Source: Symbiodinium sp. CCMP2592
Lineage: Eukaryota; Sar; Dinophyceae; Suessiales; Symbiodiniaceae
NCBI GenBank assembly: GCA_905221615.1
Contig: CAJNDT010003402.1
Coordinates: forward strand, 424,750-488,749
Direction: 5' to 3'
DNA length: 64,000 nt
In this document: positions 1 to 64,000 of the stretch, piece by piece
Numbering within the stretch: the stretch's first letter is position 1
Layout: the number at the start of each line of letters is the position of its first letter
Made by a program: the position numbers and the translations under genes
The notes under the pieces: model-generated
Told to the model about the DNA's origin: nothing
The model's input: only the letters and a program-made list of their open reading frames with translations
The model's database searches: none

Positions 1-47
1 ACCCTAAACCCTAAATCCTAAACCCTAAGGAGAAGACTTGAGGCGCT

Positions 48-157
48 ATTTGGGCGGTTGTCAAAACTATGGTCCCTTTTGGGGCACCCTAAATACAAGG
101 TGCCGCATTCTGATAAGGATCCCAAAAAGTACCCCAATATTGACAACCACCCATTTG
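48..157. repeat. Palindromic MITE-like element, family H copy 1
   Basis: The ends read GGTTGTCAAAACTATGG and TTGACAACCACCC, which are inverted relative to each other around a short centre. A second copy with the same inverted arms lies at 3655-3713. There is no coding capacity. I infer a non-autonomous DNA element. Confidence 0.6.
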
Positions 158-570
158 GGCTTTTGAATGCTTTTGAGGTTTACGGCTTTGCGCTTCAGGG
201 TGGCAGAGTCGGCTTTTTACGTTTAGGGTGCTTCATCGCTTCTGGGATCGAACTTAGGGAAGTTTAGGGATCAGGCGCCTACATTATTGTAGTACTACCC
301 TCATAGATCCCTTATAGTAACCCTTATAGACCCCTTTAAAGGAACCCTTAGATTAGTAGACTCGTGCTCTACCCCAGACCTAATCTAGTGCCCTAAAAGT
401 AGGATCCTTACTACAAGGACCCCAAAATAAGGTACCCCTATTTTCGGAAACTCCCATTTAGGGAAATTTAGGGAACCCAGGACATAGCTACCCACAGAAC
501 CCGGTGCCTGCCTCGGCTTCAGAAGCTTGTCGGTTCGCTTAAAGGCGAAGTAGAGTATCCCTACCTGAGC

Positions 571-690
571 ATAGGGTTTAGGGTTTAGGGTTTAGAGGGT
601 AGGCTTTAGGGTTTAGGGTTTAGGATTTAGGGTTTAGGGTTTAGGATTGAGGCTTTGGGGGCTTAGGGTTTAGGCTTCGGTTTAGGGTTT
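571..690 (+). repeat. Interstitial TTTAGGG array
   Basis: Tandem and slightly degenerate copies of TTTAGGG run in the plus orientation, interrupted by variants such as TTTAGAG and TTTAGGA. Similar arrays recur at about 1181-1265, 1378-1416 and 1850-1926. TTTAGGG is the telomere unit of plants and of many algae, including dinoflagellates. Confidence 0.8.
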
Positions 691-768
691 AGGGTTTGGG
701 GGGCCTTTGAGTAGATGGCTCGGGGATAAGGGCTGAGGGTGTCAATGGCTGATGGCGTTGGGAATTCT

Positions 769-880
769 ACTTAAAGGATCATGGGACTTAGTAACTAGGG
801 TTATAATTAGGGTAACTATACTTGTAACCCCAATTAAGGTACTTATAGCCTTACTTACTAAGTCCCATGATCCTCCAAGT
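769..880. repeat. Palindromic MITE-like element, family A copy 1
   Basis: It begins ACTTAAAGGATCATGGGACT and ends in the inverted form AGTCCCATGATCCTCCAAGT, with long imperfect arms around an AT-rich centre. Near-identical copies occur at 42171-42282, 42563-42680, 44439-44550 and 46917-47027, and there is a half copy at about 44339-44375. Confidence 0.8.
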
Positions 881-1377
881 ATGGTTTAAAGTTTAAGGTG
901 TCAGGCTTTAGCATCCCTGCCTGAGCACGGCATGCGCCAAAGCGGCTTAGGGTGTAGGACAGTGTAGGGCTTTGGAAAGTTGGGGATGCAGAGACTTAGA
1001 GCTACCTCTATTGGTAGGGTCCTTCAGCAAGAGCGACCTACACGACATGGGCTCCTATATCAGCTAGAAGGTTTAGCGTTGAGGGCTGAGGCGCCAAATA
1101 CAGGGGCCTCGTGCATTCCGAGGGTTTTTCCTAGAAGGGGCTGTGATCTTTGGGGCTGCGGCTCGGGCTCAAGGGCTCTGGGGTTTAGGGTTTAGGGTCT
1201 AGGATGTAGGGTTGAGAGTTCAAGGTTTAGGGTCTAGGATGTAGGGTCACGAGTTTAGGGTTTAAAGTCTAGGCTTCAGGGTTTTGGAGGTTTCGAGCTT
1301 TTTGGGTTCCGGGTTTGCGGGCTGAGGCATCTGTGCTCCAGGCGCTATCGCCGGCAAGCAAATCGAGTACTAATTAC

Positions 1378-1416
1378 TAGGGTTTAGGGTTTAGGGTTTA
1401 GGGTTTAGGGTTTAGG
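1378..1416 (+). repeat. Interstitial TTTAGGG array
   Basis: Five successive, nearly perfect TTTAGGG units. This is the cleanest array in the left flank. Confidence 0.8.
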
Positions 1417-1521
1417 AACCCTTATACGAATAATTACTATGACCAGAGCTAACATTGATACTAACACTCCTGTCATGGCTAATGTTCATACAAAACGATC
1501 AATACTAATACCTTAGAAGCT

Positions 1522-1603
1522 GCCCCCACCCTGTAATAATGACTATAAGGATTATATTAGGGCCCTGGTATATTCCTAGTATACCACTGTTACAGGGTGG
1601 GGG
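1522..1603. repeat. Palindromic element, family F
   Basis: The left arm CCCCCACCCTGTAA is answered by TTACAGGGTGGGGG about 55 bp later. Only one copy was noticed in this window. It has the size and form of the other small palindromic elements here. Confidence 0.5.
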
Positions 1604-1645
1604 ACCCCTTCTAACTAATACCTACGAATGCTGCTACTTACTAAG

Positions 1646-1758
1646 CCTAGACCTAAGAGTAACCTAGGAATAAAAAGGGTGCCCTTTTTGGTTTAAAGGG
1701 GGTTTATAAGGGAACCTAAACCCTAAAAAAGGGAATAAGGGCCTACTCCGGGTCCTAG
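1646..1758. repeat. MITE-like element, family C copy 1
   Basis: It is a repeat of about 112 bp bounded by CTAG and built of imperfect inverted segments (AAAAAGGGTGCCCTTTTT in the middle, GGACCCGGAGTAGG-like arms). A second copy with about 90% identity by eye is at 4557-4667. Confidence 0.65.
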
Positions 1759-2698
1759 AAGCACGATGGCACAACACTCGGGAGCGAGGTGACAGAGCCA
1801 ACACTCTGAGCAGGCCGTGGCTTCTTGGCCCTGTGTGGATTGCTTAGGATTTACGGCTTTAGGGCTTTAAGGGCTGAGGGTTTAGGGCTTTAAGGGTTTA
1901 GGGTTTAGGGGTTTAGGATTTAGGGTTTTGAATGTAGAGCTTGGGGAGCTCGAGTTTTGTGTTAAGGACACATAGAGGACCGCGAGCTCTGGCTTCGAGC
2001 AAAGAAAGCTTTTTGCTGTTAGGCTACTTTGAGAATACAAGGGCTTGGATGATTCGAAAAGAATAGATTATGCTCTAATTACAATAGAGACGACAAAGGG
2101 GGGCTATTGCTAGCTATTCCGCCCCCTGCATTAAGTCCCGGCAGCCGTGATCATCGTCACAACGCAGCCATCCGGAATGAGGTCTAGAAGTGGTACATTC
2201 CTGGCATCGAAGGACTAGTCGGCTTTCTCTGAAAGAGCCTCTAGGTTTCCGCAAAGTTTGCACTTTTTGCAACAGGATTTATCATGTTTTGTACCTGATT
2301 TTGGTGGGTGTAGTCATTGATGCTTACACTACGTATAGGGGTAACCATGGGGGTTGAAGGGCCCTTGGAGTTCAGGGTTTCGGGGTTTGGAACTTTGGGT
2401 TAGGATGATGATTGTTTGGCGTCTGAGCCTCGTGCCTGTCGGCCAGGCTGCACCGTCTTAGACTTTACGTTCCAAGGCGTAGACTTCAGGCTTTACAGAT
2501 ACAGGTTTTGGCTAGGTTTTCAGTGCCTAGGTTTTGAGGCTTGCAGCTTGGGCTGTAGGGCTTAGGATTCAGGACTACGTATGTCTTTTCACTTCCCAAC
2601 GCCTACGGTTGGCGCATGGGGCTCTAAATCCTACACCCTGATCTACACCTGGACCCACAGCCCCAAAGCCTGCCAGACTGAAGCCCTACAGTAAAAGC

Positions 2699-2782
2699 CA
2701 GAAAGTTGGAATATGATTATCCTGAACCCTTTATGGTAAATTATAGGGTATCCTACCCTGAAACCATATTCCAACTTTCTGG
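2699..2782. repeat. Palindromic element, family D
   Basis: The arms CCAGAAAGTTGGAATATG and CATATTCCAACTTTCTGG (one base differing) enclose about 45 bp. Only one copy was seen. Confidence 0.6.
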
Positions 2783-3654
2783 AGTTCCCTTTAAACCCAG
2801 AACCCGAAACCCAATTTGGTTCATTGGGTTTTCGGCTCTCGTGTTTAGGGTTCAGGTTTCATAAGAACTGTCTAGAACGCAGCGCTGAACCCCAATGGTG
2901 GGGCCTCCGTGATTAGAAAAGGGTTTGGGGGCGGTATATCATGTTGGAAAGGCAACAAGGGACCTCAAGGAACACTATTCTAGTTATCAAGGCCCCTATA
3001 CTACGCCCTGGGGGTTACCGTTCGGGGGCTTTCCTGCATAAGCTCAAGCTTGCAGCAGCTCTGTCCTCTTGGTCCTCAATCAAACCTAAAACCTCAGACC
3101 TTAAAGTATTTTGGCTTAGGACTTTGAAGGCATCTGGGGTTTAGGGCCTGGGAGCCTTAGAGACTTCGGGTTTGGGGTTGGATTGTGGAGCTTAAGACTC
3201 CCCAAAAAATGCAAGGTATCGGAACGGCTTCAAAGTGTTTTTTTAGATCAGGGGCCTACATTATCCACGCAAAATGTTGCAGATCTCACGGTGGGCTTGT
3301 CCACAGACGTCACATCCCGTTCTACCTTTACTTTGCCACTGGCCCTGCCCTCGGACGTCGTTGGACAGGGACGCGACGTTTGTCCACATCCGCAGCCTTT
3401 ATGCTCGCGATCATGTCTTCGTAGTCTTACAGTGCAGGCAAACAGGTTGCTGCGAATCCATGTCTACGCTGCTGCAGTTCCACGGAGATAGGCTCCGCGT
3501 TGTACTCTCTCGGACAGAAGTCACCTTCGCCTCGCCTGGCAGTTCGTAGACTTGCCATGGAGAAGGGAAACTCCCCAAAACCTTCTGACTCTCCAAAGCC
3601 CTTTCGGAGCCCTAGAAAACTCTGCGAAGGCCTGTAGAACCCTATGCAAGCATG

Positions 3655-3713
3655 TGGGTGGTTGTCAAAACTATGGCTCCGTTTGGGGTACCCTAATTTT
3701 GACAACCACCCAT
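3655..3713. repeat. Palindromic MITE-like element, family H copy 2
   Basis: GGTGGTTGTCAAAA is answered by TTTTGACAACCACC across a centre of about 25 bp. It shares arms with the element at 48-157. Confidence 0.65.
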
Positions 3714-4200
3714 GTGTATAAAACCTTTTGAAACTCTGACTGTGAAAGCACAACGGTGGAGCCTGAAGGCTCGAGTGTCGAAGGCCTCTGCGTGGAAGAG
3801 TGCCGTAGTAGGGTTTAGGGTTTAGGTAGGGACAGGACAGAGGGCATCATGTAGGGGCATCGTGGATGTAGTATCGAAAGGAGCGGATCCCTGAGAAGGA
3901 ATACTGTTATTCCGGCCCCTGTATCACACTTCAGGGTTCTTTGTTATGTTTCGTTTTGAGTGAGGTGGGCTTTGTAGGGCAACGTGGGGCGTTTGGGCGC
4001 CTTTGGGCGCTGCTATGTGGTTTCAGATTCCAGGGTTAAGGGTCCATTTAGGATTATTCCAGGGCTTTGGTTTCGAAGTTGCGGCATCATTATTGGGACG
4101 CCAGATGACTCAGATAGTTTCAAACCCTTGCCACACCCCAAGAACATGAACGCAAGCACTTTAAAGCCTAAACCAACAAAAAGAAAAGTGGAGCGGCTGT

Positions 4201-4351
4201 GTATATATATATATATATACTCTCCGCGTTCGTGGCTTGGTGTCTTTTAGCGACTCCGAGGTCGGGGATTCGCTCTTGGGGGCTGTACCGTCTGGGGTCT
4301 TGGGGCCTTAAGGTTTCTAGGCCATGATGCCATAATCTATAAAGCTTAGGG

Positions 4352-4382
<31 letters not shown>

Positions 4383-4430
4383 GTATATATGTATATGTAT
4401 ATATGTATATATATATATATATATATAGGG
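4201..4430. repeat. TA-rich microsatellites
   Basis: Two blocks of alternating TA with occasional TG or CA interruptions lie at about 4201-4221 and 4344-4428. The second is followed directly by a TTTAGGG unit. Confidence 0.85.
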
Positions 4431-4556
4431 TTTAGGGTTGGCAGGGTCATAGGGGGGTGTCAGGGTTTATAGGGCTGATTGCTTGAGAGTCGAGGCTTTG
4501 AAGGGTCGAGGCTTTAGATATTGAGGCTTGCCACTGGCGCTTGCGGTATCGCTTTG

Positions 4557-4667
4557 CTAGACCCAAGAGTAACCCAGGCATAAAAAGGATGCCCTTTTTG
4601 GTTTAAAGGGGCTTATAAGGGAACCTGAACCCTAAAAAAGGGAATAAGGGCCTACTCTGGGTCCTAG
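4557..4667. repeat. MITE-like element, family C copy 2
   Basis: It is collinear with the copy at 1646-1758, with scattered substitutions and a small length change. Confidence 0.65.
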
Positions 4668-5120
4668 TTTGTATGTTCGGCCCAGCGTTCAAAGTAGGTG
4701 TAGCGGTTTAGGGTTGGGTTCAGGGTTGAGGGTTTCGCAGTCACGGAACCTGCTCGGATGCCTTAGCCTTATCCTACGGGTTAAGTACACTTTGAGTGTG
4801 GGATTGAGGGCCAAAAGTTTAAGCATTCAGCGTATGACAGTGTACGATGTAGGGTGCTCTCAGGCCGACAGAAAAATGCCAGAAACCCCGCACACGGCCC
4901 CCAAGCAGTATTGCCCCGACAACGATACTTCCTGACCTGTCGCCTAACCCAACATCCTGAACCGAACCCAAAAAACGCTCGTTTAGGCTTTAGGGGTCCC
5001 CGCCCCTCAAGCCCGAAACCTTAAACCCCTAACCCCAATCCAAAGCCAAAGCCAGGAAGCCTTCAAGTCTCAACTGAGACCTCCAGCCCTCCAAGCCAGC
5101 CTCCCCATGGTGCGAATAAT

Positions 5121-5186
5121 ATAGGAGCCTTGATAGTTAGAATAGGGTTTTGGGGCCAATGATTTTATACCTATAGTAAGGAACTT
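5121..5186. repeat. Left half of a split family-B MITE
   Basis: The sequence from ATAGGAGCCTTGATAGTTAG through TATAGTAAGGAAC matches the first two thirds of family B; compare 42848-42947, which is complete. It stops at AGGAACTT. The missing last third is found at 37813-37850, on the far side of the 32.6-kb element. Joining the two parts with one copy of the duplicated bases gives a MITE of normal length. Confidence 0.8.
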
Positions 5187-5201
5187 CCTGGGATGGGCTT
5201 T
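5179..5201. repeat. Left target duplication and terminal inverted repeat
   Basis: AGGAACTT (5179-5186, last five AACTT) is followed by CCTGGGATGGGCTTT (5187-5201). The counterpart at the right end is 37798-37817. Confidence 0.65.
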
Positions 5202-5422
5202 GGCAGCCCTGAAAATTATTTATGGATCCGGGCTGTTTTTGTGCATCCATGTGAATGCAACACCAAGCAGCAATCACTCACTCTTTTTCTCCCGCGATCA
5301 TGTGGAATGTGAACAGTGGTAACAAGAAAAATGCGACACTGACACTGGCAGCTCAGACGATGGTGGCCTGCAGGAGCAGGCAGAAACCAAAATCTGGCGT
5401 GACACTCTGACAATGGAAGAAT

Positions 5423-8400
5423 TTGACACTCATTCTGTGTGGCCAGTACAATAACACACCCAATGCGCACCCCTCCATGCCTGCTCAAAGTTGACACTGA
5501 TTTCCAGCTGGTAGGCCTGACATAATAGAAACACGTGACACTCATTCTGTGTGGCCAGTACAATAACGCACCCAAGACGCACCCCTCCATGCCTGCTCCA
5601 AGTTGACACTGATCTCCAAGACGAAGGCCTGCCATAGTGGATGCATTTGACACTCATTCTGTGTGGCCAGTACAATAACGCACCCAATACGCACCCCTGC
5701 CTGCCTTGTCACAGTTGACACTGATCTCCAGCTGGTAGGTGTGTCAACTTTGAGCACGCATGGAGGGGGCCTATTGGGTCCCAACACACACCCTCCATGC
5801 CTGCTCAAAGTTGACACTGATGTCCAGCTGGTAAGCCTGACATTAAGGAGCAATTGACCGGCCAGGACAATAACGCACCCAATACGCAAACCTGCCTGCC
5901 TTCTCCAAGTTGACACTGATGTCCAGGAGGAGGACCTGACTTTAATGGATTGACACTCATCGACATCCACTGCACCGTAACTGCTTGTCGACATGGTGAC
6001 ACTTGGCAGAGGAATCATCAACCAAAACAGAGTAGCACCAGCCAGGCGGCGAGCGGCTCATTCAGACCTTGACTCTTCGAGCAGCTTGACGGTCTGTCAA
6101 ACTGCTCGAGGAGTCAAGGTCTGAGAGAGCCAGCTGACACTTCATTCCATGACAAAGCAGACGGTAAGCCTGACATAACGGAATCACTTGACACTCGTTC
6201 TGTGTGGCCAGTACACTAACGCACCGAACACGCACCCCTCCATCCGTGCCTTCTCTAAGTTGACACTGATGCCCAGGAGGAAGACCTGACTTTAGTGAAC
6301 TGTCGTCGACATGGTGACACTTGGCAAACTTAAAGGTATCATCAACCAAAACAGAGTCATAGCACCAGCCATGCGGCGAGCGGCTCATTCAGACCTTGAC
6401 CACTCGAGCAGCTGGACGGTCTGTCCAACTGCTCGACGAGTCAAGGTCTGAGCGAGCCAGCTGACACTTCATTCCATGACAAAGCGAATGGTAAGCCTGA
6501 CATAATGGAAACATGTGACAATCATTCTGTGTGGCCAGTACAATAACGCACCCAATTCGCACCCCTCCATGCCTGCTCAAAGTTGACACTGATTTCCACC
6601 TGATAGGCCTGACATAATGGAAGCATGTGACACTCGTCATTCTGTGTGGCCAGTACAATAACGCACCCAATTCGCACCCCTCCATGCCTGCTCCAAGTTG
6701 ACACTGATTTCCAGCTGGTAGGCCTGACATAATGGAAGCATGTGACACTCATTCTGTGTGGCCAGTACAATAACACACCCAATGCGCACCCCTCCATGCC
6801 TGCTCAAAGTTGACACTGATTTCCAGCTGGTAGGCCTGACATAATAGAAACACGTGACACTCATTCTGTGTGGCCAGTACAATAACGCACCCAAGACGCA
6901 CCCCTCCATGCCTGCTCCAAGTTGACACTGATCTCCAAGACGAAGGCCTGCCATAGTGGATGCATTTGACACTCATTCTGTGTGGCCAGTACAATAACGC
7001 ACCCAATACGCACCCCTGCCTGCCTTGTCACAGTTGACACTGATCTCCAGCTGGTAGGTGTGTCAACTTTGAGCACGCATGGAGGGGGCCTATTGGGTCC
7101 CAACACACACCCTCCATGCCTGCTCAAAGTTGACACTGATGTCCAGCTGGTAAGCCTGACATTAAGGAGCAATTGACCGGCCAGGACAATAACGCACCCA
7201 ATACGCAAACCTGCCTGCCTTCTCCAAGTTGACACTGATGTCCAGGAGGAGGACCTGACTTTAATGGATTGACACTCATCGACATCCACTGCACCGTAAC
7301 TGCTTGTCGACATGGTGACACTTGGCAGAGGAATCATCAACCAAAACAGAGTAGCACCAGCCAGGCGGCGAGCGGCTCATTCAGACCTTGACCACTCGAG
7401 CAGCTGGACGGTCTGTCAAACTGCTCGAGGAGTCAAGGTCTGAGAGAGCCAGCTGACACTTCATTCCATGACAAAGCAGACGGTAAGCCTGACATAACGG
7501 AATCACTTGACACTCGTTCTGTGTGGCCAGTACACTAACGCACCGAACACGCACCCCTCCATCCGTGCCTTCTCTAAGTTGACACTGATGCCCAGGAGGA
7601 AGACCTGACTTTAGTGAACTGTCGTCGACATGGTGACACTTGGCAAACTTAAAGGTATCATCAACCAAAACAGAGTCATAGCACCAGCCAAGCGGCGAGC
7701 GGCTCATTCAGACCTTGACAGCTCGAGCAGCTTAACGGTCTGTCAAACTGCTCGAGCTGTCAAGGTCTGAGCGAGCCAGCTGACACTTCAGCCATGACAA
7801 AGCGAATGGTAAGCCTGACATAATGGAAACATGTGACACTCATTCTGTGTGGCCAGTACAATAACGCACCCAATTCGCACCCCTCCATGCCTGCTCCAAG
7901 TTGACACTGATTTCCACCTGATAGGCCTGACATAATGGAAGCATGTGACACTCGTCATTCTGTGTGGCCAGTACAATAACGCACCCAATTCGCACCCCTC
8001 CATGCCTGCTCCAAGTTGACACTGATTTCCAGCAGGTAGGCCTGACATAATGGAAGCATGTGACACTCATTCTGTGTGGCCAGTACAATAACGCACCCAA
8101 TTCGCACCCCTCCATGCCTGCTCCAAGTTGACACTGATTTCCAGCTGGTAGGCCTGACATAATGGAAGCATGTGACACTCATTCTGTGTGGCCAGTACAA
8201 TAACGCACCCAATTCGCACCCCTCCATGCCTGCTCCAAGTTGACACTGATTTCCAGCTGGTAGGCCTGACAGAATGGAAGCATGTGACACTCATTCTGTG
8301 TGGCCAGTACAATAACGCACCCAAGACGCACCCCTCCATGCCTGCTTCAAGTTGACACTGATTTCCACCTGATAGGCCTGACATAATAGAAGCATGTGAC

Positions 8401-10735
8401 ACTCATTCTGTGTGGCCAGTACAATAACGCACCCAATTCGCACCCCTCCATGCCTGCTCCAAGTTGACACCGATTTCCAGCTGGTAGGCCTGACATAGTG
8501 GACGCATGTGACACTCATTCTGTGTGGCCAGTACAATAACGCACCCAATTCGCACCCCTCCATGCCTGCTCCAAGTTGACACTGATCTCCAGCTGGTAGG
8601 CCTGACAGAATGGAAGCATGTGACACTCATTCTGTGTGGCCAGTACAATAACGCACCCAATTCGCACCCCTCCATGCCTGCTCCAAGTTGACACTGATTT
8701 CCAGCTGGTAGGCCTGACATAATGGAAGCATGTGACACTCATTCTGTGTGGCCAGTACAATAACGCACCCAATTCGCACCCCTCCATGCCTGCTCCAAGT
8801 TGACACTGATTTCCGGCTGGTAGGCTTGACAGAATGGAAGCATGTGACACTCATTCTGTGTGGCCAGTACAATAACGCACCCAAGACGCACCCCTCCATG
8901 CCTGCTCAAAGTTGACACTGATTTCCAGCTGGTGGGCCTGACATAATGAAGCATGTGACACTCATTCTGTGTGGCCAGTACAATAACGCACCCAATTCTG
9001 CACCCACTCCATGCCTGCTCCAAGTTGACACTGATTTCCAGCTGGTAGGCCTGACATAATGGAAGCATGTGACACTCATTCTGTGTGGCCAGTACAATAA
9101 CGCACCCAAGACGCACCCCTCCATGCCTGCTCAAAGTTGACACTGATTTCCACCTGATAGGCCTGACATAATGGAAGCATGTGACACTCATTCTGTGTGG
9201 CCAGTACAGTAACGCCCCCAAGACGCACCCCTCCATGCCTGCTCAAAGTTGACACTGATTTCCAGCTGGTAGGCCTGACATAATGGAAGCATGTGACACT
9301 CATTCTGTGTGGCCAGTACAATAACGCACCCGATTCGCACCCCTCCATGCCTGCTCCAAGTTGACACTGATTTCCACCTGATAGGCCTGACATAATGGAA
9401 GCATGTGACAATCATTCTGTGTGGCCAGTACAATAACGCACCCAATTCGCACCCCTCCATGCCTGCTCCAAGTTGACACTGATTTCCAGCTGGTAGGCCT
9501 GACATAATGGAAGCATGTGACATTCATTCTGTGTGGCCAGTACAATAACGCACCCAATTCGCACCCCTCCATGCCTGCTCCAAGTTGACACTGATTTCCA
9601 GCTGGTAGGCCTGACAGAATGGAAGCATGTGACACTCATTCTGTGTGGCCAGTACAATAACGCACCCAAGACGCACCCCTCCATGCCTGCTTCAAGTTGA
9701 CACTGATTTCCACCTGATAGGCCTGACATAATAGAAGCATGTGACACTCATTCTGTGTGGCCAGTACAATAATGCACCCAATTCGCACCCCTCCATGCCT
9801 GCTCCAAGTTGACACTGATTTCCAGCTGGTAGGCCCGACATAGTGGAAGCATGTGACACTCATTCTGTGTGGCCAGTACAATAACGCATCCAATTCGCAT
9901 CCCTCCATGCCTGCTCCAAGTTGACACTGATTTCCAGCTGGTAGGCCTGACATAATGGAAGCATGTGACACTCATTCTGTGTGGCCAGTACAATAACGCA
10001 CCCAAGTCGCACCCCTCCATGCCTGCTCCAAGTTGACACTGATTTCCAGCTGATAGGCCTGACATAATGGAAGCATGTGACACTCATTCTGTGTGGCCAG
10101 TACAATAACGCACCCAATTCGCACCCCTCCATGCCTGCTCCAAGTTGACACTGATTTCCGGCTGGTAGGCTTGACAGAATGGAAGCATGTGACACTCATT
10201 CTGTGTGGCCAGTACAATAACGCACCCAAGACGCACCCCTCCATGCCTGCTCAAAGTTGACACTGATTTCCAGCTGGTGGGCCTGACATAATTTAATGGA
10301 AGCGTGTGACACTCATTCTGTGTGGCCAGTACAATAACGCACCCAATTCGCACCCCTCCATGCCTGCTCCAAGTTGACACTGATTTCCAGCTGGTAGGCC
10401 TGACATAGTGGAAACATTTGACACTCATTCTGTGTGGCCAGTACAATAACGCACCCAAGACGCACCCCTCCATCCCTGCTCAAAGTTGACACTGATTTCC
10501 ACCTGATAGGCCTGACATAATGGAAGCATGTGACACTCATTCTGTGTGGCCAGTACAATAACGCACCCAAGACGCACCCCTCCATGCCTGCTCCAAGTTG
10601 ACACTGATTTCCAGCTGGTAGGTCTGACACAATGGAAGCGTTTGACACTCATTCTGTGTGGCCAGTACCATAACGCACCCAATGCAAACCCCGTCCAAGC
10701 CTGCTTCAAGTTGACACTGATCTCCAAAAGGTGGG
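5423..10735. repeat. Left terminal tandem array, 112-bp unit
   Basis: About 26 consecutive units of 112 bp are clear from roughly 7830 to 10735, with more diverged units before that. Each unit carries two TGACACT copies 68 and 44 bp apart, plus one TGACATA. A compound block of 1319 bp is duplicated in tandem (about 5423-6741 and 6742-8060, nearly identical). It contains an inverted copy of part of the unit (about 5740-5820) and the strong hairpins listed separately. Because 112 is not a multiple of 3, all three minus frames stay open for three units before a stop, so the many 111-codon ORFs are a by-product of the repeat. Confidence 0.9.
6063..6124. repeat. Hairpin 1 of four related hairpins in the left array
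   Basis: The left arm CAGACCTTGACTC..TCGAGCAG pairs with CTGCTCGA..GAGTCAAGGTCTG around the loop GGTCT. Related hairpins are at 6390-6451, 7382-7443 and 7709-7770. Some arm changes are matched by changes in the partner arm: TGAC/GTCA becomes GGAC/GTCC in the second, and the fourth has AGCTCGAG/CTCGAGCT. Others are not compensated. Confidence 0.7.
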
Positions 10736-11015
10736 CCTGAGAAGGGCAGGCAATGACAGACAGTTAAAAACAAAAGCACATGGCGGAAGCAGGCACTGAC
10801 ACCTGCAGTTTCTTTTCAATTGCCGAATGACGCTGCCTTTGACGGCAAGCTGATTGACTCTGGCGTTTTGCAAAGAATAGCGGACCCCGTTTGACACTGA
10901 ATCATACTATTCGACAATGTCAATGACGATGTGACACTGGGTACTGCCCTGCTGGTACCTGAAACAAAATTCCAGCACGTGACTCTAAAATCGACACGAT
11001 GACACTGACTGACAC
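10736..11015. other. Spacer between left array and first exons
   Basis: Unique sequence with several TGACNCT copies. I see no coding region I can support. Confidence 0.5.
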
Positions 11016-11211
11016 TCACTGGTCTTCACCAGACGCAATGACAGCTGTGTCTTCCATGTCAGAAGCAAAAAGCGTGGCCGGGGGAGTCTTTGCCTCTCCG
11101 ACCCTATCCTTGGTGCTGACAGTGACACTGATTTCCTTGGCAAGATCTGGGTCCGTCTTTGCGAGCGATCGTTTGACCACTGACTGGGTCTCCATGACCA
11201 GCGCTCGCTTC
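11016..11211 (-). CDS. 3'-terminal exon of unknown gene
   Basis: Read on the minus strand from a CAG acceptor at about 11212, the frame gives a lysine-rich peptide starting KRALVMETQSVVKRS and ending VIASGEDQ before a TGA at 11016-11018. The composition (charged, no low-complexity run) and the acceptor support an exon. I do not recognise the family. It lies about 420 bp downstream, in transcription order, of the exon at 11633-12187, across an AT-rich intron-like stretch. The phase of that join does not resolve with a GT donor, so the link is uncertain. Confidence 0.4.
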
Positions 11212-11632
11212 CTGCCCAGGATGAGGGCAGAAAGATGTTAGGATGTTCAAAATAAAACAGACATAAACACGACTGCAAGGTGCAATTTGACCTATCATGT
11301 TATACAAAGACAACCGAATGCAACTGAATGTAAACGACCTCATTGAAAACCACGAACTGACATATATATATATATATACAATATTGTAAACATTGTGATA
11401 ATTATTGTAAAACTTAAAAGTTGGCATGTTAAATCCTGATAAGTGTTGCTTATTCATAATAAATAAGACTATATTGTACTCAATATTATGTTTGACAAAA
11501 GTACTTTAAAAAATATGTAATAATATATGACAATTCAATGTCTAGAATATTTATTATGGCCAGTTATTGTTCTTAGCCGACTTGTTTGCTGCTAGCAAAA
11601 AACGACTATTACTGTTCACCATCTTTACTAAA

Positions 11633-12187
11633 CTAGACCCTCGTGGACTTAATAGTAATTATGATACCTGGCCTGTTTTCCTGACTCTTCGACAGGATGG
11701 GGCGGAGATCCAAGAATTCCTCGGACGTGAGCCTGACCCTCACAAACTGTGACTTGACCTCCGTGGCATGGTCGAGGAGAGCATTCACAGCTTGACGCTG
11801 GCCCGTGAGGACAGAATAGCCCACAAAGCATGACGTCTGCGGAACCACATCCAGGCTCAGCTGACGACTGGAGTGGTGGAGCAAGACTTCGGATGGCCAT
11901 GACAACTTTGCAATACAACGATTGCAACCGAGAACACCTTTGGTCTGGAGTCGCCAGGCCATGCCAGCATCTGACACTGATTCGAACAAGACGATGTTGT
12001 CATGACCCTCCACACAGTAGGTCTGTTCGTGACTCTTGGTGTTTGTCTTCATGAAGTTGAACATTGTAAAAAAGTCTGACGACTGTGGAGGCCATTTTTG
12101 ACACTCCTTTATCATCACACAGTAGTAGGTGAAGGAAACGTCGTTCTTGTCCATGACACTTTGCCTGATGGAGTGCTCCGACACCAC
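11633..12187 (-). CDS. Exon of unknown protein
   Basis: A minus-strand frame with protein-like composition, including the stretch FVGYSVLTGQRQAVNALLDH and then FVRVRLTSEEFLDLRPILSK near its end. It runs into an AT-rich sequence with a possible GTATCA donor at about 11666. It probably belongs to the same gene as the exons at 12318-12750 and 11016-11211. No family is recognised. TGACNCT copies fall within it, while the following AT-rich stretch 11285-11680 has none. Confidence 0.45.
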   Translation of the reverse strand: MVSEHSIRQSVMDKNDVSFTYYCVMIKECQKWPPQSSDFFTMFNFMKTNTKSHEQTYCVEGHDNIVLFESVSDAGMAWRLQTKGVLGCNRCIAKLSWPSEVLLHHSSRQLSLDVVPQTSCFVGYSVLTGQRQAVNALLDHATEVKSQFVRVRLTSEEFLDLRPILSKSQENRPGIIITIKSTRV

Positions 12188-12317
12188 TTGACATGCTCCT
12201 GTGACGTTCCTTGCAAACTTGACGCTGGAGAAGATACCTCAGGGTGTCACTCAGAGATGACACTGAGGATGAATGGTACAGGAATGTTGTTGATTGGTAA
12301 GTCAGGTCCAGTATAAA

Positions 12318-12750
12318 CTACAGTCTTTCAAAAAGAGACATGTTTAGAAACTTCTCGAGGATGACACTGCTGCAGTAGCAGCACATCGAACTGAACACAA
12401 ATGGAACACTCCCAAACCGAGTCAAGTGACAGCTCATGACACTGAGCTTCGTCTGCTGCTCCGGGCCCCCCGCAAGAACGGTCAGGGCACGGTTGCAAGT
12501 GACGCTGGCACCCCCCGATGGAGTCAAGATGCCATCACAGAAAGCCCTCTGGGCCTCCACCCCCAGTGTGATGGACAACATGACTCTGGAATCGCGAAAT
12601 GTCTGCAGAGCACGGGGGGTTACTGACTCTAAGGTTGGCTCGTGACACATCGACGTTGAGAATCCCAAGCGTCTCGCTGACACTGACAGGCTGTCCTCCG
12701 GGTTTGATATTTTCGGAAGGTTGAGGAAGTTACTACCTTCTGTTTGGTGA
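12318..12750 (-). CDS. Exon of unknown protein
   Basis: A minus-strand open frame containing NFLNLPKISNPEDSLSVSAR and later ALTVLAGGPEQQTKLSV. The upstream side (12770-12900) is AT-rich and looks like an intron. No domain is recognised. It is probably part of the unknown gene that includes 11633-12187. Confidence 0.4.
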
Positions 12751-12906
12751 AGTTGACTCTGATTTATAGTATTGCTTTTTTGTGCATACACAAATAACAA
12801 CAGTAACAACAATTAGCTACTATGGTAGCTATTATTTTGAATTATTACACTGGTTTTAGTTTCAGCGAGTTGCCTTCTGACAACTCCTAAGTTGAACCTG
12901 AAGTAC

Positions 12907-13101
12907 TTACCTGTGTGTCTGTCGTTGCTGCAGGATGCTCAAGACATTTAACCCTGCTGATAGCAAACACTGTAAACTCTGACAGGGCACGTAGAAAGCA
13001 GCCAGCTCACTCTGGTGGAAAACCGTCCCTTTCTTGACACTGAAGTCCGCCGCAGTGGGGACAAAGTCTCTTTTGGAAAGACAGGCGTAGAAGGTCGCCA
13101 T
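12907..13101 (-). CDS. Possible exon of unknown protein
   Basis: The frame begins MATFYACLSKRDFVPTAADF and ends near SILQQRQTHR at a probable GT donor. The ATG is at 13101. It could be the first exon of the unknown gene that continues leftward through 11016, or an internal exon. No family is recognised. Confidence 0.35.
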   Translation of the reverse strand: MATFYACLSKRDFVPTAADFSVKKGTVFHQSELAAFYVPCQSLQCLLSAGLNVLSILQQRQTHR

Positions 13102-13508
13102 GACTCTGCAACTGACAACAAGGGATCAGAAAGGGACACGGACGGCAATGACACTGACAGACTGGAGCCAAGAAGCCGCAGTGACCACTGGCATTTCATC
13201 TTGACAGACCAACAAATGACAACTGCTTTAGCAACCACCTCAACTGCTGAGCCTCGGACAGCAATGGCAATGATCGGACCATGGAAACCTGGCAACTGAC
13301 AGCTGCACAGTCAGTGCTTGGCAGTGTTCTGACTCATCTTTTTTGAATGGCGCTGCAGCTCTTGACGCTCAGCAGCATGCATCCGTGTCTAGTGACACTG
13401 AACGCACGGGCATTCTTATTAATTAAAGTTGGATTGACACTGCCACTGCCACACAGGTTCCACATCCCCGGTGGATCCCAAAAGCAGCTCGGGCTCCAAG
13501 TGACACGA

Positions 13509-13856
13509 CTAACACTGGATGATGAAGGCGTTCTTTCGTTCAAGGAACCCTGCGACCTTCTGACTCTGAATCTGTGAAACAGAGCAGGACACCTCGACAT
13601 CACTCTGAGTCTGACTCTGAGTCTGCGAGTCCGAGCATGACATCTGCACATCGCCAGACTGTGGGCGAGGTGTCGTCATAATAATATCATCGTGACCCTC
13701 GGCCTTCGCCTCCGACACTGAACCTTCACCAGAACACTGGGCCTGCTTCTTTGACTCTGCAGCCATTCTCGCATCATACCTGTCGGCACATTCGATGACC
13801 CTGGTGAGGCGGTCTTCCAACAGCTTGGCATTCGCCCACACCTCGGATGATGTCAA
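13509..13856 (-). CDS. Possible exon, SQ-rich protein
   Basis: The minus frame contains EVWANAKLLEDRLTRVIECA, which is helix-like, followed by a run of SQ/TQ dipeptides generated by overlapping copies of the AGNGTCA motif. An AT-rich stretch lies immediately upstream (13865-14035). No family is recognised. A second minus frame over part of the same stretch (to about 13334) is also open, so the true frame downstream is unclear. Confidence 0.35.
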   Translation of the reverse strand: MTSSEVWANAKLLEDRLTRVIECADRYDARMAAESKKQAQCSGEGSVSEAKAEGHDDIIMTTPRPQSGDVQMSCSDSQTQSQTQSDVEVSCSVSQIQSQKVAGFLERKNAFIIQC

Positions 13857-14182
13857 CTAGCTAGTGTTGTTTATTAACTGTTGCAGAGTAATATCACAAC
13901 AGTCAGTCATTACGACCATCAGCTGTAGCTGCTGCTGCAGTTATAACGACGACAAGAACTGTCAGACTAATAATAAAATAATCAGAACAACATATTCGAG
14001 AAATCATACTCATTCGTCATTGATAGACAGTGAATGACACCTGCTGTTTCACATCGTAAGTACAGACAGACTCTACTATCTTCCCATCACAATCAATAAA
14101 GCCGGGCACAAATCACATCCACAGTGACAAGCAGATTAGGTCTAAGTCTAAACTCAATAAATATGACTACTGTTAAACGTTA

Positions 14183-14455
14183 CTATCCAGTGCAAGGAGC
14201 TGACACTCGCAACTCGTCACGTCTTCGCCTCAGCCTTTCCACCGAGTATCGCCCTTCGTCCACCCAGTTCGTGATGACTCTCCATCCTTGACGCTTCTTA
14301 TGACTCTGGGCTGGCTCTGACATCCTGCAGACCATCTTGGACTCTAAAAGGGCGGTGACACTGTAACTCTGAGAGGCCGAAACAGCAACATTATTGTTGT
14401 GCACACTGCGACACTGCTGTCGTAAATGACGCAATTCAACCAAGGATTCTGACAC
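14183..14455 (-). CDS. 3'-terminal exon of unknown, basic protein
   Basis: The minus frame ends GRYSVERLRRRRDELRVSAPCTG before a stop at 14183. The composition is arginine-rich and helix-like at the end. The 5' side is unresolved. No family is recognised. Confidence 0.35.
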   Translation of the reverse strand: MSESLVELRHLRQQCRSVHNNNVAVSASQSYSVTALLESKMVCRMSEPAQSHKKRQGWRVITNWVDEGRYSVERLRRRRDELRVSAPCTG

Positions 14456-16200
14456 TGCCTGACACTGTCCAAATCATGCCAGGTAAGCCACGAAGCAATG
14501 GAGCTTTGACCCTGGCACGGTTAGCGTTCGTGCGGGGTTCGGCAGGGTTTGTTACATGCTCTGTGCCTGTTGCTGCAAATGAATGACTCTGACAATGAAT
14601 CACAGGTGCACTATGTCATGAAGCAGCAGTTCAAACCAAGGACAAAACCCCAGGGATTCCTGCTGAATCTAACATGACACCTGTTGCCTGCCACATGGGG
14701 AAAGACAGAACAGGCCTCGCAACTTCCCCATCGTCTGACACTGACCTCACAGAGAAAGGAGATATAATTGGTGCTGCGTTGTGACACTTTCACCCTGAAT
14801 CATGTCGTCGAAAAGTTAACACCTTCAGCATATTCAGGCTGTGTTCCCAAAGCCGTGCATCAGACACTGAATCTGCATCAGAATGCCGTCTCACAACATG
14901 ACTGACTGAGAAAACTGTTAAACAGAGTGTGCCAGTAACACTGTACTCTTGCATTGGATGCTCCAAGCATACAGGCAATGTTGCTCGACCACGATGGACC
15001 CATCATGTGACATACCCACAAGAGCAAAGGAGCAACTGTTCGAACGTCTGAGGCTGACACATGCTATTGCTTGCCGGCTTTGGCTGCTTTGCAGCTTCAT
15101 CGCCTGCAGTGACTGATGCTCTGAGATACCACTCCGAATGTCCCAGCACACAGGACTGACTCAGCGACAAAGTCAGTGTCATTGTTCGTTAAATACTGTT
15201 TAACTGTGACTAGTGAATTAAATATTCAGATCCCAGCTCCCTTCTGCAGTTGCGACATGACACTCAGCCCCAGGAAACATGGCAAGCACTTCCAAGCTGT
15301 TTGAGGTCACACTCACCCTCTGGAAGCTGAGCCTTCTGCAAGGCCGAGCAATTGGACCATGACACTGACCTGGATCGGACACAGTTGGTGTATGTGTGAG
15401 ACAATGATTACGACCAATAGTGTCATAGCAATAAATTATACTATTATTGTCTGACACTTCACACGTGCCACAACCATTCAACCGGCATGGCCTCGCCCAA
15501 GGTAGGTCGGTGTTCCAGCTGCTCCTTGGTCTGACAGCTTAGAGGCTTAGAGAGACATGGAACGACTCCACATTGAGGAATCTTGGCTGAAACTATTAAT
15601 AAGTGTCCATAACCCTCCCATGTGTCAAAGACCAGTCTCCTTTCACATAAGAGCCATCAACATAAGCAGCAAAAGACAGTCAGTGCCTCAATGACACAGT
15701 GTGCAGCCTCAGAAAATAGTGGCATGCCAATACGAAGGCCCAGGACTCTGAGACTGCTGCTTTGCCCAGCAAACGTAGCAGCACTTCGGAGCCGCAGTAT
15801 GACACTGACACCTCGGAGATACATGGTCAGGAGGCAGTGCTGTGATCTGAGTGTGCAAGGTGACACTACTGGGCAAAATCTCTCCCGAAGCACGCACGAC
15901 AACCACGGTTTAACAATGCCCCTGCACACTCAAAATAAGCAGGTGTCCTTTTTTCCACAATGACACCTGCCATCTCATGTGGGAAGACCACAACGTGACG
16001 TCTTCACGTGACACACCCACACTGGCAAAGTCGGCAATGACTCACTGCAGTCGAGCTGTGACACTAAGCCTTCAAGTCAGCAGTGTGACCACTGACCCTG
16101 ACATCGCTAATCGACATCAAAAGCACGGTGCAGTGCATAACGCTTGCCCCAACCAGACGTTGATCGCCGAAGCTTCGTCCGAGACCGTGACGCTTCATGC
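14456..16200. other. Motif-bearing stretch without a resolvable gene
   Basis: TGACNCT continues at high density. Minus-strand open frames at 14918-15151, 15218-15481 and 15657-15929 are short and low-complexity, and I cannot support any of them as a gene. It may be a mix of diverged exons and untranslated sequence. Confidence 0.4.
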
Positions 16201-17995
16201 CTAGCAGACTTTCTTGACTTCTTGCCGAGCTTCTTCTTGGTCTTCTTCGCAAGCACCCTCCTGACTCTCTTTCTTGAACCCTTCTGATTCGGTAGCGACT
16301 GTGACTCTGCAAAGAGTGGTAGAAGCAAAGCCTTGTCGAAGTTGTCTGGTAACACTGGCCGTCCATTGTTTCGCATGTCCTTGACTCTGAGAAGGCTCAG
16401 ACCCACCAGTGTGACCGCTGCGACGACCTCGATGTGCCTGGGCTGTCGCTGTGTGAGGTGGGGTGGTTTTTATGGCACTACTGATATAGGTTTCGAAACG
16501 ACATTCGCCGAGGCACATGGTGTTGCCTGCAAGGCTTGACAGCTGACTGCTTGTTATCGACACCGGTTCCAGCTGGTCCATTGGGAAACCATGTAGAATC
16601 ATCTTCTCCATAGGGGTAATGACACTCTGGCTTTTGACACTGTACAGCACTGACCCTGGAGTGATGCAAGGGCAGTAGCCATCACAAGCCCAGGCACCGC
16701 GGCCAAGAGACTGTGACACATCCACAACCAAGTCATCCTTGCTGTGACACTGGTATGTCAGCTGCAGTGCGTCTTTCATCCGCGGTGTGAGTCCAGAGTC
16801 ACCACCAGCTATGACTCTGCAAGTGTCCAGTCGGTGCGTTTTTCGAAACACAGCATGCTCACGCTCCCACTCTTGGACAGGTGGCCTTTTCCCTCTGACT
16901 CTAGTCTTGCATGTTGTGGGCTTGGGTTTTTGGCGTCTCTGACACTTCTCTTTCTCTGGATAAAGACTCTGTAGCTCATGATCCTTCCCCAAAAGACGAT
17001 CATGTAGGCTGACACTCAAAGGGCGCTTCATAGAGTTGAAAACTTTGCAACCCAATGATTGAAGCGACTCTACATTGTCTGTGATCAAAAGGTCCTTCCT
17101 CAGTGCCAAAATATAAACTCTTGGACGCCTGACACTATGTCCCAGCATCGTCGGGCAAACGACAAAGTGGAACAGGCGATATGGCCTCAGGCACTGCATC
17201 CTTGACGCTATGTCGGAGATGAACCGCAGGATCCCGACAACGTTCTCGAAAATGGCTAACGCTGGTGTCAAGGCCAGAGTCACTTCCAGCATAGCCTGCA
17301 TTGATGTATTGTAATTCATAAAATTATTATATATTATATCTGCTACTTATTTATAGGCAACAAAAACAATAATTCAATTTAAGCCAATTAAATATCTATA
17401 ATATTGAAACCAAAATGAGATACTCTGCTAAGTAGTGACTATTAATGTGTAATATCAATGTGTCAGCCCATTGCAGGATGCTACACTACAGGGAACAGCT
17501 TACCGAATGACCCTGCCAATGGTGTTACATTACCCGCCCGGCCTTGAAGGGAGCAAAGTCCTGACTCTCGAAAAAGAGACTCCTGTTGTTGAGTCTTGAC
17601 GACGGCTTGCAAGGGAAACCACAGTAATAGCTGTTGACACTGGGCAGTTCACTAGGGTGGCGACTGACCATGTCTTCGAAAACTTGTGGCTGACTCTGGC
17701 CCCGCTGCTTTGACGTCTGCACAATCCAGTCTCGACAATGTGTCATCTTGTCTGAAGCGAACTTGTGAGTGACACTGAGTCCGAGGGCGTGCAGTGCAAA
17801 GATCGGGGCATCAGCCCCACTGCAATCCGTGCCCACATCAAGATGGACGGAGCTGACACTCGCATCTCTCAGACCATGTTCCTGGAGCCAGGAAGTCCTC
17901 GAGGACTGACACTGGCAGAGCATTGGGCGAACCCAGCTGTTGAGACACTGCAATGGTTGCGACTGCGGCTTTCCATGGTCACGAAAGAAAACCAT
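16201..17995 (-). CDS. C5-cytosine DNA methyltransferase, two exons
   Basis: Exon 1 (17995-17534, 154 codons from an ATG) carries motif I as GTDCSGADAPIFAL (about residues 55-68) and motif IV as GFPCKPSS, with the catalytic Cys at residue 129. A phase-0 GT-AG intron (17296-17533, 238 bp, AT-rich) follows, with the GTAATG donor after the codon for Arg154. Exon 2 (17295-16201) opens with the ENV element (ALAIFENVVGILRF). It then has the RRPRVYILALR stretch expected of motif VIII, VDVSQS, an LHGFPMDQ segment and LAGNTMCLG (motifs IX-X). The spliced product is 518 residues, the order is complete and no key residue is missing. It should transfer methyl groups to cytosine-5 in DNA; the target sequence is not deducible. 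The last 70 residues are low-complexity, and another minus frame over 16107-16330 encodes a Lys/Arg-rich tail, so the 3' end may be frameshifted or alternatively spliced. Confidence 0.85.
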
Positions 17996-18000
17996 TCTGT

Positions 18001-18420
18001 CCGACTCTAATTTTCGCTGTCTGACACCGTTGCTAGTTTTGACACTCTGAATGCAATGAGCGGTTTCTCTAGCTGGCTTGCAGTCAACGATGAATATTAC
18101 ATTAGATTATTTAATATGTCTTAAATTTCAATATTAACTAAATTCTTATTAAATTATTATTCTTTAAGTCACCCAAAACAAATAGTTCAGGATTAAGTGT
18201 TCATGATGCAACTGGCATTAATGAATCTGAAATCAATATCCATTTAATTTGTGCTACTTCAGAATACCAACTGCAGCTTCTCAACACAATTAATATAATC
18301 TGTTCATATAGTACTGAATGACCATTAAATCCAACTTGACTCTGCTCTTCGGACGAGCAGCAGAAGCTCACAGGCTGCATGCATGTGGAAAAAAGTCTGC
18401 GTCAGCTGACATGATTCAAT
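18001..18420. other. AT-rich spacer upstream of the methyltransferase
   Basis: 18060-18330 is AT-rich and contains no TGACNCT motif, like the introns. It may hold the promoter or a first intron of the methyltransferase gene. No sites are recognised. Confidence 0.4.
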
Positions 18421-20221
18421 CAATCACTGGCATGATCTTGCATACACATTGAGTCCCCGGCAAAACACCGTGCACACGGATCTGCAAAGACACCTGGCCG
18501 GCCGAAGGCTGATATTGACAGCTGACAAACAGAGTTGAACAAACTGCCAAGTGCGAACCTAAAGAGGGAACTCAGCATGACAACCTGGCACTGGCTGCTG
18601 GCACTTGACACTCAGCAATGATTCGTCTTTTTCGCGCAAGCAAGCATCAAAACTGTGTCATTATGATGCACCACAAATTTGCGTGACGGTGCATCGTGAC
18701 TTGACAATGTAGTCAACTGCAGCGATGACTCTGACTCTGAAACTGACCACCGGCTGCTTTTGCTTCCAAAACTCAGCAGGAATGACNNNNNNNNNNNNNN
18801 NNNNNNNNNNNNNNNNNNNNNNNNNNNNNNNNNNNNNNNNNNNNNNNNNNNNNNNNNNNNNNNNNNNNNNNNNNNNNNNNNNNNNNGATCGCACCCTGCA
18901 ACATGGTAGTGTTGACTCTCTGACCATTGAACTTCACACCTGACTCTTCAAAGCGCTTCAACACAGATGCTTGGCTGCCCTCAGAAGCGATCGCATTGAC
19001 CCTCTTTGCGAAGGTGTGGAAGCTATCCGCCAAAGCACCGACCCTGACTCTCTCTGAGTGCTTCAAGGCCTCTATGATTAACTCTTTCTCATCAAGATTG
19101 AATGCCCGAATCGTGACACTCAAGGCCATTGTGTGGAGCTCCCAGACTCTTGACTCTTCCAGAGGCGGTAGCACAGTGGCCTTTGACTCTTCATCCAAAG
19201 CCTGGCCCATGCTCAAGTACCAAGCGAAAAGCCTGGCTGACCCTGCAATGAGCTGCAACCCTTTAGGCCACACAGGAAGTCGACCGAGATCTTTTGACTC
19301 TGCCAGGAACGGGTCTGAGAAATGCAGCCTGACTCCTGACACTTTCTTGGAGTTGTTGCTGACACTGTGCATCAAGGCAGTCTGAACCTCAATGACCTCT
19401 GACACCGAAGGTTCTTCAAGAAGAAGACGGTTGTGGCCCGGATGACCCTGACCCTGGAGAAACAAGGAAAACGGGTCCAGCCAGTAGATGGATCCACCAG
19501 CTTCATACATCGAGGTTCTTGTGACACTGACACTGCAATTGTCAGGGTTCCACACCTCCTTGTAGTTCGTGACTCTGGCCTTGTCACATGTGATCTCCAA
19601 GGGCGGGATGTCATGCAGCTTCTGGCCATGACTCTGGAGTCGCTCTGGAAGTTGTTGGTGCACCTGACACTGACACTGACATCAATTGTCAAATCAAACT
19701 ACAACATAAAACTGACACTGTCTAGATTTGTCAGACGTCTGCGTATAAAATCCCCTAAGAAACACTGGCAAACTAAATCTGTTGCTAATTTCAGAGCCAA
19801 GCACAAAGCGAATGGCACTCTTCATGAAAATGTACGCTCCAGTCGTCTTTGACTCTTCCTCGTCCGGAAGTGCAGGCATGGGCATGCGAGTTGACACTGG
19901 TGTGCTCTCCTTTGCCTTCAACTTTTCCACAGGAATAACCAAATCGTCACCTGGAGGTGACACTTCTGGCTCTTGCTCAGCCATTTTCACTGTCGGTGAC
20001 GCTGGAGGTGAAGCTGGCTTCTGTGACCCCTGCTGGGGAGTCGCCTGAGGCCTTGGAGGCAGCTGACTCTTGGGCGATTCGGAAGGCTGCACCAAAGGAT
20101 CTTTCTGTTGTGGCACTGACCCTGAAGGCTCTTTCAGTTGCAGCACTGACCCTGAAGGCTCTTTCTGCTCTGGCACTGACCCTGTGTCAGGCTTTTTCGG
20201 GGCCCGTCTTGGCTGCACCAC
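18420..20221 (-). CDS. Unknown protein with proline-rich N-terminal part
   Basis: A frame from about 20221 to 19800 encodes a low-complexity region rich in P, Q, S and E, including three repeats of the type EPSGSVLQLK/EPSGSVPQQK. A short AT-rich stretch (about 19700-19790) follows. A second frame, 19663 to the gap, contains WLDPFSLFLQGQGHPGHNRL, then GLQLIAGSARLFAWYLSMGQ, then helix-rich ELIIEALKHSERVRVGALAD. The coding sequence runs into the 100-N gap, so the C-terminus is not visible; the continuation to 18420 is a guess. No family is recognised. AGNGTCA copies occur in more than one frame. Confidence 0.4.
18787..18886. other. Assembly gap, 100 N
   Basis: Exactly 100 undetermined bases, which is a conventional scaffold-gap size, so the true length is unknown. 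It interrupts a minus-strand open frame. Confidence 0.99.
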
Positions 20222-20421
20222 TTTCGGGCAGGGTTGACCATGGCGGATGACACTGACTCTGTGCTAGTGGCTCGAATGATCCTAGATGGCAAGATCTGCG
20301 ACTCTTTACGTTCGATTCTGGGGTATGCCAATACCTCGATCGTTGGCGCCAACGGCCGACCTAGTGACATGTGCAGAACGCATGAGCCAATACCTCAAAG
20401 AGCTCAGACAAGTGTTGACGC

Positions 20422-20511
20422 TATTGGCATATGCATACTGGGTATGCCAATACCTCGGCCGTTGGCGCCAACGATCGAGGTATTGGCATACCCAGTATGC
20501 ATATGCCAATA
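20422..20511. repeat. 90-bp near-perfect palindrome
   Basis: The arms meet at GGCGCC (20464-20469). The left arm includes ATTGGCATATGCATACTGGG, and the right arm is its inverse, with the outer bases pairing at 20422 and 20511. The only clear mismatches are GC against AT near CCTCGGCCG/CGATCGAGG. A shorter, related palindrome (TATGCCAATACCTCG then GTTGGCGCCAAC) is at about 20323-20365. Confidence 0.85.
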
Positions 20512-20599
20512 CCTTTTACAGCGAAGTCTGACCTCTGATGTGCAGCGGGCCTTGGTTCTCTCGACGATGTGACTCTGGATGGGCGTTACCTGAAGCGGG

Positions 20600-21192
20600 C
20601 ACAACTGTGCAAACCCGGCATGCACAAGCTGCTGGGGCCTGACACTCCATTTTCCCCCAAGGTCCCCATTGCTCTCGAAACGACCACAGCTGTGGGTCTG
20701 ACAACTCAAGGAAACTCAGAAAGATATTAGTGTATAACAAACCCTATTAGTCTTCATGTGATGGATGCTTGGCCCCTGGGAAGGCTTTCCTGACTGCGAA
20801 GTCACAAGATTGACGACTTATTAGTATAGAATAATACAGAAATGTTGAGTTGCTTTTTATACAATTCCAATCTAACTAATTAAAATGAGGTGACGAAGCA
20901 ATTTGAAGAGGCATCTCTGCAACAAAATTTCACTGGACTAATGACACTACTGCACAACACCCTGCCTGCACAAGCTGCTGGGGCCCGACCTGGCAACGAG
21001 ACATCTGCATCTTTGAACTGTGCTGACTCTCCGGAAGGAAAATGCAATCTGAACTCTCCAGACAGCAAACGCCAACAATGACTGTTGACACTCCATTTTC
21101 CCCCATGCTCCCCATTGCTCTCGATACGACCACAGCTGTGGGTCTGACAACTGAGTGAAGGAAACTCAGAAAGGTTAGTGTCTAACAAACCC
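20600..21192. repeat. Duplicated segment of about 120 bp
   Basis: 20620-20752 and 20968-21192 share blocks such as CACAAGCTGCTGGGGCC, CCCATTGCTCTCGA, ACCACAGCTGTGGGTCTGAC and GTGT.TAACAAACCCTA in the same order, with an insertion in the second. Both copies carry minus-strand frames with the peptide DPQLWS.REQWG. This may be an exon duplication or a short dispersed repeat. Confidence 0.65.
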
Positions 21193-21245
21193 TAGTAGAG
21201 AAGGCTCGTACTATTCGTCTCTTCTAGGTAGGATTGACACTGACA

Positions 21246-21695
21246 CTAACCCTTCTTGACCCTTGTTTTTGGCTTCTTGGCTACTGGAGCTGACACTCCA
21301 AAGTGCCAAGCATTGCCTTTCTTTCCAGGCACCTGTCGCCTTGGGCACAAACGCCTGACTGCTGCCATTGCAGTGTGTAGTGACTCTAAGTCACTTATCT
21401 CAAAGCGGGCTTCTGAAGCCTGACAACTGAGTGTCCAAACAGATTCACGATTTTGGCAAATGTGTTTCATGACTCTGCTGACACTCGGGTAGTTGTGCTG
21501 AAACACTGGGGTTAGACAAAATATTATTGACTCTCCAGTGAATGCTGCGGGCTTGTAGTGTCTGATACTTTCCATCCTGGACTGACTCTGCCAGTCTTTC
21601 TTCCCGATCAAGCCACCACCATATGCCACCAGAGTCAGATAGGCCATGACACTGCCAAGCCTTGAGGTATTTTGGAAGGTTGTTGCACTTATCAA
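21246..21695 (-). CDS. Basic C-terminal exon, possibly of the transposase-like gene
   Basis: A minus frame with AAVRRLCPRRQVPGKKGNAW and a terminal APVAKKPKTRVKKG before the stop at 21246. The basic tail looks like a nuclear localisation or DNA-binding tail. It follows the transposase-like exon ending at 21909 after about 210 bp of AT-rich, intron-like sequence, so it may be that gene's last exon. The splice phase was not resolved. Confidence 0.4.
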   Translation of the reverse strand: MISATTFQNTSRLGSVMAYLTLVAYGGGLIGKKDWQSQSRMESIRHYKPAAFTGESIIFCLTPVFQHNYPSVSRVMKHICQNRESVWTLSCQASEARFEISDLESLHTAMAAVRRLCPRRQVPGKKGNAWHFGVSAPVAKKPKTRVKKG

Positions 21696-21908
21696 GTGTT
21701 GGTCTTAGTCTCAGACCTGACTACATGAATCAATCGTTTTGGGAAAATGATCAAGCCCGGGCCAACACACTTAAATATTGACTGTGTATTGAATAATATT
21801 AAAGTGACACACATTAAATTAAACTTAGTATTCTCTGACACTCTGTAAACTGTAGCAATTATTATTAATTAAATAACCCATCTCAACAAACAAATCCGAT
21901 ACTGGTCA

Positions 21909-24900
21909 TTAAGCCTCACAATCGAGATTCGATGAACGGAGCTGTTCCATTTTGACACTGTCATCGACCACAAGAAGATTTGCCTTCCTGACCTCTGCAA
22001 AGTCGACCTTGGCCAATTCTCGAGGACGCTTGTATGTGACGATGGAGGGAATGTCACTGACACCGTCTTTGGTCAAGTCCAGAACCAAATCGTTGTCTCC
22101 AAACTGTGGCACTGTAACATGACACTGTCCAGAATATTGCTTCATGACACTGCCTCTCCGTAGCGGTGGAAGACTTGGCTTGATTCTGAGCATATTTCTC
22201 TGACGCTCCACCTGGCTGTTCTGCTCTCGGAGGACAGTGACTCTGTGGAAGTCCTGCAATGCCTTGTTCCACTTGGGGTTTTTTTCCATCTTGTGACACT
22301 CCTTCCGGTGCACTTCCTTGACACTGAACCCGAAAAATGTTTGTTCAGGGGCCTTGCCCGACACTAAAGTTCGGATTCCTGCTCTCTGACTCTGCTGCAG
22401 TGCAGCGAAGGTCCCTTTCTTCTTGACTCTGACAGTGCCCTTGTCAGCTCTCTGCTTGTAGCTTCGAAAGCGCCTGCCATGACGCTGAAGCCACAGGTCA
22501 GCACAATCGCGTGTAAACTGTGTGAACGACAAGGTCTTTGACTCTGACACATCGGCTTCGTTCACACTGTACCCAGGGACATGAATGGGGGTGGCCACCT
22601 CTGACTCTTCCTTGGGCCCATCCAATCGAAGTTCAAGCAGGTCTGACACAGTAATGCCATCCAAGTCAAGTGGACCCTTTGACACTTGCAGGAAATTGCG
22701 CAGCAGACTCAAATCTCTCTCCACACAACATTCCCCGTCCAAGATGGACAGGTAAAATGACACTATCTGAGGGAGTGCATCTGACAATGTCAAATGACGA
22801 CTGCCTTGCAGTGCAGTGCCAATCCCAAGGACCCTGGCCCAGGCAGGTCTGTTGTCGTGCTGTTTCGCTGCTTTTGACACTGTGCTAGGATCTGACACCA
22901 ACTCTGACATGACTCCTTCGAACTGCTGAAAAGCATCTGAACTGCTGACATTGACAGCTCTTGACCTGAATCTGGAATCCAGCGCATCAAGAATAACTCA
23001 TGACTGTAAGCTTTAATAATCAAAGTTTTGGATGACACAAAAAACGGACTAAGCCGATCCAAGGTACAGCTTTTTCAAGCGAATGCGAGCCATCTGCAGA
23101 AGTTGCTGCCACGTATCTGACTCTCCACGATCCAAAGCTCGCTTGGCTTTGTCCCATGACACTAAGTCGAAGACTGTAAACACCATGTGCAGGTCACCAG
23201 TGTGGTGGTCGGCATTGACTCTGGCAATGCAGGCATCAGCAGCAGCGGAAACCGACTGCATGACATCTTGACACTGTTTCTTGGACAAAGGTCCCCACAA
23301 ATGGTGCAGCTTTCCAGAATAGCTTACAGCTGACGCTTTCATGGCATTCTGCACAGCCAACAAAGACCATGTGGTTTCATCTGACCCTGTTGCTGAAGCT
23401 GGAAGATCTGCGAGCACGTGGCCTTCTATGAAAAGCTTTGTGACCCTGTGGACAAAGTCGTCTTTCTCCGCTTGACACTTGCTGATGTCGTGGTCGGCAA
23501 CGTCACAGAAACGAATGACCCTGAGGAGTTCACAGTGGAAGTCGGCAGACACTCCTGCTGTCAAGACGTGCTTCGCTGTCATTTGCTCAAGGAGTTGCTG
23601 ACAACTCCATCGCATATTTGGTGTAAGCCTGACATCTGACGCTTGGTAGGCGAGAAGCAGAGCAATCGGCTCCAGGAGCCGAACATATTGACTCTGTGGC
23701 TTAGCACAGCTGTCGAAACGCTGTTTGGCAAAGCTCAGGGTGCTGATTGCACGCTTGACACTCTCACTGTGCGAAGAGTTAGGCTGACACTCAGCCTGGA
23801 TCGCTCGGAACTTGAGCTTCCACTGTTCCGAGTTTTGCAAACTCGGAATGACTCTGCAGAAGTGCTGCCAAAACTCTGCAAACTGACTCTCCATTGTCAG
23901 TGGCAAGCCAGCACGTCTGAACTGATGTGCCCGGTCTATGACGCTGATCTGGAGGTTCGGCAGGCAAGTTGCTCGCATGACACTCATGCTTTTCTTCATA
24001 CATTTCGCTCCGTCTGTCGAGCAGGATCTGACACTCGAGAGGAAGTGTGTCACCAAGTCAAGGTCGACTGACTCTTCATCAAGCACCACGGAAAGCTTCT
24101 CAATGCCAACCTTGACACTGTCAGAAACCTTCACACTGTAGTCTTCTTCCAGATCTTGCAAATCCGTCTCTGACGCTTTTCCATGGTGTGTGAGAACTGC
24201 AAGGACGCCGGTGAAGACAGGGCAGTGTGACTCTTCGGATTCGTCTTCAGAGGACTTCCTCTCGCCAGCAACTGCTCTGAAGCGAATGACCCTGAAGGGG
24301 GCCTTGTCATCCAACGACACTGAAATAAACTTTGCTGACCGAATGACACTTCGCTTTCGCCTGCGAGTGACTTCTGTCATGATCTGAACCATCTGCTTGT
24401 ACATTTTTCGCGAGCACTGACCCTGGCGAAGTCCGATGAACGACTCGGTCCGGGACTGACACTCTGCTTTCAAGAATGACACTGGGCTCTGCACCATCCT
24501 CCACGCACGAAGCCAGTCTGCCAACTCAGGAACATGACCCTTCAGTCGATCCTCGTCCTCTCGAGGCATCATGACGCTGCAACTGAGAGGCTCATCCGGA
24601 CACTGCATCATATGCACTGCTCGTCGGTGCATCTGACACTGCGAGTGCTGGTACAACGCTGACGCTTGCATCTGACTCAGTGCTCGGATCTCATATCTGG
24701 CCCATTTGGAATCCCAGCGATGACTCTTCCTGCTGCCTGTGACCTTGACACTGAGAGAGCGGGCTCGAAGGGCTGCGCAGGCAGCACATCCGAGACCCCA
24801 TGGCCCTCCCATTTTCTTGGGTCTTTCTTGGAGCCATGTGACTCTGACCCTCTTGCCAGCACGTGTCTGCAGAAAAGAGCCGTGACTCTGACACCATTTG

Positions 24901-25376
24901 ACTCTGAATCTCTGGAACCAACATCTTGGACAGGACTGATCGAACTCGTCATGACACTTGCCATTGCTTTCTGTCTGGACGCTGACACTGGTGTTGTTGA
25001 AAGCTGTCATCTTTCTCTTGGTGCCATGTGCAGATGCCAGCTTCTGACTCTTGGGTCTGTCCGAGCAGGAAACTTGAAGTGCTGACTCTGCAGCTGCAGC
25101 AGAACGAGTTCTGACCATGGAAGTTGACACTTTGCCAGACGAAGGGAACACCTTGTTGTCGTAACACTTCTGCAGTTTGGAGGGTGCACAATGCGCACGT
25201 CTCAGCATGGCAGCGATGACTCTGACTCTGCTGTTTGTTCTGAAATGCTCAGTTGCTGACACTTCTTGGAGACACACTGTTTCCAACCCACACCGTGTGC
25301 TATCTGAAGAATCCTTTGAATGTTGACTTTGACTGACCTGAAGCACTGAGAATCCAAATAACTTCAACGGATCCAA
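21909..25376 (-). CDS. Transposase-like protein (hAT-like RNase H fold), two exons
   Basis: The first open block (25376-23049, 775 codons, no ATG needed at its left edge) has a Cys-rich N-terminal part (CPRCW near residue 147, GLGCAACAA near 198). An RNase H-like core follows: ISVSLDDKAPFRVIRFR (Asp356/357), CSTDGAKC (Asp455) and VIDRAHQF (Asp481, His484). The second block starts upstream of the ATG at 22910; its frame is open back to about 22996, and it includes YLSILDGECCVERDLSLLRN. This resembles the C-terminal ER.S dimerisation block of hAT transposases, with a candidate last acidic residue. From memory, this protein type is abundant in dinoflagellate predictions; hAT affinity is my inference. 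It probably mobilises the host element. The true start lies in an upstream exon or at an unseen codon. Confidence 0.6.
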
Positions 25377-25399
25377 AATTACCTACTGTTGCGGACGGC

Positions 25400-26650
25400 T
25401 CATTGTCGTATTTTGGCCAAGTGCCTCCCATTAATGTGTTCAAGGCAGAATTTTGGATCGCGAGACAGGACTTACTCATTATGACATCTCCGCAGCAGCA
25501 AATTGCTAAGGCGTCTCTGCTTCCCCGCTTGTATTCAATTGGAGCAAACCTGGCAGAGGACTATAAATCACAACAGTGCAACCGTGCCAAGAAGGCCTGC
25601 TGACCCGCTGGGCATCCGCCGGCGAAAGGGCTTCAACACCTGAGGCAGTTGGCTGCTCCATGCTATTATTATTAAGGGACTCAAGAATGACAATTTGAAT
25701 CAGAATTGCTTGACACTGAAATCCTACTTGTCAAGTCTCAAAGACCCGAAACCCCTCAGCTGTCGAAAATCTCCTGGCCCAATGACACTGGGTGTAGATA
25801 GAAACAAGCGGCAGCACACCAACGCTCGCAGTGCACACCCACACACAGACTGAGCAAGTGGCACTGTGCGGTCAGGCTGACCACCTGTGACTAAAATATT
25901 AGTGTGCGACTTGGGTGCGAGTTGGGTTTTTGCAAAAAACAACACAGTGATCTGACACTTGACCATGGGTAATACTTATACTGACTGTTTCGAAGATCTG
26001 AGGAACCGAGGGGATGGGACATGAACATGACCTGCCACTTGCCTGCGATAGATGCCCTGCTAGGCTTCGATTGGTACATGCATGCTGCCATGGGGCTCAA
26101 GTAAGCCAACATATGCCACTGAGTTTGACTCTATTTGTTATTGCTGCTGGAATCTAAGGCTTGAGGCTGAAGACAACAAAGACAACTAGTAGTTGTGAGC
26201 TCTGGCAGCGAATGGGACTTGCCGCACAAAGTGCTACTTAGTGGAATTATTGGAAGATTAACTACTAGCGGCGAATGGGACATGCCGCGAACAGGAAAGG
26301 ACTGTGGCTCTCAATTCGGTTTTACACAGGGAAAACTCAGCACAGGGCTATCCACACCAGGTGCTCCAGCTCGCTACCTGGCAAAAGCTTGCAGGCACCC
26401 AGCCAAATGGGGCAAGATAAGACTCTGAATTTCCTGAAACCAGCAACGGCTCCTGAATTATTATATATCTTATTTAATTTAGTGCAGTCAGACGGGGCTC
26501 TGGCTGACTCATCACTCATCCACAGGCAGATCACCACAGGCCTGTCACAGCAGTGGGTCATGTTTGGCAATGAAATGCTGGCTGATCTTAAATTGATATG
26601 ACTGTCGTGACGATGGCAGCATTCAGAGCACTGACTGTTTTGACGCTTAC
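25400..26650. other. Spacer with sparse motifs
   Basis: Between the transposase-like and zinc-ribbon genes. TGACNCT is rarer here than in the exons. Copies of the GCGAATGGGAC(T/A)TGCCGC motif typical of the right array occur at about 26208-26232 and 26267-26290. No gene is supported. Confidence 0.5.
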
Positions 26651-26719
26651 TCTGGCAGTCCATCTTGTCTACTAAAAGGGCACCCCATAGCCCAGTGACA
26701 CTCACCTGCTCTCATGTTC

Positions 26720-27351
26720 TTCACGGTCGTGAGCTTTTTTTCGACTGACACTGCCAAATATTTCTTGCGGCACTCGTCTTCGTCTTTGACACTGGAACAG
26801 GCAAACGAGAATGAGACGAGGCTTCTGACACATCCTGGCAGCTGCTGTCCATGACGCTCAAATCGTTCCACGATTGACATTGCTGAAGCGATGACACTAT
26901 AGGCAACAGCATCACCGAATAAGCTTTTCAGCTCAGCAATCTGACTCTCGAGCCTCAACCGCATTGTCTGGTAAATCCCAGTCGTCGCTACTGGGTGTTC
27001 TGACACTGCAGAGGAGGCGCCATCATGACACTGACTTTCAGAAGAGTGTGCTGGCAAAGGCTCTGACGCTGTCCCACATCGAGGTTCACTCTGCATCCGG
27101 GATGTGGTTCTCCCACAAGGTGTCTTTGCTGACTCTGTCATTGCTGTAGCAGACGGACCAGACCATTGATATTTGACACTGCCCTCAGGCTTGGCATGAC
27201 CCTCCTGGTCAACTGACACTTTGCGACGCAGTCTACGGCATGGCTTCTTCTTGTGTCGCCCGCGATGACTACTGCGGCAGCCTTCACAGTAGTTATTCGG
27301 CTTGCGCCGAAACGTTCTGGCACCGCACAAACGGCAGGCAAACCCAGCCAT
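26720..27351 (-). CDS. Zinc-ribbon, basic protein (first exon)
   Basis: The ATG at 27351 starts MAGFACRLCGARTFRRKPNN, followed by CEGCRSSHRGRHKKKPCRRL. The CxxC...CxxC spacing and the Arg/Lys-rich linker indicate a small zinc-binding, nucleic-acid-binding N-terminus. The middle is low-complexity, and the end has a helical region (YQTMRLRLESQIAELKSLFG). The exon ends at a GTGAGT donor at about 26720. The 3' exons were not identified. It could be a DNA-binding accessory protein of the element; no family is recognised. Confidence 0.5.
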
Positions 27352-27698
27352 GACTCTGGCTCTGTAAAGCAATGATTTCTTATTATCTGAACTTCTCGAA
27401 ACTGACACTACTGTAATACGACGACTAAGGTACTGACTGGTGACTAGTCATTGAACTTAACTTTGATTGTCTGGCTGTCATTGCACTATGAACACAGTAG
27501 CAATACAATGAGATTTAACAGTTGACCCGATGTGGTTGTTCTGAGCAACTTCCTGTGTTGTCGTCGTTCTGCGAGCAGGTTTTGCTGACTCTGCTAACGG
27601 CCTTCATTGATTGACTGAGCAAAATGACACTGAAAGTGCTGAATGACATGACCACTGGCACAGGACAACACTCGCAGGCCCCGCCTCAGGTCTTGCTC

Positions 27699-27767
27699 CA
27701 CATCTTCTCGAACAAAGGCAAGGCTTATGAGTCCCATAAGCTTTGCCTTTGTTGGAGAAGTTGTGGC
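27699..27767. repeat. Hairpin, about 68 bp
   Basis: CTTCTC.AACAAAGGCAA..CTTATG is answered by CATAAG.TTTGCCTTTGTT.GAGAAG around AGTCC. A long imperfect stem in a non-coding stretch. Confidence 0.75.
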
Positions 27768-27953
27768 AGGATGATGTTGACACTGTCAGCCTCGGCCATG
27801 CATGGAGTGGTGACTACACCCTCACGTCTCTCTGACTCTCTTATACAGGCCAAGTATACCTCTAATTCACTCTAGCAGCTGCAAGGCAACACTCCATTCC
27901 CTCAGCTGTTCCTGGGCTTCCAACGGACGTCTGCCAAATGGCTCGGACGAGTG

Positions 27954-28006
27954 GGTGTCTGGCACATTCGGCCAAGAGATCCTCATAGCCGAATGTGCCA
28001 GACACC
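27954..28006. repeat. Hairpin with 19-bp perfect arms
   Basis: GGTGTCTGGCACATTCGGC (27954-27972) and its exact inverse (27988-28006) are separated by 15 bp. The CA/CT microsatellite follows 18 bp later. Confidence 0.85.
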
Positions 28007-28023
28007 TACCTGGGGGCCAAACT

Positions 28024-28040
28024 GCACACACACACACACA

Positions 28041-28081
<41 letters not shown>
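28024..28081. repeat. Microsatellite (CA)n(CT)n
   Basis: About ten CA units run directly into about seventeen CT units. Confidence 0.95.
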
Positions 28082-28087
<6 letters not shown>

Positions 28088-28476
28088 CAAGCACTTGCAA
28101 GGTGACCCTGCTGCAGACGTTCCTGCCTCTGCCGTTGGCCGGGCCAAGCACCTGCGCAAAGACACACATCGAATCTGAATCCATGTGGTAAATCTTGACT
28201 CTGAGAAGTCCGACAGCACACGCACTCGATTTTCATGACTCTCGGCTCTGGTCACGAGACTCCGACACACTGTGGCACATGCCAAAAAAGTGTAAAAGTG
28301 TCCAATGTACAATGGTTGACACTAGGAGTGCTCGCTTGTCACCAGAGGATTCCGTGTGCCAGTGTCAGCCAGGTGACTCTGCAACTCACCAAGTTCAAGA
28401 AGTATGACTCTGACACTGATTAAACATCAGTAGAATCAGAATAGGAGTTTTATTATTTATGGCTGGCTGGCTGACA

Positions 28477-30251
28477 CTACTGCGTTGACGCTGCGTCTTC
28501 CTGCAGCATTTCTAGGTCTTGTATGGCTCTGAACCTTGCCCAGCTGTCGTACCGGCCATATGGCTTTTGCCATTTGGCCTGTAACGCTTGTGTCCTTGGC
28601 TGCAAGCCGGTGCAAATGACACTCTCACTGGATCTGCCACTGTATGTAAGCATGACACTGACTAACACTCGAGATTGGCATGATGTTTTTGCAAACCAAG
28701 CAGCATAATCAGACCTGCACGTACATGACCCTTGCGGCCAAACGCCAGAAGATCCCTGACGCTGTTTTTGGTCTCCTCGGAGAAGGCGATGTCATCCATC
28801 ATCTCGTCCCTGAGCCAAGAATCAGACAGAAAGGCAATGACTCTGGAATCCACATGACAGGAAAATATGCAGCTAGGCCACATGACACTGCGGAAGTCGG
28901 TTTCAGTGCGTCTTGACACTGGGTTCGGCCGTGGGAGACGTGGGTAGTCCACGTCTCTTGGGCCCAGACCACGGCCAGCCCCTTTTGGTCGCTGACCCTT
29001 TCCGGCTTGGTTCGGATCGGCCTGGGTCGATGACGCTGCTGCAGCGGCCTGGGACGGGGTAGCTGGCTGACGCTGACGGCTGGGGTAGTTGAAGTCAGTA
29101 TTGACACTGTCTTCCCACTCGTGTCCCAGGTGTTGCGGGTCGTTCCTGGGAAAGGATGACGCTTCCCACCAGCGGTTCCATTGCTGATTCCTCGGGGAGC
29201 GCCTGCTCCAGTCGTCCTGACCCTGCTGCGTCTGCTGCTGTGAGTTGTTCTGACTCTGCTGCTGCTGATGCCAGCCCCAACCATTGCCTTGACCCTGACC
29301 CCAATTCTGCCATTGCTCCTGACCCTGGGCTCGATTTCGCCTGTTGGAGCCTGATCGGTTGCGACCCCGACCCTGTTGGCCGTGATTCCAAATCTGGTCT
29401 TGCTGACCCTGACCCTGGTTCCAGTAGTAGTTGTTGGCGTTGGGGTCATAGTAGTTGGTATTGGCATCAGCTTGACCCTGGGGCTGCTGCGGCTGCTGCG
29501 GCTGTGGCTGGTCTTGCCGCTGTTGACCCTGTGCCTGCTGCGGCTGTGGCTGTTGCTGGTCTTGCTGCTGTGGCAGGCTGCTCTGATCCTGACGCTGCTG
29601 CTGGCTTGGCGGCCATCGGTCCGCACCCCAGTCGCCCTGCGGTACCTGACTCTCAGACGGCTCGTCCTGCGGCTCCTCCGTTGGCTCGTCCTGTGCTGGA
29701 TCGGTGGGGGCTTGACTCTGGTCGGCAGGTGCTTCAGTCTCCCGACTCTGCTCCTCGGAGGGTTGGTCACTGGTGGCAGCTTGACCGTGACCCTGGTCCT
29801 CATGGGTCAAGTCAACGGTCTCAGCCTGCTGTTGACCCTCGGGTGGACTCTCGGGCTGCTGTGGACTCTGGGGCTGCTGTTCAGTCTGACTCTGCTGCGG
29901 TGCTTCCCACAAACCCGGGGGTGCTTCAGTCTGACTCTGCGGCGGTGCATCCCACAAACCCGGTGCAGACTCCGGCTCCTCAGTGACGCTGATCCACTGA
30001 GCACTGTTGGCCATGGAGTCGGGAACCGGAACCTCCCTTTGGCTGACATATCCCCAGTGACTACTCTGAGTCATGTCTTGGATCGTCTCATGATGACTCT
30101 GGGGCGGGTAGTGCTGCTGGGTCGCTGACGCATGACTCTGGGTCTGGGAGGCCTGGTAGGTCCGGTGCTGGGTCCCTGACGCTGCGTCTGGAGGTCTCAC
30201 CGAGCTGACACTGTCCCCCTGGATCTCCAAGGAGCTGACCGTCTGCCCCAT
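28477..30251 (-). CDS. Q-rich low-complexity protein
   Basis: The ATG at 30251 begins MGQTVSSLEIQG, which fits an N-myristoylation signal (Gly2, Ser6). About 350 residues rich in Q, P, G, N and S follow; many QSQ and QGQ triplets are encoded by copies of the AGNGTCA motif. The C-terminal 80 residues are ordered-looking: DSWLRDEMMDDIAFSEETKN, then LLAFGRKGHVRAGLIMLL. That frame stops at 28662. An overlapping frame continues 28668-28477 with AKWQKPYGRYDSWARFRAIQ and stops, so an intron or a frameshift joins them. The role is unknown. It could be a structural or scaffold protein, or simply a prion-like IDR shaped by the motif. Its plus-strand shadow is leucine-rich and should be ignored. Confidence 0.5.
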
Positions 30252-30419
30252 TGACCACTGGCAGGGGGCTGCAAATGCAAGACACTGTGCAAATGCATGA
30301 CACTGTGTATTAATTCAAACACACTATAATGTGAGTGACCCTCGTGCCTGGGAAGCCATGTCGTCCTCGTAACCTTCCTGACCCTGAGATGTCCGGGAAT
30401 CCATATTGGCCTGACCGTG

Positions 30420-30838
30420 ACTCTTAGATGTCGGGGAAGCCATATTGGCGGTTTAACCTTAGTTGCGATCTGACACTGGCAAACCGTGGCAGTTGACTCT
30501 GAGCGGCACACATTAAAACCAACTGCAAACAAGTGACTCTCGCAAGTTCGTTTGAACTGTCTTGATACACCACCCGGACTTGTTTGACTTCTCCTGCTCG
30601 CACAAATGGCGAGCCACGTCTGCCCCTGACTCTGGGGAAATGAAGTGCAGGAGGAAGAAGACCTGACAAGCAGTGTCAGTTGACAAAACTAACAGCACAA
30701 GTGACACTCAAACTGTGCATTGCCATGTCTCAAACACACCTGCACCGCACCACGGTCACAACCCTCAGCTGACACTTGGTGGTTCGGAGGCAGCAGGGTG
30801 AAGGCGCGAGACTGACCCTGAGGTCGCCAGTCGGCCAT
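30420..30838 (-). CDS. Possible small gene, unresolved exons
   Basis: An ATG at 30838 opens MADWRPQGQSRAFTLLPPNH. A minus frame at 30669-30424 contains VKQVRVVYQDSSNELARVTC. The two could be exons of one small gene upstream of the Q-rich gene. No family is recognised and the splice sites are not defined. Confidence 0.25.
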
Positions 30839-31545
30839 GAACCAAAAAGGCGTTAGCTTGCTCTGTGCCAACAATCTCCTGACACTAAATGACTGAGACA
30901 GAGTAGTCGAAAATCACTTAACTCTAACTGCAATGCTGCAAAATATCTGTTTCTGATGTTCTGGTCGCTGACAACTTCACATGCTCATGTTGACACAGCG
31001 AGCCCACGATCTTGCAGAGGATAGCAATTCAATGCAACACATGGCATGACTCCGCAAGTCTGACAGTCTGACACTGAGCAAAGCAGAAAGGGGCTGGCAC
31101 CTGCTGCATCTGGCAGGATGACACTGGAATGTGGAAGCCTGGCACACGTTGGGGCGATAAGATGACAATGAATCACACTACTCTGCAAGCAGCTTCACTG
31201 CACTGACCCCTGCTGCAACATGACTCTCATGACCTCCTGGCCTCTCCGCTGCGGCCATTGTCGATGTGCCTCAGTGCAAAGGCAATCAATGACACTAATA
31301 GAAGCAAACATGCACTCGCAGGGACTCACCGAAACACTTTTTTTGACAGTGCCCACAGTCGGCTCGAAAGGCACTAGAGCTGCGATTCGTCAAAAAGTCT
31401 ACACTGACACTCCGGCTTCTATAGCTAACGGAGTGCGATGGCATGACCCTGAGTCATCCGACCATGTGGTGCCTAGATAAAATTGCTAAGCTCAATAAAT
31501 TAATTAGTTATTAAAAATTAATGACACTGAAGCAAGGACTGGCAG

Positions 31546-32535
31546 CTACTTCTTGGCTGACTCTGGGTTTGCCGTTTGCACAGGAGGTTTTGGGTCGCCT
31601 GACACTGTCTTTGCGACAGAAGGTGTCTGGGCTTTGGTGGGCACAACGTTCGCTTTGCCCGCTGACCCTTTGAGCTTGTCACGCTCTGCTTTGTAGCGGT
31701 TGCATTGCTTCTGACTCTCCTCCAACTGCTCTCGCAATTTTATGCGCTGACCCTGCTCAAAGTCGCGATCTTCCTTCTGCTTTTTCAGTGCGCCTTGACA
31801 CTCCTTCGGGGCGAGCAGTTTCAGAATCCATGTTATTTTCAGCGTAGTAATTAATATATTTGAATTCATTATTATAATAATTAACAATTGCTCATGACAC
31901 ACCGGTCCTCCAGAAAGAGCTTGCACTTCTTATGCTCTGACTGCTCCGCCTCGAGGCTGTCCTCCAAGCGCTTGACCCTCTTTGTGTGGACTTCCTCCCT
32001 CTTGTCCTGTTGTGCCAATGACTCTACCTCCTGCAGGGCGAATTTCTTTGCGTGGTCATTCTTGAGATCCTTCGGGCAAGCAAAGAACACATGGAGAAGG
32101 TTTAACAATATTAAATCTGTATTTGATCAATGGTCAGTTATAAGATAGTAAAGTAAGTTAGTAGTCTAATTTCTAAAACCCTGAGTCTTATGCAGTTGAA
32201 ACAAGTTGTCCTGAATGACTCTGCTGTGGTGTTCTTCCATCTCAGATTTTTCCTGACGCCATCGACGTTCTCGTGACTCTAGCTCCGCTTGGGCTCGGGC
32301 CAGCTGTTCCTGTTCAGGAATGAGAAACAAATAATTAAATATTATAATAAAACTTGACGACATAATATTGTATCATGGCACTGATATAGTCTCATTCTTA
32401 GTATTAATGAATTAGAATTTACAATTCTTATTTCAGATGTCCTGCTGACGCTCGTTCTCCAATTCCAGTCGGCCCAGCATATTTTGTGCACATCGGTGCA
32501 TTGACCCTCGCAGTTGGGAGGATGTGCTCTCAGTC
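31546..32535 (-). CDS. Coiled-coil protein, at least four exons
   Basis: Consecutive minus-strand exons lie at about 32535-32436, 32309-32181, 32069-31903 and 31803-31546. They encode heptad-like charged helices (NMLGRLELENERQQ, QLARAQAELESRERRWRQEK, VKRLEDSLEAEQSEHKKCK, LREQLEESQKQCNRYKAERD) and a Lys/Pro/Thr-rich tail ending NPESAKK before TAG at 31546. Acceptors are clear (AACAG, CCGAAG). Donors that keep the frame are not all GT; GA or GG donors seem to be needed, as known for dinoflagellates, so boundaries are approximate. The introns are about 100-125 bp, AT-rich, and lack TGACNCT, whereas the exons carry it. Upstream exons are likely (an ATG with MVNRLRGRGSKGEKGERTVV is at 32671). The function is unknown, probably a structural or partner protein. 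Confidence 0.55.
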
Positions 32536-32579
32536 CTGCGGGGAATGCAACTTGTGACTGCTGCATTCCGAGCACTGAC

Positions 32580-33130
32580 ACTAAAAACTAAATTTCCATG
32601 ATCCCTCAATCACAACAGTCCTTTCCCCCTTCTCACCCTTGCTGCCACGTCCACGGAGGCGATTCACCATGGCTGTGACACTGGTGAGGCTACGATGATC
32701 AAGGAGGTCAGGGATAAAGATGACACTGCTGTAGCTTTGGTATATAACGAGTGTGTACGTGTTCAATGGCAATGTCAAATGACTCTGCCCTGGGCCCAAA
32801 GCCAATCTGTCCATGCCAACCAATGACACTCAAGCCATGTGCAATCATCGGCCATCTTAACTTGCAGTGACTCTGGTGGGAAGCACTCAGCGCCCTGCCA
32901 TCAAGAAGATTGGAGGGCAAGCCGCTGACTCTCAGCGGCTTGCTCTCCAGTCTGCCTGTGACTCTGGCTGTGGAGGGGTCTGGCCTCAGACGTCATGCAT
33001 CTGACACTCAGCAGCCATGACACTCCACAGTCACTTGCGCAAGCATGCTGGCTGTGACACTGCTGCACTCCACTGTTACCGCTGACTGTCCCTGGGCAAT
33101 GGATGACAATGACCACTGCCCCTCCTGACT
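32580..33130. other. Stretch before the right array
   Basis: It holds the possible first exon noted under the coiled-coil gene (ATG at 32671) and dense TGACNCT. An inverted pair AAGCCGCTGACTCTCAGCGGCTT lies at about 32920-32942. Nothing else is supported. Confidence 0.4.
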
Positions 33131-36100
33131 CTGCTACTTAGGCAGCGTATGGTTCTTGCCGCATGACTCTCAAATACCACTCTCAAGCCATTGGCCATGA
33201 CACTGCCACGGCGAATTTGTCATGCCGCAACACCGTAACACTGCACCCTCAGGCGACAACCTTGACTCTGCAATCGCTCAGCGTCCTGCCATCGCCTGAC
33301 ACTGGAAGGTCTGGCCTCAGTGATGCAATCTGACACATGACACTGGCAAAAAACTGCTCTTGCAAGTCACTGCTATGACACCCTGCCGACATACCTATGG
33401 CATGTGACTCTAGCAGATTTTTAAAGTCAGCACCTTGAATCAGAACATGACTCTCTTCCTAGCTCTGGTTCATGCCGCATGACTCTCAGATGCTACCCTC
33501 AGACCCTGACACTGCTAGCGGCGAATGGGTCATGCCGCAACCAAATGACACTACACTCTGAAGCGATGACCCTGACTGCAATCGCCCAATGTCCTGCCAT
33601 CGCTTGACACTGGAAGGTCGGGCCTCGGTGATGCAATGTGATATATTATGTGACACTGACAAAAACTGCTCTTGCAAGTCACTGCCATGACACTCTGCCG
33701 ACCTACCTATGGCATCTGACTCTAGCAGATAGATGATAAGAACATGACTCTCATCCTAGCTCTCGGCGGCGAATGGTCCATGCCGCATGACTCTTTTAGA
33801 TGCTACCCTCAGACCATGACACTGCTAGCGGCGAATGGGTCATGCCGCAACAACATGACACTACACCCTGGATGCCTCTGTGCTCTCAGGCGCTGACCCT
33901 GACTGCAATCGCTCGGTGTCCTGCCATCGCTTGACACTGGAAGGTCTGGCCTCAGTGATGCAATGTGATACATGTGACACTCACAAAACTGCTCTTGCAA
34001 GGCACTGCTATGACACTCTGCCGGCCTACCTATGGCATGTGACTCTAGCAGATTAATAGACGATAATAATTTAATTGACAATATGACTCTCATCCTAGCT
34101 CTCGGCAGCGAATGGTCCATGCCGCATGACTCTCTCTTAGATGCTACACTCAAACCCTGACACTGCTAGCGGCGAATGGGTCATGCCGCAACAAAATGAC
34201 ACTGCACTCTGAAGCGATGATGACCCTGACTGCAATCGCCCAGTGCCCTGCCATCGCTTGACACTGGAAGGTCGGGCCTCGGTGATGCAATGTGATACAT
34301 GTGACACTGATAATACAACTCTTGCAAGTCAGTGCTATGACACTCAGCCGACCTACCTATGGCATCTGACTCTAGCAGATAATAATAGACGATAAGAACA
34401 TGACTCTCATCCTAGCTCTCGGCGGCGAATGGTCCATGCCGCATGACTCTCTTAGATTTTGCCCTCAAACCATGACACTGCTAGCGGCGAATTCGGTCAT
34501 GCCGCAACAACATGACACTACACCCTGGATGCCTCTGTGCTCTCAGGCGCTGACCCTGACTGCAATCGCTCGGTGTCCTGCCATCGCTTGACACTGGAAG
34601 GTCTGGCCTCAGTGATGCAATGTGATACATGTGACACTCACAAAACTGCTCTTGCAAGTCACTGCTATGACACTCTGCCGGCCTACCTATGGCACGTGAC
34701 TCTAGCAGATTAATAGACGATAATTGAACAATATGACTCTCATCCTAGCTCTCGGCAGCGAATGGTCCATGCCGCATGACTCTCTCTTAGGTGCTACACT
34801 CAAACCCTGACACTGCTAGCGGCGAATGGGTCATGCCGCAACCAAATGACACTACACTCTGAAGCGATGACCCTGACTGCAATCGCCCAATGTCCTGCCA
34901 TCGCTTGACACTGGAAGGTCGGGCCTCGGTGATGCAATGTGATATATTATGTGACACTGACAAAAACTGCTCTTGCAAGTCACTGCCATGACACTCTGCC
35001 GACCTACCTATGGCATCTGACTCTAGCAGATAGATGATAAGAACATGACTCTCATCCTAGCTCTCGGCGGCGAATGGTCCATGCCGCATGACTCTTTTAG
35101 ATGCTACCCTCAGACCATGACACTGCTAGCGGCGAATGGGTCATGCCGCAACAACATGACACTACACCCTGGATGCCTCTGTGCTCTCAGGCGCTGACCC
35201 TGACTGCAATCGCTCGGTGTCCTGCCATCGCTTGACACTGGAAGGTCTGGCCTCAGTGATGCAATGTGATACATGTGACACTCACAAAACTGCTCTTGCA
35301 AGGCACTGCTATGACACTCTGCCGGCCTACCTATGGCATGTGACTCTAGCAGATTAATAGACGATAATTTAATTGAACAATATGACTCTCATCCTAGCTC
35401 TCGGCAGCGAATGGTCCATGCCGCATGACTCTCTCTTAGATGCTACACTCAAACCCTGACACTGCTAGCGGCGAATGGGTCATGCCGCAACAAAATGACA
35501 CTGCACTCTGAAGCGATGATGACCCTGACTGCAATCGCCCAGTGCCCTGCCATCGCTTGACACTGGAAGGTCGGGCCTCGGTGATGCAATGTGATACATG
35601 TGACACTGATAATACAACTCTTGCAAGTCAGTGCTATGACACTCAGCCGACCTACCTATGGCATCTGACTCTAGCAGATAATAATAGACGATAAGAACAT
35701 GACTCTCATCCTAGCTCTCGGCGGCGAATGGTCCATGCCGCATGACTCTCTTAGATTTTGCCCTCAAACCATGACACTGCTAGCGGCGAATTCGGTCATG
35801 CCGCAACAACATGACACTACACCCTGGATGCCTCTGTGCTCTCAGGCGCTGACCCTGACTGCAATCGCTCGGTGTCCTGCCATCGCTTGACACTGGAAGG
35901 TCTGGCCTCAGTGATGCAATGTGATACATGTGACACTCACAAAACTGCTCTTGCAAGTCACTGCTATGACACTCTGCCGGCCTACCTATGGCACGTGACT
36001 CTAGCAGATTAATAGACGATAATTGAACAATATGACTCTCATCCTAGCTCTCGGCAGCGAATGGTCCATGCCGCATGACTCTCTCTTAGATGCTACACTC

Positions 36101-37530
36101 AAACCCTGACACTGCTAGCGGCGAATGGGTCATGCCGCAACCAAATGACACTACACTCTGAAGCGATGACCCTGACTGCAATCGCCCAATGTCCTGCCAT
36201 CGCTTGACACTGGAAGGTCGGGCCTCGGTGATGCAATGTGATATATTATGTGACACTGACAAAAACTGCTCTTGCAAGTCACTGCCATGACACTCTGCCG
36301 ACCTACCTATGGCATCTGACTCTAGCAGATAGATGATAAGAACATGACTCTCATCCTAGCTCTCGGCGGCGAATGGTCCATGCCGCATGACTCTTTTAGA
36401 TGCTACCCTCAGACCATGACACTGCTAGCGGCGAATGGGTCATGCCGCAACAACATGACACTACACCCTGGATGCCTCTGTGCTCTCAGGCGCTGACCCT
36501 GACTGCAATCGCTCGGTGTCCTGCCATCGCTTGACACTGGAATGTCTGGCCTCAGTGATGCAATGTGATGCATGTGACACTCACAAACTGCTCTTGCAAG
36601 TCACTGCTGTGACACTCTTGGCATGTGACTCTAGCAGCTTAGATGATGATTGAACATGACTCTCATCCTAGCTCTCGGCGGCGAATGGTCCATGCCGCAT
36701 GACTCTCTCTTAGATGCTACACTCAAACCCTGACACTGCTAGTGGCGAATGGGTCATGCCGCAACAAAATGACACTGCACTCTGAAGCGATGACCCCGAC
36801 TGCTATCGCCCAGTGTCCTGCCATCGCTTGACACTGGAAGGTCGGGCCTCGGTGATGCAATGTGTTTAATTATTATATTAAATTGAAATTATTATTGTTA
36901 TATGTGACACTGACAAAAACTGCTCTTGCAAGTCACTGCTATGACACTCTGCCGACCTACCTATGGCATCATTTATTGAATAATATTTATTTATTATAAT
37001 TAAATTTAAATATTAAACTAAATATGTCATTTAATTATTAAAATAGACGACGACGAAAATAATCATTGAACAACATGACTCTCATCCTAGCTCTCGGCGG
37101 CGAATGGTCCATGCCGCATGACTCTTTCTTAGATTAGATGCTACACTCAAACCCTGACACTGCTAGCGGCGAATGGGTCATGCCGCACAAAATGACACTG
37201 CACTCCGGATGCATCTGCGCTCTCAGGCGATGACCCTGACTGCAATCGCTCAGTGTCCTGCCATCGCTTGACACTGGAAGGTCTGGCCTCGGTGATGCAA
37301 TGTGGTACCTGACACTGACAAACTGCTCTTGCAAGTCACTGCTATGACACTCTGCCGAACTACCTATGGCATCTGACTCTAGCAGACGATAAGAACATGA
37401 CTCTCATCCTAGCTCTCGGCGGCGAATGGTCCATGCCGCATGACTCTCTCTTAGATGCTACCCTCAGACCCTGACCCTGCTAGCGGCGAATGGGTCTTGC
37501 CGCAGCGGCGAATGGGTCTTGCCGCAAACA
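33130..37530. repeat. Right terminal tandem array, about 325-bp unit
   Basis: About 13 units, anchored by TGACTCTCATCCTAGCTCTC at roughly 33745, 34084, 34401, 34734, 35046, 35382, 35699, 36032, 36344, 36656, 37077 and 37399, with a diverged one near 33448. Spacing cycles through about 339, 317, 333 and 312 bp, giving a higher-order unit of about 1300 bp repeated at least twice (33745-35045 and 35046-36343) with near identity. Each monomer has about nine TGACNCT copies, two GCGGCGAATGG..CATGCCGC blocks and an AT-rich variable segment. The frames of 63 or so codons inside it are not credible genes. Confidence 0.9.
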
Positions 37531-37617
37531 CCAGCATGACTCTGCACTCTAGGGCTCCACGCTGACCCTCGAGGTGATCCACGGTGAGGGCGATGTTCAC
37601 ATGAGAAGCTTGCTGAC

Positions 37618-37668
37618 ACTCGAAGCGAATTGTCAGTGGTAAATTACCACTGACAATTCGTTTCGAGT
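37618..37668. repeat. Hairpin near the right end
   Basis: The 25-base arm ACTCGAA.CGAATTGTCAGTG.. (37618-37642) and its inverse (37644-37668) differ at one base, with a one-base centre. The pairing continues outward imperfectly through AAGCT/AGCTT. Confidence 0.85.
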
Positions 37669-37688
37669 GGCAGCTTGAGCTAACGTGG

Positions 37689-37736
37689 CTTATGGTTGTT
37701 TGACACTACAAACTTATGGTTGTTTGACACTACAAA
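37689..37736. repeat. Subterminal 24-bp direct repeat, two copies
   Basis: TTATGGTTGTTTGACACTAC lies inside each of two adjacent 24-bp units. The second contains the last TGACNCT motif (37725-37731), 81 bp from the element end. Confidence 0.85.
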
Positions 37737-37797
37737 CCATACAATCAATCGTTGTATACCAAGACCCAGCAAAACCACAGAAATTAAAAACACTCCG

Positions 37798-37817
37798 AAA
37801 GCACAGCCCAGGAACTT
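37798..37817. repeat. Right terminal inverted repeat and target duplication
   Basis: AAAGCACAGCCCAGG (37798-37812) is the inverse of CCTGGGCTGTGCTTT and matches the left end at 13 of 15 positions. AACTT follows at 37813-37817; with the preceding AGG it equals the left-flank AGGAACTT. Confidence 0.65.
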
Positions 37818-37850
37818 TAGGATCAATATTAGAATTATTTAAGCCTCTAT
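37813..37850. repeat. Right half of the split family-B MITE
   Basis: After AACTT the sequence runs through TTAGAATTATTTAAGCCTCT. This corresponds to the last third of family B (GTAATTATTTAGGC at 42848-42947), including the flanking TATAATA. It completes the half at 5121-5186. Confidence 0.75.
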
Positions 37851-38105
37851 AATACAGCTGGGGCGCCACGAAGAGGCAGGAAATACCCTGGCAGCTGCAC
37901 CAAGGGCACCTGAGGGCTGGAACTGAGGGTGTTGGGCCAGAGTTGGGTGCCAATTTTGAGCAGATCGAGGCTGAACCAGAAACTGCCTCTGAGTTGGACA
38001 TTTTCTGCCTCGCATACGACGGTTCTCTAACTCGTGATGACTGGCCTCGCAGCCTCCAACGCACCAGGATGATGAGACAGTCCGGCACGGGGTCGCTGAC
38101 CGCCC

Positions 38106-40131
38106 TCAGGTACCCCGTACGCCAGCAGCCTTCACGCTGGTCATCCACCAACTTAAAAGCGCCAGCAAACCCGCCTTGGCCCACAAAGGCTTCACATCCA
38201 TGCAAAGCAACTGGGTGTACATCGTGCTGCAAGAGTCTATGCCCAGCTGTAACATGCGAGGATGCACTTCATGAAATCCTGCTGGCATGGCTGGCTCTTT
38301 CCATCGTTGTTGCTTCCTCTTTCTGGTTGCCATCTGCACGACAGCATCAACAGCCGAGCACCATCCCTTGAGGAACTTTCGCTCCAGAGGAGTCATCTCG
38401 CTGATGAGCCTGTACTTCTCCTAGCAACAAAGCATATCATCAAAAATGAGTACCACTTGTTCGAACATCCTTTGGGGCTGGGATTCTGACGATGTTCCAC
38501 GCCTTCCTCGCCCTCTCCCATATGACTGCGCTGAAGTCGGTGAAATAGAACTAATGCCGACGTCGCTGCTGCCAGCCCCCCCATCGATTCTGAGCTGTGG
38601 CTTCGGGCTCAGCGCCTCACTCTTTGTCTTGCGAGGTGTGCCCAAGTCAGGAGCAATGGAGGCCCCCAAATTCGCACCTTCTGGGCACAGCGACATGTCC
38701 GGTAGCACCTGTATGCTTGCCCCACCATCAGGCCGCGGAGTCCCGCCAAGGCACTTGTATTGTATCAGCAAGCATCTCAGGGGAAGATCCTCCAACGACT
38801 GAAGCTCTTCCGTAGAAGAGTGTGACTTCATCTTGCGCATCTCGTGGATCGAAGTTGCAAGAACTTGGCTCCTTGCTAAAGCTTTGTCCAAGTCTAGAGT
38901 CGTCGTGTTGCCGCGTTGGGAAAGAGCCTTCCTCTTCAATTCCCTCAATGAAGAGTATCTGCTCTGGGCAGGACCGCCCAGCTCTATCACAACCTTTTCG
39001 AAGAGCTGCAACCCTGAGTAATCTTTTTGGCGATTGCGCCACAACTTCTTGCTGTCCCGCGCCAAATCATTTACTATATGCTCAACATCCAGACCCTTGA
39101 GATCCCGAAAAAGCCACTTAGCAACTCGAGCAGCATTCCTGGCACCTGGATAATCCGTGTACAGCTGCTTCAGTTTGTTGATTTGCCCCTGGCGATGTAA
39201 CTGCGAATCACCGTCGAAGAGATCTCTGCAAACTACATCGACGTCCATACCGAAAACTTCCAAGCGAAGTGCTTTACTTCCTCGCTCGAAGCTGTCCACT
39301 CTCGGGTCATGTTTAAGAAGGCCACACAGGGATTCGAACTCTTCCGGAGTGATATCTTCTCGAGTCAGATCTTGGATGTGCAAGTCCACGTCGGAGAAAT
39401 CCTTGTTGTGAAATGTTGTGAACATCACGCTGGTATGATCCGACGACTCTGGTGGTGCAGTTGCGTAGAAGCTTTCGTGCATGCTCGTCTACAAGGCACC
39501 TCACCTCCTCCACGCGCCAGGGAGTGTCGGGTTTAAGGCTCTCTGCGAGGTCCTCGAAGCCATTCGTTTGCCCCCATGCCTGCGCCACCCGCTTCACCAC
39601 GAGATACAGCTCTTCATCATACGGTAGCTCAACATCTTCGTACTTCGGAATGACTCGGCATCTAACTTTGCGGCTGCGGGCAGGACATGTTGCCCAAGGA
39701 TGCCCGACGCTGCCGAGCAACCACGGAACGAAGAGTGGCGCCAAACTCGACATGAGGCCGATGACTGCCAGAAATCGGCAAGCCCGCGGTTTGCTGTTGC
39801 GGACCATGCTGGGCACGAGTGCACCTAAAGCCCCCTTCTTGTCACAACCTTGCCTCTGGTCCAAACGCTACCCGAAATCGGACACTTTGACGGGAATGGT
39901 CAGTTCAGGGCAGCCGGTTCCAACATGACCATGATCTGAAAAAGCTTCCTTCAGACTAGCCTCCTTGCAGAAGAAAAGGTGTTCGGCTTTATCACTGCTG
40001 GTGCTTAGGAGGTCTGGGACTTTGGAAACCACGAGACAGAGCCGCTGATGGCGGCTTTCCTGGCTCCAACTACTGAGATTATCTGAGATTTCGCTAGGTT
40101 TCAGCGCTGAGGACAAGATCCTCGTTCGCAT
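38106..40131 (-). pseudogene. Nucleotidyltransferase-like gene, broken
   Basis: One minus frame opens with an ATG at 40131 and meets TAG at 39868-39870, then continues in the same frame. It encodes a hydrophobic segment (FLAVIGLMSSLAPLFVPWLL) and RKLLRNCTTRVVGSYQR. A frameshift near 39430 is then needed to reach NKDFSDVDLHI, a downstream GMDVDVV and GARNAARVAKWLFRDL. GS, DxD and the third Asp are the signature of pol-beta-fold nucleotidyltransferases (poly(A) polymerase/terminal uridylyltransferase type). A second in-frame TAG at 38421-38423 is followed by EKYRLISEMTPLERKFLKGW and a further 85 open codons to TGA. So there are two TAGs and one frameshift. It lies outside the 32.6-kb element and lacks the TGACNCT motif. 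Sequencing error or UAG readthrough could explain part of this. Confidence 0.55.
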
Positions 40132-40170
40132 GGTCTGACCGATCTACTCAAGCATCCTCTTGACGTACAT

Positions 40171-40262
40171 ATAGGGGCCTTAATAAGTAGACTAGGGTTT
40201 GGAACGCATTGTACTAGAATTATAGTAAGGAGCCCCCCAAAAATAGTATTGGTCTTAAGTCT
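40171..40262. repeat. Family-B MITE copy
   Basis: It starts ATAGGGGCCTTAATAAGTAG and ends AAAAATAGTATTGGTCTTAAG. It is diverged from the copies at 41490-41596, 42848-42947 and 47393-47488. Confidence 0.75.
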
Positions 40263-40885
40263 CCATGCAACTCGACGCCTGAACCATCACAGTTGCTCCT
40301 GCGCAACCTGCAACCCGGTCTCACTATTGTTTTGTCGTACTATGATCGTACTGGTCCTGAGCTAGTTCATGGTTGGGATAGGACTAAAAATTTACATGTT
40401 TATTCCTCATTGGGTTTAAGTACCCATCAGAATGCAAAATCTTACCCAACTTTGACAAAGTTAGGACAGTACTAAAAATCGTCTTCACAATCAGTAATGC
40501 CATGGTAGCAATGGTGGTCACACTGGCGAGAGCTATCGCTAAAACAGAGAGCAACAACACGGCACGGGGTCTAACATCTAGGCTCTATTCTCAAGATACT
40601 AGGTAGTGACTACCAAAAAAACCAAAGGATTTAAAAGCACGTGAAACCGCACAGAAGCCCGTAGTAAAATCCTGTACGGCAATTTGACAATCCTATACGC
40701 CCCATGAGCTTTCTAGAAACCTTACGTAGCTAGACCCTACAGATCTGCGAAACGGTCCCTTGAGAGTCCCTCCTCGGAGCCGCGCTTGTGCTCCGGCGGA
40801 TGGCCCGGAGTGAAGATGTTACACGTGGATACCTGCGATGGAGCTTCTGGGCTCCCTTTTGATTGAGGGCCCGTTTACGCTAAGC

Positions 40886-40948
40886 TTCAGGGTTTAGGGT
40901 TTAGGGTTTAGGGTTTACGGTTTAGGCTTTAGGGTTTAGGGTTTAGGG
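40886..40948 (+). repeat. Interstitial TTTAGGG array
   Basis: About eight TTTAGGG-like units, two of them degenerate. Further plus-orientation arrays are at 43417-43466 and 43857-43900. Confidence 0.8.
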
Positions 40949-41489
40949 TGAGAACTAGTCAAGCCTTTTGTATGTTCCTCTTTAAGGTCCTCTTTGAGTC
41001 TGCGAGGATCCGGTACTTTCAGGCTTCGTGGCTTCGAGCTGTTACATTAGCTTTCGGTACTTAGGTCTAGGGTCTTACAGGCTTTTTTACAAGGCTTTCG
41101 GAAGCCCAGACCCTCTGGCCTGAAACCTATGCCCCAAACTTCAAGCCCCAAGCCCTCAACCTAAACCATAAACCCGGTAAAATTTGCTGCTTAAATGCAG
41201 AAACCTAAACCCTGAACCTGCATCGCAAACCTAAAACCTTGACGATCAAGCCAACGGCACAAAACCCTAAGCACTGCACCCACATACTCCAAAGAGCTTG
41301 TGGGGCTCGCATAATCCCCATATGCACCATCGCAGCCATCACGACCTACCTGCGCAATACCGAAACAGGTCGACAGCGTCATCTGCACACCCGGGAATCC
41401 GAATCCCCCCATGCAACGCTATCTAACCGATAAAGCCCTGAGACGCCCCATAAAACCATCAGCGCGAAGCCCAAACCCAAATAACACCC

Positions 41490-41596
41490 TAATGTAGGGA
41501 GTTAGATAAGTACCAATTAATACTATTTTGGGGTTCCTTATTATAGTTATAGTATAATGAGCCGCAACACCCTATTCTAATTATTAAGGCCCCTGT
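41490..41596. repeat. Family-B MITE copy (inverted orientation)
   Basis: Contains ACTATTTTGGGGTTCCTTAT and ends TTCTAATTATTAAGGCCCCT, the reverse complement of the family-B start. Confidence 0.8.
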
Positions 41597-42170
41597 ATTA
41601 TCACCATTAAAGATTTACATGTTTATTCCTTATTGGGTTTAAGTACCCATAAAAATGTAAAATGTTACCCAGCTTTGACAAAGTTGATGGACGCCCGAAA
41701 GATCTCCTGAAACGGCCCCAAGTTCCCTTATGCAGTAGACGCCTGGCCGTACTTGGCGGGGAAAACCCGGCAGCCACAGTTGTACATCACACCGCAGGCA
41801 GGGGTGAAGAAGAGGTAGAACCTGGGAAACCCGGCGGGTTTGGCTGTGTAGGAAGAAAAAAAGTTTTGCAGGGTTTTAATAAGTGTTCCAAGGGTTTCGG
41901 AGTATTGGGGTTCAGGTTTGAGGGATTGAGCATTCAGCATGTTGGCGTACGTTTGGGGCTTTGGGTTTAGGACTGAGAAGTCTATAAGGCTTTTGGTTTA
42001 GGAGTTGCAGCTTTTGAAAAAGATCAGCCAGGTTCACCGGTAGCCCATGTATAGCAAGGTTACCGTCTTTCTACTGTAGTCAGGTTTCAACAAGGAAGCT
42101 CCAACAAAACAGTGTAAAAAAAGGGTGCCATGCTCCGATCTAATCAGGCCTTAACCCTTCGCAAGAGTCT

Positions 42171-42282
42171 ACTTGGAGGATCATGGGACTTAGTAAGTAA
42201 GGTTATAAGTACCTTCATTGGGGTTATAAGTCTAGTTACACTAATTATAACCCTAGTTCCTAAGTCCCATGATCCTTTAAGT
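42171..42282. repeat. Family-A MITE copy 2
   Basis: Starts ACTTGGAGGATCATGGGACT and ends with the inverse, CCCATGATCCTTTAAGT. Confidence 0.85.
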
Positions 42283-42562
42283 AGGATTGTGTGAGCCGGC
42301 TACGAGTTCCAGCGCTTTCGGCTCGAGGGCTCAGCACTTCGATTCGAGGCAAGGCGGGTAAAAGGTCTGGGGCTTGGGAACTTTCAGTTTGCGACCGCAG
42401 CTTCACAGTTGGGAGCCTAGTGCACGAAGTATTCTGAAGATAAGTGCTGGACGACGACTGGTGTTCCAGCTTTGGCTCTGCAAAAGGTGTATTGGAATAA
42501 TGAGTCTCAGGACTTTAGGGAAGAGAGCAGCTGACTCACCTAAACCCTAAACCATAAACCCT

Positions 42563-42680
42563 ACTGGGAGGATCATGGGACTTAGTAAGTAAGGTTGTAA
42601 GTACCTCAATTGGGGCTATAAGTATTAGTATAGTTACCCTAATTATAACCCTAGTCACTAAGTCCCATGATCCTTTAAGT
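42563..42680. repeat. Family-A MITE copy 3
   Basis: Same arms and centre as copy 2, which lies only about 280 bp away. It is flanked on both sides by CCCTAAACC-type telomeric fragments. Confidence 0.85.
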
Positions 42681-42847
42681 AAGCCCTAAACCATAAACCC
42701 CAAACCCTAAACTCATTTCCGATGTCGGGCAACACCGACGACGAATCTCCGCCCTGTCCCTCCAAACTCCCCTGAGGTGTGCGCATCACGAAGATGAAGA
42801 TCCACGGCACCGCTTTGATACCGCTCCTTAGCCCGGAGCACGGTAAT

Positions 42848-42947
42848 ATTGGCCTTAATAATTAGAACAGGGTTTTGGGGCCCATTATACTATAACTATA
42901 ATGAGGAACCCCAAAATAGTATAGGTAATTATTTAGGCACGTGTATT
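42848..42947. repeat. Family-B MITE, complete reference copy
   Basis: A complete copy of about 100 bp: TTGGCCTTAATAATTAGAAC, then GGGTTTTGGGGCCCATTATA, then TATAATGAGGAACCCC, then ATAGGTAATTATTTAGGC. It is used here as the reference for the split copies. Confidence 0.8.
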
Positions 42948-42949
42948 AT

Positions 42950-44185
42950 GCAGTTTCGGGAGATGTCGCAAAGCAACGTCTGAACAACGCTAAACCAACA
43001 CTGCGCCAGCGCAGCTTAGAATCAACCTTTCATCCAGTGGAGGTGCGCACATAAAAACACACCGTCGCCAAGATTTCTGTGGAGCAAACACCCGCGACCC
43101 GGGAAAGTGTGAATCGGCTTAAGTTTCGCAGACCCCCTCTTCAGAGCATGAGAATAAGAATTATTGTTACTTTGTGGTATTGTCATTAACATTAGTACTT
43201 TTACGAATACTACTGTTATTCGTGTTACAATGCTTCAAACACCAGGAAATTATAAACCGCTTCAGTGTCTTCTGTTCTGGGCCTTGAGTGTCCTGAATTC
43301 TTTCGAGCTGGTTGGCAGACGGGAGACACGCAGACAGGCTCTCCAAACACAAGCTTGTCTCGCCTGTCGATGGTAACCCTACCCAAATTATACTCATGAT
43401 GCAACATGAAACGTGCTCTCTTAGGGTTTAGGGTTTAGGGTTTAGGGTTTAGGGTCTAGGGTTTAGGGTCCACAGTAGTCACGGGGCCGGCTTTGGGCGG
43501 GGATTGGTGCTTTTGTTCGAGGCTTCAGGGCGCAGCAACAGTAAGACTCATGCTCCTCGAGTTCATAGCTGCGGATCTGTAGGGCTCAGGATACTGAGGC
43601 TCAGGATTTTGCAAGGGGGGGTTCCGGGCTGTGGATGTAAAGTTTGCAATTTCAGGGCCCCAAAAAGGCACATGAGCAAAAATTAGGATAGGGATATCCC
43701 ATATAACCCCCTTATAACGCAGCCTAATAGGGTAGCGATATCCCTTTTTGGGTCCCTAAAGTTTGGGTCTCAGGCTCAGGGTTTTGGGTGGCCAGGAAAC
43801 GTTTCAGGCTGGGAGCTGGGGCTGAGGCTTAGGGGTCTAAGTTTCCTTAGCGTCTGAGGGTTTAGGGTTTAGGGTTTAGGGTCTCGGGTTTAGGGTTGAG
43901 GGTCTAAGCTTCCTTAGCGTCTGAGCCTATCACCATCCCACGGCTTCTGGTTTTGATCAGAGGGCCTAATTATAACTGTACCCCTCTGAATACTCGCAAC
44001 AGATGGCCATGAAAGCAACATGGCTTATTAATCATCAATCAATCGAGCCATGGCTTCCGTTCAGTTCTTCGCTCTTGAGTATCGAACCGTAAACCTACTC
44101 CCGGTCGATATAGGGCTTTAAAGTCAAGATTTCAAGAGTACATGAAAGCCCTGAAGGATCAGGGCTTGAAGTCTTGAAGGCCTAA
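42950..44185. other. Non-coding stretch with TTTAGGG fragments
   Basis: No gene is seen. TTTAGGG arrays lie at 43417-43466 and 43857-43900. A small inverted pair GGGATATCCC...GGGATATCCC flanks about 55 bp at 43690-43750. Confidence 0.6.
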
Positions 44186-44298
44186 ACTGGGTTCTTGTTA
44201 AGGAACTTAATTTAAGTTACCATAATAGGGATCTATCGTAAATAATAGGGTTTCCTTATTATGGTAACTTAAATTAAGTTCCTTAACAAGAACCCAGT
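44186..44298. repeat. Palindromic MITE-like element, family E
   Basis: The arms, of about 44 bp, start ACTGGGTTCTTGTTAAGGAA and close with the exact inverse, enclosing about 25 bp. The near-perfect arms suggest a young copy. Only one copy is in the window. Confidence 0.8.
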
Positions 44299-44438
44299 AA
44301 ATTTGGAGTTCGGGGCTTCGGGTGCCGGGTCCAGTGCTACTTAGAGGATCATGGGACTTAGTAACTAGGGTTATGCTTTAAAGGGCTCCTTTAAAGGGGA
44401 TCTATAGGGGTTCCATTATAAGAGGGGTTTTAGGGTCT

Positions 44439-44550
44439 ACTTAGAGGATCCTGGGACTTAGTAACTAGGTTTATAATTAGGGTAACTATACTTGTAACCC
44501 CAATTAACGTACTTATAACCTTACTTACTAAGTCCCATGATCCTCCAAGT
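44439..44550. repeat. Family-A MITE copy 4, with adjacent half copy
   Basis: Complete arms, plus a truncated family-A start about 100 bp upstream (44339-44375). Confidence 0.8.
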
Positions 44551-45360
44551 AGTGCTAGGGCTTACGCTTGAAGAAACCACGAACCGTCCTAGCTATTCCA
44601 TGCCAGAAAGGATTTCACACCCACGAAGCCAATGGTACGTGGTCACAGTGCGCTAAGCCCTCAGCCCCTTTCTGTGGAAACCCTTACACTCAAATCGATT
44701 TGAAGACATGTTTTTGGCTGCAGAGGCACGGCGTCGTGGTGGTTCAGAGCTTCAGGCCCGGGGTAGAGGTCAGACTGAACCCTCAATAATAAAATTGCGA
44801 GCTTCGCGAAGTCAAGAACCACAGCACCAAGTACCCCAGTCGCGCAGACTCTCACTCAAACGCTCGCAATCCCTGAGCACTAGGGGGCTTGGGGCATTTG
44901 TGATTGACAGATGTTGGCCTAAGGCCCACAGCGAATTCAGGGCTTCAGCGATTCGGAGTTAGTAGGAGCCGCCGCGACGCCGTGGTGTCGGCTTCATTCA
45001 GTCGGGGCTTCGGGTTGAGGGATTCGGGGTTTAGGGTTGAGGGTTGTGGGATTTTGGAATTTTCGCCCTCATGACTGTAGATGGTGGGGTTCCTTAGGTA
45101 TATTGGAAAAGTGTACAGTTTGAATTCATCTGTGGATGCTCGCAACAAAAAACACCTCTACTCCATATGTGAACGTATGACCTACACAACCCACACCGGC
45201 ATGTTGCAAAAAAGAACGTTCAGGTAATTTAGAGGGCCGAAGTAAGCACAACAGGGTTCAGTGGCATGTTAGCATTTACATGACGATGTTCGTGAACCCT
45301 CAGGAGGAATGTTACCACTTGTTCAAGCCCTGCAGAAGATGCTGGGTACCTGAAAACTCG

Positions 45361-45475
45361 AAAAACCCTAAACCCTGAACCCCAAACCCTAAACCCTAAA
45401 CCCTAAACCCTAAACCCTAAACCCTGAACCCCAAACCCTAAACCTTAAACCTTAAACCCTAAACCCTAAACCCTG
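45361..45475 (-). repeat. Interstitial CCCTAAA array
   Basis: About fifteen CCCTAAA or near-variant units in the orientation opposite to the arrays at 571-1926, 40886, 43417 and 43857. A short array in the same opposite orientation is at 63187-63230. Confidence 0.85.
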
Positions 45476-46296
45476 CTGCCTCAAACCCTTCGAACCCGTA
45501 AGGCTCTGGACCCAAAAGACGGCGTTCTGGTAGCAGCTTTCTGTTCTAATCCCTATCTACCGAACTCTCGGTGTGTGTATATATATATATATGTACGATT
45601 ATACCACGAAATAGAACCATATTTTAAGTATGACGGACCATGACGAACTCGATACCAAACCCCGATCAGAGAACCCTATACTAGAACCCTCATGGAACCT
45701 TTACAAAAGCCTTTTGAAAGATATGTGTGTGGTCGAGTCTCTTCGAGCACTTCTGCTTCAGGAAGCGCAATGCGCCTCCCGTCTGGGAGAAGAACTCCTG
45801 GAAGCTCCGCGCGTGTATCATTTACTAGGCTCCCCAGTCTAATGTAGGAACCTGATTAAGAAATCTTGGGCCTTTATCAGGGTTCCTTATATGAATCCTA
45901 TTATTTGGGGTTATAGGCCCATGTACCCTTAATCATAGGATACGCTTTTCCTGTCTTTCGAAGTTCGAACTGCACAAGGGAACCCGACATTCAGCCGGCA
46001 AACAGCACTACTTGCTGGAGAAGCCAGTGTATAAAGGGTTTCATAAGGGTGCTATGCACAGGATTTGGGGCTTAGTGTTTGTGGTTTAGAGTTCAGAGTT
46101 TGGGGCTGTGGGCTTGCCGTGGAATGGCGCGTAGGGGATTGTATCTTGCGCAAAGGCTATGTCGAGAGCATGGTGCTGTGGCGACGAGCGGTGAAAGCCC
46201 GTCTATGAAAACATGTTCCGGTACCGGTCGGACGTGTGGGTGCTGTGCTACGGTCTCCATAGCTGTGGCGATAGGCCGACGGGCTTAATAAGCTCC

Positions 46297-46313
46297 GGGG
46301 GGGGGGGGGGGGG
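46297..46313 (+). repeat. Homopolymer G17
   Basis: Seventeen consecutive G bases. The length should be treated as uncertain, because such runs are error-prone. Confidence 0.9.
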
Positions 46314-46916
46314 TATGCATCCAGTTTCGAATTTGAGGTTTCGGGTTGCCGGTTTAGGGCTTAAGGTTTGGGGTGTAGGGTGTTGGACTCAAGGTTTTGG
46401 GCTTGGGATAAGATAAGGATTTTCATAAGGTGTCATGCATCTGTAACCCAGTTTCACACGGCTTTTGTGGCGGGGGCTTCATCGGGGCTTAAGACTGGAG
46501 GTAGACAAGCATTTCTCTACATCAGTGTCTCTTTTTCGAGGGCCAGATCAAATTTAACGAGAGGCGTACTCTTTGAGGATCCAAAACGCGACCCGAAATG
46601 ACAACAAGCAACTGACGATATTGCAACTGGTCGGAGCTCCAGTGTAAACAGACCCGGTGACAATGATAGCAATCAACCCTCAAAGGAGTGAACCGTTTTT
46701 GTTCCTGATCCGTGTATGGATCCAACTCTGACCCTGCTCATGAACCCCATCTCTTTTGATCTTCAAGGGATATCTAGGAAAAGCTTCATTACCTACCCTC
46801 ACATATGTAGCGCCCCACACCCAACACAAGCGACCATACACTCAAAGGATGACATGGAAACGAGCTGACAAGGGCGCCGCACACCCCACAACCCTACTGA
46901 TTTCTGGTGTTGGGTA

Positions 46917-47027
46917 CTTAAAGGATCATGGGACTTAGTAATTAGGGTTATAATTAGGGTAACTATACTTATAACCCCAATTAAGGTACTTATAACTTTC
47001 CTTACTAAGTCCCATGATCCTCCAAGT
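46917..47027. repeat. Family-A MITE copy 5
   Basis: Starts ACTTAAAGGATCATGGGACT and ends CCCATGATCCTCCAAGT. Confidence 0.85.
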
Positions 47028-47392
47028 AGTGGCTATAGTCAGTTCTTTAGTGTGTGTGTGTGTATCCTATCCTGCCATGTTGGTACTGGCCTACGTCCGA
47101 AACAACTACACATACCCTCAGCCCTCAGCCACCTTTGGCCCAAACTCGGAACCCGCTGAGGGAGCTGCTGTGGTGTATCCTTCTGCCGCCATGTCCCAGG
47201 GTTTGCCGTAGACCTTTTGATGGACTTCTAGGTGGGGCTTTTAGAGCCTTTGCTCCATATTAGTAAATAAGATCCTCTTAAGCCCAATAAGGGAAAATAT
47301 AAAATGTCCCAAAGCCCTACCTAGACTTCGGGTCTTACCGGAGGCTCCTCTGGTCAGCTTCGGGCTGGATCAGCTTGTTGGGTCCATTCTTT

Positions 47393-47488
47393 AGGGGCCT
47401 TAATAATTACCTATACTATTTTGGGGGTTTCCTTATTCACTTATAGCATAATGGGCCCCAAAACCTATTGTAATTATTAAGGCCCCCA
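47393..47488. repeat. Family-B MITE copy
   Basis: It starts AGGGGCCTTAATAATTACC and ends TAATTATTAAGGCCCCC. Both arms are well preserved. Confidence 0.85.
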
Positions 47489-47762
47489 TACTGATTTCTG
47501 GCTTAGGGTTCTGCAGTTCAGGATTGCGTTATTCTTCATTTTTAGGAGCCTTCCCCAACACGGTCTTCTGCGAGGTGCAACGTGTAAAAAATGGTCTGGT
47601 GGTGTGTGTAGGCGCAAGGCTCGCACCGTGCTCCCGTCGTAATTCCCAGCCGAATCACCATGACCCTGCACGCCGCACAAACATGTTAACTACATAAAAC
47701 CACGATAAAGCACCAGGGCACGCTACCAAACCACCACAACAAGCTGGATTCGAATGGCTAAT

Positions 47763-47782
47763 ATAGGGGCCTCAATAGTTAG
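47763..47782. repeat. Left piece of family-B MITE split by the copia element
   Basis: ATAGGGGCCTCAATAGTTAG precedes the LTR, and the MITE resumes at 60146 as GTTAGAATAGGGTTTTGG and runs to about 60228. GTTAG is present on both sides (47778-47782 and 60146-60150) as the 5-bp target duplication. Confidence 0.9.
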
Positions 47783-47963
47783 TTTTTTCGAGGAGCTACC
47801 GGGGAAGGGCCTTTAGAAGAACCTGGCTACCTAAGCTTTGGACTCTAGGCTCAACCCTGAACTTACACCCCGAAAGCACGCAACAACTTTATATACGCTG
47901 AGCAAAAAGGCCTTCGGCGTGTCATCTTGCGCAGGGGCTCATGCTGAAGCTGAAACTCCAACA
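47783..47963 (-). repeat. 3' LTR of the copia element (181 bp)
   Basis: It matches 59965-60145 base for base by eye (offset 12182). A TATA-like GTATATAAAG in the sense direction lies at 47887-47896. Confidence 0.95.
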
Positions 47964-47974
47964 CTCCCCCCTTT
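47964..47974 (-). promoter_or_regulatory. Polypurine tract
   Basis: The sense-strand AAAGGGGGGAG abuts the 3' LTR exactly, as required for plus-strand DNA priming. A small hairpin (CTTTGCG/CGCAAAG) lies just upstream in the sense direction. Confidence 0.85.
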
Positions 47975-48381
47975 GCGCTTCGCAAAGACTACACGGCCTT
48001 TTTTCCTGTGAACTTCTGCCTCTAAGAGGAATTCGCTCATTCAGGAGTTTCCGCGGCCATCTACAATAGAGCTCAAGGCCTTTCGAAAGAAACAGAAGAT
48101 AGAAGACGACCTAAATTATGGTATTTAAAAGCCCCTTTAACCCCGCGGTACCGCCTCAAAAATCCACAAGGGAAGGACGGATGGTGGCACGGCGAGGAGG
48201 GAGGAAAGAAGTCGAGGGCCTGACTAGCCCCGAAGGAAGGCTAAGTCCAGCCATGAGGAAGAAAGCGACACTTACAGGCCGCTGCAAAAGTCCAGGCCGG
48301 CAGGCAGCGGATCAGTTTAACGAGTTGGTGCTCGGAGGCTATGGTAGCCTGCAAGGCATTGGTTGCCTTGAAGTCCATCAC

Positions 48382-51300
48382 TCACCCTCCCCTGCGGCGT
48401 CGAAGTCCAGTAGGGAGATTAGTATGGAAGACCGTGCGGCCAACTACACAGTCACTGCACGGAAGCAGCGATGAATGATCCCGGTTTCGGAGATGGTAGC
48501 ACTCGGGATTTTGATGCCAGTGGGAGCCGCTGGAGGTGGAATGGCTCACCAGGTCGATTGGATGACGGTAGGCAGCTGCAGGAGCAGCTGGAAGAACAGG
48601 AGGAAGAGGAGCGTAGTCCTCAGGATTGGTATTCACTCCGATGGATCGAAGATTCGAAGTGGATCTAGAAGATAAAGAGGCTCCACCGGGAAGTCGAGCA
48701 CCGATGGAGGAGGACGAACCCCTGGGAAGTCGAGCACCAGGGACTGGCAACTGTGTGGAAGAGGAAGGCGGGGTGCTTGCGGCAGGCTGCTGCGTGGTCC
48801 CAGAATCGGGCGAGGAATGCACATCCAGAACCCCGGGAAATCGAGCACCGAGGCCTGGGAACACGTACGCAACTAAGCCTAAGAACCTCCTAAGGAATGA
48901 CCTAAAACCCTCGTAGGCTAAGATCACAACCGTAAGGTACACTATAACCCAACCCCAACCCTCAGGCTCAGGAGAGCCTTGCCCTTTCAGAAGCAGGGCA
49001 CAGCATGCCAGCACTGCAGCTAGCCGCAACCTACAATCCTCAGACGGATTCTTAACCCCTAAAAACGGCAACATGTCGCCGAACTTTGAGGCTGTCATCG
49101 CCTTTGTAAGGATGTCGGCGGGCATCAGCAAGCCGCTTAAGTGATAAACCGTCCAAACACCATTTTCGATCCTTTCACGTAGGGCATGGGACCTAAGTCT
49201 TAAGTGGCGGGATCTCCAGGAAGTTGGGGGGCCGCTTACAATGCTTATTGCTGAAGAATTATCTCCGAAGAGGGATCGAGTAAGGGGCTCTGGAAAGATC
49301 TCCCCAATCAAGGCCTCAACAGCTTCAGCTGCTTGCACAACACAGACGTAGCTGATCAGCTCGCTCTCAGCGGTTGACAGAGCAGTCAGCGTCTGGCGGC
49401 CAGATTCCCAGTGGAGCGGAGCTCCAGCCCAGCACACTAGCAGACCCTGGTGGGATCTGCCTGAACTTGGCCCAAAAGAGGCGTCTGCAAAAGCATGCAG
49501 CGTCGTTTCAACGACGGGCCTTGGATACTGTTGAGAGGCCCCGCAGTCTCCAGGAGGAGGGCCATACACAATGCACTGGGAGGGTGAAGAATTCAAGAAA
49601 CGCAACACTCCCTGCCCAATGCTTAGCGCATCCTTTGGCCTCTTGGTGGTCAACTGTGCCATGCGGCTGACTGGAAAAGACAGCTCGGGGCGCGCTCGAA
49701 CTGAGAGCCACAGTAGCTCACCAGTGATGCTTTGAGCGGCCTTAACCGCTTCTGGATCAACCGGGTCATCACGGCTTTCGCCATCATCGAAGTTGGCTGA
49801 CCACGCGGCACATGGAGACTTGGCACTCCCCTGCACGTTGTGCCTCTTCAAGAGTTCCTTGATGTACTTGGTCTGCCCAATCAAGAGACCATCAGCAGAC
49901 TCCGAAATCTCAAGACCGCAATATTCAACTGGGCCATCTTCAGTATGCGTAAATGCGCTGCACTCCCATGTGGCCTTGATTTTTTCAAGAAGAGCAGATC
50001 GCTCCGACCAGGGTCCCAACACTAGGAGGTCATCGACATACCAACACATCAAGGCAACAGTCTCGCCGCAAGGGGACTTGACGAGCCAAATGTTGGGGTC
50101 AGCAACGCACTGTTGCAAGTGGCGGTTCTCGCCATCAACGGTCCAGGTCAGGACTCTGCAGGTTTTGTCCCGGAGGCGGGACCAAGCCCGAGGGGAGGTC
50201 TGGAGTCCATAGAGAGCACCGTGGACTCTCCACTTGTAGCCCCTCGGGATAACTCCCGCGGCATACAGCACCTTAGGTGGATTGCAGATCAGATACTCTG
50301 CCTCCTGCTCATCAAGAGGAGCGTTGAGGAAGGCAGTCTTGACATCAGTTCCTGAACCACCGTGCTTCCTCATGCCCGCCCATCTCAAGGCAGTGCGGAT
50401 CGAAAGAGAATCTGCTCCTCCGGCATAGAAGGACTCTGCCGCCCTTTCCTCGGACCACTTTTGAAAATTGCCGCAAATTACAGCTCTATACTTATTTCTC
50501 TTAGTGGATCCGGGAGCTACTGGGGGCTTTTCAGTGGCAACACCCCGGCCGGGGAGGATCTCTACATCTTCACCATCTAAAATCCATTTTTCAACTTGAC
50601 TATCTGCCACAAGCTCAACAGCACCCTTCGAAATCAAGGAATCGCACTCTGCTTTCATGGCATCCCGCCATTCATGCAGTTTCTCACGAACTTCCTCATT
50701 CGAGACGATGCGGGTATGCAGCAAGGGCTGAGACTCAAGATGTTCTGCTGCAGGGGCAGCGGCACACACCCTCCACGAGGAGGAACTGACAGGCTCATCG
50801 CAGCCATACAGGCGCGCAAGTTCTAGATGCCAGCCCAACTCATTTCGAAGGGAGGAGGCTTCGCGCATCGCCTGCAAGGTGATAGGGTCAACTGGGCCTT
50901 CGGAAGAAGCGCCCACAACAGATCGTTGCAGTGACTTCAAGAAATGCGTCACTGCTTGGTGCATTTGCTCATATCCCTGAGTCACCTGACTCCACGATTC
51001 CTCTGCCGGGAGGTCTGCTTCCTCTTCACCTGAGTCACACTCATCTGGAAGCGATTTCGACACACCGTCTCCAGGAGAGGGTTCTCCGATGACGGAAGAC
51101 GACGACAGAGGCTCAAGGTCCTGGATTGGCATATTCACCCATCTCAAGCTTAGAAGATCCGAAGAAGTTAACTTTTCAAGAGATCTAGGGGTGTAGCCCA
51201 AAACCAGGATTTTGTCTCCTTCCCAACTTCCAGACTTATGGAGATCACGCGGGGGGAAACTAAGCCAGGCATTTGGCGGAAGAGGCATCTCATGGCCCCG

Positions 51301-54300
51301 GACCTCAAGAGAACCTGAGCCTTGCCCGACATTCCAAACCACATTCATTGACTCAAGGGAATTGTGAGAGTCCCGATGAATCTCTGACTCAATGTTGACG
51401 ACAAAGCCAACGGAGGCAAAGCAATGCCCAGTGCGGTGGAAGAGGCTCACAGCAAGAAGGCGAGTGAGCCACGGGCACTCATGCACCGTATTGGTGATTC
51501 CAACCTTAGCACTGAAAACCCAAGCCCCGGAAGACCAGAACCAAGGAGGGAGCGTTGCTCCCGAAGCTTCGTCTTTCTGGTTCCCGGCAAGAGGGCGCTT
51601 CGCGATCCGATTGATCGCTTTCTTATCTTGAACGTGCAAACGGATAGCATTTGCAAGCTGACCCGTGGAAACGGAGTTTCCTTCAAGAAGCACCTGCTTG
51701 CAGAAGGTCTCACACGGAGAGAACGCTTCTGTTGCCGACGGGGAACCGCCAGAGTTAGAGAAGAGCCGAGCAACACGAAAGGCAGGCCCAGCATCAGGAT
51801 CCCGACGCGGAGAACGATCTCTCCTGTTCTCAAAGGGCGGAGGCCCTTGGGGATTGGGAACTGGGTTGCGACCGGTCTCTTCAGAAGAGCGGAACCGATC
51901 TTGCCATATCATGTTACTTTCGATCAGAAACCACTGAGGGGGTTGGCCATATCGGATGGCCCGGTAATGGTAGGCGCGACGATTGGGTTCGCCTTCAAAG
52001 TCGACGACCCTTTCGGTTTCTACGACGCCAAGGAGATCAAGCTCGTACTCAGTGTTTTGATCATTCAAGCCACCGGGCTGGTACCCAAACACATAGGGCA
52101 CAGGAGAATTGGTATGCCGGTGATCCCAAATCATACGCACCTCAGGCATGACGGCCCAATTTCGACCTCGAAGGGCAAACAGCCCTATCATAAAGGCATG
52201 CTCGGGGTTGTGCATGGTGTGAAGCAAACAGCCAAAGTTTTGCAGATCGAGCTCATTCCAGCCACTGGCTGGTTCATCGACTGGACGACCACGTTGGAGT
52301 CGTTCTGCTTCCCGATCACTCAGCACGGCATACCGGCGGTCCCATCGCGGAGTTGGGACATTCACATCCGCTCTATCATTATGATCAAGTTTTTTCAACC
52401 AAAAGTCATACATCGACGGGGCGGGGGCTTCAGGCACCGTGGAAGTGGCTGTTCCTAAGGCGATGGCTTTAACCCTTTCAGGGACATCATAGCCACCCGC
52501 ACTTTCAGGATTATCCTCTAACCAACGGGCTATCATAGCTCCAACCACAATCCAGCCAACCTTAGGCTCAAGAGCGTTGGGAAGCATACGGCCTCCTCGT
52601 TGCTCGGACTGGAAACCCCGAATTGCATAATGCAACGTTTTTTCAAGATCATCATCATTCTCAAGAACTTCCACACAGCCCTGCAGCCCAATCTGAATGA
52701 TGTAAGGGCTCAGCGGTGCACCTGACTGGAGCATGTGGCATAAAGGATTGCTGGGAGGATCAATGGTCCATTCAGCGATGCTAGATTGCAGGGTGGAGTA
52801 AGTATCCACAGTGGAGGTGTTCCCAGAACTAGAAGACACCGGGCCCGTTGCTGACACATCCAGCGATCCTGAAGAAAAGCTGGACACCGAACCAGACGGG
52901 TCTGGGACCGCAGGAGCTTCAGCAGGCATGGGTGACGAGTAGCCTTGGCCGGGACGGTCGGCAGCACTCGAGGTCTCAGCAAGCATTGGTGGCGGATAGC
53001 CTTGGCTAGATGAAGCGCTGTAGGACCCTGAGGCACTGGAGGCCTCGTCCTTCACTCGGAATGCCCGAATATGAGGCGGGTCAATGGGACCAGGCACAGC
53101 TAAGGGACTGGGTGGCTCCTGTTCAAAGAGTCGCAAGACTACAACCCGAATCTCATAGGTCCGAAAGTCCCTTATGGTGAAGGCAACTAGCCTATCCCCA
53201 AATGCGCTATCATCGGCATACCAGCCATCATCATCATGGTGCTGAAGAACCTCAAACAATGGGGCCCGGCGGCCATCGGCATCTTGATATTCCATGGTGG
53301 GATAGCGATCCCAGCGGTGATTTCTCAAGGTACCCCGAAGAAGGAGGAAGGGGATTTCGGTATCCCCATCAACAGGATCACCAGGATCCAAGAAGCGGGT
53401 AAGGTCCGACATCTGACGTTCAAATTCCTCCTCTTCAAGATAACACACCGCTGCCCACTGCTCAGGAGACATGTAGGCAAAGGAGACCTGAAGCACGCGG
53501 TGGTTGATGCCTTGCACATTTCTGCCACCAGGGGCTGGATTAGCCTCAGGCATACGCTGTGGGTTCGGACCCACAAACCTTAGAACCCGATGCCCACAAG
53601 GCTCCCCCGGGCCTCTTGAACCCTCGCCCAAATTGATAGGCGGCATTCCCGGAGCGTCATCCGCTTCACGGGTTTCTGCAATCTCCCCCGGGCTCTCTGA
53701 ACATGAGTCCTCTCCGGATTCCCTTCTATCCTCAGAAGAAAAAACCTCATCAGACGCAGCTGGATCTTCACAGACACCTTGCAAGGTCGAGAACTCCTGC
53801 TGGGGAACTTCCGGCATCCCAGCTGTCTGTGGAAAGTCAGACGAATCTGACAAGAAGTCAACCGGCCCATCCGAACCAGCTTTCAAGGAATCCTCAGACT
53901 CAGAAAAACTCCGACGGGAAAATTCGCCCGAACCGTAAAAATCCGAAAAATCTGCTATGGCACTCATCCCCCCCGCAGCAGGAAGAGAAGGGCCTTGCAA
54001 CGTGACCCGAACAGAAGGGCCCTTGGAGCCGTGACGGTAGTGGGGCGTCGGCAAAAACGCACCTGTGCTGGAACCCGACAAGGGCTTCGGCCTAAGAGGA
54101 GGCTCAGCAGGCTCAGACGGAGGGCGCGGCCGGTAATCAACAGGATACACCGCCGACGTAATGCACACCGTGTCATCCTCAAACAGCACAAGGTACGAAG
54201 ACAAGGTCTGCGGAGCCGGGCCAATCAGGACTCCAGACCGAGTTCGGGACAGCCAAACATCCCTGTGGCGAAGGCGCTTGCGAGCCTCAACAGGCGTGCC

Positions 54301-57300
54301 GTAAGCCAGCAAAGACCTGGCCGCACCACCCAAACGAACAAGGCCCTTACGCCACATCACTTCTCCGGCATGTCTCACTGCCGTGGGCCAGTGGCACGAA
54401 GGCAGATTCGCCGAAAGAAGAGCTCTGCGGGCCGCTCGCTTGACTTCTCGAATCGCGACCTCAGCGGCGCCGTTTGAGGGATGGTCCTCAGGGGCTGTCC
54501 TTGTGGAGTGAATGCCCTGCTCGGCTAGAAACCTTTCGAGCGAATCACTCAAGTATTCCCGAGCCCTGTCGCTATGGAAGCGAAAGCACGGAATGCCAAA
54601 CGCTCGGAGGCGGGCAACAGCACGCATGATTGCAAGCTGCACATTGAAGGACTGGCGGGTCTTCAGCGGTTCAGCCCACACCAAAGTCACAAACTCTTGA
54701 CCATCATCAGAGTCACTGCCCTCAGGCTGAAGCGGCGGAGGCTTGTGAGGAGATTTAACCTCAAAGCTCACAGGAAGAGCTGAGTCATCATCCTCCCCCG
54801 GCGTGGAAGAAACCCCAACGGCCGAGCTTGGCTCTTCAAGGAAGTCATCCCCAAGCTTTGTGTACACCTTAACCCGAGAAGGCTGCTCAGCATCCCCCCT
54901 TAAGGGCTCTCCGGTAACATGCACCGGCTGGTAGATCAAGCTTGCATGGGGATCCTCCTTATCCTGGGCCTTAGCCTCATCAACCTTTTCTTGGAAAGCT
55001 ATTTCAGAAGACTTATCCCGCCACTCCTTCTTATCACTTTTGACCGGCACCCTTATTGTGAAAATCACAAAATACCTGCACGCTCCTCCAAAGTCCCGGC
55101 CCTTGTGGTACGGACCCGCAACATCACTGGAGAGCTCAAACAGATGCGGATGCTTCGTGAAGTGGGAGCGATCGCGGGAAGCTCCTTGAATGCAAATTGG
55201 GCAATCATTGCGATACGGCAAATGATCTGCTTGGCAGTGCCTTTCCCAAACCTCGGGTGACATCTTCGCCACAGTGGCTTCCTGGCACAAGTTGAGAAGG
55301 AGTCCTTCCCGCTCACGGGTGTGAGCCTGCAAGCGCTCAAAGCTGACACAGCAGTAGTCATCCCAGGCCCGCAGAACCCGGCTAACAAGCCCGGGAGCCC
55401 ACTCCTTGCCGTAGAAGTTAGAAGCCGGGGCTTCAATCACCTCTGGAGGAAGCTTCAGCTCATGAAGAGACTCATACAGCTGAAAGCTGCTGGTATACAC
55501 GGCAGTGGCCTTAGAGCAGGGATGGCCAAGAGTGCCCTGGTCGAAGCTGGCGGTCCATCCCCCCAGACACACAGAAACATTCTCATACTCGGGCCATTCC
55601 CACGCAGTGGAAGTCTCAGGCATTTCCAAGCAGTTGAAGAACTTCTCTTTGGCACACGAGGCCACAAAGGTCAACAGCAGAGACCGGAGGAACAACAGGG
55701 TGTCCCGATCAACCAAAGCACGATCGGACGGGCTGAGGTCTGAAAACCCAAACCTATCATCCCCCTCTTCCCCTCGGAACTTCAAGCCATTCGAGGAGGA
55801 CGCCAGGGCCTCAGGATTGAAGGTCCTGCTTGGCGGGCCACATACGACCCCATCGATGACACCCAGGGTGGCTGCCCGCAGCAGCATGCCAAACACATCA
55901 TCAGAAAGAAGGTCCGATCCCCTGGAAATATCAACCTCAAGCACTTGGCCGACAGAATGTCGCCACCGCTGCTTTCCAGCAAACAGATGCACCAAGGTTG
56001 GGACCTGAGGGTCAAACAGCTGTCTCCTGGTCCGGCGGTTGAAAGGAACGCAGGAGGGATCAAAGGTGGGACTCACCGCAACCTGAGACGCTAACCTTTC
56101 TGGGAGCCCAGGAAAGAGGGTCTTAACGATCAGCTGCAGCTCACTTTCGCTGCACGAATCTGCCGCCACATGGGCTGCAACCCACTCCCTTAGGGACGAA
56201 AGCCCAACCTCCTCCTGGCCAACTGATCGCTGCCAAAGCTGTTGCGATACGGCCCTTGAGGTCTCACGGCGCAAGAGGAAGCGCTCATACTCGCCAATCA
56301 GGCGAAGCACCAGAAACTCTGGCAACTCAGGAGTGCCATCCTTGAGTCTCACCGGGAGGATCCCGAGACCTGGATGCCGCACGTGAATGCCCCGGTCAGT
56401 CCAGTTGATCTCACAGCCCAAAAGCGGCAACGCATGCATTGGCAAGATTGGCTGCACTGACTCCCTGACCAACAACGTCCCGGCGGAGTTCACATGCATC
56501 AGAGCCTCGCCGACCGCGAGAGACACGCTCACCGGGCGGGACTCCTGGATTTCCTGAGGCGATGCCTGGCGGAGAGAAGCGGAGGCCCCGCTATCCAACA
56601 AGCCGTAGCCCGTCGGGTTGCTCACAGCACTAAGCCGCAAGGCCTTGGTCTTGATCGACCTTAGCACACTCAAGATTTCTGCATTGATGGCTGCGTTGCC
56701 ATCCCCCTGACTCGGAGCTGCAGCCTCTGCCTGGTCATTCGCGGTCCCAGCAGGCGCGGTTTGAGGGTCTACGGTAGCAACCTTAGGTTTACCCCCAGGC
56801 TTGCCTTCCTTACCCTTACCTTCCTTAGCCTTACACTTCGCCTTACCCTTAGGAGAGGAATCGGCAGGGGCCTTTGGTGTCTTAGGGCTAGTGGAAGGGG
56901 ACTCCTCATTGGCAGCCTTAGCCTCCGCCTTTAACCTGGCTTTCACCGGGCATGAGTCCGCCCAGTGATCTTCGGCACTGCAACAGAAGCATCGGCCCCG
57001 CATCTTTTCTTCATCCTGGTCGTGGTAGAACTGACAGGACGACCCGTACGTGCAACCGCCAGCCGTTAGCCAGCTTCTGCAAGGTTTCATGCCTGCACCC
57101 GGCGACTTAGGTCCCGCTGGAGAAGTCTTGGCCTTCGGGGTACTTGGAGACGTCTGCAAGCGCTGCAAGCGCTGCTTCTTAGCATCATCCCCTCGGCCCG
57201 GAACCTCATCCTTCACAGGATTGTCATCTGTGGAGTGCATCAGGTGCTCCACCTCCGCCTGCATCATTCGACACAACTCCGACACAGCGTCGGAGGTCGG

Positions 57301-59799
57301 CTGGTAGTCAACCCCAAGCCGCTCACGGAAAGTGGCAAGTCGGAAAAGGCTCGCGGAGTGCTTCTGCAACACCTTTCCTGTCAGGACATCTAAACCCTTA
57401 ACCAGAAGCGTGGTGTCAGGCTCTGCTGCGTGCAGTTGCTTCAGGCGCATACGCCATTGGGTCCACTGCCTCAGCAGCTTTGCAGCCTCCGACAAAGTGG
57501 AAGCAGCCTTCGGCGTCACCAAAAAACGCAACATGGTTGATCGTTCTGACGCTCCCCCGGGCTGAAACACCGTCATCAGACGAAAGATCATTCCTGCCAC
57601 ACTCAGGTGGCGTGAGGCGACAATGTCAACCCTCACAGCATCCGGGATTGCCTGAAGAATCAAGGTCACGCATCGCTGTTCCAGCAAGGCATGCTGGGGC
57701 TGCACCAAATTTACCTGATCAAACTCCTTCTGGATCGACAGCCTTTCAAGCGGGGAAGTGGAGAGCCACCGCACGTAGGCCTGGTTGGCCGCCTGGTATG
57801 TATAACCCCACCAGACACTTCCGGTGTCTGACAGTGAAGAAATCATCGGCTGGACCACTGCGATCCAATCTCCAAGCGCGGTGGGGTTGTTAGGGTTGTA
57901 GGCCTCTAGGGACGGTAGGGAACTTACATGTTTACCCACAGCTTCAGGCCTAAGGTCCTTAACATCAACCCGACCACTATTTCCAACCGGCGGGGCAGCT
58001 ATGGGAAGACTTAAACCCGACGGGGCCGGTGGGCTCGGAGGCGGAGTGGACGACGGAGGCCTCGGAGGAGGCGATTGGTATCGAGGCATTGCCGCTCCCG
58101 CGCAGGAGGAGACAGCATGGCAGGATGGCACTGGAAGTTGTGCTCCAAACGCAGGATGCTTCGGAGGAGATGGACTGTTGCTCCACGCCCCAGAAGTGGG
58201 CGGAGCTGCGACCAAGGGCGAAGTCCACTGCGGAGGAGGAGGAGGGACGAAGTCCACAGGCTCTAAAACCAACGAACCATTAACCACCTTCCAGCTATGA
58301 TTAACTCCCATAACCCTTATTACCCCAGACGAAGTCGGCAACTGGGCACGGGGAGACAGAGCGAAGTACTGAGGTCCAGCACCCGCGGCAGAATGAAGTC
58401 CAAAGTCCATCGAAGGAACCTCGGAAGGAGAAACGGGATTGGGAATCCCTGAAGAGGATTGGATTTCTGGGGGCCCTGTAAAAGAGTGAAGTCCAAAGTC
58501 CATAGACGGAACCTCAGAAGGCGAAAGGGTGGCCCCAGGAGCACTCGTAGTTGAAGTCCAAGGCACCATGTCCCCGGGAAAAGCCATCGGGGAGTGAACA
58601 GATGGGCCAAAATCCATATCGAGGGAGGACTGACGTGGAGGCTCTTGACCCAAAACCAGGTCGTGAGTGGAATGAAGGGGGTCCGAAGCATTCCAGGAAG
58701 ACCACCCCTCAGAAGCGAAAGGAGGCAGAGGTGGCACCGGGGGCAAAGGATAACCCTCCTCAGACTGAAAGTTTACCCTTTGGCCCTTGAGCTCTAGTTC
58801 CTCTACTCTACGCCCAGAAGAGGCCGACCCAAAAGATCTGGATCCTCTCGTACTACGTTCAGCCTCAGCTTTCTCTAGCCTATCATGAAGATGCTCAACC
58901 AAAGACCGTAGTCTAACGATTTCGAAATGTTGCTCTGAGGGATCCGGGATCTCGTAGGCCGAACTCTTCTGGGATTTCTGGGCTTCCGGAGACAGAGGGA
59001 TAGACCTCCTTGCAGTGCCTTCACTGACACTTTCAGCCCCTTCCAGAACTACCCTCAGGCTACTCCTGTCTACTTCTCCTACATAGTTAGATCTGTTCGG
59101 AACTCCTCCATCTGAAGCGACCGTACCGAACGTTGTGGAGGTCTCTGGGATCTCGAGGCTTGCCGAAGAATCTCCAAAGGCCTGCAAAGCCGTCCTGGAA
59201 ACCCCCGCAACCTTCGGAACCGACACCCCAGAATCCGAAGAGTCCCGAGCAGTCTCTAGGCCAGGAGCATCACCCCTCACTGCTGTCGGCACAGAGCGCC
59301 GTTCAGTTGCCAGCTCGGGCTGTTCTCCAGATTCCAAAGAGGCTTCATGCTGTTGGGACTTGAGAGGAGACATGGTAAGCCAGTCGGGCTGCTCATTGTG
59401 GGTCTGCGGAACGGAGTTTCCCAGTACAGTCTGTTCGGGCCGGGTAGAGGAGGTTGTGGTCTTCGTCTTTAAGTTCGGGATCTCCTCAACTTGTTCTTGA
59501 AAGAAACGCCCTTTGACCCCAGGATCCGTCGCCTGCCCCCCAGCAGCCTTGATGACTTCCGAACTCCCTTGTGAACTTGAAAGTCCTCGGCCCTTGCCGC
59601 TAGCATTGTAATCTGGCTCCAAAACTTCGTCATCGCATCTCACCAGATCTAGAGGGCGGGCCTTCTGGATGGAGATTTCCATCTTCGCTTTCTCGCTCCA
59701 AAACGGGTTAACCTCAGGAGCCCCATCTTCCTGAGCAGAAGGACTCGCCGGTTCCTGCTCCTGCCGCTCCTGTCTGCGGCGTCTCAAAGCGGGGTCCAT
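48382..59799 (-). CDS. Copia Gag-Pol polyprotein with extra domains
   Basis: The ORF of 3805 codons has its ATG at 59799 and TGA at 48382. The frame is open eight codons further upstream, but only from GTG. Order, in residues from the ATG: a long Ser/Pro-rich leader (1-630); a Gag-like helical region (640-860); a CCCH finger (about 907, C-x8-C-x5-C-x3-H) and a CCHC knuckle (about 937); an aspartic protease LLDSGAS (about 1068); an integrase zinc domain (HCQADH...CPIC, about 1520); and DD35E with Asp1559, Asp1744 and Glu1780. The gap between the first two Asp is about 185 residues, against about 60 in typical copia. A region of about 1300 residues between integrase and RT includes HRDSHN (2808). 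Reverse transcriptase follows with WYVDDLL (about 3250), then RNase H with FADASFG (about 3434) ending at LTKAM (about 3560), two hydrophobic segments (3595-3650) and a CysHis tail (CYHLRN..., CSDC, about 3775). The protein is several-fold longer than a usual copia polyprotein. Confidence 0.95.
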   Translation of the reverse strand: MDPALRRRRQERQEQEPASPSAQEDGAPEVNPFWSEKAKMEISIQKARPLDLVRCDDEVLEPDYNASGKGRGLSSSQGSSEVIKAAGGQATDPGVKGRFFQEQVEEIPNLKTKTTTSSTRPEQTVLGNSVPQTHNEQPDWLTMSPLKSQQHEASLESGEQPELATERRSVPTAVRGDAPGLETARDSSDSGVSVPKVAGVSRTALQAFGDSSASLEIPETSTTFGTVASDGGVPNRSNYVGEVDRSSLRVVLEGAESVSEGTARRSIPLSPEAQKSQKSSAYEIPDPSEQHFEIVRLRSLVEHLHDRLEKAEAERSTRGSRSFGSASSGRRVEELELKGQRVNFQSEEGYPLPPVPPLPPFASEGWSSWNASDPLHSTHDLVLGQEPPRQSSLDMDFGPSVHSPMAFPGDMVPWTSTTSAPGATLSPSEVPSMDFGLHSFTGPPEIQSSSGIPNPVSPSEVPSMDFGLHSAAGAGPQYFALSPRAQLPTSSGVIRVMGVNHSWKVVNGSLVLEPVDFVPPPPPQWTSPLVAAPPTSGAWSNSPSPPKHPAFGAQLPVPSCHAVSSCAGAAMPRYQSPPPRPPSSTPPPSPPAPSGLSLPIAAPPVGNSGRVDVKDLRPEAVGKHVSSLPSLEAYNPNNPTALGDWIAVVQPMISSLSDTGSVWWGYTYQAANQAYVRWLSTSPLERLSIQKEFDQVNLVQPQHALLEQRCVTLILQAIPDAVRVDIVASRHLSVAGMIFRLMTVFQPGGASERSTMLRFLVTPKAASTLSEAAKLLRQWTQWRMRLKQLHAAEPDTTLLVKGLDVLTGKVLQKHSASLFRLATFRERLGVDYQPTSDAVSELCRMMQAEVEHLMHSTDDNPVKDEVPGRGDDAKKQRLQRLQTSPSTPKAKTSPAGPKSPGAGMKPCRSWLTAGGCTYGSSCQFYHDQDEEKMRGRCFCCSAEDHWADSCPVKARLKAEAKAANEESPSTSPKTPKAPADSSPKGKAKCKAKEGKGKEGKPGGKPKVATVDPQTAPAGTANDQAEAAAPSQGDGNAAINAEILSVLRSIKTKALRLSAVSNPTGYGLLDSGASASLRQASPQEIQESRPVSVSLAVGEALMHVNSAGTLLVRESVQPILPMHALPLLGCEINWTDRGIHVRHPGLGILPVRLKDGTPELPEFLVLRLIGEYERFLLRRETSRAVSQQLWQRSVGQEEVGLSSLREWVAAHVAADSCSESELQLIVKTLFPGLPERLASQVAVSPTFDPSCVPFNRRTRRQLFDPQVPTLVHLFAGKQRWRHSVGQVLEVDISRGSDLLSDDVFGMLLRAATLGVIDGVVCGPPSRTFNPEALASSSNGLKFRGEEGDDRFGFSDLSPSDRALVDRDTLLFLRSLLLTFVASCAKEKFFNCLEMPETSTAWEWPEYENVSVCLGGWTASFDQGTLGHPCSKATAVYTSSFQLYESLHELKLPPEVIEAPASNFYGKEWAPGLVSRVLRAWDDYCCVSFERLQAHTREREGLLLNLCQEATVAKMSPEVWERHCQADHLPYRNDCPICIQGASRDRSHFTKHPHLFELSSDVAGPYHKGRDFGGACRYFVIFTIRVPVKSDKKEWRDKSSEIAFQEKVDEAKAQDKEDPHASLIYQPVHVTGEPLRGDAEQPSRVKVYTKLGDDFLEEPSSAVGVSSTPGEDDDSALPVSFEVKSPHKPPPLQPEGSDSDDGQEFVTLVWAEPLKTRQSFNVQLAIMRAVARLRAFGIPCFRFHSDRAREYLSDSLERFLAEQGIHSTRTAPEDHPSNGAAEVAIREVKRAARRALLSANLPSCHWPTAVRHAGEVMWRKGLVRLGGAARSLLAYGTPVEARKRLRHRDVWLSRTRSGVLIGPAPQTLSSYLVLFEDDTVCITSAVYPVDYRPRPPSEPAEPPLRPKPLSGSSTGAFLPTPHYRHGSKGPSVRVTLQGPSLPAAGGMSAIADFSDFYGSGEFSRRSFSESEDSLKAGSDGPVDFLSDSSDFPQTAGMPEVPQQEFSTLQGVCEDPAASDEVFSSEDRRESGEDSCSESPGEIAETREADDAPGMPPINLGEGSRGPGEPCGHRVLRFVGPNPQRMPEANPAPGGRNVQGINHRVLQVSFAYMSPEQWAAVCYLEEEEFERQMSDLTRFLDPGDPVDGDTEIPFLLLRGTLRNHRWDRYPTMEYQDADGRRAPLFEVLQHHDDDGWYADDSAFGDRLVAFTIRDFRTYEIRVVVLRLFEQEPPSPLAVPGPIDPPHIRAFRVKDEASSASGSYSASSSQGYPPPMLAETSSAADRPGQGYSSPMPAEAPAVPDPSGSVSSFSSGSLDVSATGPVSSSSGNTSTVDTYSTLQSSIAEWTIDPPSNPLCHMLQSGAPLSPYIIQIGLQGCVEVLENDDDLEKTLHYAIRGFQSEQRGGRMLPNALEPKVGWIVVGAMIARWLEDNPESAGGYDVPERVKAIALGTATSTVPEAPAPSMYDFWLKKLDHNDRADVNVPTPRWDRRYAVLSDREAERLQRGRPVDEPASGWNELDLQNFGCLLHTMHNPEHAFMIGLFALRGRNWAVMPEVRMIWDHRHTNSPVPYVFGYQPGGLNDQNTEYELDLLGVVETERVVDFEGEPNRRAYHYRAIRYGQPPQWFLIESNMIWQDRFRSSEETGRNPVPNPQGPPPFENRRDRSPRRDPDAGPAFRVARLFSNSGGSPSATEAFSPCETFCKQVLLEGNSVSTGQLANAIRLHVQDKKAINRIAKRPLAGNQKDEASGATLPPWFWSSGAWVFSAKVGITNTVHECPWLTRLLAVSLFHRTGHCFASVGFVVNIESEIHRDSHNSLESMNVVWNVGQGSGSLEVRGHEMPLPPNAWLSFPPRDLHKSGSWEGDKILVLGYTPRSLEKLTSSDLLSLRWVNMPIQDLEPLSSSSVIGEPSPGDGVSKSLPDECDSGEEEADLPAEESWSQVTQGYEQMHQAVTHFLKSLQRSVVGASSEGPVDPITLQAMREASSLRNELGWHLELARLYGCDEPVSSSSWRVCAAAPAAEHLESQPLLHTRIVSNEEVREKLHEWRDAMKAECDSLISKGAVELVADSQVEKWILDGEDVEILPGRGVATEKPPVAPGSTKRNKYRAVICGNFQKWSEERAAESFYAGGADSLSIRTALRWAGMRKHGGSGTDVKTAFLNAPLDEQEAEYLICNPPKVLYAAGVIPRGYKWRVHGALYGLQTSPRAWSRLRDKTCRVLTWTVDGENRHLQQCVADPNIWLVKSPCGETVALMCWYVDDLLVLGPWSERSALLEKIKATWECSAFTHTEDGPVEYCGLEISESADGLLIGQTKYIKELLKRHNVQGSAKSPCAAWSANFDDGESRDDPVDPEAVKAAQSITGELLWLSVRARPELSFPVSRMAQLTTKRPKDALSIGQGVLRFLNSSPSQCIVYGPPPGDCGASQQYPRPVVETTLHAFADASFGPSSGRSHQGLLVCWAGAPLHWESGRQTLTALSTAESELISYVCVVQAAEAVEALIGEIFPEPLTRSLFGDNSSAISIVSGPPTSWRSRHLRLRSHALRERIENGVWTVYHLSGLLMPADILTKAMTASKFGDMLPFLGVKNPSEDCRLRLAAVLACCALLLKGQGSPEPEGWGWVIVYLTVVILAYEGFRSFLRRFLGLVAYVFPGLGARFPGVLDVHSSPDSGTTQQPAASTPPSSSTQLPVPGARLPRGSSSSIGARLPGGASLSSRSTSNLRSIGVNTNPEDYAPLPPVLPAAPAAAYRHPIDLVSHSTSSGSHWHQNPECYHLRNRDHSSLLPCSDCVVGRTVFHTNLPTGLRRRRGG

Positions 59800-59823
59800 G
59801 GTTCGAGAGGTGGATCCTACCAC

Positions 59824-59964
59824 TTTAACTCAGCGACTTATCACCCGACTAAGCTAGGACCTAGAGCCTAGACTTATAAAGTCAGGGAGCGGAGGGCGAT
59901 ACTTAGGGGCCTAAGCCTACAAAGTAGAGCTAGAGGAACCCTAAGGGAGCTTGGGCTCCTAACC
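59824..59964 (-). promoter_or_regulatory. Leader with candidate primer-binding site
   Basis: Just inside the 5' LTR the sense strand reads GGTTAGGAGCCCAAGCTC, the expected location of a tRNA primer-binding site. I cannot assign a tRNA; it is not the usual plant initiator-Met complement. Confidence 0.4.
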
Positions 59965-60145
59965 TTTTTTCGAGGAGCTACCGGGGAAGGGCCTTTAGAA
60001 GAACCTGGCTACCTAAGCTTTGGACTCTAGGCTCAACCCTGAACTTACACCCCGAAAGCACGCAACAACTTTATATACGCTGAGCAAAAAGGCCTTCGGC
60101 GTGTCATCTTGCGCAGGGGCTCATGCTGAAGCTGAAACTCCAACA
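59965..60145 (-). repeat. 5' LTR of the copia element (181 bp)
   Basis: It appears identical to 47783-47963. The TATA-like box is at 60069-60078. Transcription would start within this LTR and run leftward. Confidence 0.95.
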
Positions 60146-60228
60146 GTTAGAATAGGGTTTTGGCTCCCAATATACTCTAATTATAATGAGGAACCCCAAT
60201 ATCCTATTGGCAATTACTGAGGCCCCTA
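60146..60228. repeat. Right piece of family-B MITE split by the copia element
   Basis: It continues the MITE interrupted at 47782 (AATAGGGTTTTGGCTCCCAA through ACTGAGGCCCCT). Confidence 0.85.
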
Positions 60229-61489
60229 CAGTAAAGCAAAACCCTGAAAGACCTGCTAAAACATCCTACATGAAAGGGGCTTCATGATCGGAAAAGGGCG
60301 TTGCAATGATATAAGGGAGCAATCAGGGATACGTTTATTCATCATTCCGACTACTATATTCAAGCTATTATGAAACCCCACCAACCCCAAAGAGCCATAA
60401 AACCCACGAACGCTAAAGCCCCATAAACGCCAATGCCAATGACGCTATAAAGCCCCGTAACCCGATAAAACAAGAACTACATTGCACCCAAAACAAGCTC
60501 TTGGCCTTCCTCTCTCTGCCGAGTCGCGTGGACGCGGGTGACGGGCTGCCAAGCCGAGGTAGGTGTCTGCCGGCTTTTGTAAAGTTACACGTTTGGTTTC
60601 ATAGTGTTTTGTGAGAACTGGATACAGATCCTATGGGGTTTATTATTTAGGGTTGGATAAGGTTTTGCAGAGTGTGGTGGATCTTTGTGGTTTGTGGGTT
60701 GGGAAAGTGCCTTTTTTTACTCCTGACCATTTGCGTCCACCCTCCTACTTTTCAAAAGATTCCTCAACATGCGGTCGAAAACATGTAAGCATAGTGAAGA
60801 ATTCGCATGCATTTGATAGAGTTTATCAATGTCAAGACATTGGCGGTAGTTTTATTCCTCAAGATGCACTCCAAACACATATTCAAGCGCTACAGCCGCT
60901 GCGAAGAAATATCAAAAATCAAAGGTTTCTCAAACGCTCGGTTTTCCCTGTGTCAGCGCAGCTGCAAAACAAAACGGTTCTGGTTTTGTTCTGCGGACAC
61001 CCTCGACTGTCAGCTTTGCACGATTGATACAACTAATGCGGTTCATTGATGGATCGGCCACACAAAAACTGCGATAGTACTGTTCCTCAAGATGTGCTCG
61101 ACAAAACTATCCGAGCATTACGAAGCGTTGTGCAATTTCTGAAGCTTGGCGCATGTTGAAACTTCCCGATATCAGCACAGCTGCAATGCAACAAGATGGT
61201 GCTAGTCTATAAGGTTTGCAGGGTGTCAGAGCTTCCTGTAGTCATAGTCCGAAACCGAAACCCCTCAGAACGTTTCAGACGTACATACATATACTTGCAT
61301 ACATACATACATACATACATACATACCCAGAGGGTCCCTATACACTGCCATTATGGAACTATGCAAGTCCTAAACGACCGTCCCCATTGTGGACCCTCCG
61401 GGATATAGACATGCAGACATAGCGGAGGATGAGGAGATGAACCCGAAGAGAGTGGGCGTCCTCGTGGTCGTCGCATCTGGGGGGGTCCA
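60229..61489. other. Non-coding stretch with a CATA microsatellite
   Basis: No gene is supported; the open frames are short. A (CATA)n array of about 40 bp is at 61286-61326. It is followed by a segment (CCCAGAGGGTCCCTATA...) related to the palindromic element at 63824-63920. Confidence 0.55.
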
Positions 61490-61499
61490 GCACGATCCC

Positions 61500-61594
61500 C
61501 CCGGCCCTAACCTAATCTGGGGGTTCCTCATTCGAGTTATAGCATTGGCATAATGGGCCCCAAAACCCTCTTCTAATTATTAAGGGGCCTACAC
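61500..61594. repeat. Family-B MITE copy (inverted orientation)
   Basis: Contains GGGGGTTCCTCATTCGAGTT and ends TTCTAATTATTAAGGGGCCT. Confidence 0.75.
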
Positions 61595-61599
61595 TACAG

Positions 61600-63820
61600 C
61601 GGAGACTACCTAAATCTTGAAAGTTACACGAAAAGGTGCTTTTTGTCGAGGAGAGGGGCGGGAGGTCAAACGCGGTTTCGAAACCCAGGTCGTTCGTTCC
61701 TTGAGGCGGAGCAGCCCTGTGCCTTTTGGGGGAGGGGCGTCAGTCAAGATATGTTCTGTATTTTTTGGTGCTCGAAGGAGCAGAACAGCCCTAAACCCTA
61801 AAGCCTATGCCGGTGTCAAGAGGAACCGCACCGGGGCCAAAAAGCACAGGCCACAGGTCTGAAACGAAGTGGCGAGGGGTGCGAGAAAAAAACAAGCTAC
61901 AGCTCTCGTGTCGTCACTCGAGTCCCTTATCAGCACCACCGCACCTCCCCAGCGTCCCCGGCAGTCTTGCCGACCACCTGGGCGCGCACGCGCTTTGGAG
62001 CTTGGGGTTTACACTCGGCCCAATATTTCAGAAGTCTTAAGTCTGAGGTGTGCGATGGAGGAATCTAGGGCCCTCAGTGTTGATGCTGTGCTCCATGTCA
62101 CATCTGTTTGCACAGTTTGTACATATCTAAGTTAAGCTATTTGGAGTCATGTGTACAGAATAATACTGATAGCGCAGACTCCTATGCATAATGCAGTTCT
62201 GCGGTGTGCAGATCTGCAATGAACGCGGTCTTCAGGTTTGAGGTTTTAGACCCTGCAAGTACCAAGAGCGAACAACCCCACACGCTCGACCCCCTGTGCC
62301 CGAAAACCTAGTTCATAAAAACACATATCTCACATCCCTACAAGCAAGTGGCTCGACCCACAACAGCTTTCTCATCTATCAAACCGTCGTTACTGTCCTA
62401 CGTCAGCCAGAGACTTCGTGCCGTATTTCGGTGTCTAATTTTCCTAGGCGTATGGGAAGTTTTCTAAACTTAGGGTCCAGAATACGCCGCTCCTTCCCAC
62501 AGGACGCAGTTTTAGGGCTTAGCGCTGGCAGCCCATGAACCCGAATCCGATGTAACAATAACATGTATCTTCAAGAGGTCTCGCAACCCTACACACTGGA
62601 AAAATTAAGCAAGATTGCCCCTGCTAAAAGCACTGCCCGAATCTTCAAGTCACCTGAATTAAGTCCCGGGCCGTCCCTGCAGCTCCGGTCGCTGGGCGAA
62701 CCAGTCCACTTCCGTCGAAGGTCCACATGATCTTGGCTTCAGCTTGCAGTTTCGGGGCGCAGGGTTCCATTTTTAAAGCTATATTACGCTGTATAACTAG
62801 AATTATATCGCGTGGTCCATCGGAAATTTTGTAAGCCTTAGGGGAGGGGGATCTTGGAGACTGGAGCTGCTAATGTTATTGGCTTAGATCTGAAAAGAAC
62901 CGTTTCTTATCGTTAAAGACTCAGCGGACATGTATGTAGAAACCTTCATAAGAAACCCCAAAAAGCAGGCTTTTTCGGGTACACGTATTGTTTAGGGCTT
63001 AATACTTCGAGGTTGGGCTTGAAAGAGGTTTGTTGGCTTCTGGGTTGCCCTCAGTTTTTGGTAAACTACCTTGTGCATGAATCCCTTGAACAAGTGCCTA
63101 AACCGATCTGCCTTTCCTTCGTTGGCGACCGTGATAACGGGCTTACTAGTACCTCACAACTACCCTTTGATGGTTACGTACGATCCTAAACCCGAAACCC
63201 CTGAACCCCTAAACCCTAAACCCTAAACCCTGTCAACAGCTCAAGGCTTCAGGCTCTCCGTATTCAGGGATCTCTCCCCAGGTGTCAGCTGATCAGAACT
63301 AGCTCGGGCTTGCCGGATCGTGGGAAGGGTTATGCATGGATGGTGTGCAGAGTTTGGGGGTTAGGGGTTGGGGTTCTGGGCTTCAAATGGCTTGTACCAC
63401 CCTCATACCAGTAAAGACCCTGGAAGCCATGATAAGGCCTTGCCACATCCGGTTTAGGGCTTGAGGGTTCAAGTTTAAAGGAAAGTGTACTATTACAATG
63501 TCTCCCCTGCTACAGAGGCTGGGCCCAAGGCCACACCCTCGCCATTGCGCACATTCTGCAGCCCGTGCTTGTCCATGAGCTCCTCCACATCTGAAAGCTG
63601 AGCGCCGTAAGCAGCCCCTAAACGCCGAAAGCCTGCTACAACAAGTCCCAAACACACATCGCAATGCTTGTGGCCGTCATTATAACAAGATCGTACCTAA
63701 ATGTGCAGTGCGCGCAGAGGAGCGGAACAACCACAAAGACAGGTAGGTTTAGAGGACGCAAAAAGAAGTTCAGGTCTGGTGTTTAGGGGGTTTGATTTCG
63801 AACGTGCACAGGTCTTGTAA
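61600..63820. other. Non-coding stretch
   Basis: No gene is supported on either strand. There is a short CCCTAAA array at 63187-63230. Otherwise the sequence has no recognisable structure. Confidence 0.55.
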
Positions 63821-63823
63821 CCA

Positions 63824-63920
63824 AGAGGGTCCATATGTACTACCATTTTGGAATTGGCTCCCAAAAGACCATCCCCATTATGACTTTTGGGACCCAATAG
63901 TATGGTATATGGACCCTCTG
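63824..63920. repeat. Palindromic element, family G
   Basis: AGAGGGTCCATATGTACTAC is answered by GTATGGTATATGGACCCTCT after about 60 bp. A diverged relative follows the CATA array near 61330-61400. Confidence 0.6.
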
Positions 63921-63935
63921 GATGAAGAAACATGA

Positions 63936-64000
63936 ACCTAATTAGAATAGGGTTCTGGGCCCCTTATACTATAACAATAAGTACAATCAGGAACCCCGCC
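63936..64000. repeat. Family-B MITE, cut by the window end
   Basis: Starts CCTAATTAGAATAGGGTTCT and reaches AATCAGGAACCCCG at the last bases. Confidence 0.75.

Follow-up and report, generated by a model that had tools for sequence, protein, structure and literature searches.

The question raised by this locus is why a single seven-letter word should cover one strand of more than 30 kb of Symbiodinium DNA. In the window (the whole 64-kb stretch that was analysed), direct counting finds 506 copies of TGACNCT on the plus strand and 16 on the minus strand; 500 and 9 of these, respectively, lie within positions 5340-37731, where the plus-strand density is 15.4 per kb, or about one copy per 65 letters. 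The 522 copies on both strands compare with a mean of 44.5 and a maximum of 61 in 100 dinucleotide shuffles. The one-strand carpet that a preliminary description had proposed for this domain is real, and its detailed count for positions 23118-24350 is reproduced exactly (24 plus and 0 minus copies, with A 9, T 7, C 4 and G 4 times at the N position and gaps of 29-67 bp with one of 121), whereas recounting of 21909-22910 gives 15 copies instead of 17. The word is also rare in the flanks, as that description held: it had noted about five copies, and 6 plus-strand and 7 minus-strand copies are found in the rest of the window.

The same word emerges from a blind scan of gapped 7-mers over positions 10741-33190, in which TGACNCT ranks top (296 plus-strand and 7 minus-strand copies, with a neighbour mean of 10.9); three flanking stretches are headed by simple, telomere-like or weakly enriched words. 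Single-letter variants occur at near-background frequency, so that the word is exact, with few near-misses, and the N position shows a graded preference. Across eleven open reading frames (ORFs), the word occurs in all three codon frames. Its spacing in the reading frames (mean 57 bp, CV 0.52) is even rather than Poisson-like, as had been claimed from a shorter stretch, and a search for helical phasing of this spacing found none.

The carpeted domain is a DNA transposon, located in the window at positions 5188-37811 and interrupted by a gap of 100 Ns (18787-18886), and the carpet stops just inside the transposon ends. The limits come from other copies: the left end is at 5188 in 36 of the 39 other matches in the genome, and the right junction follows 37811 in nine of the 11 right-end stretches fetched. 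Comparison of the ends, positioned by these copies, yields terminal inverted repeats at 5188-5207 (CTGGG..., plus strand) and 37792-37811 (...CCCAG, minus strand). The target duplication is 4 bp in all six copies for which both flanks were read; two of the six sit in repeats. The window copy, flanked by CTTC and GAAC, has no target duplication; it may be rearranged, or two half-insertions may have been joined across its N gap. Placements of the ends that relied on the window sequence, with an 8-bp (AGGAACTT) or a 5-bp (AACTT) duplication, were refuted by the other copies. The transposon has recently multiplied in this genome, the first transposase exon having 58 matches in the same 1.1-Gb assembly, 33 of them full-length at 100%. 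Repeat analysis and unit consensus delimit two plus-strand non-coding arrays, at 5424-10740 on the left (112-bp unit with two words) and at 33198-36864 on the right (unit of about 327 bp with nine words), so that the array densities first proposed hold; over the arrays, the word reaches 15.7 and 25.9 copies per kb, respectively. Its orientation is identical at both ends of the element. Sequence reading also locates a near-perfect hairpin near the right end (37612-37674; 28 of 30 pairs, 3-base loop).

All recognised genes of the element lie on one strand, the minus strand. The transposase is encoded by exon 1 (23055-25382, an open frame whose 5' limit is not fixed, identified by homologues and a Hermes-like model, with the 3' limit from homology and splice reading), exon 2 (21909-22925, aligned to P0002, P0003, P0005 and P0006, with limits by reading) and a probable last exon with approximate limits (21246-21663), recognised by eye from its likeness to the P0005 C-terminus. 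The modelled core, with a predicted RNase H-like fold, resembles that of Hermes and hAT transposases, and the N-terminus has near-invariant Cys and His columns that match nothing in Pfam, the BED finger included. The Pfam hAT domain (C-terminal dimerisation) is not found in any of the three minus-strand frames of 10801-33200, and the transposase profile retrieved a single chance-level row from a sequence search of solved structures; by eye only, some transposase residues resemble the hAT C-terminal domain. A C5 methyltransferase has its first recognised exon at 17534-18106 (reading and homologues) and its second at 16201-17295, where PF00145 matches with an E-value of 7.4e-4, below the cut-off, and the homologues contain PF00145. 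A zinc-ribbon protein is encoded at 26647-27408; it belongs to no Pfam family and has no homologue in the protein database, and two relatives of the element within the genome have one. The remaining minus-strand frames include a Gln-rich ORF without a Pfam family (28662-30251) and a fragment of a longer ORF that the N gap interrupts (18887-19681; 494 amino acids in copy C236). A viral or bacterial origin of the element was considered and dropped, as IMG/VR scanned with protein alignments A2 and A3 and GTDB genomes scanned with A2 yielded no relative; a tblastn search of phages with transposase exon 1 found none either.

The word is a property of this mobile element rather than a habit of the genome, as can be gleaned from its distribution elsewhere. 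It is found again in three other sampled copies and two diverged relatives, and the DNA sampled from elsewhere in the genome contains few copies. Twenty 10-kb stretches were fetched from about the first 100 of 701 pattern-match places listed, and each was chosen for holding a pattern match, so that they are no random sample; four, from three copies, are carpeted. In the 16 that are not element copies, TGACNCT averages 0.46 per kb per strand, or 0.29 in 13 of these when three with clusters are omitted. Four further loci rich in the word (L122, L123, L137 and L143) were rejected as relatives, with no protein match and the appearance of tandem or simple repeats. The two diverged relatives (C1180 and C2985) encode transposases 35-46% identical to that of the window element, to which blastn detects no similarity of either locus. 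Both are carpeted in the same orientation as the window element (139 versus 8 and 83 versus 4 copies), and in the second the word is sharpened to TGACACTG (70 versus 0). One genome thus harbours two specificities of the word, TGACNCT in two subfamilies and TGACACTG in the third. In all three elements, a zinc-ribbon gene lies upstream of the transposase. The C1180 ORF begins as P0004 does.

The word is maintained at a cost to the proteins, overriding residues that are conserved in distant homologues: at such residues, the window protein agrees with the homologues in 27% of cases at motif sites (24 residues) compared with 56% elsewhere (198 residues), and none of 602 circular shifts gives so low a value. 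Against close homologues, only a weak effect of this kind is seen (36 of 602 shifts). The word can even be recovered from proteins, AGNGTCA being the first among 12,288 words in a protein-only ranking for P0001, P0003 and P0004, the second for P0002 and the fourth for P0013; in the distant homologues, a protein-only scan for a private word gives no clear winner. In the right array, motif columns are more conserved than the others (0.981 versus 0.926; 2 of 312 shifts), whereas in the left array they show no extra conservation (0.968 versus 0.963). Across four stretches of copies, motif bases differ at 3 of 3358 positions compared with 108 of 36,162 for other bases (p 0.013), and in the three interior copies alone at 0 of 2730 compared with 24 of 27,250, although this test is weak because the differences are few and partly shared.

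Of the roles suggested in the preliminary description, an array bound by a protein of the element is the best fit, given the exact core, the graded N, the shifted specificity in one relative and the smaller number of differences at motif bases; a modification site and an RNA-level signal remain rivals. Our preferred reading, held tentatively and with somewhat less than even confidence, is that a sequence-specific nucleic acid-binding protein encoded by the transposon recognises the sites of the carpet and coats or tags the element over its full length. For this reader, the strongest candidates are the zinc-ribbon protein, conserved among the elements, and the transposase's N-terminal finger. 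With sites at intervals of mostly 30-70 bp throughout the genes, spacers and terminal arrays, the protein, which we infer to bind DNA rather than RNA, would cover the element end to end and distinguish it from host DNA. The most probable benefit would be shelter from host silencing, in which the C5 methyltransferase of the element may take part. If many well-spaced sites are selected for, the word would be written into most of the permissive positions, even against protein conservation, and the reader and the word would drift together. The broader proposition, a group of giant dinoflagellate transposons with a self-recognition code in which a one-strand word extends over the full element and into its exons at the expense of protein conservation, with an element-encoded reader that diverges along with it, appears to us about evenly balanced.

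The closest precedent is the Arabidopsis VANDAL family, in which VANC21 recognises same-orientation arrays of a short, family-specific word (excerpts of PMC5735166 and PMC10398659). In these excerpts, the sites lie in non-coding DNA and the coding regions lack the word, whereas here the exons are filled and the proteins pay. VANDAL elements also differ in transposase fold and target duplication; for the present element, anti-silencing is a proposed role. Pfam finds neither a Mutator-type transposase nor a VANC domain in the element, which is set apart from VANC by domains rather than by direct comparison, the transposase model being Hermes-like. The predicted catalytic core, short terminal inverted repeats and repeated sites towards the ends are shared with hAT elements (Hermes: excerpts of PMC10368747). 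The DNA uptake sequences of Neisseria and Pasteurellaceae offer another parallel, a short word accumulated genome-wide, genes included, through a recognition-driven process, but these are bacterial, whole-genome and much sparser than the approximately 15 per kb on one strand of this eukaryotic transposon. The target-site duplication of hAT elements is usually 8 bp; the present element has 4 bp, no Pfam hAT domain, a length of about 33 kb or more and the word throughout. Searches of the open-access literature revealed neither a comparable carpet nor TGACNCT in a transposon. The locus bears on how one protein can pick out an entire long element and how a transposon can be visible to itself yet hidden from the host. 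The signal is dense and exact enough for the naked eye and a conserved candidate reader is at hand, making reader-word coevolution directly testable; selection on a nucleic acid word is strong enough here to reshape enzymes, and the word can serve to track down related elements in dinoflagellates, a group with unusual chromatin.

Counted against coating and anti-silencing are an excess of the word in ORFs at equal GC, the lack of helical phasing, the left array without extra conservation and the lack of a match to the methyltransferase exon in the 16 kb read around the relatives. Some of these observations suit a coat on RNA, in which a protein encoded by the element would bind AGNGUCA about every 55 nt along the element's transcripts and serve in their protection, export or licensing, an alternative that we regard as rather unlikely. 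At GC 0.52-0.58, ORFs contain 19.5 words per kb compared with 11.3 in other interior DNA, and AT-rich stretches, several of which are introns, contain 3.3 compared with 14.4 elsewhere, so that an RNA signal fits too; the one-strand arrangement of the genes, the even spacing without phasing and the zinc ribbon, which we take to be reminiscent of RanBP2-type RNA-binding fingers despite the lack of a Pfam match, are in line with it. Yet both terminal arrays are non-coding and dense in the word, the motif columns of the right array are conserved, and two introns identified by eye each contain one word.

If, instead, the transposase finger itself were the reader, the word would have spread from subterminal arrays across the element, holding the transposase in cis or tuning transposition. 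The hAT-like predicted fold, the near-invariant Cys and His positions and the dense arrays toward both ends speak for this, as does the binding of repeated subterminal sites by Hermes BED fingers; however, the same source, in the excerpts available, judges putative sites past the first 50 bp unneeded for transposition (PMC10368747), subterminal sites would not require exons, and the word has one orientation at both ends. We consider this version distinctly improbable. A self-modification mark, with the word as a one-strand target of the element's methyltransferase or of host modification, seems more doubtful still: the element has such a gene, and dinoflagellate retroelements with such enzymes exist (excerpts of PMC5890265), but the relatives are carpeted while the methyltransferase exon has no match within the 16 kb read around either, and the excerpts of a 5-hmU map of Breviolum minutum report no sequence motif (PMC11071213). 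The least credible explanation is a functionless by-product of mutation or repeat spread. The left array is, indeed, one near-identical repeat, and ordinary tandem repeats can yield many one-strand copies, as in IMG/VR, where a pattern scan gave at least 120 matches and the seven densest loci among the matches listed are tandem repeats. However, each of these seven has one dominant N and six have one dominant frame, whereas in the interior of the element every frame contains the word, N is mixed and near-misses are few; alignment to homologues shows no excess of gaps at the motif sites, which therefore arose by substitution, and the two diverged relatives have the word as well.

A direct count of the heptamer TGACNCT over the window gives 506 plus-strand and 16 minus-strand copies, compared with an expectation of 44 copies, and a maximum of 61, for both strands combined in 100 dinucleotide shuffles of the window. 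The positions 5340-37731 hold 500 plus-strand and 9 minus-strand copies, compared with 6 and 7, respectively, in the rest of the window, and there is no trace of the carpet in the 3813-aa ORF on the minus strand at 48382-59823, which by eye resembles a copia-type retrotransposon polyprotein. In a blind scan, TGACNCT ranks first among gapped 7-mers in the interior, with 296 copies compared with a neighbour mean of 10.9; one-letter variants show near-background counts, several being mildly over-represented on the plus strand. Among 294 interior copies, the variable base is A in 43%, T in 32%, C in 15% and G in 10%, and G directly follows the word in 58%. The preliminary description had reported 24 plus-strand and no minus-strand copies between 23118 and 24350, and the recount reproduces these along with the base composition at N and the spacings; its 17 copies at 21909-22910 come down to 15.

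The carpet is neither a repeat nor a peptide effect. In eleven ORFs, the word occurs in every codon position (66, 65 and 49 copies), with a strong lean to one frame only in the Gln-rich ORF (21 of 31 words), and in nine exon stretches, 59 of 68, 58 of 66 and 45 of 106 places, by frame, that permit the word given the residues actually use it. The spacing in ORFs (mean 57 bp, CV 0.52) is more even than in any of 2000 exponential simulations, and no 10.5-bp phasing was detected. The density of the word is 3.3 per kb in AT-rich stretches, several of which are introns, compared with 14.4 elsewhere, and under GC matching, ORFs exceed the remaining interior (e.g. 19.5 versus 11.3 per kb) in an ORF set that includes some ORFs without homologues.

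The word appears to have been imposed on the proteins. At positions where four distant homologues are conserved, the window protein agrees with them in 27% of those within motif sites, compared with 56% elsewhere; circular shifts gave agreement as low as observed in none of 602 cases for this distant group, and for the close group in 36 of 602. Gaps relative to the homologues are not enriched at motif sites, which argues that the word arose by substitution. Between copies of the transposon, 3 of 3358 fixed motif bases differ, compared with 108 of 36,162 other bases (p 0.013), a weak test because some differences are common to several copies; in three interior copies alone, the values are 0 of 2730 and 24 of 27,250. 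In the right array, conservation is higher in motif columns than in others (0.981 versus 0.926; 2 of 312 shifts), with no such excess in the left array (0.968 versus 0.963).

A search with P0003, a homologous transposase, identified two more transposase loci in the same genome, C1180 and C2985, each read over a 16-kb stretch, with 43-46% and 35% protein identity, respectively, to the window's transposase. Neither stretch matches the window in blastn (E <= 1e-5) or contains a match to the methyltransferase exon. Both carry the word in the same orientation relative to the transposase, 139 versus 8 copies on the opposite strand in C1180, where N takes all four bases, and 83 versus 4 in C2985, where N is A in 75 of 83. 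The C2985 word is the eight-letter TGACACTG (70 versus 0). It does not tolerate other bases at positions five and eight, which are free or loosely constrained in the window element. These carpets are sparser and more loosely spaced than that of the window (median spacing 90 and 101 bp). A zinc-ribbon gene lies upstream of the transposase in both loci, and the MAG, CxxC, RR-P-N, CxGC and RG-H residues are invariant across the three zinc-ribbon proteins.

The word can also be gleaned from proteins alone. When 12,288 words were ranked via the tripeptides implied by each, AGNGTCA, the gene-strand form, came 1st in the transposases P0001, P0003 and P0004, 2nd in P0002 and 4th in P0013, between 31 and 349 in P0007, P0012, P0016, P0017 and P0018, and no better than 2510 in P0005, P0006, P0008-P0010, P0014, P0015, P0019 and P0020; two-frame shuffle tests are concordant with this ranking. 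For P0004, which corresponds to C1180, the prediction was confirmed by the DNA of that locus. In P0002, from S. natans, AGNGTGA ranks ahead of AGNGTCA and may be a further variant. In the distant homologues P0006 and P0010, known as proteins, the peptides AGQT or AGKPA/AGEAA recur and might reflect other words.

The carpet is a recognition-site pattern maintained densely and evenly along the whole element. The most likely reading, tentatively held, is that a reader encoded by the element, for which the zinc-ribbon protein (26647-27408, minus strand) and the N-terminal finger of the transposase are the best candidates, would form a coat or tag over the element at the DNA level. A coat at the RNA level comes second in probability: the excess of words in ORFs, the word-poor introns, the even spacing and the absence of helical phasing all speak for it; the dense non-coding arrays, one of them with conserved motif columns, speak for DNA. 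That the words serve as an antenna for the transposase seems unlikely, a self-modification mark is more doubtful still, and a mere by-product is the least probable of all.

The closest precedent (PMC5735166, PMC10398659) is the Arabidopsis anti-silencing protein VANC21. It removes silencing and binds, in its own transposon VANDAL21, same-orientation arrays of a short word. The anatomy is similar, but as described there, VANC sites are confined to non-coding DNA, whereas the carpet words occupy exons too, and no Mutator transposase was found in the element. Its transposase resembles that of hAT elements in predicted fold, but neither an 8-bp target duplication nor a Pfam hAT domain was found, and the transposon is therefore not filed as hAT. 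We found no report of a comparable carpet in the open-access literature.

The transposon (5188-37811) multiplied recently. In the assembly that contains the window (5383 contigs, 1.10 Gb in total), transposase exon 1 has at least 58 matches, 41 of them full-length, including 33 that are 100% identical (the window's own counted in). Over 10 kb, three interior stretches from other copies share 99.6-99.9% identity with the window, and their word counts are 152, 152 and 153 versus 2 each on the opposite strand; a left-half stretch from one of these copies is 98.9% identical (111 versus 4 words). Of 39 other matches, 36 place the left end at 5188, and the right junction, visible in 9 of 11 right-end stretches fetched, always follows 37811. 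All six copies with both flanks read have 4-bp target duplications (TATG, TTAT, AAAA, TTTA, TGTA and GTAA), the TATG and TTTA copies sitting in repeats where longer flank matches occur too. The window copy has no target duplication; AGGAACTT, present at both of its edges (5179, 37810) and again at 38371, is not that of the family. Many degenerate telomere-like TTTAGGG/AAACCCT repeats flank the element (1-2000 and 40889-45474), and another copy, on contig C2190, is likewise embedded in such repeats. The 100-N gap at 18787-18886 probably hides about 2.2 kb present in the copy on contig C236. Two ORFs without Pfam matches lie opposite the gap there, one of 459 aa and the remainder of another of 494 aa. 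The same copy (C236:16300-27500) contains a tandem duplication corresponding to window 15303-22111. Near the right end of the transposon, 37612-37674 forms a near-perfect hairpin with 28 of 30 pairs.
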